From Alphaproteobacteria bacterium (GTDB lineage: Bacteria; Pseudomonadota; Alphaproteobacteria; Sphingomonadales; Sphingomonadaceae), in NCBI GenBank assembly GCA_005883305.1, contig VBAC01000001.1, forward strand, positions 2,480,001 to 2,544,000: a stretch of DNA of 64,000 nucleotides. The letters are read 5' to 3'. Positions 1-64,000 of this stretch are shown here, in pieces. Positions within the stretch are counted from its first letter, which is position 1. Each line of letters begins with the position of its first letter. The notes below the pieces were generated by a model that worked only from the letters and a program-made list of their open reading frames with translations, did no database searches and was not told where the DNA came from. Made by a program: the position numbers and the translations under genes.

Positions 1-846
1 GATCGCCACCCGGTCGCGCGGGGAGAGCCGGTCGGCGAGCAAGGCCAAAGAGCATTGCACCAGCGGCAGCTTGTCGGCGCTGTTCATCGAGCCTGAGACG
101 TCGACCAGGAAGACGAGGTTGGCCGCCGGCCGCTCGCGCCGCTGAAGGTCGTAGCCGCGCAGCCCGACGCGAAGCAGCCGCGTCTCCGCGTTCCACGGAG
201 TCGTCGTCATGTCGGCGTTGACGCTGAACGGCCGCGAACGGTCGGTCGGCGGCGGATAATCGTAGCGGAAATAGTTGAGCATCTCCTCGGTCCGCACCGC
301 GCCTTCGGGCGGCGTCTCGCCGGCGGTCAGCATGCGCCGGACATTGGCGTAGGAACCGGTATCGACGTCGATCGAGAAGGTGGAAACCGGAGTCTCGGCA
401 ACCGACTGGACGGCGGCGACCTCGCGCCCCGCATAGCGTTCACGATTTTCGGCGCCGCCGACGAAGCCGGTCGGCGCATTGCCCCCCAAATTCGGCTGGC
501 GGACGCGCGATCCGGTCACCGCGATCTGGTCTTGGGCCGAGACCGAGGGGGGCGGCGGAGCCATTGGGGGAGGTGGCGGCGGCGGCGGGGGAGGCGGAGG
601 GGCATAGCTGGGCATCGGGACCGGGGCGCCGGCGACGCCCTGCGCTCGGCCCCGCCCGCGGCCATAGGAATAGCCGTCGCGGTCTTCGTTGAATGCTCGA
701 AGGAAGGGCGCGCAACGGGCGTCGGGATCTTCGCCGCGCACGGTTCGCTCGCCGCGCTGGAACGCCGCGGGTGCGGGGGAGATCGGGGCAGGGGGAAGAC
801 CGGTGAGTATGAGGGCGGCCAATGAAATCGTGCCGAGCGTGCGCAT
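1..846 (-). CDS. von Willebrand factor A (YfbK-type) protein, 3' end cut by window edge
   Basis: The reading frame starts at 846 and runs off the left edge, leaving about 282 residues. An N-terminal signal-like stretch (MRTLGTISLAALILTGLPPA) is followed by a proline run around residues 75-95. A conserved block STFSIDVDTGSYANVRRML, typical of the domain that precedes the VWA fold in YfbK-like proteins, comes next. The VWA MIDAS motif DVSGSM is visible near the truncated end. Members are exported or envelope-associated metal-binding proteins of poorly defined function. The start at 846 was chosen because GGAGG lies 6 nt upstream; an in-frame ATG at 852 is too close to that Shine-Dalgarno. The family call is firm, the role is not. 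Confidence 0.85.
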   Translation of the reverse strand, partial: MRTLGTISLAALILTGLPPAPISPAPAAFQRGERTVRGEDPDARCAPFLRAFNEDRDGYSYGRGRGRAQGVAGAPVPMPSYAPPPPPPPPPPPPMAPPPPSVSAQDQIAVTGSRVRQPNLGGNAPTGFVGGAENRERYAGREVAAVQSVAETPVSTFSIDVDTGSYANVRRMLTAGETPPEGAVRTEEMLNYFRYDYPPPTDRSRPFSVNADMTTTPWNAETRLLRVGLRGYDLQRRERPAANLVFLVDVSGSMNSADKLPLVQCSLALLADRLSPRDRVAI

Positions 847-972
847 GTTCATCCTCCTCCGCAAGAGAGATGTGACAATATCACATCGGCGCGGCTGAAT
901 GGATGATGAACCTCGCTAGGACGGATCGACATCGGCGTAATTCGCTTGTTTCGCTTCGGATATTCCGTTGCC

Positions 973-1058
973 CGTCACCCCCGCGAAAGCGGGGGTCCAG
1001 CTTGTTTTCTTGTCTAGGAGATTGAAGAAGCTGGATTCCCGCTTTCGCGGGAATGACG
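973..1058. repeat. Long imperfect inverted repeat of the GTCATTCCCGCGAAAGCGGG type
   Basis: Two 31-nt arms (973-1003 and 1028-1058) are reverse complements with a few mismatches, around a 24-nt loop. Each arm also contains its own small palindrome (CCCGCGAAAGCGGG). It lies just downstream of the crtY stop codon, between two genes transcribed leftward. Such hairpin elements recur in sphingomonad genomes. It may also end crtY transcription, although no T-run follows. Confidence 0.8.
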
Positions 1059-1081
1059 ATGAAAACGAACGTCGACCCGTC

Positions 1082-2197
1082 CTAGGTCCCGCGCAGCGCC
1101 CGCTGCAAACGTCCTCGGTCGAGCAGGCCCGGCCGGTCGGCGAACAGCCGGTCGAGCAGCGCGCCGTCGAGGCCGTAGAGCCGTTTCGCGAGGGCAGGCC
1201 GCGCCTCGGCCGGTGCATCGCCGATCGCCCTGACGATCGAGCGCGCCGGCTCGCGCTTTTTCCAAAGCTGCTTCGCCTCCACCTCGAACGCGTCTTGGAG
1301 CGCGGGGCCGGCGAAGCTCTGGTGGCGGGCGAGGAGCAAGGCGGTGCGCGCGGCATCGCCGACGGCGCGGCCCGTGACCGGATGAATGAAGCCGCCGCGA
1401 AGGCCGATCTTCGCGACGCGCGCCCCGCCGAGCCGCCAGAAGGCGGAGAAATCGCCGCCGAACGGCAGCGGCCTCGCCGCGGCCCGCTCGGCGAGCGTCT
1501 CCGGCCTGCTCCAGGGGCGCGCCTTCACATAGGCGTCGATCCGAGCGCCGGCTTGCTCGTCGCCCTGGGAACGCTCCGAGATGCAGATGTCCGCGATCGC
1601 CATCCGGTCCTCCGACAGCGGCACGCACTCGAAATATCTGAGGCCCGCGCCCTGATCGACGGTGGCGTCGATCAGCACCGGCCGGTCGACGCCGTGCGGC
1701 GCTCCGAAGCGATAGTCGCGCTCCAGCCGCGCTTCGTAGAGCAATTCCAGCGCCGACAAATTGGCCGCGCCCCGCGCGTCGATCGCCCCTTCTGCCTTCA
1801 CCGTCTCGCCGCCGTCGAGGACCAAAGCGTCGTCGCGCACCGCCACTACCTTGGTGCCCAGCCGGTATTGGCCGTGAGCGAGGGTCGCGACCATCGCCCG
1901 GTGAAGGCTCTGCGCGTCAAGGTCGCCCCACGCGCCCTTCATCTTGCGCGCGAGGTCCGGAAAGGCGAGGTAGAAGCCCGGCCAGAGCGCGGGCGCGATC
2001 GGGTCGATCAGCGCCGTCCCTTCCGGTCCCAGCTCGTCCTGTGCGAACAGGCGATGGCCCTCCCCGCCGAACGTCTCGCGTTCCTCGACGATCAGCAGCG
2101 GGACTTCGGGCCGGGTCCGCGCCATGGCCAGCGCCGCGAGGCAGCCCGCCATCCCGCCCCCCGCGATGAGGATTCCGTCTCGCCTGCCTCGCGCCAT
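1082..2197 (-). CDS. crtY: Lycopene beta-cyclase
   Basis: A 371-aa flavoprotein that cyclises the ends of lycopene to give beta-carotene in the carotenoid pathway; it is membrane-associated. An N-terminal dinucleotide-binding motif (ILIAGGGMAGCLAALA, residues about 9-24) and the CrtY signature block RPVLIDATVDQGAG near residue 170 support the call. Length is close to the usual 380-390 aa of bacterial CrtY. No other carotenoid gene is in the window, so it stands apart from any crt cluster here. It is divergent from dinB with about 100 nt between the starts. Confidence 0.9.
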   Translation of the reverse strand: MARGRRDGILIAGGGMAGCLAALAMARTRPEVPLLIVEERETFGGEGHRLFAQDELGPEGTALIDPIAPALWPGFYLAFPDLARKMKGAWGDLDAQSLHRAMVATLAHGQYRLGTKVVAVRDDALVLDGGETVKAEGAIDARGAANLSALELLYEARLERDYRFGAPHGVDRPVLIDATVDQGAGLRYFECVPLSEDRMAIADICISERSQGDEQAGARIDAYVKARPWSRPETLAERAAARPLPFGGDFSAFWRLGGARVAKIGLRGGFIHPVTGRAVGDAARTALLLARHQSFAGPALQDAFEVEAKQLWKKREPARSIVRAIGDAPAEARPALAKRLYGLDGALLDRLFADRPGLLDRGRLQRALRGT

Positions 2198-2297
2198 CCG
2201 GCGCTCCTACCGCAATCCTGCGGCGCCGCGCCACGCTTTCGCCGCACGAGCCCCATTTTGGGACTGCGCGGCGCGCTGGAGGCGCTATAGACAAAGC

Positions 2298-3386
2298 GTG
2301 AACGACGCGCCCTCCCCGCCCCAGCGCAAGATCATCCATGTCGACATGGATGCCTTCTACGCCTCGGTCGAGCAGCGCGACGATCCGGCGCTCAGGGGAC
2401 GGCCGCTCGCGGTCGGCGGCGGGGTGCGCGGCGTCGTCGCGGCGGCGAGCTACGAGGCGCGGCGCTTCGGGGTGCGCTCGGCCATGCCCGCGGTCACCGC
2501 CCAGCGCCGCTGCCCGGAGCTGGTCTTCGTCAAGCCGCGCTTCGACGTCTACCGCGCCGTCTCGCAGACGATCCGGGCGATCTTCCTCGATTACACGCCG
2601 CTGGTCGAGCCGCTCAGCCTCGACGAGGCCTATCTCGACGTCACCGAGGACCTCAAGGGCATCGGAGTCGCCACAAGGATCGCCGGGGAAATTCGCGCGC
2701 GCATCCGCGCCGAGACGCAGCTCACCGCGAGCGCGGGGGTCTCGTACAACAAGTTCCTCGCCAAGCTCGCCAGCGACCAGAACAAGCCGGACGGCCTGTG
2801 CGTCGTCCCCCCGGGCAAGGGCGAGGCGTTCGTCGGCCCGCTGCCGGTCAAGCGCTTCCACGGGGTCGGGCCGAAGACGGCGGAGAAAATGGCGGCGCTC
2901 GGCATTCTCACCGGCGCCGATCTGCGGGCCCAAAGCCTTGCTTTCCTGACCCACAATTTCGGTAGCTCGGGCGACTATTATTACAACCTCGCCCGCGGAA
3001 TCTGCCACCGCCAGGTGAAGCCCGATCGGCCCTACAAGTCGATCGGCGCCGAGGACACCTTCCTCGAGGATCTGTCCGACGAGGCCGCGCTCCGCGGCGA
3101 GCTCGACCGCATCAGCCAGACCGTGTGGCGGCGGATCGAGGACAAGGGGATCGTGGGACGGACGGTGACGCTCAAGGTCAAGTATCGGGACTTCCAGATC
3201 GTCACCCGCGCGCGCAGTCTCGGCCGCGCCGTGGCGGGCCGTGAGGAGTTCCTCGAAATCGGTTGCGCCCTCCTCCACGGCCTGATGCCGCCGCCGAAGA
3301 GCATCCGCCTGCTCGGCCTGACCCTGTCGGGCCTTTCCGATCGCAAAGCCTGGCCGCTTGGCGTTGAGTTGGAGCTGCCGCTCTAG
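2298..3386 (+). CDS. dinB: DNA polymerase IV (Y-family, translesion)
   Basis: A 362-aa Y-family polymerase that copies past damaged or misaligned template. The palm motif HVDMDAFYASVEQ at about residues 13-25 and the second carboxylate motif SLDEAYLD near residue 105 provide the catalytic acids. The helix-hairpin-helix (FHGVGPKTAEKMAALGI) and little-finger region follow in normal order. The start is a GTG at 2298. The frame is open upstream to 2124, but that part overlaps the crtY start antisense and has no family similarity. Full length, with no defects seen. Confidence 0.93.
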   Translation: MNDAPSPPQRKIIHVDMDAFYASVEQRDDPALRGRPLAVGGGVRGVVAAASYEARRFGVRSAMPAVTAQRRCPELVFVKPRFDVYRAVSQTIRAIFLDYTPLVEPLSLDEAYLDVTEDLKGIGVATRIAGEIRARIRAETQLTASAGVSYNKFLAKLASDQNKPDGLCVVPPGKGEAFVGPLPVKRFHGVGPKTAEKMAALGILTGADLRAQSLAFLTHNFGSSGDYYYNLARGICHRQVKPDRPYKSIGAEDTFLEDLSDEAALRGELDRISQTVWRRIEDKGIVGRTVTLKVKYRDFQIVTRARSLGRAVAGREEFLEIGCALLHGLMPPPKSIRLLGLTLSGLSDRKAWPLGVELELPL

Positions 3387-3554
3387 ATCGGCATCGGCTG
3401 AGGTTCGCAACCTTCTACCCCAGCTTCGTTCTCCGGGCGCAACCTTCCTAAACCTCGGCTGAACCCGACGTAGTTCTGGGTTCATGCAACACCGCCATAA
3501 TGACGTTCGTTCTGATTTCCGGAGTCCCGGTTCGGACGACAAGGAGTGAAACTC

Positions 3555-3878
3555 ATGCGCAAACTGATCCTTGCGGCTGTGGCCGCAGCGACGGCGCTGC
3601 CGGCAGGGGCCGCCAGCGCTCAATATTTCGGCGGCAGCTACGGCTATTATGGCGGCCAGAACCGCGTCCGCGCCGAGCAGCGCGAATGCCAGCGCGAGCT
3701 GCGTCGCGCCGACAGCCGGCGCGAATATAATCGCGAGCTTCGCGAATGCCGGCGGGAGATCGCCCGCGCCCAGGCGCAGGCCTATGGCTACAATTACGGA
3801 AACGCCTACGGCAACGCCTACCGCTACGCCCAGCCCAACCGCTATTGGGACGGCTATCGCTGGCGCTACGGCTACTGA
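3555..3878 (+). CDS. Small secreted Tyr/Arg-rich protein of unknown function
   Basis: A 107-aa protein with a clear signal peptide (MRKLILAAVAAATALPAGAASA, cleavage after about residue 22). The mature part is unusual: an Arg/Glu-rich charged segment with repeated RREYNRELRECRRE-like units, then a Gly/Tyr/Asn-rich tail (YGYNYGNAYGNAY). The start at 3555 has AAGGAG 8 nt upstream; an overlapping in-frame GTG at 3546 is part of that Shine-Dalgarno. The gene stands alone between dinB and a membrane protein. Comparable small exported proteins are common in sphingomonads. No function is assigned. Confidence 0.75.
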   Translation: MRKLILAAVAAATALPAGAASAQYFGGSYGYYGGQNRVRAEQRECQRELRRADSRREYNRELRECRREIARAQAQAYGYNYGNAYGNAYRYAQPNRYWDGYRWRYGY

Positions 3879-3996
3879 CGTGTCGCTCGGGGGCGGCCTG
3901 GCGCCGCTCCCGAGCGCATGTTTCGCCCGCGTTTCAACTTGACTTGCCGCGCCATCGGTGCGGAACTCCGAGGCCGTGACGGCAAGGGGTGAACCG

Positions 3997-4548
3997 ATGC
4001 CCGAGACTCTGCTTTCCAAGGCCAATCTTGCGCGGATCGCCAAGGTTTTGGCGCTTCTTTTCTTTTTTCTTCCCTGGGTGACAATTTCCTGCGCGGATCA
4101 GACTCTGGTTTCGATGACCGGCGTGGACCTGGCGACCGGCCATGTGACGCTGCACAACCCGATGACCAACCAGATGGAGAGCCCGCCCGGCGCCCAAAGC
4201 GGCGACCTGCTCGTCGTCCTCGGCGCGGTGCTGATCCTCGCTGCGCTCGCCGCGACCTTCGTCCTCAAGGGCCGCCACGGCCTCGTCGCCGCAATCGCCG
4301 GCTCGGCGCTGGCCGCCGCCGCGCTCTGCTACACGGTGCTGGTGCGGATCCCGGGCGCCGCGCACAGCGGCGCCTCCATCCCGGGCGGAGGTCCGGGGTC
4401 GATGGGCCCGACGCCCGCCGAGATGGCGCAGATGATCAGGGTCGAGACCCAAATCGGCTTCTGGCTGACGATCCTCGCCCTCGTCGCCGCGATGCTGCTC
4501 GACGTCCTCGCCTTGCGGCCCGCCGGCGCGCCGCCCCCGCCCGCCTGA
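3997..4548 (+). CDS. Four-helix-like inner membrane protein, unknown function
   Basis: A 183-aa protein. Hydrophobic segments lie near residues 12-30 (IAKVLALLFFFLPWVTISC), 68-87 (DLLVVLGAVLILAALAATF), 93-112 and 145-167. A polar loop of about 35 residues between the first two segments and a Gly/Pro-rich loop later are probably extramembrane. The ATG at 3997 was preferred to an earlier in-frame codon at 3958 because AGGGG precedes it and the upstream residues are not conserved-looking. Not recognised as a named family. Confidence 0.65.
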   Translation: MPETLLSKANLARIAKVLALLFFFLPWVTISCADQTLVSMTGVDLATGHVTLHNPMTNQMESPPGAQSGDLLVVLGAVLILAALAATFVLKGRHGLVAAIAGSALAAAALCYTVLVRIPGAAHSGASIPGGGPGSMGPTPAEMAQMIRVETQIGFWLTILALVAAMLLDVLALRPAGAPPPPA

Positions 4549-4552
4549 CGGC

Positions 4553-4593
4553 TTGACCTGGAGGGCCTCGCGTGTATTAGTTGCATAATACAC
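4553..4593 (+). promoter_or_regulatory. Sigma70-like promoter overlapped by a perfect palindromic operator
   Basis: A -35 TTGACC (4553-4558) and a -10 TATTAG (4575-4580) are 16 nt apart. A perfect 8+8 inverted repeat, GTGTATTA at 4572-4579 and TAATACAC at 4586-4593, covers the -10 and the likely start site. AGGAGG and the ATG at 4605 follow at once. The arrangement is typical of repressor binding, for example by a GntR-type regulator (inference). No regulator gene is adjacent. Confidence 0.55.
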
Positions 4594-4604
4594 AGGAGGC
4601 CGTC

Positions 4605-5090
4605 ATGCTCTTGCTGGTCGCGCTATCGCTCGCTGCGGCGGATCCGCCCGCTTTGCCCGAAGGACCGGCCCTGACCGAGGCCATCCGCGCCCGCGACTCC
4701 GAACTGTTCGCGCTGATGTTCGAGGGCTGCGATCCGGCGCGGCTCGCGACGATGATCACCCCCGATGTCGAGATGTACCACGACCGCGACGGCGTCGTCG
4801 CGCGATCGGCCGAAGCCTTCGTTGCGGACTATCGGCGCTGGTGCACGCAAAGGCGGGAGCCCAATGCCTGGCGCTCGCGGCGCGCGCTCGTCGCTTCGAC
4901 GCTGAACGTCCACCCGGTGCCCGGATACGGCGCGATCGAGGACGGCGAGCACGTCTTCTACGAGCGCCAGGGCGACGGCCCGGAGCGGCTCGTCGGCCGC
5001 GCCCGCTTCACCCAATTATGGGCGCTGACTCCGGACGGCTGGCGGCTGGCGCGCGTGTTCAGCTACGGCCATCGCGCGGCCGGGCCCTAG
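4605..5090 (+). CDS. NTF2/SnoaL-like (DUF4440-type) protein with N-terminal signal
   Basis: A 161-aa protein. A short hydrophobic start (MLLLVALSLAAA) suggests export. The rest has the pattern of the NTF2-like fold: an early helix (LTEAIRARDSELFALMFEG), a strand with TPDVEMYHDRDG, and the closing strands WALTPDGWRLARVFSYGH. Members of this superfamily are small cone-shaped ligand-binding or enzymatic domains, and the sequence does not indicate the ligand. The ATG at 4605 is preceded by AGGAGG. Its promoter carries a palindrome (4572-4593), so the gene is probably regulated by a specific repressor. The stop overlaps the convergent nucleotidyltransferase gene by 4 nt. Confidence 0.7.
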   Translation: MLLLVALSLAAADPPALPEGPALTEAIRARDSELFALMFEGCDPARLATMITPDVEMYHDRDGVVARSAEAFVADYRRWCTQRREPNAWRSRRALVASTLNVHPVPGYGAIEDGEHVFYERQGDGPERLVGRARFTQLWALTPDGWRLARVFSYGHRAAGP

Positions 5091-5791
5091 CCGAACAGCG
5101 CCTCGGCCTTGGCGAGCGCCGCCGGATCGTCGACGTCGAGCCAGCGCGCGCCTTCAATCTCGACGGTCGCGGCCTTCCCCTGGTCGGCCAGCCGCTGCAC
5201 GCCTTCCGACAGGCTGCCGCCGCCCCCCGCCGAAATCGCCTCCCCGATCGCCGCGGCCAGCGCCGGCGTTGCCCGGAAGAGGCCCGTATCGACCGCGTCG
5301 AACCGCTCCAGCGTCTTGCCGATGGCCCTGATCGCGCCCCCTTCGCCGAGTGCGACCTTGGTTGCGTCGTCCATGTCGGTCAGCGGGTTGGCGAGGTCGC
5401 GATCGACCGCCAGAATCAGCGCCGCCGCCGGGGCGGCGATCAGCCGCCGAACGATCGACGGATCGAACAGATGGTCGGACATCGTCAGCAGATAATCGCC
5501 ATCGATCGCCTCGGCGCCCGCGAGGACCGAATGGCCGTTGGGCCGGTCCCAATCCTTCGTTCGCACCGGCGCGATCGGCACCGCGAGCGTCTCGGCGAGC
5601 CCGGCGAGAAAGGCTTCGACGCGCTCGGCTTCGTGCCCGGTGACCACGGTGAAGGCGGTGGCGCCGCCGGCGAGCGCCGCGCGCACGACATGCTCGATCA
5701 GCGGCCGCCCGGCGACCATCGTCAGCGGCTTGGAAGGCGAGACCTCGCGCAGCCGGCTGCCATGGCCGGCGGCGATGATCAGGCAGTTCAT
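5087..5791 (-). CDS. Sugar/inositol-phosphate nucleotidyltransferase (probable CTP:inositol-1-phosphate cytidylyltransferase)
   Basis: A 234-aa NTP_transferase protein. The N-terminal nucleotide-binding motif CLIIAAGHGSRLREVSPSKP matches the G-x-G-x-R-x-KP signature, and the metal/sugar-phosphate acidic site is seen as LTMSDHLFD. It lies 10 nt downstream of inositol-3-phosphate synthase on the same strand, and CDP-alcohol phosphatidyltransferases are next door. That points to activation of inositol-1-phosphate to CDP-inositol (inference). A phosphocholine- or sugar-specific activity cannot be excluded from sequence alone. Length fits a stand-alone cytidylyltransferase rather than the archaeal IPCT-DIPPS fusion. 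Confidence 0.75.
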   Translation of the reverse strand: MNCLIIAAGHGSRLREVSPSKPLTMVAGRPLIEHVVRAALAGGATAFTVVTGHEAERVEAFLAGLAETLAVPIAPVRTKDWDRPNGHSVLAGAEAIDGDYLLTMSDHLFDPSIVRRLIAAPAAALILAVDRDLANPLTDMDDATKVALGEGGAIRAIGKTLERFDAVDTGLFRATPALAAAIGEAISAGGGGSLSEGVQRLADQGKAATVEIEGARWLDVDDPAALAKAEALFG

Positions 5792-5801
5792 TCCGCCCGG
5801 G

Positions 5802-6902
5802 TCACTCGGCGGCCAGCGCCTCGCCGGCGATGAACTCCTCCGTGAGCTGAGCCGCGACGTCGTCGCTGAACTGCTGCGGCGGATGCTTGCAGAAGAAGGC
5901 GCTCGGGCCGGTCAGGACCCCGCCGATCCCGCGGTCGAGCGCGACCTTGCAGCAGCGGATCGCGTCGACCACCACGGCGGCCGAATTGGGGCTGTCCTCG
6001 ACCGACAGGCGGAGCTCGAGGTTCATCGGCACGTCGCCGAACAAATTGCCCTCGGCGCGCAGGAAGCACAGCTTGTTGTCGTTGAGGAACGGGATGTAGT
6101 CGGATGGGCCGATATGGATGTCCTCGGCCTCGAGCCGCTCGACCAGCGCCGACTGCACCGCCTCGGTCTTGGACTCCTTCTTCGACGCGAGCCGGCCCCG
6201 GTCGAGCATGTTCATGAAGTCGGTATTGCCGCCGGTGTTGAGCTGATAGGTCCGGGTCATCTGGACTCCGCGGGCCCGGAACAGGCTCGAAAGCACCCGG
6301 TGGACGATGGTCGCGCCAAGCTGCGCCTTGATGTCGTCGCCGACGATCGGCAGGCCCTTGTCGCGGAAGCGCTTCTCCCACTGGGGATCGCTCGCGATGA
6401 ATACCGGCATGCAATTGACCACCGCGACTCCGGCCTTCAGCGCGCACTCCATGTAGAAGCGGGTCGCCTCCTCGGAGCCGACGGGGAGATAGTTGACCAG
6501 CACCTCGACGCCGGTCTCGCGGAGGTGAGCGACCACCTCCTCCTCGCTCGCCTCGGGCTCGTCGGCCCGGACGAAGCCGCGCTCGCCGGCGTCCAGCATG
6601 TGCTGCGCCATGCCGTCGAGCACCCGGCCCATGCGCACGGTTACGCCGGTGTGGGGAATCTCGCCCTGGAAAACGGTCGTGCAGTTCGGCATGGCGAAGA
6701 TCGCCTCGCCGAGGTCCTTGCCGACCTTGCGCGCGTCGGTGTCGAACGCGGCGACGAGCTCGATATCGGAGATGGCGTAGCCGCCGAGCCGCTCGTGCAT
6801 GAGGCCCGCCGGGGCCCTCTTGCCGGCGTAGAAATAGCGGCCTTGCACCAGGGAACTGGCGCAATTGCCGACCCCGACCAGCCCCACCTTGATCTTGTTC
6901 AT
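5802..6902 (-). CDS. ino1: Inositol-3-phosphate synthase
   Basis: A 366-aa NAD-dependent enzyme that converts glucose-6-phosphate to 1L-myo-inositol-1(3)-phosphate. An N-terminal Rossmann motif (KVGLVGVGNCASSLVQG) and the family block YQLNTGGNTDFMNM are present, along with the late SRLxx-to-catalytic-lysine region around ESKTEAVQ and PSDYIPFLNDNK. Length matches the short actinobacterial/archaeal type (about 360 aa), not the 500-aa eukaryotic one. The start at 6902 has CGGAG 5 nt upstream; an in-frame ATG at 6917 lies in front of that site. First gene of a two-gene operon with the nucleotidyltransferase. Confidence 0.92.
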   Translation of the reverse strand: MNKIKVGLVGVGNCASSLVQGRYFYAGKRAPAGLMHERLGGYAISDIELVAAFDTDARKVGKDLGEAIFAMPNCTTVFQGEIPHTGVTVRMGRVLDGMAQHMLDAGERGFVRADEPEASEEEVVAHLRETGVEVLVNYLPVGSEEATRFYMECALKAGVAVVNCMPVFIASDPQWEKRFRDKGLPIVGDDIKAQLGATIVHRVLSSLFRARGVQMTRTYQLNTGGNTDFMNMLDRGRLASKKESKTEAVQSALVERLEAEDIHIGPSDYIPFLNDNKLCFLRAEGNLFGDVPMNLELRLSVEDSPNSAAVVVDAIRCCKVALDRGIGGVLTGPSAFFCKHPPQQFSDDVAAQLTEEFIAGEALAAE

Positions 6903-6982
6903 ATGTCTCCGGTTCATCTGGCGGGCTGCAGCCGCCCGCGAGGCTTCATACGCTCGTCACAATGCCCGGGGAAGTCAAGAAG

Positions 6983-7942
6983 CTATGCCGCGCCGCGAAA
7001 GGAGGCACGCGCGCGGGGAACGAGCGTCACAAGGACGTAGGGGAACCAGATCGCGCCCACTCCGGCGTAGATGGACAAGGCGGTCCGCTCGAGGCCGGCG
7101 ACGATCAGGACCATGTAGAGGAAGGCGAAGCAGTCGCGCCCGGTCAGAGTCTGCACCGCCCAATAGGCGAGGTCGGCGGCGCTTCGCACCGGGGCGGACC
7201 TTTTGAGCAGGTCGAAGCCGAGCGGCCCGCCTTCGGCTCGGCTTCGCCATGCGATCACCAACCCGCCGAACAGCGACACCGCGACCGCCCAGGCGCCGAC
7301 CCAGCCGATCCAGTCGTGGTCGCGAAGCGCCAGGTGGACGCTGAACGCCGAGACGAACAGGAGGTTCGTGGCGATGTCGACCGCGCTGTCGAGCGTCGCC
7401 CCCTGTGGGGACGTGCGATAGGTCGCCCGCGCCATCTCCCCGTCGACTCCGTCGAGGATCGAGGCGGTATGGAAGAGGATTCCCCCGACGACGAGCCCGG
7501 CCTCGCCGCCCGCGAGCACGATCGGGAACATGACCAGAGCGAGGAACGCGTTGAATATCGTGACGTGAACCGGCCTCGCGGCAGGCAGCGCGAGCATGAC
7601 CCAGCTGATCCTCTGCGAGATCGGGCGGTTGAGCCAGCGCGAGACGAGCCCGTCGCTCGGCTTTCCGGTCTTGCGAACGATCTCCCACGACGTCGGCAAG
7701 GGAAGCGGATCGGCTTCCCCCTGAACGATCGAGACGGGAACGCCGCCACGCAGCCGCTCGACATCCGCCTGCGCCTCCGTCGAGAGCGCCGATCCGTCGC
7801 CGATCCTGATCTCGATCTCGTCCGAGTCCGAGGCGAGCCGGTGGACCGTGCGGCCGATCGCGCTCACGCCGGCGATCCGGCGGCCGGCAGCCGTGGCAGA
7901 GGCGAATCCTGCGATCCCCCGCGCGGATTTTTCGCTTCCCAT
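6983..7942 (-). CDS. CDP-alcohol phosphatidyltransferase (DIPPS-like)
   Basis: A 319-aa integral membrane enzyme. The full CDP-alcohol transferase signature D-x2-D-G-x2-A-R-x8-G-x3-D-x3-D is visible at DGVDGEMARATYRTSPQG and the following TLDSAVD. The preceding KPSDGLVSRWLNRPISQRIS resembles the region leading into this domain in di-myo-inositol-phosphate-phosphate synthases. About six hydrophobic segments follow. The roughly 100-residue N-terminal part (residues 1-95) is soluble and not recognised. AAGGAG lies 7 nt before the ATG at 7942. The neighbouring inositol-phosphate genes suggest an inositol-containing acceptor or donor (inference). Confidence 0.85.
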   Translation of the reverse strand: MGSEKSARGIAGFASATAAGRRIAGVSAIGRTVHRLASDSDEIEIRIGDGSALSTEAQADVERLRGGVPVSIVQGEADPLPLPTSWEIVRKTGKPSDGLVSRWLNRPISQRISWVMLALPAARPVHVTIFNAFLALVMFPIVLAGGEAGLVVGGILFHTASILDGVDGEMARATYRTSPQGATLDSAVDIATNLLFVSAFSVHLALRDHDWIGWVGAWAVAVSLFGGLVIAWRSRAEGGPLGFDLLKRSAPVRSAADLAYWAVQTLTGRDCFAFLYMVLIVAGLERTALSIYAGVGAIWFPYVLVTLVPRARASFRGAA

Positions 7943-8005
7943 CGAGCGGCTCCTTACCGCAAGGAACGATCCGAAGCCGTTCTCGACCAGAAAGGAGGCC
8001 GCATC

Positions 8006-8929
8006 ATGGCATCGGCAAGCGCCGGCGACATTCGGCCTCGCACGCGTCCGCGCGAGCTGGAGGACCCGCTCAATTACTATCTCTATCACCCGCTCGCAGC
8101 CCGGCTGGCCCGGCTTCTCGTGCCGACCGGAATCTCTCCCAATCTGGTTTCCGTCGGCAGCCTGGTCGCGCTGCTCTTCGCGACCTGGGCGTTCGTTCGG
8201 CTGCCCTGGCCGGACAACGCCCTGGCCGGCCTCGGCTTCATGATGCTCTGGCACGTCATCGACGGGGCCGACGGCGATCTCGCGCGGATGACGGGCCGTG
8301 CGTCGGCGACCGGCGAGCTGGTCGACGGCGTGTGCGACTATGCCGGCAACGTCGTCATGTATTTCGCTTTCGGTTTCCTGGCCGACGACACGCTCGGCGG
8401 CTGGGCCTGGGTCCTGGGGTTGAGCGCGGGGGCGAGCCACGTCGTCCAGACCAACCATAGCGAGACCCAGCGGCGCCTCTACCTCTGGCGCGCCTACGGC
8501 GTGCCGTGGCTTCGGACGGCGGCGGCCGAGGGCGACGCCGTGTTCCGCAAAGAGGGCTGGTTCAACCGACTGTTCGGCTTCTGGGCCGAGGCCTATATCT
8601 GGCTTTCGGAGCGGATGAGCCCGGCGGCCAACCCGATCGACGAGGCGCTCGCGGCGGCGGACCCGGCGGAGGCGGAGCGCATTCGCGCCCTCGTGCGCCG
8701 CTCCTCGGGGCCTTCGCTCCTGCTCGAGAAGGCGCTCGCCGGAAATCCCAAGACCCTGATCATCGCCGCTGCCATCGCGCTCGGCAGCCCGGTCTATTAT
8801 TTCCTGACGACCCTCGTCCTGCTCAACCTCATCCTCATCGTCTCGATCGTCCAGCACCGCGCCGCCGCGCGGCATTTAGCCGCCGCTCTAGAAAGTTCGC
8901 GACCCGCTCCGCCCGCGAATCCCAGGTAA
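8006..8929 (+). CDS. CDP-alcohol phosphatidyltransferase, second copy
   Basis: A 307-aa membrane enzyme with the catalytic signature DGADGDLARMTGRASATGE followed by LVDGVCD. N-terminal DPLNYYLYHPLAARLARLL matches the entry region of the family. Several hydrophobic segments follow, and a charged cytoplasmic-looking loop rich in Ala/Glu (about residues 200-235) separates the last two helices. It is divergent from the other CDP-alcohol transferase with 63 nt between starts, so the pair probably shares a control region. AAAGGAGG lies 7 nt before the ATG. The 3' end overlaps the convergent glycosyltransferase gene by 95 nt. Substrates are not determined by sequence. Confidence 0.85.
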   Translation: MASASAGDIRPRTRPRELEDPLNYYLYHPLAARLARLLVPTGISPNLVSVGSLVALLFATWAFVRLPWPDNALAGLGFMMLWHVIDGADGDLARMTGRASATGELVDGVCDYAGNVVMYFAFGFLADDTLGGWAWVLGLSAGASHVVQTNHSETQRRLYLWRAYGVPWLRTAAAEGDAVFRKEGWFNRLFGFWAEAYIWLSERMSPAANPIDEALAAADPAEAERIRALVRRSSGPSLLLEKALAGNPKTLIIAAAIALGSPVYYFLTTLVLLNLILIVSIVQHRAAARHLAAALESSRPAPPANPR

Positions 8930-9983
8930 GCGCGCGAGAGAGCGCCAGCGCCTCGCCGGCGAGGCGGCTGGCGAGCGCCTTGTCGCCGAGCAGCCGGTCG
9001 AGCGCCGCCGCCGCTGCCGCCGGATCCCCGGCCGGCACGAGCAGGGCGTTCTCGCCGTCCTTCAGCAGCTCGGCCGTGTCGGGCGCGCGCGGGGCGAGGA
9101 CCGGCTTGCCAGCGGCCAAATAGTCGAACAGCTTCAGCGGCAGAACGCAGTTGCGGAACGTCTCCAGCGGCGCCCGGGAGGGCGGAATCAGCAGCACGTC
9201 GGCCGCGGCGAGCCAGGCGGGCAGCGCGGCGGGCGCCTGCCACGGGACGACGTGGACGTTGGCCAGGGGCGCGGCGGCGGCCTCGATCGGCCCTTCGCCC
9301 TCGGAGCCGACGAGCACGAAGAGCACGCCGGGCCTAAGCGCGGCCATCGCCAGGATCTGATCCAGGCCCTTTTCGCCGTTGATTCGTCCGGCATAGAGGG
9401 CGATCGGGCGGTCTGTGGGTAGATCGACGGGCTTTCCCCCCGCGGCGACAGGATCGGCGCCGTTATGGGCGACGAGCATCTTCGCCTCGGGCACGCCAGC
9501 GCGGCGATAGGCGCCCGCGGCGTGATGCGAATGGAGCACCAGCCCGAGGCAGTTCCTCCCGCGCACGGTGCGCCGGACCAGCGGCCGGATCGCGGGCCAG
9601 TCGTCGGGCCAGGGGCGGTAGAGGTCGAGCGCGAGGGGCAAAGGCGAGCGGCCGCCGACTCCGAGCAGGGCCGGGATTCGCGCATAGAGCAGGTCCGCCT
9701 CGGCCAGCGCGGGATCGCGAAAGACCTGCCGCAGCCAGAGCAGCTGCCGCGCGAGGCTCTCGCCCGCCCAGCGGCTCGGCCGCTGGACGAGGCGGAAAGC
9801 GCCCGTCACCGCGAAATAATCCTGGAGCTCCGCGGGGGCCAGCATCGGATCGTCCGGCCCGCGCGGAATGAGCAGAGTCACATCGACTCCCAGCCGCGCC
9901 AAAGCGGCGGCGGTGCCGATCGATTGCTGACGGTCGGCCTTGCGATCGGGCCGCGACCACATCAGGGGATAGACGAGCCGCAT
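8835..9983 (-). CDS. GT4-family glycosyltransferase
   Basis: A 382-aa GT-B fold enzyme that would transfer a sugar from an activated nucleotide donor. The C-terminal donor-binding half contains [19 protein letters not shown] and the E-x7-E-like region [25 protein letters not shown] split over residues about 285-310, both typical of family 4. The N-terminal half is a Rossmann-like acceptor domain ([12 protein letters not shown]). Its location next to inositol-phosphate and CDP-alcohol transferase genes suggests glycosylation of an inositol phospholipid, by analogy with mannosyl-phosphatidylinositol synthesis (inference). The C-terminal 31 residues are encoded opposite the 3' end of the neighbouring gene. 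Confidence 0.8.
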
Positions 9984-10024
9984 CGCCCCTTGGTCAACCG
10001 ACTTCGCGCCGGATACAAGGCCCC

Positions 10025-11182
10025 ATGGCGAGGGCCTTATCCTATGACGTTCTGATCGTCGGCGCCGGCCATGGCGGGGCTCAGGCGGCGGTCGCCCTTC
10101 GCCAGCTTCGGTTCGAGGGGAATATCGCCATCGCCGGGGCCGAGCCCGATCCGCCCTACGAGCGGCCGCCGCTCTCCAAGGACTATCTTGCCGGCGAGAA
10201 GGATTATGAGCGGATCCTGATCCGTCCGCCCGCCTTCTGGGCCGAGCGCGGCATCGACCTGCTGCCGGGGCGGGAGGTGATCGAGCTCGAGCCGGAGGCG
10301 CGCCGGGTGCGCTGCGCCGACGGCAGCGCGATCGGCTATGGCAAGCTGATCTGGGCCGCGGGCGGGGCTCCGCGCCGGCTGCCCCAAGGCGGCCACGTCA
10401 TCCGGAGCCGCGCCGACGCCGATGCGCTGCTCGCCGCGCTTCCCGGCGCCGAGCGGATCGCGGTGATCGGGGGCGGCTATATCGGCCTCGAGGCGGCGGC
10501 CGTGCTGAGCAAGCGCTGCAAGCACGTCGTCCTGCTCGAGGCGATGGACCGGGTCCTAGCCCGGGTCGCCGGCGAGCCCCTGTCGCGCTTCTACGAGGCG
10601 GAGCACCAGCGTCATGGCGTCGACATCCGCCTGGAGGCCGGGGGCGAAACCGTCCCGGCCGACCTCACGATCGTCGCCATCGGCATCGATCCGGCGGTCG
10701 AACCGCTGCGGGAAGCCGGTGCCGAAGGCGCGGACGGAGTCGACGTCGACGAATATTGCCGCACCAGCCTGCCCGGCATCTACGCGATCGGCGACTGCGC
10801 CGCGCATGTCAGCCGCTTCGCCGGGGGGGCGCGCGTTCGGATTGAATCCGTTCAGAACGCCCACGACCAGGCGAATGTCGCGGCCAAATCGATCGTCGGC
10901 GTGCCCGAGCCCTACGACGCGATCCCCTGGTTCTGGTCGAACCAGTACGACCTCAAGCTCCAGACCGTCGGCCTGATGCACGGGCATGACGAGTTGCTCG
11001 TCCGGGGCGATCCGGCGACGCGCAGCTTCAGCCTCGTCTACCTTCGCGAGGGCCGGGTGATCGCTCTCGACTGCGTCAATTCGGTCAGGGATTATGTCCA
11101 GGGGCGCAAGCTGATCCTTGACGGCGCGGCCCCGGACAGGTCCAAGCTCTCCGATGCGGCCGTGCCGCTCAAGGAGCTATAG
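10025..11182 (+). CDS. FAD-dependent ferredoxin/rubredoxin-type reductase
   Basis: A 385-aa flavoprotein resembling putidaredoxin and rubredoxin reductases, which pass electrons from NAD(P)H to a small iron-sulfur partner. It shows the FAD-binding [19 protein letters not shown] at the N terminus, the [13 protein letters not shown] block, the NAD-binding [19 protein letters not shown] near residue 145, and the second FAD motif [11 protein letters not shown] near residue 257. It is slightly shorter than the usual 400-410 aa. No ferredoxin or P450 gene is adjacent, so the electron acceptor is unknown. Confidence 0.85.
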
Positions 11183-11255
11183 GGTCCGCCCTCGGGCCCG
11201 GAGGCGGTCGTGACGGGTTGGCATTTGTTGTCTGGCAAGGAGTAAGGAGGGAGCG

Positions 11256-11453
11256 ATGAAGATTCATCGTGACCGACGCGGCGACGCCGCCAGGCGGCAA
11301 AGGACAGCCCGCCGCTTCGCGGTCGGCCGGAGAAGCCGGCTGGGTGCGTCGGCGCCTTCGTCCGGGCTGCCCGGCCCGGCCTTCAGCCACCTCCTACCCA
11401 GCCGACTTCTCCGGCCGATCACGGCCACCTCCGGACCCGAGGGCGAACCCTAG
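11256..11453 (+). other. Possible 65-codon upstream reading frame before lldD
   Basis: An ATG at 11256 is preceded by a very strong AAGGAGGGAG site, and the frame ends with TAG at 11451, one base before the lldD start. The predicted peptide is Arg/Pro/Ser-rich and not convincing as a folded protein. It may be a translated leader that couples ribosome delivery to lldD, or chance. The interval 11183-11454 otherwise shows nothing recognisable. Confidence 0.25.
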
Positions 11454-11454
11454 G

Positions 11455-12585
11455 ATGGCGGTCGCCTCGGTTGCCGATTTCCGCACCGCCGCAAAGAAGC
11501 GCCTGCCGCGCTTCCTGTTCGATTATATCGACGGCGGCTCCTATGCCGAGGTCACGCTTCGCCGCAACGTCGACGACCTCGCCGACATCGCCTTGCGCCA
11601 GCGCGTGCTTCGCGACGTATCGCGGATCGACCTCAAGACGACCTTGTTCGGCCGCGAGATCGCGATGCCCGTCGGGCTCGGCCCGGTCGGTCTTTCGGGC
11701 ATGTACGCGCGGCGCGGCGAGGCGGTGGCGGCGCGCGAGGCCGGGCGCAAGGGCCTCCCCGCCTGCCTTTCCAGCCTCTCGGTCTGCTCGCTCCGCGAGG
11801 TCGCCGCGGCGGGGGCCGATCCGCTCTGGTTCCAGCTCTACGTGATCAAGGACCGCGGCTATATGGGCGAGCTGCTGAGCGTGGCGAAGGAGACGGGCTG
11901 CTCGGCCCTGGTCTTCACCGTCGACCTGCCCGTGCCCGGAGCGCGCTACCGCGACGTCCATTCCGGCCTCGCCGGCCCCAACGCGCGCCGCAAGCGCCTC
12001 GGCCAGGCGCTGACCCATCCGCGCTGGCTGTGGGACGTGGTGCTTCGCGGCCGCCCGCACAGCCTCGGCAATTTCGAGCCGGTGCTGGGCAAGGCGAGCG
12101 GGCTCGACGATTATATCGGCTGGATCGGCCGCAATTTCGACGCCGGAATCGCCTGGAAGGACATCGCGTGGATCCGCCAGCACTGGCAGGGGCCGCTGAT
12201 CGTCAAGGGCGTGCTCGACCCCGAGGATGCGCGCGAGGCGGTCAAGCTCGGCGCCGACGGGCTCGTCGTCTCCAACCATGGCGGCCGCCAGCTCGACGGC
12301 GTGCTCTCCACCGCCCGGGCGCTGCCGGCGATCGCCGACGCGGCGGGCGATGACCTGACCGTCCTCGTCGACGGCGGAATCCGCTCCGGCCTCGACGTGC
12401 TGCGGATGCTGGCATTGGGCGCCAAGGGCGTGCTGCTCGGCCGGGCCTGGGCCTATGCGCTGGCCGCGCAAGGCGGGCCCGGGGTGGCGAAGATGCTCGC
12501 CATCGTCGAGGCCGAGATGCGCGTCGCCATGGCGCTCACCGGAATCACGAAGGTCGAGCAGGCGGATCGCGGCATTCTCGCCTGA
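11455..12585 (+). CDS. lldD: FMN-dependent alpha-hydroxyacid dehydrogenase, probably L-lactate dehydrogenase
   Basis: A 376-aa (beta/alpha)8 flavoenzyme that oxidises L-2-hydroxyacids, most likely L-lactate to pyruvate at the membrane. The active-site block [13 protein letters not shown] contains the catalytic histidine and substrate-binding arginine. [15 protein letters not shown] and [13 protein letters not shown] form the FMN phosphate-binding region. N-terminal [19 protein letters not shown] is typical of the family. The ATG at 11455 is chosen because similarity begins there; the frame is open further upstream but that part is low-complexity. No lactate permease or LldR-type regulator is adjacent. 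Confidence 0.85.
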
Positions 12586-12615
12586 CTGGCAGGGCCCCGC
12601 CGCTCATAGGATGGC

Positions 12616-13395
12616 TCAGGCTTCGGCAGTCCCCGGCTCGGCCTCCTTGCGATGCATCTCGGCCGAGACACCGCCGCCCAAAAGCTTCGCCGCCGCGACC
12701 TCCATCTTGTTCATCAGCCCGTGCACCACGCTGCGCTTGCCGGCCTTCATCGCCTCCCAGCCGGTCCTGGCGACGTCGGCGGGATCGTCCTTCTTCCCCT
12801 GGCCGACCTTGGTATCGAGCATGTCGGCCCGCTCGAAGAACTCGGTGTCGGTCGCGCCCGGCTTGAGGCAGGTGACGGTCACGTCGGTGTCCTTGAGCTC
12901 GTTGCCGAGCGCGTCGGCGAAGCTGTCGATGAACGCCTTGGTGCCGTTGTAGACCGCCTGGAAGCTGCCCGCGATATGCCCGGCGATCGACCCGGTGATC
13001 AACATCTTCCCTTCGCCCCGCGCAACCATGTCCCGCGCCACGTGCTGGACGAGCAACAGGGTGCCGGTGATGTTGGTTTCGATCACATGCCGCCATTCGC
13101 GCGGCTCCTGCTCCAGGAAGGCGCGGCCGAGGCCGTGGCCGGCATTGGCGACGAGCACGTCGATCGGCCGACCGCCGGTCGCGTCGAGCAACTGATCGAC
13201 CCCGGCCGCGGTCGCGAGGTCGGCCTCGATCGAGCGCACCTCCACTCCGAGGCCTTGGAGCGCGGCCGAAGCATCGACGAGCGGGGTGTCGGCGGCGACG
13301 ACCAGGTCATAGCCGTCGCTGGCGGCGAGCTTCGCGATCTCGAGGCCGATTCCGCTCGACGCGCCGGTGACGATTGCGAGCTTAGGCTGGCTCAT
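12616..13395 (-). CDS. Short-chain dehydrogenase/reductase (SDR)
   Basis: A 259-aa classical SDR. The coenzyme motif TGASSGIG is at residues about 10-17, NAG (VANAGHG) near residue 85, and the catalytic Ser-Tyr-Lys is represented by ITGSIAG and YNGTK. The substrate is unknown. Its start overlaps the end of the upstream zinc alcohol dehydrogenase by 14 nt, so the two are translated from one transcript, together with the SRPBCC protein. It may act with that dehydrogenase on the same carbonyl or alcohol compounds (inference). Confidence 0.85.
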
Positions 13396-14578
13396 GTCTG
13401 GTCTCCATCCCGGGCTTCAGAACGATCTTGGTGTATTCGTTCTGGTCGTCGTGCCAGTGCTTGTAGAGCGAAGGCCCTTCTTCCAGCCCGGCGCGGTGCG
13501 AGATCAGGAACTCGGTGTCGATCTCGTTTTCGGCGATCAGGTCGAGCAGGAGCTGGGTGTATTTCTGAACGTGGGTCTGGCCGGATTTGACCGTCAGCCC
13601 CTTCTCCATCAGCGCACCGATGGGGAATTTGTCGGCCATGCCGCCATAGACGCCGGGGATCGAGAGCCGCCCGCCCTTGCGGCAGGCGAGCACCGCCTGG
13701 CGCAGCGCCGCCGGCCGGTCGGTGCCGAGGAAAGTGTGGGCCTTCGCCGTGTCCACCAGATTGTCGATTCCGAGCCCGTGGCTCTCCATGCCGACGCAAT
13801 CGATGCAGGCGTCCGGGCCGATCCCGCCGGTCATTTCGAACAAGGCGTCGCGCACGTCGGTCTCGCGATAGTTGAGCACCTCGGCGCCCATCTGCCTCGC
13901 CAGCTCGAGACGGCGTGGATAATGATCGATGGCGATCACCCGGTGAGCGCCCTGGATCAGCGCCGACTGGACCGCGAACAGGCCGACCGGCCCGCAGCCC
14001 CAGATGGCGACCGTGTCGCCCTCCTCGATCATCGCATTCTCGGCGGCCATCCAGCCGGTCGGCAGGATGTCCGAGAGGAACAGCACCTTGTCGTCCTCCA
14101 TCCCTTCGGGCACGACGATAGGACCGACGTCGGAATAGGGAACGCGGACATATTCGGCCTGGCCGCCGGCATAGCCGCCGGTCAGGTGGGCGTAGCCGAA
14201 GACGCCGCCCATCGGGTAGCCGTAGAGCGTCTCCGACATATCGCCGGTGGTTGCCGGATTGGCGTTGTCGCAGGCCGAATATTGCTCCTTGCCGCAGAAG
14301 AAGCAGTTGCCGCACGAGACGGTGAAGGGGACCACGACCCGCTGCCCCTTCTGCAGCGTGCTCCTGGGCCCAACCTCGACGACCTCGCCCATGAATTCGT
14401 GGCCGAGAATATCGCCCTGGCGCATCGTCGGGATGTAGCCGTCGTAGAGGTGGAGGTCGGAACCGCAGATCGCGGTTGAGGTGACGCGGATGATGGCGTC
14501 GCGGGGGTTGACGATTTCGGGATCGGGGACGGTGTCGACCTGGACCTTGTGGCGGCCCTGCCAGGTGATCGCGCGCAT
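13382..14578 (-). CDS. Zinc-dependent alcohol/formaldehyde dehydrogenase-like protein
   Basis: A 398-aa medium-chain dehydrogenase. The catalytic zinc ligands appear as ICGSDLH and [12 protein letters not shown], and the structural zinc cysteines as [16 protein letters not shown]. The NAD-binding motif is [16 protein letters not shown] near residue 195. Overall it resembles glutathione-independent formaldehyde dehydrogenases and related threonine-dehydrogenase-like proteins. The exact substrate cannot be read from the sequence. It lies 15 nt downstream of the SRPBCC gene and overlaps the SDR gene by 14 nt, which makes a three-gene operon. Confidence 0.88.
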
Positions 14579-14593
14579 CTATGCGTTCCTTGT

Positions 14594-15178
14594 CTAGAGG
14601 CTTTGCTCGGTCGGGGATTCGGATTTGCGGCCCGAGGGGCTGGCGGAGCTGGTGATCTCGCCGGTCTCCAGAAACTGCTTGAGCCGCCTGAGATCGCGCC
14701 GGGTCTGGACGTTGGGCTCGCGCTGGAAGAGCTTGGCGATCCACTGCCCGATCACTCCGCCGGGCGCATCGTAGGCGATCGTCGCGGTGACGATCGTTCC
14801 GCGCCCAGGCGCCGCGTCGCTGAACTCGACCCGGCCGGAATTGGTGACGTCGGCGCCTTCGACCGACTGCCAGGCGATCAGCCGCCCAGGCTCGTCGTCG
14901 GTGACCACGCTGTCCCATTCGACCGTCTTGCCGGCGGGACCCTTGACCACCCAGTGCGAGCGCCGCGCATCCATCGTGTCGATCCGCTCGACATTCTCCA
15001 TCACGGTGGCGAGGTTGGGGAAATCGCGCCAGAAGGCGTAAACCTCCTCGCGCGGCCGGTCGATCGTCACCGACCGGCTCACGATCTCTTCCTCCCGGAC
15101 GCGCCGGTCTGGAAGGGGCTTGTCTTCCTGATCTCGCGCCGTCGCGGCCGGCGCGTCGTCGCGAAGCTCGGACGCCAT
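14594..15178 (-). CDS. SRPBCC (cyclase/dehydrase-like) protein
   Basis: A 194-aa protein with a START/Bet v1-like fold. The characteristic first strand and helix SVTIDRPREEVYAFWRDFPN (residues about 35-54) and HWVVKGPAGKTVEWDSVV are typical of polyketide-cyclase-like SRPBCC proteins that bind hydrophobic ligands. Both ends are charged and probably disordered. First gene of the operon with the zinc dehydrogenase and the SDR. Comparable operons are widespread in sphingomonads and rhizobia without a settled function. Confidence 0.8.
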   Translation of the reverse strand: MASELRDDAPAATARDQEDKPLPDRRVREEEIVSRSVTIDRPREEVYAFWRDFPNLATVMENVERIDTMDARRSHWVVKGPAGKTVEWDSVVTDDEPGRLIAWQSVEGADVTNSGRVEFSDAAPGRGTIVTATIAYDAPGGVIGQWIAKLFQREPNVQTRRDLRRLKQFLETGEITSSASPSGRKSESPTEQSL

Positions 15179-15179
15179 C

Positions 15180-15449
15180 CTAATCTCCTGACTTTAAATG
15201 ACCGTTCCGAAACGGCGCAGAGGCAGCACGGGTTCCAGGCTCAACGTACTGATCTGGATTGGTTTCTACGACGAGCGTAAAGCACTGGTAGGAGATGTCC
15301 GGACTGACGATGTCACATCCGATATCGGGCGCACTGCGCAGACCCAACAAGATCCAGCTTGCGACGAAACACGGGTAAGCGGCGGCGCCTTGCGGCGCAT
15401 GTGGCGGTGGAACCAGTCTTATGCGAACTCGTCTCCACCGGAAACACAT
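15180..15449 (-). CDS. Possible small protein downstream of the giant gene
   Basis: A frame of 89 codons runs from an ATG at 15449 to a stop at 15180, directly after the 1498-aa gene. The C-terminal half (DIVSPDISYQCFTLVVETNP) reads more like protein than the neighbouring alternative frames, and the peptide has five cysteines. There is no Shine-Dalgarno and the N terminus is doubtful. It could be a real small gene, the tail of a decayed one, or chance. The rest of 15179-15495 shows nothing recognisable. Confidence 0.3.
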   Translation of the reverse strand: MCFRWRRVRIRLVPPPHAPQGAAAYPCFVASWILLGLRSAPDIGCDIVSPDISYQCFTLVVETNPDQYVEPGTRAASAPFRNGHLKSGD

Positions 15450-15495
15450 GGAGCATCGACAAATCTGACGGGGGAATGGAATCGGAGACGGTCGG

Positions 15496-18400
15496 TCATG
15501 GACGCCGAATTCGCTGGAGATAGGAAAAAACCAGCCGCTTGTGTGTCGTCGGACGGAACACGACCAAGCCGTCCTTGATCTCAGCCGTCGGCTTCTCGGC
15601 GGGAAGGTGCTCGAATTCTTCCACCAACAGCGCCACGCGGCGAGCGTCATCAATAAACGGCAGACGGATCGGCGTGCGCCAAGTGAACTGGTTCGACGCA
15701 TAAGAGGTCGGTTCGACCTCGAGGTGGACGGTGGGGCTAAGGATGGGAGATGCAATCCATTCCTTCTCAGCTTCATCCCATTGTACCAGTCGCAAGTCGA
15801 CCGTCGAGCGGCTAGCCTCGAGCCCCATTCCCACTGGTCCGTATCCGGGGCCCGACATGTTAAAGATGCGATTTGTACCCGAGCCACCGATATTGATTTC
15901 GCGGGACGGCAGCAACTGCACTTCCAACTGGATCGGCGGCGACAGTTTAAGATGCTCCACGGCATGCGGCTGGTACCGAGCCAAGCCGAGCTGGACGAAC
16001 GGGGTATAGGCGCTCGACGGCGCGATCTCAACTTCGCAATAGAGGGCCCCGTTTTCGTCGGCCTTGGGGACTAGCGGCAGCACGGTGACCGGCAGCCCGG
16101 CTTTCGTGTCCGCGAGCTTCCCCTGCCGCGCGCGAATCCCGTCGGCGGAATCGTCGCTGAGGAAGAGCAGTAGGGGGCTGGGCAGCGGCGGGGCGGACGG
16201 AAAATCCTCCGCCTTTAAATAAGAGCGTTCTCGGCCCCCTGGCCGAATCGGGTCCACGCCGGAACGCGAGAGAAAACTCTCGTAAGGCGATGGCGGCGCT
16301 ATCCTCGTCCCCCTCTGCAGGAATATCCACTTGCTCAAGTTGCGCCAGATCGAGCTGAGGATCCTCACCGGCAGCGGCGAGGACGTGCTCGACCAGTCAA
16401 TCGGGGGCGCCATCGACAGCACGATTGCCAACTGTTCGCCCTCTCCCGAGGCGTACCAGCCTTCGTCGAGGTAGAGGCGCAGCCTCGTCGCAGTCCGTCT
16501 CGTCCAATCGCTTTTCGCTTCCCAGTCGAAAATGGGAACCACGCGATCGATCCTAGGCGGCGGTGGCCGGAAGGTGCATTCGGTCCACAGTTCGGGCCGG
16601 TCGCCGGTCGCGACCTGAGCTTCGCAGGCGCGGCGTTCTGCTAGGGTGGCATCCTTTCCGTAGAAGAAAGAGGCGAACCGAGAGGTGGCGACAAGGCTCA
16701 GCCGCAGCCGTCGAGCCCGCACGCGGTCGCCTGGAAACTTGCGGAATAGTTGGCGCAACTCTCCCGTCGTCTCCGTACCCTTGCGCAGGAGGTCCACCCA
16801 ATTGGGCGGACCCGCTTCCTCGACCTCGAAGGAGAACAACTCGTCTGCCCCGGTCTTGGCACGCTCCGTCCAAGTCAGGTCGTTCAGGCGCGTCACGCGT
16901 TGCTCGTCATATTCGTCCCAAGTCGCCTCACAGCGGAGCGAGCCAGTCGATTTGCGGTCGATCAGCACGCGGCCGACGAAGAAGGTAACGCTGCCGCCCT
17001 CGCTGCTCGGCCACTCGAGCATATCCTTAGCTGGCGGGGGCGGGTCCGGCGGGGGCTTGAGATGCTCATACCCGTCCACGATCTCGGCCCAGGTCGGCAG
17101 GCCAGTCTGCTGCGCATCCTGATCGGGGTCGCGAACTGTGACTGTGAGGGCGTTAAAACCGAGTGCCTTGTCGATCGGCGGTTCGCGGCTCGCATAGCGG
17201 ATCGTCGGCGCCCGTAGGGGCTGCCGGCATGCATTGACGAGCAAGACCGTGCTGCTCTTCGCGTCCAGCGGGGCCGCTTCCGCGCGAATCTCCAGACTGA
17301 CCACTTGGGCCGGGCCGACGTCCACGCGCAAATGCGGCAGGCGGACGCTGCCGACTTTTACCTGTTTGAAGGGCGCCAGATTGAAGCTTGCGCCAGGGGT
17401 GGCGGAACGGACCAGTTCAATGACCACTGGCAGCGCATCATTGGGCCCGCCCGCCCCGCCCCAGAAGGCAATTCTGGTCTCCACCTCGGCCGCGGCGACG
17501 GTCGGTTTGGGGACAGTCGCCGGCCGCAAAGTGGCAACGGCGGTGCCCGCGTGCCGGCTCGCATAATAGCGCCCATCGCTCACGGACGCTTGGGCGGACA
17601 GCAATGCGACCTTGCCGCGCGACTGGGAGTCCTTGGGGAGCGGCACCGGCTTGTGCTGCGTTGTGTCGTTGGCGTTGGTCCACACGTCGTTGCCGGGAAC
17701 GTTGTCCTTCGCGCCCTCGACATACCAGATCGACCCGAGCCTGGCTTCGGGAAAGGCGCCATCGTCCTTCGACCTGCGGATATGGACCTTGTCCATGAAC
17801 GCGCCGATGGGCCTGTCCTCGCGCCGCTGCATCCGGTTGTCGAACTGACGTTCGCTCTCGGCACGGTCGAAACTCACCCGTGGCGGCAACATCAGCCTGA
17901 TCGTCCGCTCCCGCGCGAGCGGCCCGGCATCGCGAACCACCAGTCGGTCGCTCGTCTCGCCATGCAGCTTGCCGGCGTCCGGCGCGACCACCAAGGGATC
18001 TTGCGCGTCCAGCAAGACGAGCGGCGGCGGGATCGTCTCCGCTGGGAATGGATAGGGCTTTTTGTTCCTGCCAATCAGTAGGTCGACATCGCTGCTGCTG
18101 CTGTATTTGGACTTCGCATCGGCGAAGGTCCGGCTAACGCCGTTGGGGAAGACCAGCCGCGCTCCGAACACATAGCCGCGATCTTCGCGCAGCGGCGGCA
18201 GCAGCGCCTCATCCCCTTCCGGAAAGGTGTAGTCGATGGTGAGGCCGAGATGGAGATTCGGATCGACGGATATGCCGTCGGGATTGCCGGGCGCGAGGGC
18301 CAGCGATTCCCCCGCCCAGGTCACCAGCTCCTCTTCCTTGATCAGGTCGAGGTTGGGCCTGCCGTCCGCCGCCTTGGTCGGCTTGATGCGTTCCGGAACC

Positions 18401-19992
18401 ATGGTCATGCCATGGTCGTGATGAGCGATGCGCTTAATCGCCGGCTCGTTGTAGAAGACGGGGTCGAGAAGCTTTTCCACTTCGTCCTTGCAGACGATCT
18501 TGCGATAGGTGAGCGCGCACCACTTCGTCTGGTCGAGCGTCAGGGAGCCGATCCCGGATTGGGCGACGCCGATATCGGGCCGCAGACCAACCAGCAGATC
18601 GCGCAGATAGACGATCTCGGCGCCGGCCGCCGCCTGCGCCTCGGCCGCCCGCCGGCGCTCGTAATTTTCACGCAGAGCCGGCTTTTGATAGCGGTCGAAG
18701 AGCGCGATGCCGCGCCGGAGCTTGTCGATTCCCCGCCAGTCTCCGCCCTCCGCAGTTTCCGGGCGCGCCAGCGCCGCTTGCAGCCGGTGGAACGTATTGA
18801 CCACGTCGCAACTGTCGACGCGGAAGCGGTCGACGGTGGTGCCGTGGCCATCCTTTGTCTGGATCTGTGCGTTCAGCTTCAAGAAGCCTTCACGATAGGG
18901 GTGGATGCCGGGATCCTCGGTGGCGGAGATCGGCCCGTCGAGCGGTGCGAACAGACTGGCGGCCGGGCGGAAATCAAATGCCGTCCATGCCGAGGCTTGG
19001 CCTGCGAGCGGGTTGCCGCCCGCATCGACGAACTCGGCGCGAAGCATGCCTTGCGTGCGCCCGCCAAGCGCGCCGACCGGGATCGTGAGCTGAATCGCGA
19101 GCCCGAAATAATGAGCCAGGGTGGGAATGGCCGCGATCGCGCCCAGCTTGCGCTTGCAGGTTTCGATCTCGAGGATCGCCGGCGGGTCGGGGTCAGTCAG
19201 TGTCTCCGGGAAGGGCGGCACCTCGGGCTCGGTTGCGGCAGCGAATTCAGCCAGCATCGTCCGTGTCGCCGCGAGTGAGGTTCCGAAGTCTAGGGGGACC
19301 GCCGGATCAGCGAACGCGGACCGCAATCCCGCCGATATCAATTCGATATCGCGCAGAGACCGGGCATGTTCCGCGAAATAGTCGGCGTCGGGCGCCGGCG
19401 CGACCGCGACCGCCGCGGCGGGATCCGGCCCCAGCCACGCGCGCAGGATCTCTTTGGCTCGGGCGCTGCCGCCGGGAGCTGAGACACCAGCACCAATCGC
19501 CTCGATGGCATCGAGCAGCACCGACAAATCGGAGGTGCGCGATGTGCGAAAGCCGGGATCGGGCGGGATCCCGGTTGCGCTGTCCGGCGCGGCGGGGTTG
19601 AGCGCGTTCGTGTCCTTGTGGAGCGCCTTATGGAGGATTGCGAAGCCGGGGGTCGCGAAGATGCGCTTCCACAGCCGCGTGACCGCCTCGAAGCGCTTCA
19701 TCGACGGCAAATCGGGATTCTGCGGATGATCGCCTTGGAGAAAAGTGGTCAGCATCGAGGCGGCCGGCTCATGTCGGATCGAAGCTGTCGGTGGCGCCGC
19801 GCTGATGTCGACGACGGAAACGCGCATCCGCGCGCCGAAATCGGCGATCCTTGCCGGCCAGTCGGCGAGCTCGATCGTGCCGGCGATTGCGTCGTCGTGC
19901 CAAGGCATGACCTGAACAGTCATCATGAGCCCCGCGGAGTCGATCCCGTCGGGAATGGCCAGGAGCCGGGCGCTGACTTTTTGATCGGGCAT
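15496..19992 (-). CDS. Giant protein of unknown function (1498 aa)
   Basis: Not recognised. The predicted protein is soluble, with no signal peptide or clear membrane helix. It mixes an alpha-rich N-terminal third (to about residue 330) with a long beta-rich remainder containing many short strands separated by Pro/Asp-rich loops. A YERRRAAEAQAAAGAEIVYL helix lies near residue 445. The C-terminal 250 residues have regular strand-like repeats (LVFSYLQ, IQLEVQLLPS, VDLRLVQWDE), suggesting a large beta structure. The start lies 2 nt after the stop of the 1977-aa gene, so the two are co-transcribed and probably work together. No Walker, nuclease or protease motif was found. Unlike the flanking core genes it looks acquired. 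Confidence 0.75.
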   Translation of the reverse strand: MPDQKVSARLLAIPDGIDSAGLMMTVQVMPWHDDAIAGTIELADWPARIADFGARMRVSVVDISAAPPTASIRHEPAASMLTTFLQGDHPQNPDLPSMKRFEAVTRLWKRIFATPGFAILHKALHKDTNALNPAAPDSATGIPPDPGFRTSRTSDLSVLLDAIEAIGAGVSAPGGSARAKEILRAWLGPDPAAAVAVAPAPDADYFAEHARSLRDIELISAGLRSAFADPAVPLDFGTSLAATRTMLAEFAAATEPEVPPFPETLTDPDPPAILEIETCKRKLGAIAAIPTLAHYFGLAIQLTIPVGALGGRTQGMLRAEFVDAGGNPLAGQASAWTAFDFRPAASLFAPLDGPISATEDPGIHPYREGFLKLNAQIQTKDGHGTTVDRFRVDSCDVVNTFHRLQAALARPETAEGGDWRGIDKLRRGIALFDRYQKPALRENYERRRAAEAQAAAGAEIVYLRDLLVGLRPDIGVAQSGIGSLTLDQTKWCALTYRKIVCKDEVEKLLDPVFYNEPAIKRIAHHDHGMTMVPERIKPTKAADGRPNLDLIKEEELVTWAGESLALAPGNPDGISVDPNLHLGLTIDYTFPEGDEALLPPLREDRGYVFGARLVFPNGVSRTFADAKSKYSSSSDVDLLIGRNKKPYPFPAETIPPPLVLLDAQDPLVVAPDAGKLHGETSDRLVVRDAGPLARERTIRLMLPPRVSFDRAESERQFDNRMQRREDRPIGAFMDKVHIRRSKDDGAFPEARLGSIWYVEGAKDNVPGNDVWTNANDTTQHKPVPLPKDSQSRGKVALLSAQASVSDGRYYASRHAGTAVATLRPATVPKPTVAAAEVETRIAFWGGAGGPNDALPVVIELVRSATPGASFNLAPFKQVKVGSVRLPHLRVDVGPAQVVSLEIRAEAAPLDAKSSTVLLVNACRQPLRAPTIRYASREPPIDKALGFNALTVTVRDPDQDAQQTGLPTWAEIVDGYEHLKPPPDPPPPAKDMLEWPSSEGGSVTFFVGRVLIDRKSTGSLRCEATWDEYDEQRVTRLNDLTWTERAKTGADELFSFEVEEAGPPNWVDLLRKGTETTGELRQLFRKFPGDRVRARRLRLSLVATSRFASFFYGKDATLAERRACEAQVATGDRPELWTECTFRPPPPRIDRVVPIFDWEAKSDWTRRTATRLRLYLDEGWYASGEGEQLAIVLSMAPPIDWSSTSSPLPVRILSSIWRNLSKWIFLQRGTRIAPPSPYESFLSRSGVDPIRPGGRERSYLKAEDFPSAPPLPSPLLLFLSDDSADGIRARQGKLADTKAGLPVTVLPLVPKADENGALYCEVEIAPSSAYTPFVQLGLARYQPHAVEHLKLSPPIQLEVQLLPSREINIGGSGTNRIFNMSGPGYGPVGMGLEASRSTVDLRLVQWDEAEKEWIASPILSPTVHLEVEPTSYASNQFTWRTPIRLPFIDDARRVALLVEEFEHLPAEKPTAEIKDGLVVFRPTTHKRLVFSYLQRIRRP

Positions 19993-19994
19993 AG

Positions 19995-22900
19995 TTAAGC
20001 TGCCAGATCAAGTCGGAAGCGAGGATGGTATTTCTTCCATTCCGTGGCCTTTCTCGGGACGTCGGCTCGTTGGACAATGCCGCTCGTTCCCGCGACAACG
20101 CCAACCTCGCCTCCGCCGCCGCCGCCGCCGTTCGAAAGCTGGTAGCTGGCCGATACCCGGTAGCTGATCTCAAAGAACTGGCCGACCTTGAACGAGAAGC
20201 GGTATTCGGTGCGCCCATAAAGCGAGCCGCCCAGGCGCTGGGTCAGCGTGATCCGGATGCTGACCGAGATGGAGAAGCAGGCGATGCTGCCCTCGCCGAC
20301 CGCTTCGAAGATCGCGACGAAGGTCATCGCCTTGCGCGTGTCATGCGGCTCGGGGCCGACATCTTCGACGTCCTTGGTCGTGACCTGGATGCCGGCGACG
20401 ACGCGGCCCTGGGCGTTGAGCGGCCCGAACTTCAATGCCGCGACGCCGCCGAACACGATCGAGACGTCCATCCCGGTGACGCCCTTGGCGTCGCAGGTCA
20501 GCTCGATCCAGCCTCCGCCGCCATAAGGCGGATTGGCGACCAGCACCGGATATTCGGGGCTGCCGAGTGCAAAGCTGAACTCCGCCTTCTTGCCGCCGAA
20601 ATAAAGCCTGGCTGCGATCTTGAAGGCGACGTTGATGAACTGCAGCGTACCGACCTGGATGATGCCGGCATCGTAGACATAGCCGACCTCGATCCCCGGC
20701 GGGCCGAAGATCGGCTTCACATAAAGACCGCTGCCTGCCGGCGACAGCCATTGCTGGAGCGCCTGGACGAATTTGAGATAGTCGCCAATGACGACGTCAT
20801 CGACGGTAAGGTCGAACCGCGGCGCCCCGCCATTCTCGGAGACGAACCTCGCCTCGGAGAAGGTGATCGTCGCCATATGCCATTTCTTGCCAACGAGAAT
20901 GATCTCGAACGGCTGCAGGACGCCGGTAATGAGGGCCGAGGACTGCCTGGTTACGAAATTGGCGCCGAACGTGCCCTTCAGTTTCAGATCCGGAGGCGCA
21001 TCGACCGGCCTTAGAGTCCGCTCCCCGGCCATCTGGAAGATTGGGTCGGTGGCGTTCGGGAAGGGCGGCACCTGCGTGCCCCACTCGTAACTGGTCGTCA
21101 CCGCGGTCGGGACGAACTGACGGACCAGGCCCTGCAACTGCTCGAGCAGCCGGTCCAGCTCCTCGCGAATGCCGGCGATGAAGCTCTGGCCGAAGTTCAC
21201 CATGGCCAGCGCATTGATTGCGGGGACCGCGGCGTGAAGGGCATCGTCTTTATCCCGGAACTTCTTGGCCAGCGTCCGGATCGCCTCCAGCGCATCCGGG
21301 GCGGATAGCGTCTCGAGGCCGCGGATCGTTGCTGCCTCCGCTCGCAGCTTGCTCTCGATGGCCGCGAATTGCTGAGATGGGCTTCCAGAGGTCATCCCCA
21401 TCGCGAAGCGGAGCAGCTTGTCGGTCAGGCTCTGATCGGGAACGAGTTCGTGCAGCTTCTGGAACGCGTCCGCCAGCGCGTCGTAGACGAGCAGAAGCGG
21501 CTTGGCGGCGGTGAGTGCGAAGCTCTTGACCAGCTTGGATGCGGCGGTGCCGACGGTGGCGGTCAGTGCCTCGCTCAGTGCGACCGACTGGAGCAGCGGG
21601 CCAGTGAGACTGCGATCGAGAGCGGCTACGAGACCGTTTCCCTTCACCGCCGCCTGGTGCAGTGTCTCTGCGGTCAGCGACGTGTCCGAAAGCAGCGACC
21701 GCATTTGGTCCGCCGCCCTCTTCGCCTCATTGAATCCAGCCACGAGATCGGCCGTATAGTCGGCGCGGATAGGCTCGATCAGCGCACCGACCGTGTCGAG
21801 CGCGGTCCTGATCGTCCCTGACCAATTCTGGCCTACGCCGGTCAGCGCGACTCCGGCCGCGCCCAGATAGAGCTTCGCGCTGTTTTCGACGATCTTCTTG
21901 ACGGCGGCGTCGCTGGCGCCCAGCCAACCCTCGAGGTCGCGGGCCATGCCAGCGATGCGGCCCAGCGCGGCCACCGCTTCGCGGCGCAAATCGGCATAGG
22001 CCTGAACCTGGAGGATCGAGGCTTCGGATGCGTCCGCGCAGAAATCGAAGGCGCCAGCATTGGGGAAGGCGTAAAGCCGGGCCTTGAGCGCTTCCGCTTC
22101 CAAGATCACCGCGGCGCGGGCCTTGGCGATCGCGCTGGCATTGGTGCCGGACGGCGCGATACCTCGCGCGGCGGCGATCAGCAGGTCGATTTGGTTCCTC
22201 GCGTCGCCGATCGGCCCGGTCAGTCCCTCGGTCAGCGCCTTCGCGGCGCTGTTGAGATACTGGCAGGTTTGTGTCCGTTTCGCGCAAATCGCGGCGAAGG
22301 TCCCGGCCTTGTCGATCAGGTCCGTCGCCTTGGCGGCAAGATCGACCAGATAGGCGAGGAGCCCGTGGGCCGCTGCGCCGGTCGCGACCGCCTCCGCGAC
22401 CATTGCCACGGCCGACTTGAATATCTCAACCTTCGCGATCAGCGGATGGACGAGCGCGCGTTCAAGATCGCCCAGCAGCGAGTTCCGCACGGCCTCGAAC
22501 AGCGCATCCAACTCACCCGCGTCGATCGGCCGGAGCGCCGTTTTCAGCCGGTCGACCTGCTCACGGAGCCCGGCCGCAACCCACGCCTCAAGCGCCACCT
22601 TGCGCGTCTTCGCATGCGCGGCCACCGCCTCGATCGTGACCTCCGAAGGCGTGAGCAGCCGATCCAAGTCGCCGCGGATCGCCTCGACGAATTGCTGCTG
22701 ACGTCGCGGATCCCGGATGTCGGCGTCGTCGCCCGAAACGGGCGCCTTGAGCCGCGCCGCGACGATCTCCACCGCCTCCTGCAGCCGTGCCACGATCAGC
22801 GCTTCGGCTTGCGTGCCGCGCAGGGCCAGCAGCGCCTTGGCGGGCTCGAGCCAGAGCAGCAGCGCGCTGATAAGCTCCGCGACCGGCTCGGCGATCGCCT

Positions 22901-25900
22901 TGGCGAGCAGGCTGTCGGCGACGCGGTCGAGCGCGGCGGCCGGATTAGCGAGGTCGGCGCAGGTCAGCGGCTTGCCGAACAGCACGCCGCCGAGCTGCTG
23001 CTGCTCGACGGCGGTGCAGAAGGCGTCCTTGAACCATGTTTTCGCGGCCTCCGCCAACGCCCGGGCCAGGCCGGTCAGCTGATTCCTCACCTCGTCCAGC
23101 ATCGCCTTGGGGACGGCGCGCAGGCGCTCGAAGATGAGCTTCAGCTGCTCGGGCACCGGATCGCCGAGGATCCGCTCGAGCTCCCGGATCGCCGGTTGCG
23201 CCAGATCCAAGATGGCTTTGGCATGCGAGATCACGCCGCCGACGCCGCCCGAATCGGGAAGTCCCTCGATCGCCAGAAGTTGAGCCTTCAGACCCGCCAC
23301 GAGGTCCCGTATCGCGCCAACCAGCACCGGATAGAGTTCAACGACCTTGAGGTCCGTTCCCGGCAGAGGATCGCGGATCCATTCGAGCAGCCGCTGATCG
23401 AGCCCTGTTTCGTAGAAGACCCGCCTCGCCTCGCGCGCCGCGGCTCTGAGGCGGGCGAGCCCCGCCTCTTCGACGCCGAAATCGAATGTTTCCAGCAGAT
23501 GTGGTGCGTCGTTCGCGAAATTCGTCGTCTTCGGCAGCATCTTGGCAAGGTTGAGAATGCCGAGCAGGTTGAGATTGCCGAAAAACGATGCCGGGTCGAA
23601 CTGCCCCTGCTTCGCGGCGCTGATGTCGACCACGGCGTCGCCGGTCAACGTCGTCGTCTTGGTTCCTCCCACCGGGCCCGTCAGTCGCGAGAGGCCGCCA
23701 ATCTGCACGTTCTGGTTGGAAAGACCGCCGGTTGCTTCGGTCTTCTTGGTCGCGTCCATCGCCGCGCCCGCCCCGGCGAGGCGGAGATAGATGTCCGGCC
23801 CCTCGAAACCGCGCTTTAGATAATCCTCGTCGAAGAGGATGTCGTAGCGCCCTTGCGGCGTCCCCAGCAGCCGATCGACACTCTGGATGCCGACCGTCGC
23901 TTTATCGACGAAGGGATAGAAAGGCGGCTGGTCGGCGCCTTCCATCCGTCCGTCGATCCGGAACCGCTCGTCGATGTCGTCCGACCCGTCGGTCCGCCCG
24001 CTCACGCCGAGCAGCCAACTGTCCGTGTCGTAGCTCGTGTCCCCGGCCTTCAGGGCGACGCCGTAGCGCTGGCGCGCCCCGCCGAAGCTGGCAGTGCGGC
24101 GTGTCCCTTCGCGCAAATAGGCCCTGACGAGATCGTCCATCGCTTTGGGCAGGCTGAGCGCATCGTTGCGCACGAAGATCAGTGGGGACTTTACAGATTC
24201 GACATCGTCGGTGGCCCATTCGAACTGGAAGTCTGCAATGCTTCCGTCCTGCTGCCTGACGCGCGGCCAGAAAATGTTTCCCGGTTCGATCGCCGGCTGA
24301 GAGACGTCCTCGCAGACCAGATCCGGAGTCACCAGCGTCTTCATACGTATCCCGGCCACCGGGAAGCCGCGCGCGTCGAAAGGATGATAGGGTCCAGGAT
24401 AGGGGCGGCGGCGTGGCGGCGAGACAATGAATTCGCGCCGGACCAGGAAAGACACCGGCCCCCGCGTCCGATCGATGTGGATCTGACGCTCATGCACAAT
24501 CGTGTACGACGCACGGATGCCGAGCGGAAACAGGAAGCCCTTGTAGACCGCGACCACCCGGCTGTCGCGGCCGAGCCAGCCCTGCTGGAAAAGCCGCTCA
24601 AGCGAGAAACCCTCCCACGGTCGGCGCTTGGCGCATCCAGGGCCGCATTTGTCTTCGCCGGGGAACGTCGCGAGCGCGCGTGGCAGTAGCCGCGCCGGCT
24701 CGCCCTTCCATTCAGCGGTAACAATGCCGCCGAGTGTGCTAAGGGAGACATTGGCGTCGCGGAACGGGGTGGCAATGGCGATCCCGGTGTCCCGCTCGGT
24801 GAAGCCTTCCGCGCAATCAATTTGGCGCAGGTAGAGGATGTCGCGGTCAGGCCGAATTACATTGCCTTTGGGCGCCGCCTCGAGACCGGCGGGCCCTTGC
24901 CCGGCCGGTATCGCGCCTGTTCCCTCCCGCTCGATGCGGCGCAGGGCCGGCAATGCGTAGACCGACGTCTGGCCGACGATCTCCCAATGATCCAGCGGCG
25001 CCAGCGAAAGCATTGGCGTCCCATTGGGATGCTCGGTCGTGACCGGCCCGGAATGGTCTTTGTCCTTGGCGGCGAGCCCGGCGGGGAAGCCTCCTTCCTT
25101 AAATTGGGTCGACCAGATCGCGCGGACCGACTTGCGGCCGCTGTCGTTCAGCCGGACCGTCCAGAGCGGGGCGCTCGCCCGCTGCGCGCCCGAGACGGTC
25201 GCCCACTCTGCCGGACCAACTTCGGAGCGGAGCCACCGGCCGCCTTCGGACGGCGAGAAAAGCAGCCGCCCGGCGAGTTCGAGCGCGGTTTCGGTGGCTG
25301 CAGGCGCGAGGAGCTTCTCGGCAATCTTCGCGGTCACGGCCTCGAACGTCAGCGCGTCGCCGCCGCTGGCCGATCCGAAGACAGCGGCAAGCTGCCGGTC
25401 GACTTCGGTGCCGATGCCGCCCGCCGCCCGAGGATGGACAAGGGGGGTCAGCCTCGACCAGTCCGTCAGGGCTGCGAGCTCCAACATGACCGGATTCCAC
25501 TCGGCCACCCTGGGAATTTCGAACACCAGCCGGGACGGTCCGGAGAGCCGTGCGGGAGCCGGCGAATGCACCTCGTCATCGCCGACATCCCTTTCGATCC
25601 GTTCGGCGATGTGTTGCGGCGGGAACTCGACGATCAGGATATGTCGACCAGGCTTGCGTACGAGCGTTGGTGTGCGCGGGATGGGGCTCGGCTGCGGGCC
25701 CGGCGGGTCCGGCTTCGCGTATCGGTAGCCGATCAGGCTCAGCTTGAGATCGATAAGGCTGGTGTGGCGGCGCGCAACGATGACGACTCCAAGTTCCGCG
25801 TTCGCGCCATCACCCCATTTCGCGTTCGCAACCCAGAACGTCTCGTCGGGCGACTCGTTACCGTTACGAGCATGAATGACCAAGCGCTCGTTCGACAGTG

Positions 25901-25928
25901 TTGGTGTCGGCAGATCACCTTCTGGCAT
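19995..25928 (-). CDS. Giant protein of unknown function (1977 aa)
   Basis: Not recognised. Three parts can be seen. Residues 1-750 are beta-rich and Pro-rich. Residues about 780-1500 are almost entirely alpha-helical, with long Ala/Leu/Glu-rich amphipathic stretches that could form a rod or helical bundle. The last 450 residues return to beta structure with Gly-rich turns (NPPYGGGGWIELTCD) and a run of eight glycines near residue 1930. No signal peptide and no enzyme motif were seen. First gene of a two-gene operon with the 1498-aa protein, and divergent from a peptidase and a 3D-domain protein. The size and domain order suggest a structural or carrier role (inference only). Confidence 0.78.
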   Translation of the reverse strand: MPEGDLPTPTLSNERLVIHARNGNESPDETFWVANAKWGDGANAELGVVIVARRHTSLIDLKLSLIGYRYAKPDPPGPQPSPIPRTPTLVRKPGRHILIVEFPPQHIAERIERDVGDDEVHSPAPARLSGPSRLVFEIPRVAEWNPVMLELAALTDWSRLTPLVHPRAAGGIGTEVDRQLAAVFGSASGGDALTFEAVTAKIAEKLLAPAATETALELAGRLLFSPSEGGRWLRSEVGPAEWATVSGAQRASAPLWTVRLNDSGRKSVRAIWSTQFKEGGFPAGLAAKDKDHSGPVTTEHPNGTPMLSLAPLDHWEIVGQTSVYALPALRRIEREGTGAIPAGQGPAGLEAAPKGNVIRPDRDILYLRQIDCAEGFTERDTGIAIATPFRDANVSLSTLGGIVTAEWKGEPARLLPRALATFPGEDKCGPGCAKRRPWEGFSLERLFQQGWLGRDSRVVAVYKGFLFPLGIRASYTIVHERQIHIDRTRGPVSFLVRREFIVSPPRRRPYPGPYHPFDARGFPVAGIRMKTLVTPDLVCEDVSQPAIEPGNIFWPRVRQQDGSIADFQFEWATDDVESVKSPLIFVRNDALSLPKAMDDLVRAYLREGTRRTASFGGARQRYGVALKAGDTSYDTDSWLLGVSGRTDGSDDIDERFRIDGRMEGADQPPFYPFVDKATVGIQSVDRLLGTPQGRYDILFDEDYLKRGFEGPDIYLRLAGAGAAMDATKKTEATGGLSNQNVQIGGLSRLTGPVGGTKTTTLTGDAVVDISAAKQGQFDPASFFGNLNLLGILNLAKMLPKTTNFANDAPHLLETFDFGVEEAGLARLRAAAREARRVFYETGLDQRLLEWIRDPLPGTDLKVVELYPVLVGAIRDLVAGLKAQLLAIEGLPDSGGVGGVISHAKAILDLAQPAIRELERILGDPVPEQLKLIFERLRAVPKAMLDEVRNQLTGLARALAEAAKTWFKDAFCTAVEQQQLGGVLFGKPLTCADLANPAAALDRVADSLLAKAIAEPVAELISALLLWLEPAKALLALRGTQAEALIVARLQEAVEIVAARLKAPVSGDDADIRDPRRQQQFVEAIRGDLDRLLTPSEVTIEAVAAHAKTRKVALEAWVAAGLREQVDRLKTALRPIDAGELDALFEAVRNSLLGDLERALVHPLIAKVEIFKSAVAMVAEAVATGAAAHGLLAYLVDLAAKATDLIDKAGTFAAICAKRTQTCQYLNSAAKALTEGLTGPIGDARNQIDLLIAAARGIAPSGTNASAIAKARAAVILEAEALKARLYAFPNAGAFDFCADASEASILQVQAYADLRREAVAALGRIAGMARDLEGWLGASDAAVKKIVENSAKLYLGAAGVALTGVGQNWSGTIRTALDTVGALIEPIRADYTADLVAGFNEAKRAADQMRSLLSDTSLTAETLHQAAVKGNGLVAALDRSLTGPLLQSVALSEALTATVGTAASKLVKSFALTAAKPLLLVYDALADAFQKLHELVPDQSLTDKLLRFAMGMTSGSPSQQFAAIESKLRAEAATIRGLETLSAPDALEAIRTLAKKFRDKDDALHAAVPAINALAMVNFGQSFIAGIREELDRLLEQLQGLVRQFVPTAVTTSYEWGTQVPPFPNATDPIFQMAGERTLRPVDAPPDLKLKGTFGANFVTRQSSALITGVLQPFEIILVGKKWHMATITFSEARFVSENGGAPRFDLTVDDVVIGDYLKFVQALQQWLSPAGSGLYVKPIFGPPGIEVGYVYDAGIIQVGTLQFINVAFKIAARLYFGGKKAEFSFALGSPEYPVLVANPPYGGGGWIELTCDAKGVTGMDVSIVFGGVAALKFGPLNAQGRVVAGIQVTTKDVEDVGPEPHDTRKAMTFVAIFEAVGEGSIACFSISVSIRITLTQRLGGSLYGRTEYRFSFKVGQFFEISYRVSASYQLSNGGGGGGGEVGVVAGTSGIVQRADVPRKATEWKKYHPRFRLDLAA

Positions 25929-26239
25929 GCCATCTGGTCCTGGTCCGAATTGAGAATACTTACGCCGTCAGCAAGACCTAAACGGACCTGACTGTCGAGG
26001 TCACGCGGCTACACTAGTTACTCGGGAAAATATTTATCAGCGCATGATTTCATGCGAAACAGCTTGACTGAAAGAAGACAAGGCTGCCCGGCCGACTCAT
26101 TGCTCCTTCCATTCGGAACCATAAGAAGGCCCAGAAGCCAAATAGCCTGTCAAGCTGAAACCGAAGCCTTTCTGGAATTGCGTCGATTCTTGACGTACAT
26201 TCGGGCGAGGTAATCATGGCCGCAACGGGGAGGATGACA
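25929..26239. other. Divergent intergenic region, relatively AT-rich
   Basis: This 311-nt gap separates the giant-gene operon (leftward) from the M23 peptidase (rightward). It contains an AT-rich patch near 26,028-26,040 and a perfect short palindrome at 26041-26056. A TTGACG at 26190 could be a -35 element, but no good -10 follows. No coding sequence was recognised. Confidence 0.5.
26041..26056. promoter_or_regulatory. Perfect palindrome CGCATGATTTCATGCG
   Basis: Two 7-nt arms (26041-26047 and 26050-26056) are exact reverse complements around TT. It lies centrally between the divergent giant-gene operon and the peptidase/3D pair, where a shared operator would be expected. The bound regulator is unknown. 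Confidence 0.35.
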
Positions 26240-26920
26240 ATGAGCGATGACAAGTTCCGTGCCGCGCTCGCGATGTCCAGCGAAGAACTCTGTCGGTCCT
26301 TCGATCGCGAAATCATTGCATCGCTGGACACACAGCCTGAAGCGCCGCCCACGACGGACGTCTTTCCGCTGAATGGCGACGAACGGGCATATCGCGGCTG
26401 GTATCATGTTTCCGGCACTGCACAGAGCCGATGGTGCCCGAAGCAGAGCCTGTTCGGCGGGCCCCGTCCAGATGGCCCGCACAAGGGCGCCGATCTATGG
26501 AGCTACCGCAGCACCAGAATCGTCGCGGTGACGTCCGGGTCAATCCAGTACAATCCGATCAACGACCCTCAAGGATGGGGCAACCACATCTATCTCTACT
26601 TCAAACGCAATAACATCACGTACATCGCAGTTTACGCCCACCTCGACGCCAGGAGCGCGTTCCAAGGGGTAAAGGCGGTCAATGCCGGTGCCGAGATCGG
26701 TTATCCCGGTTGCAGCGGCAATGCCGGCGTCGCCGGCGCATGCCACCGTACCTACAAATGCGGAGGGAAGATTGCGATAGAAGACCATCTCCATCTCGAA
26801 TTGATGGTTGCCGCGACCACTGTGCGTGAAGATCCGGTCGCCTTTTTTGGCTTCGCCAACGTCAAGCACGCCTCCGATCAAACTTGCACTGTTTGCGGCT
26901 CCACTGAACAGTTGGTCTAG
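26240..26920 (+). CDS. M23-family (lysostaphin-like) metallopeptidase domain protein
   Basis: A 226-aa protein with the M23 zinc site: HKGAD (His81 and Asp85), YAHL (His134) and HLHLE (His183 and His185). M23 enzymes cut peptide cross-links in peptidoglycan. There is no signal peptide, so export would need another route; the N-terminal 45 residues are acidic and may be a targeting or interaction segment. Several extra cysteines (C66, C158, C168, C174 and a CTVC near the C terminus) are unusual. GGAGG precedes the ATG at 26240. It is followed by an exported 3D-domain protein on the same strand. Confidence 0.78.
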   Translation: MSDDKFRAALAMSSEELCRSFDREIIASLDTQPEAPPTTDVFPLNGDERAYRGWYHVSGTAQSRWCPKQSLFGGPRPDGPHKGADLWSYRSTRIVAVTSGSIQYNPINDPQGWGNHIYLYFKRNNITYIAVYAHLDARSAFQGVKAVNAGAEIGYPGCSGNAGVAGACHRTYKCGGKIAIEDHLHLELMVAATTVREDPVAFFGFANVKHASDQTCTVCGSTEQLV

Positions 26921-26995
26921 ATGCAGCTATTCCCGTCCCTTATCGCGTTTCCGAAAGTGTCGACGTAATCACCCGAATAAATACTTGGAGTGTAA

Positions 26996-27784
26996 ATGTT
27001 TACTCAGAACAGCCGAAGCGCTCTCAAGATCGCCCTTATGGCAATTTCTCTAATTGTTGAGTCGTCGACAGCGGCGCAGACGGACAATGGAGACACCTTT
27101 AGCCTTCGGGCACCCGAGACCTTGCCAAATTCTATACAGCTCTATGCGACCGCCTATATCGTGCAAGGTGCTGAGGAAAGCGTGCATTCTGGAGACCCGT
27201 GGTTGCTCGGACGAGGTGGCGCGTCACTGGGGTTGCGCATTCCGCGCCGCATCTGGTGTCTCGCGGCGGTTGAAGGGTCTTTGACGGTCAATGTTCGTGC
27301 CGGTGGCCAACGCGGCTATGCCTATGCCGGCCGGGGACCCACGCGCGTGGCAGATTGTAGCGATGTATTCAGGAGCATGAACCCGGACCTTCGCTCGGCC
27401 GTGGAACACTCCGTGTTTGCGCCGACGCCCGCGGATGCGCCTTATGGGCTTGGCGCACGATCGTCCTATCGCCTAGTCCCCTATCGCTCGATTGCCATCG
27501 ATCTGGCGGCGGCAGCACCGTTGCGATTGGGTCAAGTGATCTTCATCCCAAGATTGAGAGGTGCCCGAATTACAATGCCGGATGGCCGGATCGCGTCTCA
27601 CGATGGTTACGTTATGGCAGTGGACACCGGAGGCGCGATAAAAGGACGGCACATCGACTTTTTCGAAGGCCCGCGACCGACTGACGTTCTGATCTCTGAG
27701 TTGCGAACTCCCTTCGAGGCCTATGTTGTCGAGAACCCTCAAGCGGCCGCTCTGCTCACAAGACTTCACGCCCGTACTCCCTGA
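26996..27784 (+). CDS. Exported 3D-domain (MltA-like fold) protein
   Basis: A 262-aa protein with an N-terminal signal peptide (about 28 residues, ending near SSTAAQ). The C-terminal part has the three-aspartate signature of the 3D domain, seen as DGYVMAVDTGGAIKGRHIDF. That domain forms the double-psi beta barrel of MltA-type lytic transglycosylases and resuscitation-factor-like proteins. The first 150 residues are not recognised. It is paired with the upstream M23 peptidase (75 nt gap), so both may act on cell wall (inference). GGAG precedes the start. Confidence 0.75.
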   Translation: MFTQNSRSALKIALMAISLIVESSTAAQTDNGDTFSLRAPETLPNSIQLYATAYIVQGAEESVHSGDPWLLGRGGASLGLRIPRRIWCLAAVEGSLTVNVRAGGQRGYAYAGRGPTRVADCSDVFRSMNPDLRSAVEHSVFAPTPADAPYGLGARSSYRLVPYRSIAIDLAAAAPLRLGQVIFIPRLRGARITMPDGRIASHDGYVMAVDTGGAIKGRHIDFFEGPRPTDVLISELRTPFEAYVVENPQAAALLTRLHARTP

Positions 27785-27805
27785 CCGGCCGGCAGGTCCG
27801 CGAAT

Positions 27806-27822
27806 GAACGTTATGTAAAACC
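27806..27822. repeat. Short direct repeat, left copy (GAAYGTTATGTAAAAYC)
   Basis: The 17-nt sequence GAACGTTATGTAAAACC recurs in the same orientation at 38304-38320 with two transitions. The two copies enclose the 10.5-kb block carrying the methyltransferase and radical SAM/ABC genes. It may be a target duplication, an end sequence of a lost element, or coincidence. Confidence 0.4.
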
Positions 27823-27824
27823 GG

Positions 27825-27855
27825 GGCACCGCCCGGGCAGGCCGGCGCCGGTGCC
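27825..27855. terminator. GC-rich inverted repeat after the 3D-domain gene
   Basis: GGCACCG (27825-27831) pairs with CGGTGCC (27849-27855) around a GC-rich loop that can itself fold. It lies 40 nt past the 3D-domain stop. There is no T-run, so intrinsic termination is only a possibility. Confidence 0.3.
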
Positions 27856-27951
27856 GGGAACGGCCCCCTAGGACTCCACGAGTGCACGGCCAGGCCCCGC
27901 GTGTTAAGCCAAGACGCGGGTCGTTCGAGAGACCAAGAAGGAGGGGGCGCC

Positions 27952-29319
27952 ATGAAGGTATTCGTGTCGAGTACGTTCGACGACTTGATCGATTACCGCG
28001 AGCACGTCTTGCGCGCCCTCACCCGGTGCGAGGAAGTCTACAAGGGCATGGAGTTCTTCGGGTCGTCTCCCCGAAAGACCCTCGATTTTTGCCTCCAGCA
28101 GGTCAAGGCCTCCGACGTCGTCGTTTGCCTGGTCGGGCACCGCTACGGGTCGCGCCCCCCGGGGAGCGACATCTCGTTCACCGAACACGAGGTCAACCAC
28201 GCCCTGGAACTCGGGCTCCCGGTCCACGCCTATTTCATCGACGACGAGCAGCCCATCCCGCCCAGGTACTTCGATGTCGGTCCAGACCACGCCGCCCTCG
28301 CCGCGTTCAAGCAGCGCCTAGCCGAGCAAGTTACGCCCGCCTGGTTCACAACGCCACCCGACCTCGCGATGAAGATCATGATCGACCTCTACGGCGGGGA
28401 CTACGACGTCCGCGAAGGCGGGCAGGAAATCCAGGAGGAAGCCGCGGCGAGGCACCGGGAGTCGGCGTACGATTCCATCGCAGAGTGGTACGATCACTGG
28501 TACAAGGACCACTGGTGCAACAGGGAGCCGTTCGAGACACTGCGCGCCCTCGTCTCGAAGCACTCGGACTCTACCAAGGCAAACCCGTCGAACATCAAGA
28601 TACTAGATACCGCGTGCGGGACGGGGAATACCTACGTCTCCTTCAAGAGGGGTGGCTACGATATCAGGGGATGCGACGGCTCCGGGAAGATGCTGGCGAA
28701 GGCCACCAGGAACTGCGAGGGCCACGGCATAGACCCGAGCGGGATAGTCCGTGACCCGATAAACTGGACCGACTCCGAGGGCTACGAAAAGCACTTCGGC
28801 AACGCGGAGTTCGACGTCCTGTTGAACACCGCGAATTCTTTTTGCCACGTCCCGCCCATCGCCGAGTACATGGACGCGGCGTTGGCTAATTTCAGGGCCC
28901 TGTTAAAGCCGGGCGGGTTGCTGATCATCGACACCAAGCGGTGCATCAGGGCGGGGGAAATCGAGGGCGTGCCGCTCTACAAGGAGCTGCGATACCTGGC
29001 GCCGGACTGGGTAATCCGGACAGCCCGGGAGGAACATTGCCAGGTCCCCGGGCTGGACAACGTGCGGTTCCACACGATGCTCCACTACGACGTCGATCCC
29101 GCCTTCCCGGTAAAGGTCCCCCGCGCCCTGATCGTTCTTACGGTCCACGGCGAAGGCCTGATGCCGCAAACCGCCGTGGTCCCTTACTATCCCCTTCCCG
29201 TCGAGAAACTCGGCCGCCGAATGGCGGTCGCCGGGTTCGCGACCACGGTCTACCGCGCGATGGAGGGCCCTGCCGCCAACTGGAAATATGATATTGTTGT
29301 TGGACGAAAAGGACCCTGA
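27952..29319 (+). CDS. DUF4062 domain fused to a SAM-dependent methyltransferase
   Basis: A 455-aa protein. Residues 1-100 form a DUF4062 domain (MKVFVSSTFDDLIDYREHVL, VVCLVGHRYGS), a TIR/SLOG-like Rossmannoid fold often found at the N terminus of NTPase and defence-type proteins. Residues about 172-360 are a class I methyltransferase: YDSIAEWYDHWY, motif I ILDTACGTGN at 217-226, and GGLLIIDTK. The C-terminal 90 residues complete a small-molecule or glycine/sarcosine-type MTase fold. The ATG at 27952 has AAGGAGGGGG upstream. It is convergent with the radical SAM/ABC operon (16 nt between stops). The fusion is unusual and the substrate unknown. Codon choice differs from the core genes, consistent with transfer. 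Confidence 0.8.
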   Translation: MKVFVSSTFDDLIDYREHVLRALTRCEEVYKGMEFFGSSPRKTLDFCLQQVKASDVVVCLVGHRYGSRPPGSDISFTEHEVNHALELGLPVHAYFIDDEQPIPPRYFDVGPDHAALAAFKQRLAEQVTPAWFTTPPDLAMKIMIDLYGGDYDVREGGQEIQEEAAARHRESAYDSIAEWYDHWYKDHWCNREPFETLRALVSKHSDSTKANPSNIKILDTACGTGNTYVSFKRGGYDIRGCDGSGKMLAKATRNCEGHGIDPSGIVRDPINWTDSEGYEKHFGNAEFDVLLNTANSFCHVPPIAEYMDAALANFRALLKPGGLLIIDTKRCIRAGEIEGVPLYKELRYLAPDWVIRTAREEHCQVPGLDNVRFHTMLHYDVDPAFPVKVPRALIVLTVHGEGLMPQTAVVPYYPLPVEKLGRRMAVAGFATTVYRAMEGPAANWKYDIVVGRKGP

Positions 29320-29335
29320 TGCAGGCGCCCGCTAT

Positions 29336-29947
29336 TCAACCGGCCTGGATATTCAGCTGACCCGAGGAAACAACGGCGTCGTGTTCGATGGCGACAACAG
29401 CCATCCCAGAATCCGCCCGACGCTTCTCTACCAGCCGTTGCATGGCCAGGGCGGTCTGCTTATCGACCATCGACGTCGCCTCGTCGAGGATCAGCAACAG
29501 CGGATTGCCCAACATCGCGCCAATCAGATTGAAGCGCTGGCACTCGCCTCCCGACAGCTCCAACGGACGCTTCTCCAAGAGGTCGGGATGCAATTCCAAT
29601 TGATCGCATAGGTCAAGGGCGGGCCTAAGGTCGGCCGGGAGAGCGCGATTGTCTTTCAGCCAGTCGCGTACTTTCCAGCGGGGGTTCATGCTGGCGAACG
29701 GATCTTGAAAGATCATTCGGATCGGCGCGGGTTGTTGGTGCATAGGCGGCAGCTGAATCCTTCGCCCAGCGCTCGGTTTGAGTAGCCCCGCGATCAGTAG
29801 GGCCAAGGTCGTTTTTCCGACGCCGGAGGCACCACTGATCAAGAGGCGTTCGCCCTCATTCACCGCCAAGGAAATATCCCGCATCACAGGGAGCAAACGG
29901 CCCTCCCGAGTAATGCTGCACGACTCCAGTCGCAGCAGCTCTACCAT
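29336..29947 (-). CDS. ABC transporter ATPase (Opp/Dpp type), second subunit
   Basis: A 203-aa nucleotide-binding subunit. Walker A GASGVGKT, Q-loop region IFQDPFASMNPRW (the Dpp/Opp-type motif), signature LSGGECQ and Walker B LLLILDEAT with the switch histidine in AIEHD are all present. It is shorter than typical OppF (about 320 aa) and lacks the C-terminal oligopeptide/dipeptide extension. It is the last gene of a seven-gene operon and its start overlaps the preceding ATPase by 7 nt. Confidence 0.85.
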   Translation of the reverse strand: MVELLRLESCSITREGRLLPVMRDISLAVNEGERLLISGASGVGKTTLALLIAGLLKPSAGRRIQLPPMHQQPAPIRMIFQDPFASMNPRWKVRDWLKDNRALPADLRPALDLCDQLELHPDLLEKRPLELSGGECQRFNLIGAMLGNPLLLILDEATSMVDKQTALAMQRLVEKRRADSGMAVVAIEHDAVVSSGQLNIQAG

Positions 29948-30654
29948 TCCAGCTTTCCGCTCTCGCCGTTCTTTAGCGATACCGTCGTGCCGTGCCGCTC
30001 CACCAACAGGTGGCCATCCGCGATTCCCGTGGCGCGCCTATCATGGGTCACAAGAATAACTCCCATTTGGCCGTCCTTCGGCAGTGATCTTATCAGCTCC
30101 AGCATCCGCCGTGCAGCGTCGGCATCGAGGCCGACAGTTGGCTCGTCAACCACAAGAAGATGCGGCTGTCGGGCGACCGCAAGGCAGATCGCAAATCTCT
30201 GCGCCATGCCCCCACTGAGCTGGGACGCGTGAAGATTGCTCGTCGTCGCGGGATCGAGGCCCACTCTTTCCAAGTGATCCTCGGGACCTGGCTGGGAGCA
30301 TGGATCGCCATGACTCCACCTGATCACTTCCCGCAAAAGCGCACTGCAAGTAATCGCGGACGGTAAAGCGGAAGCCGGCGACTGAGGAACATAGGCGATG
30401 TCGTCATGCGCTATCGGAAGGGAACCGCCCGACGGTAGCCAACGCTCCGAGGTCGGCTCGTTGGACGCAAAAAGACCGCTCGGGAGTAGCCCTGCCAGCG
30501 CACGGGCGAATAGCGACTTGCCTGCACCCGAGCGACCGACCACGGCCAGACACCGATCGAAACAGGCCATCCCCGGCTCGTACCGCACCACCAGTTGGCG
30601 TCCGCGCATGGCGATATCGAATTCTGGCCAGCGGATGGAGAATAGGCGGCTCAT
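29941..30654 (-). CDS. ABC transporter ATPase (Opp/Dpp type), first subunit
   Basis: A 237-aa nucleotide-binding subunit with Walker A GRSGAGKS, Q-loop YVPQSP, signature LSGGMAQR, Walker B LLVVDEPT and switch histidine LVTHDRR. It is compact, without the C-terminal peptide-transporter extension. It pairs with the next gene to form a heterodimeric motor for the two permeases encoded just upstream; 4-nt and 7-nt overlaps on either side show translational coupling. The transported substrate is presumably a peptide or peptide-like product (inference). Confidence 0.86.
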   Translation of the reverse strand: MSRLFSIRWPEFDIAMRGRQLVVRYEPGMACFDRCLAVVGRSGAGKSLFARALAGLLPSGLFASNEPTSERWLPSGGSLPIAHDDIAYVPQSPASALPSAITCSALLREVIRWSHGDPCSQPGPEDHLERVGLDPATTSNLHASQLSGGMAQRFAICLAVARQPHLLVVDEPTVGLDADAARRMLELIRSLPKDGQMGVILVTHDRRATGIADGHLLVERHGTTVSLKNGESGKLEW

Positions 30655-31451
30655 TCGAGCCCCCCCTTATCTCCGCCCAGTCGCGTCCGGGCAATCAGCA
30701 CCAAGCCGATCGCGATGGTAGAGGCGACCAAGGCAGCCGGAAGCCAGACCCACGCAAAACCACCTCCCAGCCGCAATGCTTCCGAAGTCACGTTACCTAG
30801 TGTCGGGCGGCTCAGAGGAACCGTGAACCCGAGGAATTCCAGTCCGGCCTGAACCGACAGGATTTCGACGAACACCAGAAGGACGATGGCACTGAAACCG
30901 CGCAGCGCGTTGGGGAGCGCATGGACCGCAAGCATCCGCAATTTACTGTGTCCGGACAACTGCCCAACGAAGACATAAGGCCGCTCACGCTGCGCTGCTA
31001 ATTGACTACGCACGACCCGCCAGACTGGAATCCAGAAGTAGAGGATCAGGATCAGGTTCACCGGCGCTCCGGCGGTAAAAAACAAAAGTGCAAGCACGAG
31101 CGAAGGGAAGCTACGGATCGCATCAGCAAACGAAAGAAGCACAGTGTCCGGCCACCGCTTCCACCAACTTGCAGATATCACCGCCGCGAGGAGACCCAGC
31201 AGGAGTGAGGCCACCAGCACGACCGCGGCCCATAGCACTGAGTAAGCCGCCGCCGACAACGTGACGTGCGCCACATCCCGTCCGAGCCGGTCGGTTCCGA
31301 GAAGATGCGGCCATCCCGGCGAAGCCAGCGGCATAGTCTCAATTCCGGTCCCGGGATCCGGTACCCATAAGGCAGCTGCGATCAGGGTCGCGCAAATCGC
31401 GGCCATCGCAGTGAGCAGGGCTGCGCGAGAGCGGAGCCTCCGCCCGCTCAA
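30651..31451 (-). CDS. ABC transporter permease, DppC/OppC-like
   Basis: A 266-aa membrane protein. The family signature HLLGTDRLGRDV lies near residue 50, after a first transmembrane helix. About five more helices follow, with the EAA-loop region around SGHSKLRMLAVHALPNALRG. It would form a heterodimeric channel with the permease encoded immediately upstream, whose stop codon overlaps this start by 4 nt. Normal length and intact. Confidence 0.85.
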   Translation of the reverse strand: MSGRRLRSRAALLTAMAAICATLIAAALWVPDPGTGIETMPLASPGWPHLLGTDRLGRDVAHVTLSAAAYSVLWAAVVLVASLLLGLLAAVISASWWKRWPDTVLLSFADAIRSFPSLVLALLFFTAGAPVNLILILYFWIPVWRVVRSQLAAQRERPYVFVGQLSGHSKLRMLAVHALPNALRGFSAIVLLVFVEILSVQAGLEFLGFTVPLSRPTLGNVTSEALRLGGGFAWVWLPAALVASTIAIGLVLIARTRLGGDKGGLE

Positions 31452-32350
31452 TTGAGCCGCCGATCTGCCCGCGCGGCCACCGCATCGGCGATACCCTGCA
31501 CAAAGGTGAGGATGACTGCGAGGACGAGGCTTCCAAATGCGACGATCGCAAGATCGCCATTGTCGCAGGCCCGCATGAACATGACGCCGAAACCGGGAAG
31601 CCCGAATACGAACTCCGCAAAGGTCAACGCCGTCAAGGCCGGCGCCACGCTATTGGCTGTGGCGGCCAGAACCGAAGGCATTGCACCGCGCATCAGGATC
31701 GAAACCATTCGGTCGGCCGGAGCCCGCATCAGCATCAGAAAGTCGGCCTGACGCGAGCGGTCAGCGCGAAAATCCAAGCGATCCAAAAGGATGAGCGAAA
31801 CGGACGCCATAACCACCAGCGCAGATACGAAGATGGCTAGCCCCTCATAAAGCACCCGCGCCTGTGAGGGCGCAAACGCAAGAAACGATCCGAACACCAT
31901 CAGCAGCAGAGCAAGCAGCACAAAGCTTGGCATAGCCGCAGCAGCCACGAGGCCGAACCTCCCCGCGCGCCAATCGTTGGTAACGATGCGCGGCACCAGC
32001 CACAAAGCTGCCAAGGATCCAAGGGGTACAGCAACCGCCAGCCGCGCCAGCGTTGTGGAAAGCGCACCGGCGACCAAGGGCACAACCGGCTGGCCGAATA
32101 CGATCGAGACGCCGAAATCGCCTTGCAGCATCCGCGACGCGACGAGCACCAGCCGTTCGTGCAAGGGAGCGTCGAACCCGAACCGCGCGTTGAGCGCCGC
32201 GACCGCGCTCTCGTCGGCTAATGGACCGAGAACCGCTCGCGCGGGGTTAAGCGGTAGCACTGCAAAGGCTAGGAACACGACCAAATAGACGAGAAGCGCC
32301 GTTATGATCGCCCTCGCCAGGACGGTGAACCAGATGCGAGCTGTGCCCAT
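31448..32350 (-). CDS. ABC transporter permease, DppB/OppB-like
   Basis: A 300-aa membrane protein with six predicted helices. N-terminal LVYLVVFLAFAVLPLNPARA and the motif RFGFDAPLHERLV followed by GDFGVSIVFGQPV are typical of DppB-type permeases. The EAA-like loop ADFLMLMRAPADRMVSILMRG lies before the last two helices. It starts 10 nt downstream of the AAA+ gene, which is an unusual partner to find inside a transporter operon. Confidence 0.86.
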   Translation of the reverse strand: MGTARIWFTVLARAIITALLVYLVVFLAFAVLPLNPARAVLGPLADESAVAALNARFGFDAPLHERLVLVASRMLQGDFGVSIVFGQPVVPLVAGALSTTLARLAVAVPLGSLAALWLVPRIVTNDWRAGRFGLVAAAAMPSFVLLALLLMVFGSFLAFAPSQARVLYEGLAIFVSALVVMASVSLILLDRLDFRADRSRQADFLMLMRAPADRMVSILMRGAMPSVLAATANSVAPALTALTFAEFVFGLPGFGVMFMRACDNGDLAIVAFGSLVLAVILTFVQGIADAVAARADRRLN

Positions 32351-32360
32351 TGGTCTCCCG

Positions 32361-34349
32361 TCAAACTTCTTGCGCCGCCCGGGCGATCTGACTCAAGAAC
32401 CGTTCAGGCAAGACACCCTTTTCTCCAAATCGTAAATTGCCAAGATCCTCTTGGCACAGCAGCCGTTCGAGTCCGTTGCCGCGCCGGGTGAGATCGATCG
32501 TGGTGAAAGCCTCATTCATAAGCTTCCGAATTTGTGCCGATCCAATGTCGGCCACGCCGTCCGCTCTCTGAATACGAAGTTCGAAAAGGCGGTCGAAGAC
32601 GACCCGGCAGGCCTGACGCACGGCGCGAACACTATCGTGGCATCGATCGATGCCCCCAACCTCAAACGGAGGCAAATAGCGATCTTTGCATGGTGGCGTG
32701 GTCACCACGGGAAGGACCGAGTTCAGAGGGGAAGGCCCGTCCAGAGACGGACGGCCGGGGCCGGGCAAACAATATTCCTCAAATTTCGCCTCTTTAGTAT
32801 TCCTGTCGTTCGCTCGAAGCTGCAACGAGAATACCGAATATGTCCCGAGGTAACGAGAGAGCCCCTCCGAAACGCAAATCATGAGCGCTGAAGGCTGAAG
32901 CCGCTCGCCGTTCACGTTTTGACCCCGAGTGAACAAAAGATCGTGCGCTGCACGGTCAATCCGCGACCGGGGCCTGCAAAGAGCTTGCAGCGACTTTTCC
33001 CACCCTTCCTTCTGATTACACTTAGAAAGACCAAGGCCGAGCATGAAACTGAAGATCAGGCCCTGAATGTAATTTGGGCAGTGATCATCCGACACAAGGG
33101 GCGACGAAATCGGGTTCTGGATCGCAATCTGCGTGGAAAAGCGGCTCCAGATATCCTGCGGTAGGTCGGATGTAGAGCGCGTCGAAGTGAACGCCCCAGC
33201 GACGATCCAATTGATCCCGTCAGTCTCGCGGACGCTCCGTGCGTTGACGGGGACAAATTCGCCGGACTCCCAAACCCGCAACAGCTCGGCATAAGTTGAG
33301 TCAGCGTCAGATCCTAACTTGTCGAATTCATCAAGAAAGATCGTACCACCACGGCATTTGTCGATTAATCCTTGGATCACGGCACCGTCCTTCTCCTCTC
33401 CTAGGACCTCGCGTTTGAACTGATCCAAATTCATGCCGGCAACCGACCTAGCGCTGAACTTTGGCCCGCCCTTCCTCTCGTCGATTCGCGAGCCGCTGTG
33501 AATTGCGGTTGCAAAGCCCTCCTTGCCCGACCCGGGCTCACCTTGGATGAAAACGATTTTCGGAGTGGATACGCTCATCCCAAGTTCAAGCGCTTCGAGA
33601 TTCTGCTGCATGATAGGCGAGAGCTTTCGATCCGTAATCTCAGCAGTTCCGTTATCCGCAGGTCCCTCTGGGGGCTTAACCTCCAATTCGTAGCAAGCGA
33701 GCGCTACCGGCCACATCTTATTACCATTCGGTTTTGGGAAGCGCGGGAGGATATAGGTGCTTGCATATTCACCGTACGGAGCCCGGCGGAACGTGGTCCT
33801 GCAGCGAGACTTTAGAATGACTCCGCCCGTCGGGCTTTTCTCATAGCCAATAATTTCGATTTCGTGATCAATAAACCCGGCGTATAGCCAAGGGAATTCG
33901 GCTCGCATCCATGGGCTTACTTCCTTATTTCCCCCGTCAGGATATACCTCTTCAAAAATAGGTTGTAATTGATTTTCAAAAAATAATTCGCAATCATCTT
34001 TAGATAAAACCTCGAATGTGGCGCTCCTCAAGGCCTTCTCCCCCGCGAATACTACGTCATAAGATATTGCGACATTATCCCTGTTCGAGGAACCTGTACC
34101 AGAAGTTACATATTGAAGAGTAAAGTGAAAATACTTTGGAATTTCTCTTTGATTTATAAGCTCGCTAACTATCCCTACAATGTAGGGGGGTGGCGTGGCC
34201 CAATCTGGCTTCGGGCTTGAGAAGAACCCTAAAACATCATCGTCTTTAAATTCCTTATTCACCCGCAATGCATATTTGACTTCGCTCGGGTCAATTGAGA
34301 AATGATAAAGAACTTCAGCCGAAAATCGGAACGGGTCTGGTTCTTCCAT
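32361..34349 (-). CDS. Sigma54-interaction-type AAA+ ATPase with unknown N-terminal domain
   Basis: A 662-aa protein. Residues about 1-240 are an unrecognised domain. The AAA+ core follows: Walker A GEPGSGKE (about 270-277), Walker B GGTIFLDEFDKL (about 335-345), a sensor-I-like WIVAGAF and a WSRF arginine element. It most resembles sigma54 activators, but no clear GAFTGA loop and no C-terminal HTH were seen, so it may be a remodelling ATPase rather than a transcription factor (inference). The start is the ATG at 34349 behind a G-rich site. The DNA of the N-terminal half is clearly more AT-rich than its surroundings. It sits between the solute-binding protein and the permeases in one operon. 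Confidence 0.72.
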   Translation of the reverse strand: MEEPDPFRFSAEVLYHFSIDPSEVKYALRVNKEFKDDDVLGFFSSPKPDWATPPPYIVGIVSELINQREIPKYFHFTLQYVTSGTGSSNRDNVAISYDVVFAGEKALRSATFEVLSKDDCELFFENQLQPIFEEVYPDGGNKEVSPWMRAEFPWLYAGFIDHEIEIIGYEKSPTGGVILKSRCRTTFRRAPYGEYASTYILPRFPKPNGNKMWPVALACYELEVKPPEGPADNGTAEITDRKLSPIMQQNLEALELGMSVSTPKIVFIQGEPGSGKEGFATAIHSGSRIDERKGGPKFSARSVAGMNLDQFKREVLGEEKDGAVIQGLIDKCRGGTIFLDEFDKLGSDADSTYAELLRVWESGEFVPVNARSVRETDGINWIVAGAFTSTRSTSDLPQDIWSRFSTQIAIQNPISSPLVSDDHCPNYIQGLIFSFMLGLGLSKCNQKEGWEKSLQALCRPRSRIDRAAHDLLFTRGQNVNGERLQPSALMICVSEGLSRYLGTYSVFSLQLRANDRNTKEAKFEEYCLPGPGRPSLDGPSPLNSVLPVVTTPPCKDRYLPPFEVGGIDRCHDSVRAVRQACRVVFDRLFELRIQRADGVADIGSAQIRKLMNEAFTTIDLTRRGNGLERLLCQEDLGNLRFGEKGVLPERFLSQIARAAQEV

Positions 34350-34376
34350 ATTCTGCCCCCCCAAAGAAGCCCCAAC

Positions 34377-35939
34377 CTAGCTCCAACGCAATCCCGCGTA
34401 GATGGGCAACCCGGCGCTGCGCGGCAGGGTCATTGGCGAAGTGGAAGCGCGCAGCCTTGGTGGCTTCAGGATCCACACCGTCGGCGCGCGGTCCAAAAGC
34501 TCATCAAGAGCCCGGCCGAGGGCGGCCTGCTGAAGGCCGGCGCCGTCGACCGTGACATATTCCTCGAACGCCGCCTCAAAGGCGGGGTCGTTGAAGCGCA
34601 TGACGTTAGGAATCGGCGCGGCGGCCGCTCGGTACATCCATAAATACTGCTCTGGAGAAGGCACATAGGGCCCATAATATGCTAGAGCCATCTGGTAATT
34701 GCCGGCGGCAGCCACAGAGAAGAAGTCGCCTCTCCCATATATCGGGGTCACCGTAAGGCCGATCTGTGCCCATTGTCGAACCAGGAGCTCCGCAATGATG
34801 CGTGCCTCGTCGACTGGCTCGACCAGCATCTCTAGGACGCGAGCGGGAGGGGGAACCGACGCGACCAACGCCTGGGCGCGGGGTCCGTCCAAGATAAGTT
34901 GTTTTCCTTCGAAACCGGGGACAGGAACGGGACCGCCATATGCGCTGCCGCCTCCGAGGCGCGCGACCAGAGCGTTCCGATCGATGCCGAGATTCAGCGC
35001 CTTCCCTAACGCCGGCCCGTGAGGACCGTTGAAGGGAGCCCTGGTCTGATTGAGAGCTATCAAGCGAAGCTCGGTATGCGGATATTCCTCTATCCGGTAG
35101 CGGTCTCCAGCCTGACCTCGCATGACGCTAAGCGCACTCGAGTTGAACTCCGCGTAGTCGAGTCCGCCAGAGCGCAACTCGGCGGCACCCAGCGCCTCGC
35201 TCGAGATCCCTCTTACGATGATCGTCTCCGGTGCATCCCCCGACACTTCCGCCCAGTGGCCGGGATAGCGACGGAGTGTGACGGTCTGGGCGGCTCTGTC
35301 GAAAGAGACAAGTTCGTACGCGCCCGTGCCTCGTACCGCACCGCCTTCGTCGGGAGTGCCAGCCGGCACAATGCTCAAGAATGAGGTCGACAGCCGATCA
35401 AGCAGGAAATTGAATGGCTTAAGAAGGCTGAAGACAACCGTATCGCCTTCGACGCGAAGGCCTGAGATCGATCGCGCCCGGCCCGCGACCAGCTCAGCAG
35501 CCCCCTGGAGGATGTCAACTAGAAGCGTCCGCGCATACCCTGGGATCCGCACGGCCCTCGTCAATGAATCAGCCACATCGGCAGGCGTCAGCGATTTCGC
35601 TGCGTTCGTGCCTTCAGCATGGAACGTGACGCCCTGACGGATTCGGAATCGCCATTCCCGGCGATCAGGCGAAACCGACCATTCTCGAGCCAACCGCGGT
35701 TCAACTCTGCCATCTGGTCCTTGCTGCACCAGCCGGTCAAAGATGTTCCAGACCATGCTGATTGGGGACTCGGTTCCGGCCTGAGCTGGATCCAGGCTCG
35801 TGATCTCTCCGCGTCCGATCAACCCTATCCGGAATGGACCCTGCCGTCGTTCGCCGGGTCTACCAAGAAACCAGTAGCCCGTGGCTGCCGCTCCAACCGC
35901 CGCGGCCCCGCCAAGGATCACTGACCTCCTAGTGGGCAT
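34377..35939 (-). CDS. Family 5 extracellular solute-binding protein
   Basis: A 520-aa periplasmic component of an Opp/Dpp-type transporter. The N terminus (MPTRRSVILGGAAAVGAAAT) has a twin-arginine-like signal. The family features GEITSLDPAQAGT, FDRLVQQGPDGRVEPRLAREW and the central RVFGxxxLGID-type region ALGKALNLGIDRNALV are present. The start overlaps the radical SAM stop by 11 nt, so translation is coupled. Located directly beside a radical SAM enzyme, it may bind a modified peptide (inference). Confidence 0.86.
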   Translation of the reverse strand: MPTRRSVILGGAAAVGAAATGYWFLGRPGERRQGPFRIGLIGRGEITSLDPAQAGTESPISMVWNIFDRLVQQGPDGRVEPRLAREWSVSPDRREWRFRIRQGVTFHAEGTNAAKSLTPADVADSLTRAVRIPGYARTLLVDILQGAAELVAGRARSISGLRVEGDTVVFSLLKPFNFLLDRLSTSFLSIVPAGTPDEGGAVRGTGAYELVSFDRAAQTVTLRRYPGHWAEVSGDAPETIIVRGISSEALGAAELRSGGLDYAEFNSSALSVMRGQAGDRYRIEEYPHTELRLIALNQTRAPFNGPHGPALGKALNLGIDRNALVARLGGGSAYGGPVPVPGFEGKQLILDGPRAQALVASVPPPARVLEMLVEPVDEARIIAELLVRQWAQIGLTVTPIYGRGDFFSVAAAGNYQMALAYYGPYVPSPEQYLWMYRAAAAPIPNVMRFNDPAFEAAFEEYVTVDGAGLQQAALGRALDELLDRAPTVWILKPPRLRASTSPMTLPRSAGLPIYAGLRWS

Positions 35940-37242
35940 CGTCCGAAACCTCCACAGTCCCGAGGTTCGCCGTTTCATGTGCGACGTTCGCCCGCGGAGC
36001 GGGCCCATGAATCCTGGGGCAGTACGGATCGATCGCCCCCATGTCGAAAAGCAGGCCCGACAATCTATCACCGGCGCGGCATGAATCGAACACCGGGCAC
36101 CCGTTGCACGCAGCAGGTGGTTCGCGGAAGTTATCGTAGATTGTGTGACGCCCGTCGGACAGCCGGTCGAAAACCCCTTGCAAGGATTCCTCCGCAAGAT
36201 CACCGACGGCGTGGCCGGCGGCAGCGTCGCCAAGGACGAGGTGGTTGCACCCGATGAAGACCAGTCCGTCATTGGACACGCGGGCGCTGACCTGCGGAAC
36301 CTCGGTCAGGTTGAACAAAATCAAATTGACGCTCCCGAACCGGACCACCGGTAAGCCGGTCGCGACATCGTAGCCGACCTTACGGTCCGTCAGTCCCAGC
36401 TGCTTGGCGACCGCCGGCCACTGGTGAGCGTAGTTCGCGGTTACCAGCACGCGTGATGGACATTCGGTCGCTGCGAGCGTCCGAACCAGTCCCGCGATAT
36501 CCTCGGGCTGGAGCAACATCGGATCACCCACCGGTCCGTAATAGAGCGACAGGGTCAGAACGACACGTCCGGATGTACCGCATTTTGTAACGACTTCCGC
36601 AGCGAGCTGGCCAATTTGCTCGTATTGCTGGACGCCCGGCGCAACCTCTCCTCGAACCGCCGTCGCGATGATGCCGACGCGGCTGGTGGTCCTTTCCAAC
36701 ACAGCCTCGATCCGTTCCCACGTTCTTTCGTAGGTACCAGCGCCTCGCATCCAGTCGTGCGCCGCTTTGGGACCGTCCAGCGAGATATCGAACAAGTCGA
36801 TCTGGTTGGCCAGCGAATCAATCAAGTCGTCATTGAGCAAAAGGCCGTTTGTCATCAGGATACTAAGCGTGTCGGGCCGACGAAGCCGGGTCGCCGCCTC
36901 GACAAGCGTGCGCGGGTAGATCGTCGATTCCTTGCCCGCGAAGGTGAGCCAAATCGGATCGAAACCGTCATGTGTAGTTTCGTAAACCTCGTCGAGGACG
37001 AGCGAGTTCGGACGAGGGTTCCGCGACTTTTCTCTATGATAAATGCAATGCCTGCATTTGAGTTGGCACGCCTCACCGATCTCAACGGCCAGATAGTGCC
37101 GAGGGCCACCCACGGGAGACGATCGGAGCCGCTCGCCGACCGGCGCAAAAGATCCGAAGCCGGCCTGCCCCATGAAGTTGGCAAGGGGTATGACGGTGCG
37201 TGGGTCTATGATGTCATCCTTCAACGAGCATCGGTCCATCAT
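35929..37242 (-). CDS. Radical SAM enzyme with SPASM-like C-terminal cysteines
   Basis: A 437-aa protein. The radical SAM [4Fe-4S] motif CQLKCRHC (Cys59, 63, 66) is followed by TFAGKEST and ILMTNGLLL, standard elements of the partial barrel. The C-terminal 110 residues carry a Cys-rich auxiliary cluster region (IGCNHLV, CNGCPVFDSC, DPYCP), as in SPASM/twitch maturases that modify peptides or small proteins. First gene of the seven-gene operon. It starts at ATG 37242 behind GGGGGAGGG, with a second ATG adjoining. The substrate is unknown, and no classical RiPP recognition element was identified. Confidence 0.82.
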   Translation of the reverse strand: MMDRCSLKDDIIDPRTVIPLANFMGQAGFGSFAPVGERLRSSPVGGPRHYLAVEIGEACQLKCRHCIYHREKSRNPRPNSLVLDEVYETTHDGFDPIWLTFAGKESTIYPRTLVEAATRLRRPDTLSILMTNGLLLNDDLIDSLANQIDLFDISLDGPKAAHDWMRGAGTYERTWERIEAVLERTTSRVGIIATAVRGEVAPGVQQYEQIGQLAAEVVTKCGTSGRVVLTLSLYYGPVGDPMLLQPEDIAGLVRTLAATECPSRVLVTANYAHQWPAVAKQLGLTDRKVGYDVATGLPVVRFGSVNLILFNLTEVPQVSARVSNDGLVFIGCNHLVLGDAAAGHAVGDLAEESLQGVFDRLSDGRHTIYDNFREPPAACNGCPVFDSCRAGDRLSGLLFDMGAIDPYCPRIHGPAPRANVAHETANLGTVEVSDDAH

Positions 37243-37266
37243 GAGACCCTCCCCCTGAATGAAGGC

Positions 37267-37383
37267 TTAGCGGCGTCCTACAAGGCACTCAAGCATCCCT
37301 ATCGAAGGAACACGATCGTCCGGTGAGCAACCTAGAGGATCCTTCCAATCGAAGGGCGGACGGCGAGGGGCGAAAATGTACAC
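37267..37383 (-). CDS. Candidate 38-aa peptide upstream of the radical SAM gene (weak)
   Basis: A GTG-started frame of 38 codons ends 24 nt before the radical SAM start. The peptide begins MYIFAPRRPPF and has two cysteines and a Gly-Arg-Arg end. No Shine-Dalgarno is evident. Position is the only reason to consider it a possible substrate of the maturase; it may equally be non-coding leader. Confidence 0.2.
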   Translation of the reverse strand: MYIFAPRRPPFDWKDPLGCSPDDRVPSIGMLECLVGRR

Positions 37384-37581
37384 GAACGAAGGCTCGCGGG
37401 ATCAATCGAGAGGCTTTCCAGCGTGGTCCGCGCCGAGGCAGAAGTCCTGGTGCGGGGCCTGAGTCAAATGTGGCCGGCCAATCCCGGGTCTCGTCACTCG
37501 CGTCTACCTCGCCAGAGCCATCGCCCTTAGGCTACGAGGGCATCAACGCTCATCCAAAGATCTCGCGGGAGGAGACTGCGA

Positions 37582-38112
37582 TTGACAACCTATCCTGTGA
37601 GCCAACTCGTCAGCGCGCACTTCAAGGCGCTGAGCACGATCGACGGACAAGCCCTCGCCGATCTTGCTCAGCGGGGAAGCGTGACGACGGGGCCGCGCCC
37701 TGAAGGAATGTTGCAGGAGATCCTTGAGGGGTCGTCGGGCGCCGGGCTGCTGTTCGGCGTCGAGGGGGGAGCCCCCGGTTCTGCAAAAGCCTACCTCGCT
37801 GCAACACAGACTGGGAATTACCTGCACATCGAAGAAGTCGCAGTAGAGCGCCGCCTTCGGCGCAGAGGACTGGGCACCGCATTGATTGACGCCGCAAAGA
37901 AGGAATGCGTCACACGGTCCCTCGAAGGGATTACCCTCACTACGGACAGACTCCTGCCGTCCAACCTGGGTTTTTATAGAGCGCTCGGATTCGAAGCCAT
38001 TGAATACGCGAGTTGCCCGGCACATCTGCGGGATGTCATCGCGGCCGAATGTGCAATCTTTCGTGACCCAAGTCGAAGAACTGCCATGATATGGCGCGCC
38101 GAATCGCGGTAG
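37582..38112 (+). CDS. GNAT-family N-acetyltransferase
   Basis: A 176-aa acetyl-CoA-dependent acetyltransferase. Motif A is seen as IEEVAVERRLRRRGLGTALI (the R-x2-G-x-G/A signature), and FYRALGFEAIEYA is the terminal strand region. It starts at TTG 37582 behind GGGAGGAG. It is divergent from the radical SAM/ABC operon across a 339-nt gap, where no promoter was firmly identified. Possible roles include self-protection or tailoring of the product of that operon, by analogy with acetyltransferases in peptide-antibiotic clusters (inference). Confidence 0.78.
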   Translation: MTTYPVSQLVSAHFKALSTIDGQALADLAQRGSVTTGPRPEGMLQEILEGSSGAGLLFGVEGGAPGSAKAYLAATQTGNYLHIEEVAVERRLRRRGLGTALIDAAKKECVTRSLEGITLTTDRLLPSNLGFYRALGFEAIEYASCPAHLRDVIAAECAIFRDPSRRTAMIWRAESR

Positions 38113-38303
38113 AGCGCACGCATGAACGGTTCAGATCCCGTCTCACTCTCGAGAGCTGCGGTCATCGGACACTCGCGCGCTCCCCTAGCGACCGCCTAGT
38201 TCGAGCGGGTCACAATCAGATCCGGACGGAGCTAGACCAGCCTGCGAGCAGGTCGGTCTCGTGCGATTCAAACGCCCGAAATACCCGTCGAGACGCCGGC
38301 ATG

Positions 38304-38320
38304 GAATGTTATGTAAAATC
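38304..38320. repeat. Short direct repeat, right copy (GAAYGTTATGTAAAAYC)
   Basis: GAATGTTATGTAAAATC matches the left copy at 27806-27822 in 15 of 17 positions and in the same orientation. It lies just outside the broken end of the IS6-family remnant. Confidence 0.4.
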
Positions 38321-38336
38321 CTGCGGCTAAATCCAT

Positions 38337-38657
38337 GCGATGCAAGACTTCGCCCGCCCGCCACCCCTATCGCATCTCGCCACCGATCTTCACGTACATC
38401 TCGTCGGGGCGCCATCGCCAATGGCGGAAGCCCTTCATCCGGCCGACACGCTGGCGGCGGATGTCGCCGGCGAACATCGGGCCGAAGCGGTTCCACCAGA
38501 AGCGCACCGTCTCGTGGCAAATGTCGATCCCACGTTCGAACAGGAGGTCCTCCACGTTCCGCAGCGACAGCGGGAAGCGGACGTACATCAGCACCACCAA
38601 GCGGATCACCTCGGGCGACGAGTTGAAGCAACGAAACGGGCTGTCGGATTTGGTCAT
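38337..38657 (-). pseudogene. IS6-family transposase remnant
   Basis: The N-terminal 96 codons read as an IS6/IS26-type transposase (VRFPLSLRNVEDLLFERGID, FRHWRWRPDEMYVKIGGEM). The frame then hits a premature TAG where the family normally has Tyr-Leu-Trp. A few more codons of similarity follow with an internal deletion before all similarity is lost near 38337. The C-terminal catalytic residues and both terminal repeats are missing, so the element is dead. The interval 38113-38336 shows no other coding sequence. Confidence 0.8.
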
Positions 38658-38763
38658 TCGCGCCCGCTAACAGCGGGGCAGCCGGAATGCGAGATTCGTC
38701 TGACAAGGCTCCGACAGAGCTTGCCGCCCGCCGCTGATTTCCATGTTACCGGGCCGTCGGCTG

Positions 38764-39555
38764 TCACCTTCGGCCGGCGACGCGCGCGACCCGGCTCGGT
38801 GCGAGGACAATGCCCGGAACCTCGGCGAAGCTCGAAATCCGGTGATCAGGAGCGCCCGCGTCCTCGTCCAACTGCCAGCGCGGCTTGAAGTTGCCCGGAT
38901 AGTAGATTGTTTCGAGACCCGCCGCCTTGGCCGGCGCGATATCGCGGTCAAGTTGGTCCCCGACCATGAAGGAGCGGTCGGGCGTCCCGGCGAGCCGAAC
39001 GATTCGCTGATAGAGGGCGGGCCGCTTGCGGCCTTCGACAACGCGGTCGAAATGGTCCGCCATTCCCAGCTTCGCCGCGATCTCCTCGGTCTTGCGGCTC
39101 GCCGCCTCGGTCACGACGAGGACCAGGCAGCCGGCATCCTGAAGTGCATCGAGCCCCTCGAGCACGCCCGGTCTGGGTTCAGGCAGCGTCGCGATATCGC
39201 CGAAGAAGTTCCGTTCGACCTCGGCCTCGCGGGCTTCCGGGAGCGGCGAGGAGGCGCTGCCCAGCCATGCGGCTTTGACCGCGCGTTCGGCGCCCATGCC
39301 GTCCAAAGCGATGGCGATGCCTCGCACCAGCAATCTCGGTGGATAGCGCAAGCCGTCATGGTGCTTTTGCGCAAGGCGTTGGTCCACTGACCGCACGAAG
39401 GCGAGCCGGTCGGCGGCGGACGCCTTCCTGTTGAGCAGGGTCTCAACTCCCTCGAGCAGATTGAGCTGCGCGGCCGCGAAAACGCTGTCGGTCTCCCAAA
39501 GGGTGTTGTCGGCATCGACGAAGACGGTTGCGCGTGGGGCGGGACGTCCATTCAT
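38764..39555 (-). CDS. HAD-family hydrolase
   Basis: A 263-aa haloacid-dehalogenase-type phosphatase. Motif I VDADNTLWETD, motif II VVTEA, and motifs III/IV GRKRPALYQ and GDQLDRDIAPAKAAGL are all present, with a helical cap between motifs I and II. The substrate is unknown. Its ATG overlaps the stop of the upstream membrane protein gene by 4 nt (ATGA), so they are translated together. Confidence 0.85.
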   Translation of the reverse strand: MNGRPAPRATVFVDADNTLWETDSVFAAAQLNLLEGVETLLNRKASAADRLAFVRSVDQRLAQKHHDGLRYPPRLLVRGIAIALDGMGAERAVKAAWLGSASSPLPEAREAEVERNFFGDIATLPEPRPGVLEGLDALQDAGCLVLVVTEAASRKTEEIAAKLGMADHFDRVVEGRKRPALYQRIVRLAGTPDRSFMVGDQLDRDIAPAKAAGLETIYYPGNFKPRWQLDEDAGAPDHRISSFAEVPGIVLAPSRVARVAGRR

Positions 39556-40538
39556 CGCTCAGCGCCGGCGGGCGGGCGCGGTTGTGGCTCCCGGTTACCA
39601 CTCGCGCGCGGGGCGGTCGGCCGGGTCACTTCGACCCGGAGCGGGCGCGCATCTTTCGGCTGCTCGAGGCTCACCTGCGGCTGCTCGGACGGTCGGGTTG
39701 GGGAAATAGCGAGACCGACGAGGGTCATAAGGATCAGCCAGGCGACCAGCAGGCGCAGCGACAAGGCAAGCAGGCTTTGGGCGGGGCCCAGATAGCGGAG
39801 CTTGTCGGCCGTCTTGGCGGCGATCAGATAGGTTTCAAGCACCAGGTCGCGGAAATAGCGCTGCCCAAGTGCGGCGTGGACCGCGGGAGCGTCTTGGGCA
39901 CCGGCGTTCGGGCAGGTTACGAAGGAATTGACCCAGGCGCGGGGGCGGACGCCGAGGATCGGCCCGTAGAACAGGCGGGACTTGGGGTTGCCCTCGTCGG
40001 CGGCCGGCTCTTTGATGTCCCCATATTTGAAGCGGGTGCGGGTCGCATGGAAGGTGACCAGCGCCCCGAACAAGGCCGCCAGCACGAACAGCGCGAAGGC
40101 GAGGAAGCTGAGGAGAATAAGCGCCGCATGCCACCAGACCTGACCGAACACGCTGCCGAGCGGGTAGGCATCGCTGAAGCGCGTGAAGAACACGCCCGAA
40201 AGCGCGGTAAGGAAGGTGGTTACGGTCAGCAGGCGGGTCGCTTTCTGATCCTGGTACTCGGTCTGGGCCTTGACCTCATCGAGCGACTGGCGTGCCAGCG
40301 CCAGGTGCTCGTCGGTGAGGGAGAGTTTCTCCCAGGACGACGCGGCAACGCCCATCTCTGCGAGCATCGCGGCTGTCGTCAGCGTCTCGGTGCCGCCGCC
40401 GGCGGCCACGCGGGGATGATAGTCGAGCGGGTGGCTCCAAAGCGCATGCCAGGCGGCCCGGAAGATTCCGAGCCCGGTGGCGCTGCCCTCGCCGCTCGGC
40501 TGCGGTTGCTCGGTTGTCGGGGGCCGCCCGTCGCTCAT
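39552..40538 (-). CDS. Two-part membrane protein resembling Pycsar-type (DUF5706) effectors
   Basis: A 328-aa protein. A cytoplasmic helix (HLALARQSLDEVKAQTEYQD) leads into QKATRLLTVTTFLTALSGVF and a second membrane helix (about residues 140-170). RYFRDLVLETYLIAAKTADKLRYL then precedes a third helix (about 255-285) and a Pro-rich tail. Alternation of charged D/K-containing helices with two membrane pairs resembles the transmembrane effectors of cyclic-pyrimidine (Pycsar) defence. No cyclase gene is adjacent, so that role is uncertain. It lies 12 nt downstream of the broken queC and overlaps the HAD gene by 4 nt. Confidence 0.6.
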   Translation of the reverse strand: MSDGRPPTTEQPQPSGEGSATGLGIFRAAWHALWSHPLDYHPRVAAGGGTETLTTAAMLAEMGVAASSWEKLSLTDEHLALARQSLDEVKAQTEYQDQKATRLLTVTTFLTALSGVFFTRFSDAYPLGSVFGQVWWHAALILLSFLAFALFVLAALFGALVTFHATRTRFKYGDIKEPAADEGNPKSRLFYGPILGVRPRAWVNSFVTCPNAGAQDAPAVHAALGQRYFRDLVLETYLIAAKTADKLRYLGPAQSLLALSLRLLVAWLILMTLVGLAISPTRPSEQPQVSLEQPKDARPLRVEVTRPTAPRASGNREPQPRPPAGAER

Positions 40539-40550
40539 GGCGCTACCGCC

Positions 40551-40818
40551 TCACAAGTGATTTCGAAACCGTCTATAGCCCTTCGCTCGCAATTCACAGG
40601 CCGGACAGGCATCGCAGCCATAGCCCCAGTCATGCTCGCCGCGCGCGAGCGCCTACATAGCAGGTATGGCTGTGTTCGGCGATCAATTCGACGAGTGGCT
40701 CGCCGCCGAGGCGGGCGGCGAGGCCCCAGGTCGCCGCCTTGTCGCGCCACATCAGCGGGGTGTCGAGGACGAAGCGCTGGTCCATCCCGAGATAGGGCGA
40801 AGCGGCCGATGGCCCAGA
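40551..40818 (-). pseudogene. queC: Remnant of a second queC (7-cyano-7-deazaguanine synthase), 3' end only
   Basis: Read leftward, the sequence encodes [33 protein letters not shown] and, after a frameshift between about 40,640 and 40,660, [20 protein letters not shown] and a stop at 40551. These match the C-terminal third of QueC, including the zinc-binding cysteines, and differ from the intact queC at 57230-57940. The first two-thirds, with the SGGxDS loop, are missing. The break coincides with the left side of the Dpd island, so the island probably replaced or interrupted the original gene. Confidence 0.85.
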
Positions 40819-41186
40819 GCACTTTCGGAACCTTTGTACTGAGTCTCGGATTTTTTGAGGCTGTGCCCCTCCCTGCCCTCAAGCGAGTTGGTGGGACCCA
40901 GATCGCTATCCTGGCGAATGAATTCGGCACAGTGGGCGCCCGAGGGGAGGGAGGGTGAGGGAAGTCAGACGCGGGTACGGCCACCCTGGGCTCGAGCGCA
41001 GTTGACCTGACAATGCTCGCATCGGCCGCGTTCGAAGGCCGCGCACATGGCGCGCTCTCCCAAGCCGCTTAGGCCAAGCGCCAACGAAGCGGCGCCATCC
41101 CACCAAGCGGCCACTACCCAACTTATATTGTTCTACGTCTAGCAAAGGGCAGCTATGGTTTGACGGGGGCATGATGAAGATGGGGT
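40819..41186. other. Non-coding junction between queC remnant and Dpd island
   Basis: This 368-nt interval has no convincing gene. It includes a TTGACC near 41,009 and a TATATT-like element near 41,126 that might belong to the promoter of the rightward dpdF operon, but their spacing does not form one promoter. The left island border should lie here. No att-like repeat was recognised. Confidence 0.45.
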
Positions 41187-43682
41187 TTGGTCACTTTGAA
41201 ATCCGCTTCCGCCAGCATTGAGCCGTTCGGCCCTCCAGCTGGTGATACTGACTGGGTGGTCGCGGCCATCCAACGAACCGAGACCGCACTGCTCGCGGCT
41301 ACAGCGCCGGCGGATCGGATCGCACTTATTCGCTCATTGGCGCGGTTGCTGGGTGGGCGCCTCGATCTGCAGGCGAGAGATATTGGGCTGTCAGAGGCTG
41401 AATCGGACTTGTTGGATCGCTTTGGTCTCGCGCTGACCAATGAGAGCAAGGCCATCCGGGTTGTGAACGAGGAAGATCTACCCACCGTCGCGGGACTGCC
41501 CGCCGCACTCGTCTTTGACAGTCGGCCGCGGCAGATCTACGAACCCGCCTCTCCCGATGCAGTCCTGCTGCGGCTAACGAACCATGGGCGCTATCGAACG
41601 GCGACGCAGAAAGCGGCGGTTCGCGCCCTCCTCACCCAGCCGCCGGGCTCGGGTCTCATGGTCAGTATGCCGACCGGCTCGGGCAAGAGCCTCCTCTTCC
41701 AGATTGCCGCGGCCTTTGAGCGCGAAACGTTGCCGGGTGCCTGCGCGATCGTCATCACCCCAACGATCGCTCTCGCGCTCGATCATGCTCGTACGCTCTC
41801 CGGCCTGCCAGGCCTTGAAGGCAGCCGCGCGCTTGTGGGCGATACGTCGCCGACCGAAGCCCAGGCGATCATCAACGGTTTTCGCCGCGGCGAGGTGCCC
41901 ATCCTGCTGCTCTCGCCCGAAAAGGCGTTCGCTCCGGCTACCCAGGCGTACCTGATGGAGGCGGCCGCGCCCCATCCAGTCGAATATGGCCTTGAGGCGC
42001 GCCTCACCCATATGTTCGTCGACGAAGCGCATATCATCGAGACTTGGGGACGCAGCTTCCGCCCGGATTTCCAGCGACTGCCGGCTTTGCTCGCCAGGCT
42101 CCGGGGCATAAACCCCGATCTGCGCGCGGTGCTGCTGTCCGCGACATTGTCGGATACCTCTCGCCGCATACTGCGCGACAGCTGGAGGTTCGACGGCGCC
42201 TGGCTGGAGGTCGATGCCCGCACGCCACGTTTCGAGCATGATGTCGTGATCGGACAATTCGGATGGGATCGACAGCGCCAGGCCGCGCTCGACCATGTGA
42301 TCGATCGCGCGCCGCGCCCGCTCATTGTCTACACGACCAAGATCGATGACGCGGCAACATTATGCGCACGCTTGCGCACCGAACTTGGCTATGGCCGGTT
42401 CGCCTTGTTTACCGGCGACACCGGCGCCCATGAGCGCAAGCAGATCGTCGAAGGCTGGGCCGAAGACGAGTATGACATCGTGGTGGCGACCTCGGCGTTC
42501 GGCATGGGCATCGACAAGGCCGATGTTCGATCGATCGTACACGCCTGCCTCCCGGAAGGCCCGGCGCGCTGGTATCAGGAGATTGGCCGTGCCTCGCGGG
42601 ATGGCGGGCAGGGGCTCGCCGCGTGCCTGTTCACCTCAGGCGGTGACGACGACGATGTGAGGCAGGCTTATAGCCTAGCGACCTCGGGCTGGCTGAGCCG
42701 CGAACTCGCCGAGGAGCGCTGGTTGGGGCTGTTGAAGGCCGCGAGCGATCATCGTTGGGAGGGCGCCCGCCGCATCATGTCGCTGAATCTGGACGCGTTC
42801 CGCGAAGGCCTCCGCCCAAAAGCCGGCGACTGGAATCGCGGTTGGAACATGACATTGATCACCTTAATGCAGCGTGCGGGCGTGCTGCAGGTTCTCTCCG
42901 TCGCGGCCGAAGGTGATCAGTCCGAGTTCGTCTGGGACGTCGAGGTGCGTGACCCTCGACTGATGGAGGGCGTTGCCGACGAGATCTGGAATCGGATCAG
43001 CGCGGTGCGCGATGCGGAGATCGGCGAAGTTCGCGCCGGTCTTGACGTCTTCGTCGACGCTATGCGCCACCCCGAGAAGGCGTGCATCACGCGCACAGCC
43101 TTCGAACTTATCGAACCGAATTCCTATGCACCGCCCTGCGGGCGCTGTCCTGCCTGCCGCGCGATGGGTATCGCTCCGCCAGCACGGCTTAGTTCCGCCG
43201 GGCTCGAGAAGGTCTGGCAAACTTCCGGCCCGGCAAGAACCGCTCTGCCCGCGGAGATTTTGCTGATGACACCGACCGATCCGCATTTCGAGCGCGGCTT
43301 TTCAAAGCTGATCGAGACGTTGACGGCGGTAGGGGTGGAGCAGATTGTCGTGCCCCAGACCCTGGCGCATGCCGCCGCCCAACTCATGGCCGGCACATCG
43401 GCACGGCTGGGACTTGTGATGGATATGCGCGAGTGGTCAGGCGATGCAAAGCTCGCGCATCTGCCGAGTGCGGTGCTCCTTCCTGAGGAGAATTGGATTG
43501 CCGAGACGATGCTCGACCGCGTGGCCAGCTTCGGGCGCGAGGCGACGGTACCCCTGCTAGTGGTGGGCCGTCCGGAGCGCCTTGTTCGCGGCCGCAGGCT
43601 TGACCAGACGGTGTCGCGGCACGCGCCTTATTCCGAAGCCACGCTGCGAGAAGTCGCTGCCGATCCGCGGGCGCTCGCATGA
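41187..43682 (+). CDS. dpdF: RecQ-like DNA helicase of the Dpd system (DpdF)
   Basis: An 831-aa superfamily 2 helicase. Motif I MPTGSGKSLLFQI, motif II FVDEAHIIETWGR, motif III LSATLS, motif V GMGIDKADVRSIVH and motif VI QEIGRASRDGG match RecQ-type helicases. A late CGRCPACR pair of cysteines may bind zinc. Its association with DpdG/DpdH and with queCDE/dpdA identifies it as DpdF, a member of the restriction part of the 7-deazaguanine DNA system. The start is uncertain: TTG 41187 opens the frame, and other TTG/GTG codons lie within 70 nt. The stop overlaps dpdG by 4 nt. Confidence 0.82.
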   Translation: MVTLKSASASIEPFGPPAGDTDWVVAAIQRTETALLAATAPADRIALIRSLARLLGGRLDLQARDIGLSEAESDLLDRFGLALTNESKAIRVVNEEDLPTVAGLPAALVFDSRPRQIYEPASPDAVLLRLTNHGRYRTATQKAAVRALLTQPPGSGLMVSMPTGSGKSLLFQIAAAFERETLPGACAIVITPTIALALDHARTLSGLPGLEGSRALVGDTSPTEAQAIINGFRRGEVPILLLSPEKAFAPATQAYLMEAAAPHPVEYGLEARLTHMFVDEAHIIETWGRSFRPDFQRLPALLARLRGINPDLRAVLLSATLSDTSRRILRDSWRFDGAWLEVDARTPRFEHDVVIGQFGWDRQRQAALDHVIDRAPRPLIVYTTKIDDAATLCARLRTELGYGRFALFTGDTGAHERKQIVEGWAEDEYDIVVATSAFGMGIDKADVRSIVHACLPEGPARWYQEIGRASRDGGQGLAACLFTSGGDDDDVRQAYSLATSGWLSRELAEERWLGLLKAASDHRWEGARRIMSLNLDAFREGLRPKAGDWNRGWNMTLITLMQRAGVLQVLSVAAEGDQSEFVWDVEVRDPRLMEGVADEIWNRISAVRDAEIGEVRAGLDVFVDAMRHPEKACITRTAFELIEPNSYAPPCGRCPACRAMGIAPPARLSSAGLEKVWQTSGPARTALPAEILLMTPTDPHFERGFSKLIETLTAVGVEQIVVPQTLAHAAAQLMAGTSARLGLVMDMREWSGDAKLAHLPSAVLLPEENWIAETMLDRVASFGREATVPLLVVGRPERLVRGRRLDQTVSRHAPYSEATLREVAADPRALA

Positions 43683-44572
43683 GCGTGTTATCGAGCCCCC
43701 AAGGGACGCCCGAGCGCGTCTGGTCGCTGGTCGCCGGTCTCCAGGCCTTGGGCGGCGAGACCGATCGCGCGACCTTCGATGCACTGATCAATCCCGGCTA
43801 TGTGAAGGATGGCGCCGAGATCCGCGCCAAGGACACGCTCGCGGCCAATGCCCTGGGCGCGGCATCGAGCCTCGGCCTCGTCCAGTCGGGCCGCGACAAG
43901 GCAGTGCTCGGAGAGGGTGTCGCGATCGCCGACTATGCGGCGCTTGCCGACCATGTTCATGACCGGCTGGCCGCGCTGCCGTCCGGGAATAGCGATTGCG
44001 CGATCCTCGATGCTTATGCCTGGGTGGCGGCCGAGAGCGATCGGCAAAAGGGCCTTGGCTGGATTTACGACTGGGGTCGCGACCAATTTGCTGATGAGGC
44101 CAATAAGTCATTGGTCGGCGAGGACGAGGATGGGCGCCTGATGAACACGACCAAGGTCGTGCCATGGCGCCGCTGGCTCAATTTCCTGGGCCTGGGCGCA
44201 ACTCTCCCGCTCACCAACACGCCCGACTTTCCAACGCCAACGGTGCGGATTGCGCGCGAACTCGAGCGCGCGGGGATCGAACCGGGAAGCGAGCTCACCG
44301 CAGAGGCGTTCCTGACCCTGTTAGCGGGCCGAATGCCCTATCTCGACCGTGGCCGCCTTTTCATCCAGGCATGTCAGCGCATCGGCCATCAATCCTTGCA
44401 GCGCCAACTCTCTCCGCTGCTCAGCGTCGCGCTTCGCGATCTTCATGACGACGACACCGTCAAGCTGCGCTTGAGCGGCGACGCGTCGACGCATGTGCGG
44501 CTCGCGCCCGACCCCGCCCATGCCATGCAGGCCTTCACCGCAGTGAAAATCTTTCCAGAGACGAGCTCATGA
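43679..44572 (+). CDS. dpdG: DpdG-like protein
   Basis: A 297-aa soluble protein of unknown biochemical role, called DpdG from its place between the RecQ-like DpdF and the P-loop DpdH. The N terminus has winged-helix-like features (VWSLVAGLQALGGETDRATF). The middle contains KVVPWRRWLNFLGLG, a tryptophan-rich segment, and the C-terminal part (LRDLHDDDTVKLRLSGDAS) is beta-rich. No catalytic motif was found. ATGA overlaps on both sides (4 nt each) show that dpdF, dpdG and dpdH are translated as a unit. Confidence 0.68.
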   Translation: MSVLSSPQGTPERVWSLVAGLQALGGETDRATFDALINPGYVKDGAEIRAKDTLAANALGAASSLGLVQSGRDKAVLGEGVAIADYAALADHVHDRLAALPSGNSDCAILDAYAWVAAESDRQKGLGWIYDWGRDQFADEANKSLVGEDEDGRLMNTTKVVPWRRWLNFLGLGATLPLTNTPDFPTPTVRIARELERAGIEPGSELTAEAFLTLLAGRMPYLDRGRLFIQACQRIGHQSLQRQLSPLLSVALRDLHDDDTVKLRLSGDASTHVRLAPDPAHAMQAFTAVKIFPETSS

Positions 44573-47500
44573 CCGGGCCGGTCTCCGCCTGTTGGCGCGC
44601 CGACGATGCCCGGTCGATCTTCGTGACCGAGGCGCTCGAAGGCAATGACGCGATCTTTCTTGCGACGCATACGCCGATCGAAGGCTTCGATGTTGCCGGA
44701 CGCGATGCGGGGGAGTTTGCCGGATCCGACGAGCAGGCGGTGCTCGACACCTTGTCGGACGAGACCCGCCAACACGCCTTTTGCGTGGTCCAAGGCGAAC
44801 CTGGCTCCGGAAAGTCGCATCTCATTCGCTGGTTGTCGGTCAATTGGCCACACGCCAACGACATCAAGCTCCTGCTGCGACGGGTCGACGGCAGCCTTGA
44901 AGGCGCTTTGGGCCAGCTCAAGGACCGGCTGCCCGAAGAGTTTCTGCCGCTATTCGACAATCTCGGCCAACGCCAGCGTGCGTCGTCACAGGGACGGGCG
45001 AACATCTTCCTGAGCACGCTGGTCAACACGCTCGAGCCCGGCCATTTCGACGAGCCGCTCCCGGACGAGGGCTGGTGCCGGCAATATCACCCGGCCGAAC
45101 TTCTCGGGACTCCGGCGATCCGCGCCAATTGGAAAGCGCCGTCGCGCATCCTCAATCTGCTCGAGGGCGCCGGTGGCGACCGCAATTCGGCCACGGCCTC
45201 CTTCGATCTCTACGACATCGACGAACTCGCCGCACTCGCCGCTCCCCTCAATGGCTCGGCCGCGATCGCGCACTCACAGGCGCTTGCTCGCAAACTTGTG
45301 CGAGAGGCCGAGGACATCCGAGCCTTTCGTGAGCAGGACTGGTTGCCGGATGAGCTCGCGCAAGAATATCCGGACCGGTTCGAGACGAGCCTCAGGCTGA
45401 TCGACGCGTTGAACCGCCGGCGCAATGACGCGATCCAGAACGTCCTCGGCGTTTCGGCGCAAGGGCTCAAGACGCTGTTTCGCCAGGTCCGCGAAGCCCT
45501 TGCCGAGCGCGGCGGACGGCTGGTGTTGCTGCTCGAGGATATCACCTCCTGGGAGGGCCTAGACGACAGCCTCATCGACGTGCTCGTCTTCAATGCCGGC
45601 GCCAAGGGCGACCAGGACAAGGATGTGTGCCCGCTCATCTCCGTCGTGGGCGTAACGCCGGCTTACTATGAAAAGCTCGCCGCCAATTACAAACAGCGCA
45701 TCACCCACGAGATTTGGCTCGGCCATTCGACGGGCGGGCTTCAGGACGTGGCGACGCTGCGCGACAGCGAGATCCGGCGGCAGTTTGCGACGCGCTATCT
45801 TGCCGCGGTGCGCGCGGGGCCAGCAGCGCTCGAAGCTTGGCTCCTTGCCAATCGCAGCGGTGAAGATGCGCCGCCGCCCAACCCTTGCGACGCCTGTCCA
45901 AGGCAGGACGCGTGCTTTGCGACGTTCGGCGCCGAACATGGTGTCGGACTGTTCCCATTCACCGCTCACGCCCTCGACCGCTTCTTCGAGGCGTTGAAGG
46001 AGAACGACAATGGTCAGACCTGGAAGACGCCGCGTGGCATTCTACAGGCGATCCTCAATCCCAATCTGATCCGGCCCGACACGCTGGCGGCGGGCACCTA
46101 TCCAACCGCGACGGTCGAGCCCGACGTGTTTCGTCAGGATCGCCGATCCAATTTCGCGCTGTCCAATCGCCTCGAGCAATTCGTGGCCAATCGTATCGAC
46201 AGCGGACCGGAGCAGGCGCGCATGCGCCGCGTGCTCAGCTATTGGGCCGACCCAGAACGCACCGACACCACTTTGGTTGATGGGGAGTTCGCCTTTGCCG
46301 GCGCCCGACGAGGGCTCTACGAAGCGTTCGGCCTCCCTTGGCTGGGAGGCGACACAGTCACTAGCGAAGCGACAAGCGCAACGGCTCCCCCGCCGGCGGA
46401 GAACCAGCCGGTCCTGCCGGAATTGCAGGACCCGGAAGAAGAGACGGCGCCGGATACGCCCGTTCCGGGTCGGCCGGACGCGCCCCGACCGGTGCAACCA
46501 TTGGCCAGGGCACCCAAACCGAAGCGGCTGACCCCGAACAAGAGCGAGCTCGAGCAATTGCGCGAGCAGATTCGCAGTTGGGCGGCAGGCGGCACGATCG
46601 ACAATCCAAGCCGCTGGAATCAACTCCTTTATGCGCTCATCGACGGCATCGACGCGCGGCGGCTGGGCGCTCCTGCGGCATTGGTCAAGCGAGTGATCAC
46701 GTCGGAAATGGTCAAGCTCCAGGGGAGCACGAGCGGCGCACGCGACTATCTTGTGATCGATGCCGAGCCTTGGGTGCGCAACGGGCTCGAAGCCTATCTC
46801 TCACTGCGCGCGGACGGCCGCACGTCGGGAGACGAGGCCGATTTCCACCGGCGCAACCTCGCGGCGATGATGCGAGGACTTCAGCGCAGCGCAGCGCAAT
46901 ATCTCGATCGACGGGTTCCCACCGTTGCCGATGGGGCACGCTGGTCGCCGGTCACAACGTTCGCCCAAATCCTTCTCGCGCGGGCCTGGCTTCGCGGCGC
47001 AACCACTGCCGACGCCCCCATCGTCGAACAGATCCGCGCGGTGCTGAGCGATGAGACAGGTCCGGAAAGCGACGTCGCCGGTCGCAGCACGCCATGGCAG
47101 GATTGGCTCAACGCGACCAACAAAGCCCAAGATCCGCTGCGCACCCATTTGCGCACCATGGTCGGCCTTGCCATTTCGGACGGCAGCGGCGGTGCCCCGC
47201 TTACCGATTCGAGTGAGCTCGCCGGCGCGATCGTACGGTTTCGCGAGACCGCGAGTTTCGACCCGTTTCCCGACAGCGACGGGCGTCTTCCGGAGCCCTT
47301 CCGCCGGGCGCGCGAGCTCGCCCAGATGTGGCGCGACAGGCGCTCGCAGATCGAGCGAACGGAATTTGGCCAACTCAGCAATCGCGCGCAGGCGCTTGGC
47401 GATCTGTTGCGCAACAAGAGCGTCGCCGCGCATCTGGAACGGCTCGACCTTTGTATTATCGGAATCTCCGATCTGCTTCCGACCGCCGCCGCGGACCGGG

Positions 47501-47835
47501 TCACGAATTGGCGGATGACCTACACGAGCCTGCAGGCCCGGCTCGAAGATGGGGCTGGGAGGCGAGCCGAGAATTTGATCCTCGCCCTCGAAGCGGACGA
47601 GGTTCCGCCCAAGATGCCGCTCAAGCTCAGCTGGCTGGCGAGCGCGCCGGCGCGCGATCTCGAGGAGCTGCTCTTCGCCGCGCAACTGGGTGAGAAAGTC
47701 GTCGAGGCTTTGCTGGAGCATGCCCGCGACTGCGTGCACGAAGCGAGCGGCACCGGCTCACTGGCGCAAGTCAGGGCGGCCGGCAATGCGCTCCAGGTCG
47801 CCGTTGGCGCGCGAACCGAGGGGACGGTCGCATGA
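44569..47835 (+). CDS. dpdH: DpdH-like P-loop ATPase
   Basis: A 1088-aa protein. Walker A GEPGSGKSH lies at about residues 76-84 and a Walker B-like LVLLLEDITSWEG near residue 325. A cysteine group CDACPRQDACF near residue 440 may bind metal. Between about 600 and 660 there is a Pro/Glu-rich linker, and the remaining 430 residues are helical. The architecture and gene order fit DpdH, a large ATPase of the Dpd restriction arm whose mechanism has not been established. Full length; coupled to neighbours by ATGA overlaps. Confidence 0.72.
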   Translation: MTGPVSACWRADDARSIFVTEALEGNDAIFLATHTPIEGFDVAGRDAGEFAGSDEQAVLDTLSDETRQHAFCVVQGEPGSGKSHLIRWLSVNWPHANDIKLLLRRVDGSLEGALGQLKDRLPEEFLPLFDNLGQRQRASSQGRANIFLSTLVNTLEPGHFDEPLPDEGWCRQYHPAELLGTPAIRANWKAPSRILNLLEGAGGDRNSATASFDLYDIDELAALAAPLNGSAAIAHSQALARKLVREAEDIRAFREQDWLPDELAQEYPDRFETSLRLIDALNRRRNDAIQNVLGVSAQGLKTLFRQVREALAERGGRLVLLLEDITSWEGLDDSLIDVLVFNAGAKGDQDKDVCPLISVVGVTPAYYEKLAANYKQRITHEIWLGHSTGGLQDVATLRDSEIRRQFATRYLAAVRAGPAALEAWLLANRSGEDAPPPNPCDACPRQDACFATFGAEHGVGLFPFTAHALDRFFEALKENDNGQTWKTPRGILQAILNPNLIRPDTLAAGTYPTATVEPDVFRQDRRSNFALSNRLEQFVANRIDSGPEQARMRRVLSYWADPERTDTTLVDGEFAFAGARRGLYEAFGLPWLGGDTVTSEATSATAPPPAENQPVLPELQDPEEETAPDTPVPGRPDAPRPVQPLARAPKPKRLTPNKSELEQLREQIRSWAAGGTIDNPSRWNQLLYALIDGIDARRLGAPAALVKRVITSEMVKLQGSTSGARDYLVIDAEPWVRNGLEAYLSLRADGRTSGDEADFHRRNLAAMMRGLQRSAAQYLDRRVPTVADGARWSPVTTFAQILLARAWLRGATTADAPIVEQIRAVLSDETGPESDVAGRSTPWQDWLNATNKAQDPLRTHLRTMVGLAISDGSGGAPLTDSSELAGAIVRFRETASFDPFPDSDGRLPEPFRRARELAQMWRDRRSQIERTEFGQLSNRAQALGDLLRNKSVAAHLERLDLCIIGISDLLPTAAADRVTNWRMTYTSLQARLEDGAGRRAENLILALEADEVPPKMPLKLSWLASAPARDLEELLFAAQLGEKVVEALLEHARDCVHEASGTGSLAQVRAAGNALQVAVGARTEGTVA

Positions 47836-48530
47836 CCGACCTCCTCGATGACGCCGAAAGCTTGCTGCAGAAACTCCCCGATGCCGTCCAGCGGCGTAAA
47901 TTGGGTGAGCGGCTCAGCCAAGCCGTCCTGGCGCTGCGCAACGCCGAACATCAAGCCGGGCGGATGGCGGCGCTGGTCGAATTGGCCCGCATCACCGAAT
48001 TTGGCGCCACCGCCGAGCAGCGCGTGGTGCTCGACGAGATGGTTGAAACGGCGTGCGAAGTCGGCGAGCAGCTCGAAGCGGCTGAGACTGAAGAGACGCT
48101 GCGCGCCGCGGTCTATGAATATGAGCATACTCTTCCGCCGGCGATCTCCGCGCTCGACCGGCAGCTTCGCGAGCGCTGGAGGGCCGTCTTTGCGGACAAG
48201 TTTCAGCCGTTGGTCGGCCTCGGCCAGCTCTTGAGCTCGATGAATGTGCGCAACGATCTTGGCGGTCGCCTGGCGGAATGCGGACGCAAGGGTCAGGCGG
48301 CCCTCAACCTAGGCTCGGTTGCCGACCTCCTAAAGAGCGTGCGCGAATTGCTCTCCGAACTTGAGATGCTGCAGGCGGAGCGCGCTTCGGAAATCGGAGA
48401 CGACGAGGTTGGTGAATTCATCAACGCGTTGGCGGAGAAACGCGCAACGCTGGCGATGGTGACCGTCAAGGTGCACGAATGGCTAGAAGCCCACCACGCA
48501 CTCGATCGACTCGGGATCAATCCACGCTAG
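47832..48530 (+). CDS. Small helical protein ending the dpdFGH operon (possibly DpdI)
   Basis: A 232-aa, almost entirely alpha-helical protein with long heptad-like stretches (AEQRVVLDEMVETACEVGEQ and LLSELEMLQAERASEIGDDE), suggesting a coiled coil. No catalytic motif was seen. The start overlaps the dpdH stop by 4 nt. The position matches the small gene placed after dpdH in known Dpd clusters, hence the suggestion of DpdI, but no specific motif confirms it. The 3' end overlaps the convergent double-helicase gene by 14 nt. Confidence 0.6.
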   Translation: MTDLLDDAESLLQKLPDAVQRRKLGERLSQAVLALRNAEHQAGRMAALVELARITEFGATAEQRVVLDEMVETACEVGEQLEAAETEETLRAAVYEYEHTLPPAISALDRQLRERWRAVFADKFQPLVGLGQLLSSMNVRNDLGGRLAECGRKGQAALNLGSVADLLKSVRELLSELEMLQAERASEIGDDEVGEFINALAEKRATLAMVTVKVHEWLEAHHALDRLGINPR

Positions 48531-51500
48531 CGAGGAAGCCTTGGAGCAACTGCCGGCTCACGCTCGAGGCCGTGAGTGAATCGTTCATGAGGTCGCTGTC
48601 CTGCTGAACGCAGCCGCGGCAACCGTCGATACAAAGCGGAGCGGTGAGCCGGAAAGCCTGTTCGGCCAGGCGGGCTTCCGGAGCCAGTGAGCCGTCCAGA
48701 TTGGCGTCCACCCCGGCATAGCTGGCGAGCAGGCGCTGCAAGATGGGGGACTGGCCATCGGTCGCCGCGCCAACGGCCGCGGTCGCCAATTCCCAATCGA
48801 GCACCGCTCGTCCGGCACGCGCCTCGGCGTCGGCGCGCACGTCCTCGAGGGCCCGCGCCACGTCGTAGAGTTCGAAAGACTCCGCTTCGATCGATTCCAC
48901 ATCATAGAGAATCCGCAGCAAGGGCGCGGGGACCGCTCGGTCCGGCTGGTCCGGCATCAACTCCGCTGCGATGGCGGCAAGTGCCTTGGGGTCATGCGGA
49001 TCCCTTGCGCGCCAATCCGCATGGCGCTCCTCGAGTGTCCAGAACCGACGAACAATCGCGTCCTCCTCGGCATTCGGACAGGCGCCGACAAAGCCGCGCG
49101 TCCATAAAGCCAGCGCTTCGGTCCACCGATCGATCAAGCTGCGGATGGTGCCGTCGCCATGGGCTCCAGCTTCGCAGATCGTGATGATGTCTTCGGCGTC
49201 CTCGCCGAACTGGATAGGCAGTTTGACGTGGGCGAATAGGCGCTGCTCGTCGCCCTGGCCGACATGGGCGACCCACGCTTTCACGCGCACGGCCAAGCTA
49301 TGAAGGATAAGGCTGCGCAAATAGCCTGCCATGCTCCGCGCATCGCCAACCTCCTTCAGCGCATCGCGGATCAGTCGCTGGAAGGGCTCCCCCGACAAGG
49401 TGCGCGCGGTTCTTTGCACGCGCGCCTCGGTCATCAACGGATGCTGATGAAGAAGGCGGGCGCGCGTGTCTTCGAGCAAAGTCGCCAGTTCCTCGTTCGA
49501 CCAGAATTTTAGGAGATGGTTGAGCCTGCTACGCAATTCGGGCTGGCCGGCCGCCGTAACGAGAAGGTCGGCGCCCCGCTTGGCCTCATAGGAATTCAGG
49601 CCAAGTCCTCGCGCGCGGCTCTCGACAAGATAACGCGTGAATTGGGCGGCGCGCCATTTGCGAAGGCGCTCATCGCCTTCCATTGCCGCCACCTCTTCGG
49701 CGATGCAGGCGTCGAGGGCCGCGCTGTCGACCTGAAAGCGCAGGCCCTCGGTTTCGACCTGATAGCCGTGGAGCAACGGGCGTCCGCTCGTGGGCGCCAC
49801 GAATGTTTGCGAGAATGGCACAGGGTCACTGCCGACCACATTCAGCCGGACCTCCGCGTCGGCGCCCCAGTAGACACGCGCGACATTCAGGCCCGTCGCC
49901 ATCATCTGGGCGCCGCTGCCGGCATAAGCGTTGATCTCGGTGACTGCTCCGTTGAGCGGCGTACAATCCAATGCGCGCCCACTTTGCTGCGCCGAAACCA
50001 GAAGGAAACCGCGCAACTCGCCGCGGCTATCGTGCCTGATTTCGCTCGCACCGTCGCGCAGCGGCGCGATCGGATTGGTTTCGCCGGCCGTGTAACCCAG
50101 TTCACCAGTCCAATGCGCGCCTGCCATCCACCCCATACGTTCGAGGGTCACCTGGGTTGGCCGGCACAGATCTTCGTGCAGGTCGGCGAGGGCTTCGCGA
50201 GCCTCCGACGGCAAGTCGACAAGCAATTCCGCACTTGTGGCGCGAAGCGGATCGCGTTGAGCCACGCGGTAATCCTCCTTTGTCAGCCATGGCGCGTGGC
50301 CTTCCGCCGGCGGGCGCCAGTGCAGGACCGCCGCGTCGTATCGACGGGTCGCATTGCCCGGCGCGACCGTGGCGAACGCGAGACTAATATCTTCCCTCTC
50401 CCCACCCGACACGTCGGGGCCGCGGACCGATAGCGCGGGCAGATTGATCGTATCAAAGAGCAGATTGGGCGCCCAGGAGAGGTTTAGCCGAAGCTGGCTG
50501 AAATAGCGGGCGGGGGCCTGATCGGTTCGTGCTTTGTAGGCCTCGGCCCAAAACTGATGGATGTCGTTGAAGCCCAGTTCTTGCCAGATTCCGGTTCCCA
50601 GCGCGGCTTCGACAAGCGGGCTTGCCTGCGCCAAGGCCGATTGGCCAGGCTGTCCGTCGCGCCCCAAAATGTCGCCATCGGAAAAGGCCTGGCGCGCCAA
50701 CCCATCGAGCAGCGCCGAGAGCGCCTGGCCCCGCCTGACAAAAGCGTTGTCCGGATTGAGCGGCGCCTCGAAGTTGGTCGGCGAAACCATCTCCCAGGGC
50801 TGGCGGAACCACCACGTGTCACGGGGAGAATAGATCGACAATGTCACCGCGGTAAGCGGTCGGTCGTCGACCCCGCGACCGCCACGCCCCTTACGCTGAA
50901 TGAAGCTCGCCAAGTTCTGCGGCGCGTAGTGCTGGTAGACCAAGGTGATGTCGGGATCGTCATAGCCGACCTCGAGAGAGGACGTGGCAAAGACGATGTC
51001 GGCGCCTTTCACCAGGGCTTCCGCATCGCCGCTGGTGCCGGAATAGATGGGCGTGCGCGCGACGATCAGCGGCGAACCTGCTAGGCGGCGACCGCGCGCG
51101 CCACATTGGCGCTTATCGTTAGCCGCGAACCACCAACATTCGCCGTCACGGAAGCGATCGCAGCCGATGGGCTCGCGACAGCATTCGGCTTGCGGCGCGC
51201 CTTGGGCATCGTCACCAAAGGCGGTGATTCGGAAGGCGGCGAGTTCGCGCCCCTCTTCCGCATCGAGAAACGCGCCATGCAACCGACGCATCTTGTCGAT
51301 CGAATCGAAGAAGACGAGCGCGCGATAGCCCCCTTCCGAGCCCGTGCGTCGGCGCATGCCATGACCGAGGCACATCAGATTCTGAATGGTCGTCGAGGCG
51401 CCGGCGATATCTGCGCCGCGCGACTCCACCTCCGGCTGGGCGAACAGGAAATATTCGCGGCCGCGCGGATTGGGATCAGTTTCACTGGTTCGCGGGCGAA

Positions 51501-54500
51501 TGACCTCGACATCGTCCCGGCCGAACAGGCGGCCCCATGCGCGCGCCGGATCTCCAATCGTCGCGCTCATGCCGATTGCGACGATCTCGCGGGATTTGGG
51601 ATCGTTGAGCTTGGCACGGGCGGCCAAACGCCGCAGCGCCAAGCCGACCTGGGCGCCATGGATATGGGTGTAGAGGTGGATTTCGTCGGCCAGCAGGGCG
51701 CGCGGTGGTGCGAAATCAGGGTCGTCGCCAAAAAGCCTGCCATAGCGAGGATCGTGCAGCCACTGATGAAGGCTGTCCGTGGTCGGCAGGAACAGAGCCG
51801 GTGGATTTAGACTCAAGCCTTCTTTAGATCCGATCCACCCATCGAAGCGCCAGTCCTTCCGAACGCAGATCAAGGCATCGGCGCCGTCCTGGCCTTCGCC
51901 AGGCGCGAGGTTGAGCGGGTCCCCGCAAACCGGGCATGCGAAGAATGGAAAACGGTAAGCGTTGGGGCCCGCGAGCGGCCAAATGGCTTCGTAACGCTCG
52001 TGCATGTCCGGAAAGCGGTCAGGCACATCCTTGACCTGGAGACCGATGGTCAGGAGCGGCAGGTCGCCGACTTGCGCGCAAGCCGCCAGATAGGTGGCCA
52101 AGCGCTGCGCCTGATTGGCGACGAGCCGAATGCGCGGATAGGCGAGGATCGCCCGAACACCCTTTATCCCGCTTATTCTGTCGGCGAGCGCGCCAGCGAT
52201 CAGCGGCAGGCAAGCCGCTTCGGTCTTACCTGATCCGGTATCGGCCGCGATGGCGAGGTTTGCGGTCCCATCGCCGCGCCAGGCGGCCAGGATCGCGCGC
52301 AGTCCCTTTTCCTGGAATGCGGCCAATGCTGCCTCATCGCCCCAGAGGTTGGGGAGCGCACGCTCCAGACCGGCGAGGGCGGCCTGCTGTGGCTCGTCGG
52401 CCTCCGCCGACGCGCGGCCGAATACTTTGGCGAGCGCGAGGTTGCGGCTCGGCTTGTCGCGATCCTTGAGCTCGATCTTGAGACTGCGAACCAAATAAGG
52501 CCGCCGATCGGCATCGTCCGAGCGAAACCGCTGTTTCACATGGCGAAGCTCGCGCGCCAGTTCCGCGATCCGGCTGCGCACCCGCGCATCTTGCGCCAAC
52601 ATCAGATGACCGGCGGCTTCCAACCGGGCCAGCGCCTCGGTAACGTCATCCACGTCGCGGTCAACATTGCGGGCCAACTCGACGATCGAGGTCCACGTCT
52701 CGGCCACGCCGAAATTGATCCGGGCTGCCTCCAGGTCCTCGAGCCGATTGAGCAAATGAAAGTCCTCATCGGTGAGATCGGGAACTGGCTCCAGTAGGTC
52801 GGGCTCGACTGGCTCGGAAGGCTGCTGCGGCAACGCCACGGTCATGTGGCCGCCCGCCATGTCGAAGACGATAAGGCCTTCCTCGCTCAGTTGCTGAAGG
52901 ACCGGGAGAAGCTCGTCTTGCTTGTCAGCCGTCATCCAGGCGAAGCGGTCGCGGACTGTGCCGTAAAAAGCGTGGCGGCCCGTTTTGGCTTCGCGCACGA
53001 TGACGGCGATCCGGCTGCGCACGGTCTCGATGTCAATGGAATAGACCCGGCGGGGCTGATCGAACGGGATGGCGAGCCAGAATGGCCCATATTGCCCGTC
53101 GCGCTGCTGAAGCGAAACCCAGCCGAGCTGATGGAGGATGCGCGCTTCGGCAAAGGGTTCGGAAGTGTGCGCGAGCGCTTGTTTCACGCGCGAAAGCGAG
53201 GCGCCCGGCATTCTACCTTGCCCGGCGACGCGGCGGATAGCCTCGAGCACGCCCTGCAATTTGGGAGTCATCTCGATGTCGGCTTCGACCGGCGCGGGCT
53301 CGTCGGTCAGGTCTAGCTGGGCCGCCTCGTCTTCAAAGCCTTGGGCGCGGATTTGGACTCGAACGCGGCGGCCTGCGGGCCCGTCGATCTCGGTTTCGGC
53401 CATTTCTTCGCAGGAGAAAACGAACTCCCGGAGGATCTCCGCCTTGTCCATCAAGTCCTGCTCCGTCGGGACGGCCTCCAACAGCCTCTTGCTGATGATC
53501 AGAACGAGCTTCGAGCGGGCGCGGGTCGAGGCGACGTTGAGCCGCTCGGAGGAGAAGATGAACCCAGCTTCCGCAAGGGCGAATTCCGGATCGGCGACGC
53601 AATAGGAGAGGATGACCGCATCGCGCTCCTTACCCTGGATCCGGTCGACGGTTTCTACGAAGGCATCCGCCTTAAGCGGATCCGCCAGCGCATTGCGGAT
53701 GGCCGCGTTTTGCGCGCGGTGAGGACTGACAACCGCAGCGACCTCGGTCCAGAAGTGCTGAGACGCAATCGGTTCGCCATCCTTGTCGACGACGCGTTCA
53801 GACAAAGCGAGGGCAAGTCGGGCCGCCAAATTGGCCTCGAGAGGGTTCGCCGTCGACGCCGGCGGGCCGTCGTGCAGCAAGATGACGATCGGGAAAGCGG
53901 GATCGAGCGCGGAGCGGGTGATAAGGTCGAGCCCGTCTCGCCAATCCTCGCGGAGCGCGAGCTTCGCCTTCGGGTCCGCCGACACGTAACGGCCTGGATA
54001 GAATTTGCGCTCCGGGAAGGCCGCGAGCGGCGCGTTCAGCCGAAAAGTCTCCTCCAAGGGGAATTCGGCTGTCCCGGCCGATTTCAGGAAGGCATAAAGC
54101 GAGCCTCCCGTCTCGCGGTCCGCCACCTTTATTTCGCGCGATGCGCGCACTGGCGGCAATTGCTGATCGTCTCCCGACACCACGACGCGGCAGCCCGGCG
54201 CCATACCGCCCAATGCCATCAGTCCGTGGGCGAGCACCATTTGCGACGCTTCATCGATGCAGATGAGGTCGAAGAGCGGCGCGGTCGGACCATCCGCACC
54301 GGGGGCGAGCCCGGACGCCAGCAGCCGATAGAGCGACCAGATGGTGGCTCCCACGACCACGCGGCCACCAGCCAAGGCCTGCAGCAGGGAGGCTTCGTCG
54401 CCTCGATCCATCAAATCGACGCCGGGAGCTAGACCGTTGGCTGGAGGCGCGCCATAGTAGATCGGGTGCGGCGCGTCCGGCTCGTGTAATGCCTGACGCT

Positions 54501-54849
54501 TGGCCACGGCGTCCAGCACATTGCCGACGGCATTCTTGGTGAATGCCGTCACGAAAATGCGCGAGGAGAGGTCCGCCGCGCAGCGCGCCGGCCCGTGCGC
54601 GGCGATCAGCCAGGATAGAAGATGGGTCTTTCCCGTGCCAGGCGGGCCCAAGACGAGCCCGGCACGTTGGTCAGCCAGGCCGCGCCAGGCCGCTTCCTGA
54701 GCCGGGCGAAGGGTTCGATCGCCATTGGCTGCGATCCAAGGCAGGGCGACACTCTCGAGTCCTTCAAGCCAGACCGCATTGTCCAGGACTGAGGCCGCGA
54801 AAGCGCCCGGATCGCGCAGGAAGCTCAGGATGTCGTCGCGAATGCTCAT
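48517..54849 (-). CDS. dpdJ: Double helicase: UPF1-like SF1 domain fused to DpdJ/DUF1998-type SF2 helicase
   Basis: A 2110-aa protein with two motors. The N-terminal SF1 (DNA2/UPF1-like) helicase has Walker A LGPPGTGKTH (about 67-76), ICIDEASQM and SGDDQQLPPV. After a winged-helix-like linker (about 680-790), an SF2 DEAD-type helicase follows with ADTGSGKTEA (about 865), LLADEIHLY (about 1053) and GMSATIGDPARAWG. A Cys-rich insert CREPIGCDRFRDGEC lies near 1225. The C terminus has CIDGCRGC, like the cysteine cluster of DUF1998/MrfA-type helicases. The ATG at 54849 overlaps the nuclease stop by 4 nt; an upstream in-frame extension to 54930 lies inside that gene. The C-terminal part corresponds to DpdJ (family inference), and the N-terminal fusion is unusual. 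Confidence 0.78.
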   Translation of the reverse strand: MSIRDDILSFLRDPGAFAASVLDNAVWLEGLESVALPWIAANGDRTLRPAQEAAWRGLADQRAGLVLGPPGTGKTHLLSWLIAAHGPARCAADLSSRIFVTAFTKNAVGNVLDAVAKRQALHEPDAPHPIYYGAPPANGLAPGVDLMDRGDEASLLQALAGGRVVVGATIWSLYRLLASGLAPGADGPTAPLFDLICIDEASQMVLAHGLMALGGMAPGCRVVVSGDDQQLPPVRASREIKVADRETGGSLYAFLKSAGTAEFPLEETFRLNAPLAAFPERKFYPGRYVSADPKAKLALREDWRDGLDLITRSALDPAFPIVILLHDGPPASTANPLEANLAARLALALSERVVDKDGEPIASQHFWTEVAAVVSPHRAQNAAIRNALADPLKADAFVETVDRIQGKERDAVILSYCVADPEFALAEAGFIFSSERLNVASTRARSKLVLIISKRLLEAVPTEQDLMDKAEILREFVFSCEEMAETEIDGPAGRRVRVQIRAQGFEDEAAQLDLTDEPAPVEADIEMTPKLQGVLEAIRRVAGQGRMPGASLSRVKQALAHTSEPFAEARILHQLGWVSLQQRDGQYGPFWLAIPFDQPRRVYSIDIETVRSRIAVIVREAKTGRHAFYGTVRDRFAWMTADKQDELLPVLQQLSEEGLIVFDMAGGHMTVALPQQPSEPVEPDLLEPVPDLTDEDFHLLNRLEDLEAARINFGVAETWTSIVELARNVDRDVDDVTEALARLEAAGHLMLAQDARVRSRIAELARELRHVKQRFRSDDADRRPYLVRSLKIELKDRDKPSRNLALAKVFGRASAEADEPQQAALAGLERALPNLWGDEAALAAFQEKGLRAILAAWRGDGTANLAIAADTGSGKTEAACLPLIAGALADRISGIKGVRAILAYPRIRLVANQAQRLATYLAACAQVGDLPLLTIGLQVKDVPDRFPDMHERYEAIWPLAGPNAYRFPFFACPVCGDPLNLAPGEGQDGADALICVRKDWRFDGWIGSKEGLSLNPPALFLPTTDSLHQWLHDPRYGRLFGDDPDFAPPRALLADEIHLYTHIHGAQVGLALRRLAARAKLNDPKSREIVAIGMSATIGDPARAWGRLFGRDDVEVIRPRTSETDPNPRGREYFLFAQPEVESRGADIAGASTTIQNLMCLGHGMRRRTGSEGGYRALVFFDSIDKMRRLHGAFLDAEEGRELAAFRITAFGDDAQGAPQAECCREPIGCDRFRDGECWWFAANDKRQCGARGRRLAGSPLIVARTPIYSGTSGDAEALVKGADIVFATSSLEVGYDDPDITLVYQHYAPQNLASFIQRKGRGGRGVDDRPLTAVTLSIYSPRDTWWFRQPWEMVSPTNFEAPLNPDNAFVRRGQALSALLDGLARQAFSDGDILGRDGQPGQSALAQASPLVEAALGTGIWQELGFNDIHQFWAEAYKARTDQAPARYFSQLRLNLSWAPNLLFDTINLPALSVRGPDVSGGEREDISLAFATVAPGNATRRYDAAVLHWRPPAEGHAPWLTKEDYRVAQRDPLRATSAELLVDLPSEAREALADLHEDLCRPTQVTLERMGWMAGAHWTGELGYTAGETNPIAPLRDGASEIRHDSRGELRGFLLVSAQQSGRALDCTPLNGAVTEINAYAGSGAQMMATGLNVARVYWGADAEVRLNVVGSDPVPFSQTFVAPTSGRPLLHGYQVETEGLRFQVDSAALDACIAEEVAAMEGDERLRKWRAAQFTRYLVESRARGLGLNSYEAKRGADLLVTAAGQPELRSRLNHLLKFWSNEELATLLEDTRARLLHQHPLMTEARVQRTARTLSGEPFQRLIRDALKEVGDARSMAGYLRSLILHSLAVRVKAWVAHVGQGDEQRLFAHVKLPIQFGEDAEDIITICEAGAHGDGTIRSLIDRWTEALALWTRGFVGACPNAEEDAIVRRFWTLEERHADWRARDPHDPKALAAIAAELMPDQPDRAVPAPLLRILYDVESIEAESFELYDVARALEDVRADAEARAGRAVLDWELATAAVGAATDGQSPILQRLLASYAGVDANLDGSLAPEARLAEQAFRLTAPLCIDGCRGCVQQDSDLMNDSLTASSVSRQLLQGFLASVD

Positions 54850-57140
54850 GCGGCAACTCCTGCCGCTAGATAGGTCAGGTAGTTCTCCGCCTTGGCTGAG
54901 TTGAGATCGACAAAGGTCTGGTCCAGCCACCAGTCATCTTTACCTGCGCGACGCATCAACTCCTTGAAGGCCGGCCCATCGAAGACGCCCTTGAAGACGC
55001 GCACGCGCAACAAGTCCGGCGTGTCCTGCGGCTTGGGATCGAGCATCTGGCAGGCGAGGCGGGGCCATTGTCGCGGCTCCAGCACGAAATCGGGTTCTCC
55101 GTCACTCAGGACGAGGCCGAAAGCCCCGGCGGACAGATCGGCGTCCATCGCGTCGGGTGGCATCTTGAATAGCATCAGCACATTGCGCTGGCTTGGGTAA
55201 GCGCCAATGAGACGCATCGCGCCGATCGCCCGGCCCGTATCTCGCCGGACTCGTGGGGGCTGGGCCAGCTTGATGAGCGCATCGAGCAAGCCGGAACGGT
55301 TTTCGAGCAACTCGAATGCGCGCAGCACGTCGAGATCGTCGGCCGCCAGCGGATTGAAGGTCGCCTGCAGTCGGAAGGGCGACTTGTTCAACCGCAACAT
55401 GGGCTGGCCGGTGGCTTCGAGGCGGCGTCGATGTTCCGCGCGCAACCACTCGGCAATGTCATGTGTCGTTCGAAGGCGATCCGAGACGTCGGCTCTGACC
55501 TCGTCGATGGCGACGCTACCCCGACGTCCCTCGCGCAAGGCGCGGCTCACTTCGATCGAGAGCAAAGACGAGAAGGGACGAATGAAGGCCTCGGCGGGGT
55601 CGTAGGCACGCGCAATCTTCCCCGCCCTTTCCAGCGCACCCGACACCTGGCGAAGGTCGTAAGACACGGTCACCGGCACTGCGAACAACTGCTCGACAAC
55701 GCTGCGCAGCGCCGTTGCCGGCAAATGCTGCATGCCGCGAAATTCGGGCTCCGGCACGACTTCGTCCGGCGGGAAGAGTCGAACCATATCGAGCAGGCCG
55801 GTCCGCACGCGCGGATCATCGAGGTGTCGACCTACCGCTTCTTGCAGGGCCATCGCTTCAGCTGGTTCGTACAGGAAGATATGCGCGAAGAGGGCGGCGG
55901 GGTCATCGGCGGCAAGGGCGGCATTGTGCGCATCGATTGCCGTAAGATCGGCGACCAACTGCGCGAAGATCCGTACCAATGCATCGGCCTCGCCTTGCCG
56001 GTCAGCGCTCGGGAGCACCTCGATGACTTCGCGCCGCTCTTCGCCCCGAACATAAAGATAGCCCAGGGTGACCAGGCCGTCGTCGACAGGATCATGATCG
56101 GCAATCAGATACAGGCACGCATCGCAGCGCGGAGGCATTAGGAAGCTGTGCGGCTCGGGGCCTGTCCCGATATCATCGTCGCGTAGCGCTTTGGCCCGCG
56201 CGATCAGCGTCTCCGCCCTACGTGCGAGCGACCAGCCGGCTCCGTCCATTTGACCGATGCCGGCACCCATTTCGGCCAGCTGTGCCACAGTCGAGACGCC
56301 GACACGCCGCAGACTGCGTTTCGCTTCATGGCTGAGGCCAGCGACGGCCGAGACATCGCGATCCCGCGCCAGACGATCGGCACTGACTTTTTGAATGCAA
56401 TGCGGAAGATAGCTGCATTGCTCGCATTTGAAGTAGACGTGAAAGAAGGTTTCGTCCTTCTGATGATCGACAGTCTTGTCGGCGATCTGCGGGAGGACAG
56501 TGCCGCAGAAATCCGCGACCAGCCTCGAATAGGGCTCAAGCAGGAAGACGTCGGTCTGCCACCGATCCCCTTCAGCATCGCCATCATCGGGAATGCGCCA
56601 GATCTCTCCGAAGGCATCGACCCGCCCCGCGATTCCGTTCTCCTTTAGGATAGCCTCGAGCAGCAATGCGTAAAAAGCGACCTGCGTCTTATGGAATGCC
56701 CGGGCGCTTCGCGTCGCCTTTATGTCAATCACGCGGAAGACCGGACTGCCCTGCGAGGTGTCGCGGCGGACCAGATCCGCGAAACTGCGTCTTAAGGAGA
56801 GGTTGCCGGAAAGAAATGCGGGTCTAGTTCGTGGCCGAAGCTTTAGCTGGGCTGCATATTCCGCGGCGCCCCTGCCACGGAGAAAGGCGGCGGCAACGTC
56901 GTCGCGGAGGCCATCCGTATCGCCAAGGGAGGGTCGCAACACGCCGGTCTCGCGGGCAAGACGCCGGACCACCCTTTCTTCATAATCGACGCCGAGAACC
57001 GCCCAGGGCTTTTCCCGATCGTCTTTTGCTACTGGCACCGCGGCGAGTTCCGAGGGCTCCATGATTTCGTAGCGAGTCTTGCGCTCACATCGATATTGGA
57101 ACCACGATTTAATCGTGGATCCACTGAGTCCTTTCGCCAT
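54846..57140 (-). CDS. Cas4/RecB-like Fe-S nuclease with RNase H-like domain (TM0106-type N-terminal half)
   Basis: A 764-aa protein. Residues about 1-250 form a PD-(D/E)xK nuclease: FRVIDIKATRS (Asp139, Lys141), a downstream Gln (KTQVAFYALL, Gln153), and four cysteines (Cys18 and CEQCSYLPHC at 239, 242, 248) placed as in Cas4/AddB iron-sulfur nucleases. A helix-hairpin-helix (LRRVGVSTVAQLAEMG) follows, then an RNase H-like region beginning DACLYLIADHD near 335. In TM0106-type proteins these parts are normally fused to a UPF1-like helicase; here that helicase is the N terminus of the next gene, with an ATGA overlap. It replaces the phospholipase-D-like DpdK expected at this position (inference). 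Confidence 0.75.
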   Translation of the reverse strand: MAKGLSGSTIKSWFQYRCERKTRYEIMEPSELAAVPVAKDDREKPWAVLGVDYEERVVRRLARETGVLRPSLGDTDGLRDDVAAAFLRGRGAAEYAAQLKLRPRTRPAFLSGNLSLRRSFADLVRRDTSQGSPVFRVIDIKATRSARAFHKTQVAFYALLLEAILKENGIAGRVDAFGEIWRIPDDGDAEGDRWQTDVFLLEPYSRLVADFCGTVLPQIADKTVDHQKDETFFHVYFKCEQCSYLPHCIQKVSADRLARDRDVSAVAGLSHEAKRSLRRVGVSTVAQLAEMGAGIGQMDGAGWSLARRAETLIARAKALRDDDIGTGPEPHSFLMPPRCDACLYLIADHDPVDDGLVTLGYLYVRGEERREVIEVLPSADRQGEADALVRIFAQLVADLTAIDAHNAALAADDPAALFAHIFLYEPAEAMALQEAVGRHLDDPRVRTGLLDMVRLFPPDEVVPEPEFRGMQHLPATALRSVVEQLFAVPVTVSYDLRQVSGALERAGKIARAYDPAEAFIRPFSSLLSIEVSRALREGRRGSVAIDEVRADVSDRLRTTHDIAEWLRAEHRRRLEATGQPMLRLNKSPFRLQATFNPLAADDLDVLRAFELLENRSGLLDALIKLAQPPRVRRDTGRAIGAMRLIGAYPSQRNVLMLFKMPPDAMDADLSAGAFGLVLSDGEPDFVLEPRQWPRLACQMLDPKPQDTPDLLRVRVFKGVFDGPAFKELMRRAGKDDWWLDQTFVDLNSAKAENYLTYLAAGVAA

Positions 57141-57229
57141 GCCCTCGCCATTCTTCGAGTCGTTTTGAGCCTTAGTCTAACCGCATAGCGCCCGGCGGCG
57201 AAGGCGGCCATTTAGGCGGGTAACTCGCG

Positions 57230-57940
57230 CTAAGCGGCTTTCGCGCCTCGATAACCGTCCCACCCCTTAGCCCGAAGATCGCAGGCGGGACAGGTTCCGC
57301 ACCCAAAACCCCAATCGTGGAGAACGCCGTGATCGCCGCGATAGCATGTATGGGTCTGCACGCGTATCAACTCGACCAGTGCATTTCCGCCGAGTTCCTC
57401 GGCCAGCCGCCAAGTCGCTGTCTTGTCGAGCCACATGAGCGGCGTGTGTAGCACCGAGCGATTGCCCATGCCGAGACTGAGCGTCACCTGCAGAGCCTTG
57501 ATCGTGTCATCGCGGCAGTCGGGATAGCCCGAATAATCGGTCTCGCACATACCACCGATCAAATGTCGCAACTGCCGCCGAGATGCCAAAGCGGCGGCCA
57601 GTGTGAAGAAGAGCAGGTTGCGTCCAGGCACGAAGGTGTTCGGCAATCCGTCGTCGCGAAGAGCTATCTCGGCATCACGCGTTAGTGCCGTTTCGCTGAC
57701 TTGGCCGAGGACGGACAGGTCAAGCATGTGGTCAGGGCCCAGGCGATCGGCCCATTCGGCCCTGATTCCGATCACTTGCTCTCGAAACTGGGAGCGGCAC
57801 GCGAGTTCAACGCGGTGCCGCTGGCTGTAGTCGAACCCGACCGTTTCGACATGGGCGAACCGATCGAGCGCCCAGGCGAGACAGGTGGCGGAATCCTGTC
57901 CGCCTGAGAACAGAACCAGCGCGCGTTCTTCAGCGATCAC
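57230..57940 (-). CDS. queC: 7-cyano-7-deazaguanine (preQ0) synthase
   Basis: A 236-aa ATP-dependent enzyme that turns 7-carboxy-7-deazaguanine into preQ0, the base used by DpdA. The PP-loop ATP site [14 protein letters not shown] is at the N terminus, and the zinc site is CYRGDHG followed by [13 protein letters not shown] at the C terminus. The GTG at 57940 overlaps the queD stop by 4 nt, which sets the start. It differs clearly in sequence from the queC remnant at 40551, so the island brings its own copy. It may also supply queuosine synthesis for the cell now that the other copy is broken (inference). Confidence 0.92.
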
Positions 57941-58311
57941 GCCTCCACCTCTTCGCCCCAATATGAACATGCCTCGCCGCTGCTGTCCCGAAAGACGCTG
58001 ACCTTGGCGAGATTGGCGATTTCCGGTCGAAGCCGCACCCAGATCCAGCGGCAGAGATTCTCCATCGTGGCAGGCCCGAGGTCGTTGATTTCGTCGAGAA
58101 AGCGATGGTCGAGGGCATTGCGGGCATCCGCCATGGTCTGTTCAAGCAGGCCGAGATCGACGATCATGCCGGTCGTCGGATCGGGGCGGCCGCGAACGGT
58201 GATTTCTGCTCGATAGGAATGGCCGTGAATGCGGCGGCTGGACTCGGAATCGATCGAGCGCTCCAGCGTATGGGCAGCGTCGAAGAGGAACTGCTTGCTG
58301 AGCTCGAACAT
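57937..58311 (-). CDS. queD: 6-carboxytetrahydropterin synthase
   Basis: A 124-aa enzyme of the T-fold that converts 7,8-dihydroneopterin triphosphate to 6-carboxytetrahydropterin in preQ0 synthesis. Zinc ligands appear in FDAAHTL and HGHSY, and the catalytic Asp-His in LDHRFLDEI. The cysteine that normally precedes the HGH motif by four residues (C-x3-HGH in E. coli QueD) is a serine here (SRRIHGH). Related QueD-like proteins may use a different residue. The ATG at 58311 shares one base with the queE stop. Middle gene of queE-queD-queC. Confidence 0.88.
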
Positions 58312-58943
58312 CAGCGAATTCCAATCATCTTGTGCGACTGAAGCGAGAGGCGCCAGCGCGGGTTCTCGGTGCAATAGGAGATCGTTGCCGCCAAATTGGC
58401 GACCGCGGTCGGTGAATCCATGGGCTGCAGGAAGAAGTGACGGAATGCCAAGCCTTCGAATTGCTCGGGGCGGGCGGTTTCCTGCGGGTATACCAGCTTC
58501 AGCTCATCGCCTTCGCGCAGCACGAGCTCAGCATCGGCTTTCGGGCTGACGCAGATCCAGTCGAGGCCGGCCGGAGCCGCAATGGTGCCGTTCGTCTCGA
58601 CGCCGACTTCGAACTCGCGGTCGTGTAGGGCGTCGATCAACGCCTCATCCACCTGGAGAAGCGGTTCGCCGCCGGTCAAGACGACGTAGCGTCTCGCGCG
58701 CGATCCGGCCCACTCGGCTTCAATGGCGTCTGCCAGTGCCTCGGCGTCGGCAAAGCGGCTGCCTCCGGTGCCGTCCATGCCCACGAAATCCGTGTCGCAG
58801 AACGTGCATATCGCTGTTGCGCGGTCCTGCTCGCGACCTGACCAAAGATTGCAGCCCGCAAAGCGACAAAAGACAGCGGCGCGTCCAGCTTGGGCGCCCT
58901 CGCCCTGTAGGGTCTTGAAGACCTCCTTGACGGCATATGCCAT
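58311..58943 (-). CDS. queE: 7-carboxy-7-deazaguanine synthase (radical SAM)
   Basis: A 210-aa radical SAM enzyme that contracts 6-carboxytetrahydropterin to 7-carboxy-7-deazaguanine. The cluster-binding cysteines have the CX14CX2C spacing (CNLWSGREQDRATAICTFC), as in the alphaproteobacterial QueE type. TLQGEGAQAGRAAVFCRFAG is the conserved N terminus, and LTGGEPLLQ the SAM-binding GGE motif. It lies one base after the second DpdB-like gene and directly before queD, in one transcript. Confidence 0.92.
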   Translation of the reverse strand: MAYAVKEVFKTLQGEGAQAGRAAVFCRFAGCNLWSGREQDRATAICTFCDTDFVGMDGTGGSRFADAEALADAIEAEWAGSRARRYVVLTGGEPLLQVDEALIDALHDREFEVGVETNGTIAAPAGLDWICVSPKADAELVLREGDELKLVYPQETARPEQFEGLAFRHFFLQPMDSPTAVANLAATISYCTENPRWRLSLQSHKMIGIR

Positions 58944-58944
58944 C

Positions 58945-60027
58945 TCAGCTCACCGCGCCTTCTCGAAGCTGGGCCGACGCGGCTCGTCGCTTCTTGCGCA
59001 AGTCCGACTTCACCAGGTTCACCAGATAGTGCTTGAGAAGGGCGACGTCGCGATTGACGTTCTGGAGCGCATTCCAGCGGCGAATCTCCCCGCCCAACTC
59101 CCATTCGCCTTCGGTCCAGGCGGTCCGGCCCTTGAGGCACTGGAGCCCTATCTGAAATTCGTCGGTGCTTCGCGCGCCGGCGCGCTGTGCCAAGACCTCC
59201 ATCACATCGCCCATGGCCTGAATGCCGGCGCCGTGGAGGAGGCGGGAGGACGATGGTTCTTGGCCGTACCAGGCCTCAGGGAAGACCCGCTTCACGGCCT
59301 CAAAGAAATTGGAGATGAGCCGGACGCATTTGTCCGCTCCCTTGGGTAAATTGACGAGCTCTCGCATGACGCCGTTTGAAAGCGATTCCATGATGATCTT
59401 CTGCATCACGGTGTCGGCGACAATGCCGTCCGGGCAGGTGTGCTGCTTGATATAGCCCTTCAGGGCCGTGTGCTCGAAATTGAGGCGAGCGGTCAGGTCG
59501 GCTGCGGTTGAGCGGCGGCTCAGGCGGGGCGGGAGGTCGTCCACCATCGGCAGCAGTTCGTAGATGAGCGACTTCGGCAAGGGCTTCGTATTGTTGATGA
59601 GGACGAATTGACGGCGCAGTTCTGCCTCGTCGGGGCAAATCAGCGCCGAAATGAAGATTTCAAAATCCCGGTCGATGTCGACGAGGGCCGACAAACGTTG
59701 TTGCCCGTCGACGACGAGACCGGGCGGTCCCTCTCTCACGTCAATCGACAGCATGGCTGACCCATCTTCACGATATTCAACGATGACGTGGTCGATGAAG
59801 GCCACCACAATCGGGTTTGGGAGAACGGCGTTCGGCTTCTCGAGATAGTCGCGGATTTCGCGGATGTGCGCCGCCGCTTGCGGGCGCTGGAAGCCACTGA
59901 TCTCGCCATGCGCGTCGCGGCCGATTCGGTCGATTGCAGCGAAGCGCAACACATCCGCAGCTTTCGCCGCGAAGGTGAGCACCTGATGCTCACTGCTCTG
60001 CCGCGCACAAAGGGCGAGATATTTCAT
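58945..60027 (-). CDS. Second DpdB-like (DGQHR/ParB-like) protein
   Basis: A 360-aa protein with the ParB-like nuclease/ATPase signature LVVDGQQRLSALVDI near residue 105 and QFVLINNTKPLPKSLIYELL shortly after. It aligns along its length with the DpdB gene upstream of dpdA (common blocks: DGQQR, KPLPxxLIxELLP, FPEAW, SRLxHxAGIxAMG). DpdB works with DpdA in inserting preQ0 into DNA. Why two divergent copies flank dpdA is not known. The ATG at 60027 lies within the dpdA 3' end (38-nt overlap); a GTG at 60045 is an alternative. Confidence 0.78.
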   Translation of the reverse strand: MKYLALCARQSSEHQVLTFAAKAADVLRFAAIDRIGRDAHGEISGFQRPQAAAHIREIRDYLEKPNAVLPNPIVVAFIDHVIVEYREDGSAMLSIDVREGPPGLVVDGQQRLSALVDIDRDFEIFISALICPDEAELRRQFVLINNTKPLPKSLIYELLPMVDDLPPRLSRRSTAADLTARLNFEHTALKGYIKQHTCPDGIVADTVMQKIIMESLSNGVMRELVNLPKGADKCVRLISNFFEAVKRVFPEAWYGQEPSSSRLLHGAGIQAMGDVMEVLAQRAGARSTDEFQIGLQCLKGRTAWTEGEWELGGEIRRWNALQNVNRDVALLKHYLVNLVKSDLRKKRRAASAQLREGAVS

Positions 60028-61321
60028 TGGTTCGGATGACAGCACGCTTCAGGTCCAATCGTTCGATATGGTCTTTGTAGATTGCGAGGTTGTGGATGCC
60101 GCGCCGCTTGTTGCGGTTGCTTCCACGGAAGATAATGACCTCGATCGACGCGTCCGCGCAGATTGCGCACGGACATTGTCGCCAAGGACGTTCAAGGAGA
60201 GTCTCGCGATAGCGCCGGGCGAGGCGCGCGAGGGTCGGACTATCGCTGCAGTCTTCGTAAGGCTTCTCTTCGAAGAGCGGTGCGCTGTAGACGAGCACAT
60301 GGTGCAGGGTCTCCTCAAGGTCGGCTGCGCCCCGGTCGAAGGCGCGTAGCGACCCAAGCGCTGCGCTCTCCATGCGCACCAGATCCTCGGATCTGAACAC
60401 GCCTTTCTTCACCGATCGCTGCAACTTGGGGTTCTCGATCGCCTGAGGGACGCGGATCGAGGTGAAGTAGCGCAACGCCAGCCCGTCCCCCGGCAGATAA
60501 TAATTTTGCTTGGCGTCCTTGAACGCGCGGATCAGCGGAGATGTCGTATCGAAGCTCGCGATGTCGTAACCATGGAAGCTGTCGATATCATCGGCTTTGG
60601 CAAAGCCAAGGATATGCATCCGGGTCGAGGCCGGGATGGCGCCGCGGATCGCTTCCAAGCATAGTTTGATCTCGGGCGATTTCAACGGAACCATCCCGCC
60701 GATTGCGAGGTAGCCATAACCCATTGCAACCAGCCGGCGGGCCGCTTCCGCCATGCTACCCGGAGACCAGCCCTGGATCACGCCAAGCGGGGTAAAATCG
60801 GCGTCCATCGCGATCGACTCACGGCGGAACCCGTCCGCATTCTCGAGCGTGATCTCGAAACGGTGTCGGGCGTCTTGGGAGCCGCCTTCCAATCCCACGC
60901 CGGCGGGGTCGAAGTCGAAGATGATATGATCCACGGAGCAGCCATGGGTGAAGCCGCATTCATCGTAGAATTCGGCCATTTCCGCGGGCGTGTAGGGGGG
61001 CCGATCCTCCTGGACGTAAGTGAACGCGCCGCAATCTCCGAAGATATCGAGATGTGCAAATTCCGGTTTGTCGAGGCGAAGGAATTTGCGCGCGCCGACC
61101 AGGGCGAAGCGGCGCGCCTGGCTCGCCGTATACTTGCCTTTGACCCGGTGATCCCCAACAATCCCGCGCGACACCAGCACGCCGTCATAGGGCGCATAGC
61201 CCAGGATCTCATGCGGATAGGCGTCATCCCAATAGGGCTGGCGCCCCGCTGGGCTGCGATCAGCAAGGAAATCGAACGCGGGATCCACATAGTCGAGGCT
61301 GTCGGCGAAGATGAACTTCAT
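59990..61321 (-). CDS. dpdA: DNA-guanine transglycosylase (TGT-like) DpdA
   Basis: A 443-aa homologue of tRNA-guanine transglycosylase that exchanges guanine in DNA for preQ0. The substrate-binding motif is seen as DIFGDCGAFTYV (about 92-103, the D-S/C-G-A region), and the barrel contains HIIFDFDPAGVG and GYGYLAIGGMVPL, the queuine-site glycines. The C-terminal zinc ligands are CPCAICAD plus a downstream histidine (RGIHNLAIY). Compared with tRNA TGT it lacks extra RNA-binding features, as expected for DpdA. The ATG at 61321 overlaps the DpdB stop by 4 nt; a longer frame to 61453 lies inside the dpdB gene. Confidence 0.9.
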   Translation of the reverse strand: MKFIFADSLDYVDPAFDFLADRSPAGRQPYWDDAYPHEILGYAPYDGVLVSRGIVGDHRVKGKYTASQARRFALVGARKFLRLDKPEFAHLDIFGDCGAFTYVQEDRPPYTPAEMAEFYDECGFTHGCSVDHIIFDFDPAGVGLEGGSQDARHRFEITLENADGFRRESIAMDADFTPLGVIQGWSPGSMAEAARRLVAMGYGYLAIGGMVPLKSPEIKLCLEAIRGAIPASTRMHILGFAKADDIDSFHGYDIASFDTTSPLIRAFKDAKQNYYLPGDGLALRYFTSIRVPQAIENPKLQRSVKKGVFRSEDLVRMESAALGSLRAFDRGAADLEETLHHVLVYSAPLFEEKPYEDCSDSPTLARLARRYRETLLERPWRQCPCAICADASIEVIIFRGSNRNKRRGIHNLAIYKDHIERLDLKRAVIRTNEISRPLCAAEQ

Positions 61322-62439
61322 GACGCCGCCTTCGCCAGATCGCGTTCTAGGTGGAGGAGGTGTTCGGTGAGTTTGGTGATGTGCTGCGAGGTCGACTGGA
61401 TCTCGTTCCAGCCAAGGCCAAGCCCGTCCCAGCGACCGCCGGTCCAGTGGCAATGCGGAGCAATCCGTTTCAGCATCTGACTGACGGCACCAGCCCGGTC
61501 CGCACTAGCGTCGGCGCGCAGGATGATCTGGTCCATGAGTGCGCCCATGGCGCGAATACCCGCCGAGTGCATGAGCCGGCTCTGGGTCGCAGGCTTGCCC
61601 CAGGCCTCGGGAAAAGTGTCGCGCACCGCCCGCCAATAAATGAGCAGCGCCTCGTACATCGCCTCAGTGTCGGCGCCGTCACCGTTACGCCTATATTGGC
61701 CCAAAGCCCCCATGGCCGATCGTAGGCTGAGACGCATGATTTCGATCAGAGCCGCATCGGTGATGATGCCGCCTTTGGCCTTAGCGTTCGACTCCCGCCG
61801 GATAAGGCCATGGAATGGCGAAGCCGGGTCGTTATTGAGCGCCTCGCACAAGGCGCTGGGCAGCCGACGCGCGGCAAGGTCGCGGGGCAGCAGAACGCTA
61901 ACCTCTGGGAGCAGTTCGTTGATCAGCCTTGTCGGCAGAGGCTTGGCCTTGTTGACCAATATGAACTGCTCGCGCTGCGTTTCCAGTTCCGCCGAGACAA
62001 AGCCGACGACCGGGACGGCGATCGACCTGTCCTTGGCTTGGGCGAGCGCGAGCGAGCGCTGCTGCCCATCGACGATCCAGGCTGCGCGCCGTCCTTCCGG
62101 ATAGATCGGGATGGTCAGCGTGCCGGCGTCGCCGACGTCGCAGATGTTACCGGGCTTGCGCCCGCGGGCCGACGCGAACTCGATCTCGGGCGCCATCGCC
62201 AGGATGATCGCATTGGGGAACAGCACTGGGCCGCTGTCGAGGAAGGCGGTGATCGCATTGACGTGCTGGCGGATCTCACCCCGCTGAAAACCCTTCAGCT
62301 CTTTGTCATCGCGCTGAATGCGGCTGATGTCGGCAATCCGCGTGATGTCTGAGCCGAGCAAGAAGAAGGCGAAGACGTCCGTCCCCTTTCCCTGCGCGGC
62401 GCGCACCGCGCGCACCGAAAGATACTCGCGTCGCGTCAT
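61318..62439 (-). CDS. dpdB: DpdB (DGQHR/ParB-like) protein
   Basis: A 373-aa protein that acts with DpdA in preQ0 insertion; DpdB homologues are ParB-like ATPase/DNA-nicking proteins. The signature AAWIVDGQQRSLALAQAK lies near residue 125, followed by QFILVNKAKPLPTRLINELL. The rest is mostly helical. Its first codon overlaps the dpdC stop and its stop overlaps the dpdA start, each by 4 nt. That continuous coupling with dpdA makes this copy the better candidate for the orthodox DpdB. Confidence 0.86.
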   Translation of the reverse strand: MTRREYLSVRAVRAAQGKGTDVFAFFLLGSDITRIADISRIQRDDKELKGFQRGEIRQHVNAITAFLDSGPVLFPNAIILAMAPEIEFASARGRKPGNICDVGDAGTLTIPIYPEGRRAAWIVDGQQRSLALAQAKDRSIAVPVVGFVSAELETQREQFILVNKAKPLPTRLINELLPEVSVLLPRDLAARRLPSALCEALNNDPASPFHGLIRRESNAKAKGGIITDAALIEIMRLSLRSAMGALGQYRRNGDGADTEAMYEALLIYWRAVRDTFPEAWGKPATQSRLMHSAGIRAMGALMDQIILRADASADRAGAVSQMLKRIAPHCHWTGGRWDGLGLGWNEIQSTSQHITKLTEHLLHLERDLAKAAS

Positions 62440-63356
62440 GCTCGTTCGGTCCGCACTTCACGGGCAAGCGTAGCGAAGCGCCCCTGCTCGCAGGCGATAT
62501 GGAGCTGATCGCGAAAGAGACGAAGCAGGCGGGAAGAGCTGCCGCCAGCAGCCTCCCAATGCTGATGGAGCAGTGCCCGCAATGACTCGTCGTCATGCCG
62601 CGCGCGCGCAACGCGCGCCGGCGCTTGCCAGCCTTGGGTCGCGCGGCGAACGGCATCCGCATGCTCCGCCTCCGAGCGTCGGTCGTCCGGCACCGCGATC
62701 GCCTGCGCGAAATGATGGAGGGCACGGCTGGCAAAGTCGCTGCGGGTACCGCGGATCGGACTGTCGGCTCCCTCGAGCCGGTCATCATAAGGCATGACAC
62801 AGGCCCGCAATTGCGGCGCGATTCGCTCAAGCGGCGCGCCAGTGAACAGGCGCAATCGGCCGCGCGCCTGGTCGTCAAGACCGACGAGATCGGCCTCGAT
62901 CATCCCGATATAGCTCTCCGAAAGCGCCGCGCAGACCAAGCCTCTCGAAGATGCGACGGACGCGGCCAACGAAACCGCGAATGGCGATGCCTGGTTGATC
63001 TGTCGCCACCAGGCGGCCGCCGAAAAGCCCTCGCCAACTCGGTCCGCGATGCTGTCGTGGGCATTGGCAAGGATGGTGCAGGCGTACGACGGCACGGTCG
63101 CGGATTCGCGGACCAGACCCAAGCCCGCTGAGGCCACGAACAGTTCGGCACCGAGTCGGCGGGCGGCAAGCACGGCTTCCTGAAAGCCGCGACCGGCATA
63201 GAGATCTGTCACGGGACGCAGCGCCTTTTCGGAGGCGAGCCGACGGGTCCATTCGGCAACGAGCTTGTCCCGATCCGCATACGGGAGCGAGGCGACGTGG
63301 AGTTTCGCGGCGATCGGCTGACGCTTCCGATTGGTGCAGGTTGTGATCACTAGCAT
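62436..63356 (-). CDS. dpdC: DpdC-like protein (preQ0-in-DNA to amido-deazaguanine step)
   Basis: A 306-aa protein opening with MLVITTCTNRKR and containing ELFVASAGLGLV near residue 80. These are features of the deazaguanine-cluster proteins that accompany DpdA/DpdB. DpdC hydrolyses the nitrile of preQ0 in DNA to 2'-deoxy-7-amido-7-deazaguanosine. Assignment rests on these motifs and on the gene order dpdC-dpdB-dpdA. The start at 63356 brings the conserved strand to the N terminus; an in-frame ATG at 63395 would add 13 residues, and neither has a good Shine-Dalgarno. First gene of the minus-strand operon. Confidence 0.72.
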   Translation of the reverse strand: MLVITTCTNRKRQPIAAKLHVASLPYADRDKLVAEWTRRLASEKALRPVTDLYAGRGFQEAVLAARRLGAELFVASAGLGLVRESATVPSYACTILANAHDSIADRVGEGFSAAAWWRQINQASPFAVSLAASVASSRGLVCAALSESYIGMIEADLVGLDDQARGRLRLFTGAPLERIAPQLRACVMPYDDRLEGADSPIRGTRSDFASRALHHFAQAIAVPDDRRSEAEHADAVRRATQGWQAPARVARARHDDESLRALLHQHWEAAGGSSSRLLRLFRDQLHIACEQGRFATLAREVRTERA

Positions 63357-63420
63357 GACAAAATACAGCGTCCCCGCCCACTCTTCGAGGCGCATTTATT
63401 ATTATCCCGTGTCGGCAGGC

Positions 63421-63452
63421 TTAGCCACATTTATTCTTCCGACTTATCCACA
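63421..63452. promoter_or_regulatory. Two DnaA-box-like nonamers upstream of the dpdC operon
   Basis: TTATCCACA (63444-63452) is a perfect consensus DnaA box, and TTAGCCACA (63421-63429) differs by one base. Both are in the same orientation, 14 nt apart. They lie in the AT-richer 63396-63683 interval between the dpdC operon and a DUF3489 gene. The rest of that interval shows no gene. Two boxes do not make an origin; a regulatory role or coincidence is possible. Confidence 0.35.
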
Positions 63453-63683
63453 GAAAAATGCTAGAGGAATGTGCTCGCAAGATAGCCCTGCCTCCGGAAG
63501 CGCCGTTCTGTGGCAGTGCAATTGAAGAGTGCAGGTTTCGCTGGACTAGCGCGTCGAACCGAGCATTGCTGGTCTGGTGTATCGCCCCTCCGGATGAGGG
63601 CGCCCTGCCCCGCCGATCCGATCGGCCGGGCTTCTGGTGGTGGGAGCGACAATGGTGTCGTTCACCTGAGAAGGACCACCACC

Positions 63684-64000
63684 ATGACCAAGTTGAACGA
63701 CATCCAGCTGATCCTGCTGACCAACTCCTCCACGCGCGACAACGGCAGCCTGCTGCCGGCCGCCGCCTCGATCGCCGACGCGGAGGGTCGCCTGACCAAG
63801 GCCATTGCCTCGCTCGCGAAGCGCGGCCTCGTCGAGGAATGCCCCGCGACTGACGCGGCCAGCACCTGGCGGACCGACGGCGATAACCGCTTCGGCATGT
63901 TCATCACCGACGCCGGCCGCCTGGCCATCAATGTCGACGCCGACGAGGCTTCCAGGCCTGCGACCACTGGCAAGCCCGTAAAGACTTCTGAGCCCAAACC
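63684..64000 (+). CDS. DUF3489-type protein, 3' end cut by window edge
   Basis: The frame starts at ATG 63684 (after GAGAAGGACC) and continues past the right edge with 105 codons visible. It begins MTKLNDIQLILLTNSSTRDN and contains LTKAIASLAKRGLVEE and MFITDAGRLAI. This is the small winged-helix-like unit found at the start of DUF3489 proteins, which are frequent near mobile DNA in alphaproteobacteria. Function is unknown. Confidence 0.75.
   Translation, partial: MTKLNDIQLILLTNSSTRDNGSLLPAAASIADAEGRLTKAIASLAKRGLVEECPATDAASTWRTDGDNRFGMFITDAGRLAINVDADEASRPATTGKPVKTSEPK

Follow-up and report, generated by a model that had tools for sequence, protein, structure and literature searches.

Layout of the island and its modification genes

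The window, by which we mean the whole stretch of 64,000 nucleotides that was analysed, carries between positions 41187 and 63395 a Dpd island organized in two converging arms, in which ORF reading and profile searches found all the named genes as long open frames. Judged from its sequence, the island belongs to the Dpd type, a known kind of bacterial self/non-self DNA marking, in a conserved but little-noticed form. An earlier note on this DNA had described a Dpd-type modification-restriction island in two converging operons, and the open frames, together with the matches to family profiles, bear this out. The genes that it had named (queE-queD-queC, dpdA, the two DpdB-like genes, a dpdC-like gene, dpdF, dpdG and dpdH) were all assigned by profile searches to Dpd or Que families, DpdG (58 bits) and QueD (75 bits) scoring below their cut-offs. 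The profiles add a divergent dpdI and dpdJ, the latter being a large helicase gene of the note that PADLOC recognizes as DpdJ.

The modification genes lie on the minus strand. The first, dpdC (62436..63395), was recognized by PADLOC (PDLC02815, 348.7 bits) and weakly by DUF6884; a profile search of its product gave no NCBIfam match. Proteins of the DpdC family convert the cyano base into the amido base. The DNA guanine transglycosylase gene dpdA (59990..61321; NCBIfam DpdA, 544 bits, cut-off 200; PADLOC, 540 bits) provides the single DpdA match of the whole genome. It starts with MKFIFADS at 61321 and not with the TTG at 61453, and its Cys and His residues, at what we take to be the zinc site, are invariant in 25/25 sequences. 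On either side of it are dpdB1 (61318..62439) and dpdB2 (58945..60027), which score 458 and 371 bits with the NCBIfam DpdB profile (cut-off 300) and 447 and 404 bits in PADLOC; the extra DpdB of the earlier note is thus real. The DGQQR motif is kept in 23/23 aligned sequences for dpdB1 and equally in 23/23 for dpdB2. Three preQ0 synthesis genes follow: queE, of the Cx14CxxC type (58311..58943; NCBIfam TIGR04508, 359.5 bits, cut-off 240), queD (57937..58311; PTPS, 108 bits, cut-off 22; TIGR03367, 74.8 bits, below the cut-off of 89.25) and queC (57230..57940; TIGR00364, 194 bits, cut-off 150). A GTP cyclohydrolase I gene (folE) is found elsewhere in the same genome, so that with queC, queD and queE the genes for preQ0 synthesis are at hand.

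The earlier note had stated that nearly every junction is a 4-nt ATGA or GTGA overlap. Such overlaps do occur, but the DNA shows them at 7 of 11 same-strand junctions, which makes "nearly every" an overstatement. Six are ATGA (dpdF/dpdG, dpdG/dpdH, dpdH/dpdI, dpdC/dpdB1, dpdB1/dpdA and nuclease/dpdJ) and one, queD/queC, is GTGA, with the GTG as the likely start of queC. The others are a 38-nt dpdA/dpdB2 overlap, which follows from the likely start of dpdB2 at ATG 60027, a 1-nt gap between dpdB2 and queE, a TGATG at queE/queD (1 nt common to both genes, the ATG being the queD start) and an 89-nt gap between queC and the nuclease gene. Where the arms meet, dpdI and dpdJ share 14 nt at their 3' ends. 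An Rfam scan of 34000-64000 gave no hit.

The restriction genes and the nuclease-DpdJ pair

It is the restriction half that makes this island a variant. The plus-strand arm comprises dpdF (41187..43682; start codon uncertain), encoding a RecQ-like SF2 helicase (PADLOC PDLC02862, 962 bits; NCBIfam DpdF, 455 bits, cut-off 550), a divergent dpdG (43679..44572; NCBIfam, 58.4 bits, cut-off 80), dpdH (44569..47835), encoding a P-loop ATPase (PADLOC PDLC02884, 1322 bits; NCBIfam DpdH, 272 bits, cut-off 450), and a likewise divergent dpdI (47832..48530; NCBIfam, 24.8 bits, E 1.9e-5, cut-off 150). Converging on them from the minus strand is dpdJ (48517..54849; PADLOC PDLC02895, 3301 bits over the full length; NCBIfam DpdJ, 325 bits, cut-off 800). 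DpdF to DpdJ all remain below the curated NCBIfam cut-offs, G and I being the weakest, while F, H and J are strong in PADLOC.

The DpdJ protein begins with a DNA2-like SF1 helicase, whose best match among PDB sequences is the helicase domain of DNA2 (E 2.9e-14); fused to this N-terminal part is a YprA-type SF2 helicase core with a C-terminal CxxxCxxC. Translation starts at ATG 54849, in the ATGA shared with the nuclease gene (54846..57140, minus strand). The product of the latter appears to be a PD-(D/E)XK nuclease of the RecB/TM0106 type with a 4-Cys, iron-sulfur-like motif, as suggested by the TIGR03491 profile, by invariant motif residues and by hhalign. It scores 38.9 bits with TIGR03491 (cut-off 97.45), a profile matched at E 1e-3 by 30/30 nuclease sequences, and aligns with a TM0106 protein at E 3.5e-6. 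Among 36 aligned sequences, D122 is kept in 34/34 rows that have a residue at that place, and D139, K141, Q153, Y157, C18, C239, C242 and C248 in 35/35. We read these residues as a RecB-type catalytic motif and a 4-Cys cluster, whose C-x2-C-x5-C spacing resembles the iron-sulfur motif of DNA2, AddB and Cas4. A Foldseek search with the predicted model returned weak matches, the best, and the sole one of 468 at E ≤0.001, being MGME1 (E 9.6e-4, TMt 0.43); the nuclease profile had no match among PDB sequences at E 1. On this sequence evidence the protein is best described as a distant TM0106 relative, and we do not count it as a member of the TIGR03491 family.

The nuclease and the SF1 part of DpdJ map collinearly onto one TM0106 protein. 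Since the nuclease gene precedes a DpdJ with an extra N-terminal SF1 helicase, a TM0106/DNA2-like enzyme seems to have been split over two genes. TM0106 RecB-like nuclease-helicases (e.g. that of Rhizobium sp. NZLR1, L046) show the same nuclease motifs, Cys cluster and order relative to the SF1 helicase, but in a single protein, whereas here the helicase half is fused to DpdJ. Eukaryotic DNA2, whose helicase domain the SF1 part matches, is likewise a nuclease-helicase; here, by contrast, nuclease and helicase are divided between two proteins, and these belong to a restriction island.

The comparison covered 38 nuclease loci, 33 of them from a genome scan, four on plasmids and one in the window. 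As the scan relied on two short peptide patterns, it may have overlooked relatives in a different gene context; by their record titles, the relatives with this module are for the most part alphaproteobacteria. Of the 36 loci that include sequence downstream of the nuclease, 35 have an SF1 helicase after it (the sequences of L042 and L045 stop within the nuclease), the sole exception being L044, which has a truncated nuclease and no fused DpdJ. Helicase and DpdJ core form one open frame in 33 loci (L039 stops before the core), and on that ground an artefact caused by loss of a stop codon was rejected as the origin of the fusion. The nuclease/dpdJ junction is a 4-nt overlap in 28 of the 34 loci measured. 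L041, with broken frames, is included in the 35/36 count and excluded from the junctions, trees and motif counts. With either the nuclease or DpdJ as the query, tblastn against PLSDB retrieved the same four plasmids with this architecture.

Canonical Dpd islands comprise the synthesis genes, dpdA to dpdC and dpdD to dpdK, of which dpdD, dpdE and dpdK are variable in published islands. Those of Enterobacter, Agrobacterium, Nostoc and Shinella (L047, L048, L049 and L052) resemble the present island in dpdA/B/C, the preQ0 synthesis genes and dpdF-G-H-I-J, and that of Shinella even has the same two-dpdB modification module (DpdA, 67%). The island differs from them in its RecB-type nuclease, in the extra SF1 helicase on DpdJ and in the C-terminal Cys motif of that protein, which is absent from the six long DpdJs of L047-L052. 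Furthermore, a profile search of the whole genome found no match over the cut-off for DpdD, DpdE or DpdK; the earlier note was right to describe a variant lacking DpdD and DpdE, with a nuclease and no PLD-type DpdK.

The absence of DpdK goes with the nuclease. In the 36 genomes or records with the nuclease (L041 and L044 being left out of the genome-wide searches) DpdK never exceeds the cut-off, whereas it does so in 5/8 plasmids with an ordinary DpdJ; at E 1e-5 the figures are 1/36 and 8/8. For DpdD they are 0/36 and 5/8 at E 1e-5, with none of the 36 over the cut-off. The eight comparison plasmids (L011, L012 and L047-L052) are DpdJ hits H9-H16 of the PLSDB tblastn; a haloarchaeal locus, L053, was viewed and kept outside the counts, as were the remaining DpdJ-core matches, also haloarchaeal. 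DpdA is present in 33/36 of the nuclease-bearing set; among the eight plasmids it is missing in that of Nostoc and weak in that of Deinococcus. As for DpdE, the genome studied gives three weak matches (at most 41.6 bits, cut-off 500), with a profile that also responds in 14/14 control genomes. Four of the 36 genomes (L034, L035, L037 and L038) carry a strong DpdE-like match (333-384 bits), on the dpdA contig in all except L035, where it is on another contig. For this reason the loss of DpdE was rejected as a hallmark of the subtype. In the portion of PMC11888242 (a 2025 preprint) used here, extra copies are most numerous for dpdB, and dpdD is one of the two Dpd genes least often kept; the second DpdB and the missing DpdD are therefore less novel than had been implied.

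Pairwise identities across 17 loci correlate at 0.97 for nuclease and DpdJ and at 0.93-0.97 among dpdA, dpdB1 and dpdB2, but at just 0.49-0.57 between the modification and restriction modules. Each module evolves coherently, and the two are reassorted with respect to each other.

The left flank

The Dpd genes lie within the 41187-63395 assigned to the island by the earlier note, which left out a probable extension to the left, at 38764-40791. Next to dpdF, on the minus strand like the two genes beyond it, is a frameshifted remnant of a second queC (40565..40791), readable in two frames, with a QueC profile match of 27.3 bits at 40645-40791. Its longer piece is 60% identical to the island queC and 70% to that of L013; being closer to the queC of several other islands, it was rejected as a fresh copy of the resident gene. 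Beyond it are a gene for a Pycsar-TM-like membrane protein (39552..40538; predicted model, mean pLDDT 61) and one for a HAD-type phosphatase (38764..39555; PF00702, 65 bits). A PADLOC model for PycTM, an effector of Pycsar systems, matches 10/10 aligned homologs of the former at E 0.01, although its score in the window is weak (27 bits). Unlike the Pycsar effectors, this protein is paired with a HAD phosphatase, and no cyclase was recognized among the neighbouring ORFs scanned. The pair recurs in other Dpd islands, beside the modification genes. All four PLSDB records with the PycTM-like gene have it inside a Dpd modification operon, on which basis a chance neighbourhood was rejected. The HAD family is wider (six records, a Vibrio one being left out of inspection), and in one of the records inspected a 16-kb view showed no Dpd genes.

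What is special about the island is what the earlier note had not seen, namely the SF1-DpdJ fusion, its pairing with the nuclease, the reassortment of modules and the PycTM-HAD pair at the left.

A proposed mechanism and its alternatives

We consider it likely that the island is a modification-restriction system of the Dpd kind and represents a restriction subtype of its own, in which a RecB-type nuclease takes the place of DpdK and teams up with an SF1-fused DpdJ. The "complete-looking" of the earlier note accordingly holds for modification, and for restriction only if a different subtype is admitted. In the proposed pathway, preQ0 would be made by FolE with QueD, QueE and QueC, placed into the cell's DNA by DpdA and either one DpdB protein or the two of them, and converted by DpdC into the amido form. 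Together with DpdG and DpdI, the three motors DpdF, DpdH and DpdJ would recognize and open unmarked DNA, the presumed substrate. We propose that the nuclease, with its iron-sulfur-like motif, stands in for the PLD-type DpdK as the cutter. It may dock on the SF1 domain at the front of DpdJ and thereby re-form a nuclease-helicase of the DNA2/TM0106 kind as part of the Dpd machinery.

DNA2, MGME1 and the RecB-type nucleases act for the most part in DNA repair or in the processing of ends. As the SF1 part matches DNA2 and the nuclease model, weakly, MGME1, the pair might instead repair the modified DNA of the island itself or process its ends, restriction being carried out by another part or lost. 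We find this improbable: the pair occurs where DpdK is not found over the cut-off, its helicase shares a frame with DpdJ and mostly overlaps the nuclease gene, and the two co-vary with DpdJ, not with the modification genes. Less probable still is an island that is modification-only or decayed, whose marks protect from other enzymes while the restriction genes are idle. A 20-kb view of a Sinorhizobium americanum locus does show a modification operon and no genes for restriction, and the queC remnant is a sign of past rearrangement, but the restriction frames are open and their helicase and nuclease motifs intact and conserved. That the island is a BRIGADE-type hybrid rather than Dpd is hardly credible: as described in the part of PMC12458937 (bioRxiv 2025) used here, BRIGADE shares with it deazaguanine genes and a YprA helicase, and PD-(D/E)xK nucleases occasionally replace the PLD ones there, but it is confined to halophilic archaea, whereas its relatives point to a bacterial host for the present island, and usually has two YprA helicases, against one recognized among the island proteins. 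The same part of that paper makes no mention of an SF1-DpdJ fusion, and the restriction genes here are matched by the profiles for DpdF to DpdJ.

A bolder version of the distinct-subtype reading, possible but in our view doubtful, would make these islands a separate class of Dpd immunity. A DNA2-like cutter would be assembled from a free nuclease and a DpdJ-grafted helicase, restriction modules would be swapped between lineages under a shared mark, and a second, membrane-directed layer of PycTM-like effector and HAD phosphatase, linked to the operon for modification, would respond to disturbance of the mark or of its precursor by killing or arresting the cell.

The subtype carries a different and recognizable nuclease, which makes its role in restriction directly testable, and the PycTM-like membrane protein with its HAD phosphatase may be a further layer. 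The data suggest that mark and cutter are exchangeable modules, so that nucleases of at least two unrelated designs may work with one deazaguanine mark.

Gene content of the island

The earlier note described Dpd genes lying in two converging operons, and the assignment of 13 long open frames between 41187 and 63395 with Pfam, PADLOC and NCBIfam bears this out for the present 3.03-Mb genome. The minus-strand arm is ordered dpdC, dpdB1, dpdA, dpdB2, queE, queD, queC, nuclease and dpdJ, and the plus-strand arm dpdF, dpdG, dpdH and dpdI; dpdJ (48517-54849, minus strand, 2110 residues) was missing from the earlier list of names and is added here. In profile searches against the Dpd families, which that note had proposed, DpdF, DpdH and DpdJ each match a single PADLOC model nearly end to end (962, 1322 and 3301 bits, respectively). 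DpdF, DpdG, DpdH, DpdI and DpdJ all score under the curated NCBIfam cut-offs, the most divergent being DpdG at 58 bits and DpdI at 25 bits. Both DpdB sets keep the DGQQR motif in 23/23 aligned sequences.

The tight coupling of genes that had been claimed stands, but 4-nt overlaps, read from the DNA, are found at 7 of the 11 same-strand junctions rather than at nearly every one. Elsewhere, dpdA and dpdB2 overlap by 38 nt, dpdB2 and queE are 1 nt apart, queE and queD have 1 nt in common, and 89 nt separate queC from the nuclease gene. Where the two arms meet, the 3' ends of dpdI and dpdJ share 14 nt.

The nuclease and the SF1 helicase

The nuclease gene (54846-57140, minus strand) encodes a 764-residue protein that is distantly related to the RecB-like nucleases of the TM0106 family. 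Indeed, all 30 aligned nuclease sequences match TIGR03491 at E 1e-3, the window protein scoring under the family cut-off. Residues D122, D139-x-K141, Q153 and Y157, together with C18, C239, C242 and C248, are invariant in the alignment and presumably correspond to a RecB/Cas4-type active site and an iron-sulfur cluster. The structure model of the nuclease has a mean pLDDT of 83, and its matches to PDB structures are all weak, with MGME1 at the top (E 9.6e-4).

The first 500 or so residues of DpdJ are an SF1 helicase, and ordinary DpdJ follows; among PDB sequences, the SF1 part best matches the helicase domain of DNA2 (E 2.9e-14). One TM0106 protein, from Rhizobium sp. NZLR1 (L046), aligns with the nuclease over its residues 50-397 (hhalign probability 88%, E 3.5e-6), and its far end is matched by the SF1 part (26% identity, E 7e-12, tblastn). 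Since the two map to opposite ends of this protein, they resemble the halves of a split nuclease-helicase: the TM0106 protein has both in one chain, whereas the window has two genes, with the helicase half joined to DpdJ.

A C-terminal CxxxCxxC is present in all 31 complete DpdJ proteins of this kind and in that of L011, a comparison plasmid with ordinary DpdJ; it was not found in the six long DpdJs of plasmids L047-L052, nor in the short DpdJ frames of plasmids L012 and L053. The latter, a Halobaculum plasmid, has PD-(D/E)XK nuclease genes as well as two large helicase genes of the DEAD/DEAH type, and resembles the published archaeal BRIGADE systems. The PADLOC DpdJ model PDLC02895 is of the same length as the fused protein, so that such proteins were counted as DpdJ before.

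Distribution and reassortment

The nuclease and the fused DpdJ define a conserved subtype. The 38 loci comprise 33 found in named species genomes by a scan with two peptide patterns, 4 plasmids and the window. By tblastn, the nuclease is in 4 of 72,556 plasmid records; 33 records match the fused DpdJ, of which only the four nuclease-bearing ones cover at least 80% of it. Judged by record title, carriers of the 33 scanned loci are mostly alphaproteobacteria, with a myxobacterium and Nitrococcus, UBP9 and Cyclobacteriaceae MAGs. Among 398 genomes drawn from the phylum, three have DpdA and a single one, that of the window, has the nuclease.

The SF1 helicase comes next after the nuclease in 35 of the 36 loci with downstream sequence. 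It runs into the DpdJ core in one open frame in 33 loci; the sequence of L039 stops short of the core, and L041 is broken. The exception without the helicase, L044 (Devosia sp. ZB163), consists of a truncated nuclease and part of a dpdH; elsewhere, the same genome has a fuller island with a full nuclease copy (L028). The nuclease/DpdJ junction is a 4-nt overlap in 28 of 34 cases measured, and dpdH is encoded on the other strand in 32 of the 33 loci showing it, being collinear in L033.

Partner genes were compared genome-wide between 36 nuclease-bearing genomes or records and the 8 plasmids with ordinary DpdJ. DpdK and DpdE above cut-off, and DpdD at E 1e-5, were each found in 0/36 versus 5/8; at E 1e-5, DpdK is matched in 1/36 (27.9 bits inside a 776-residue frame) versus 8/8. 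DpdE-like matches of 333-384 bits occur in 4/36, three of them on the contig of dpdA; weaker DpdE matches say little, because they are common and the profile also gives matches in 14/14 control genomes. DpdA is present in 33/36; in the three remaining ones, the contig with the nuclease locus is 4 to 8 kb long.

The modification and restriction modules reassort. In the 17 loci that have both genes, the correlation of pairwise identities is 0.93-0.97 among dpdA, dpdB1 and dpdB2 and 0.97 for nuclease against DpdJ core; across the two sets, it is 0.49-0.57. The nuclease and DpdA trees disagree, and AU tests reject, for each, the clade backed by the other (p 1.3e-6 and 6.3e-5; third test, p 3.8e-67), the groups having been named post hoc from trees that both carry long-branch warnings. 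Loci L023 and L036 have DpdA 97.6% identical and DpdJ cores 51% identical, and a Shinella plasmid (L052) has the same kind of modification module, together with dpdE, dpdK and dpdD.

Flanking genes and proposed working

To the left lie a frameshifted queC remnant (40565-40791), a membrane protein gene (39552-40538; all 10 aligned homologs match a PADLOC PycTM model) and a HAD phosphatase gene (38764-39555). The PycTM-HAD pair follows queC directly, or with a VUT-family gene in between, in nuclease loci L018, L021, L022, L023, L024, L036 and L045, and likewise in Agrobacterium (L048), Sinorhizobium americanum (L054), Bradyrhizobium 41S5 (L055) and Rhizobium WYJ-E13 (L058). It is near the nuclease gene in L025, and L033 has the HAD gene without a PycTM match. 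Of the 36 genomes or records with the nuclease, 11 have the PycTM-like gene, each on the contig of dpdA (in genome G404, only as a contig-edge piece); in the 398-genome draw, it is in the window's genome only. On one reading, the restriction module would have been inserted between queC and this pair. No cyclase was recognised among the neighbouring frames scanned around 38764-40538.

The L054 plasmid carries the modification operon with VUT, PycTM-like and HAD genes, and no restriction genes were seen in the 20 kb viewed. In the Bradyrhizobium sp. 41S5 plasmid (L057:19016-24593, with L055), the modification operon and PycTM-HAD pair adjoin genes for a UvrD-type helicase and a PD-(D/E)XK nuclease, a protein distantly similar to DpdB and one with a weak likeness to HNH proteins; these may form one more restriction set. 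Farther left in the window are a methyltransferase domain joined to a DUF4062 domain (27901-29319) and, one after another on the minus strand (29336-37242), radical SAM, family-5 solute-binding, sigma-54-interaction-domain and ABC transporter genes.

About 3-7 kb right of the window end (L060:6685-10879), a HamA-family protein (PF08878) and a 1156-residue DEAD helicase likely constitute a Hachiman defence system adjoining the island. A large serine recombinase with Resolvase and Recombinase domains (L060:4268-6274) starts about 0.9 kb right of the dpdC start; beyond it on that side come a terminase, a tRNA-Ser and an N6/N4 methylase that weakly matches ParB_N. These neighbours suggest that the island may be mobile or lie within prophage remains.

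Among the matches listed in the open-licence literature, at the level of titles and abstract openings, the nuclease, the SF1-DpdJ fusion and the PycTM-HAD pair are undescribed in Dpd islands. In the working that we propose, FolE, QueD, QueE and QueC would supply preQ0, DpdA and DpdB would insert it into DNA and DpdC would give the amido base, as two papers report for these families (PMC11888242, PMC12839542). Unmarked DNA would be found by the restriction motors and, we infer, degraded by the DNA2-like pair of nuclease and SF1-DpdJ.
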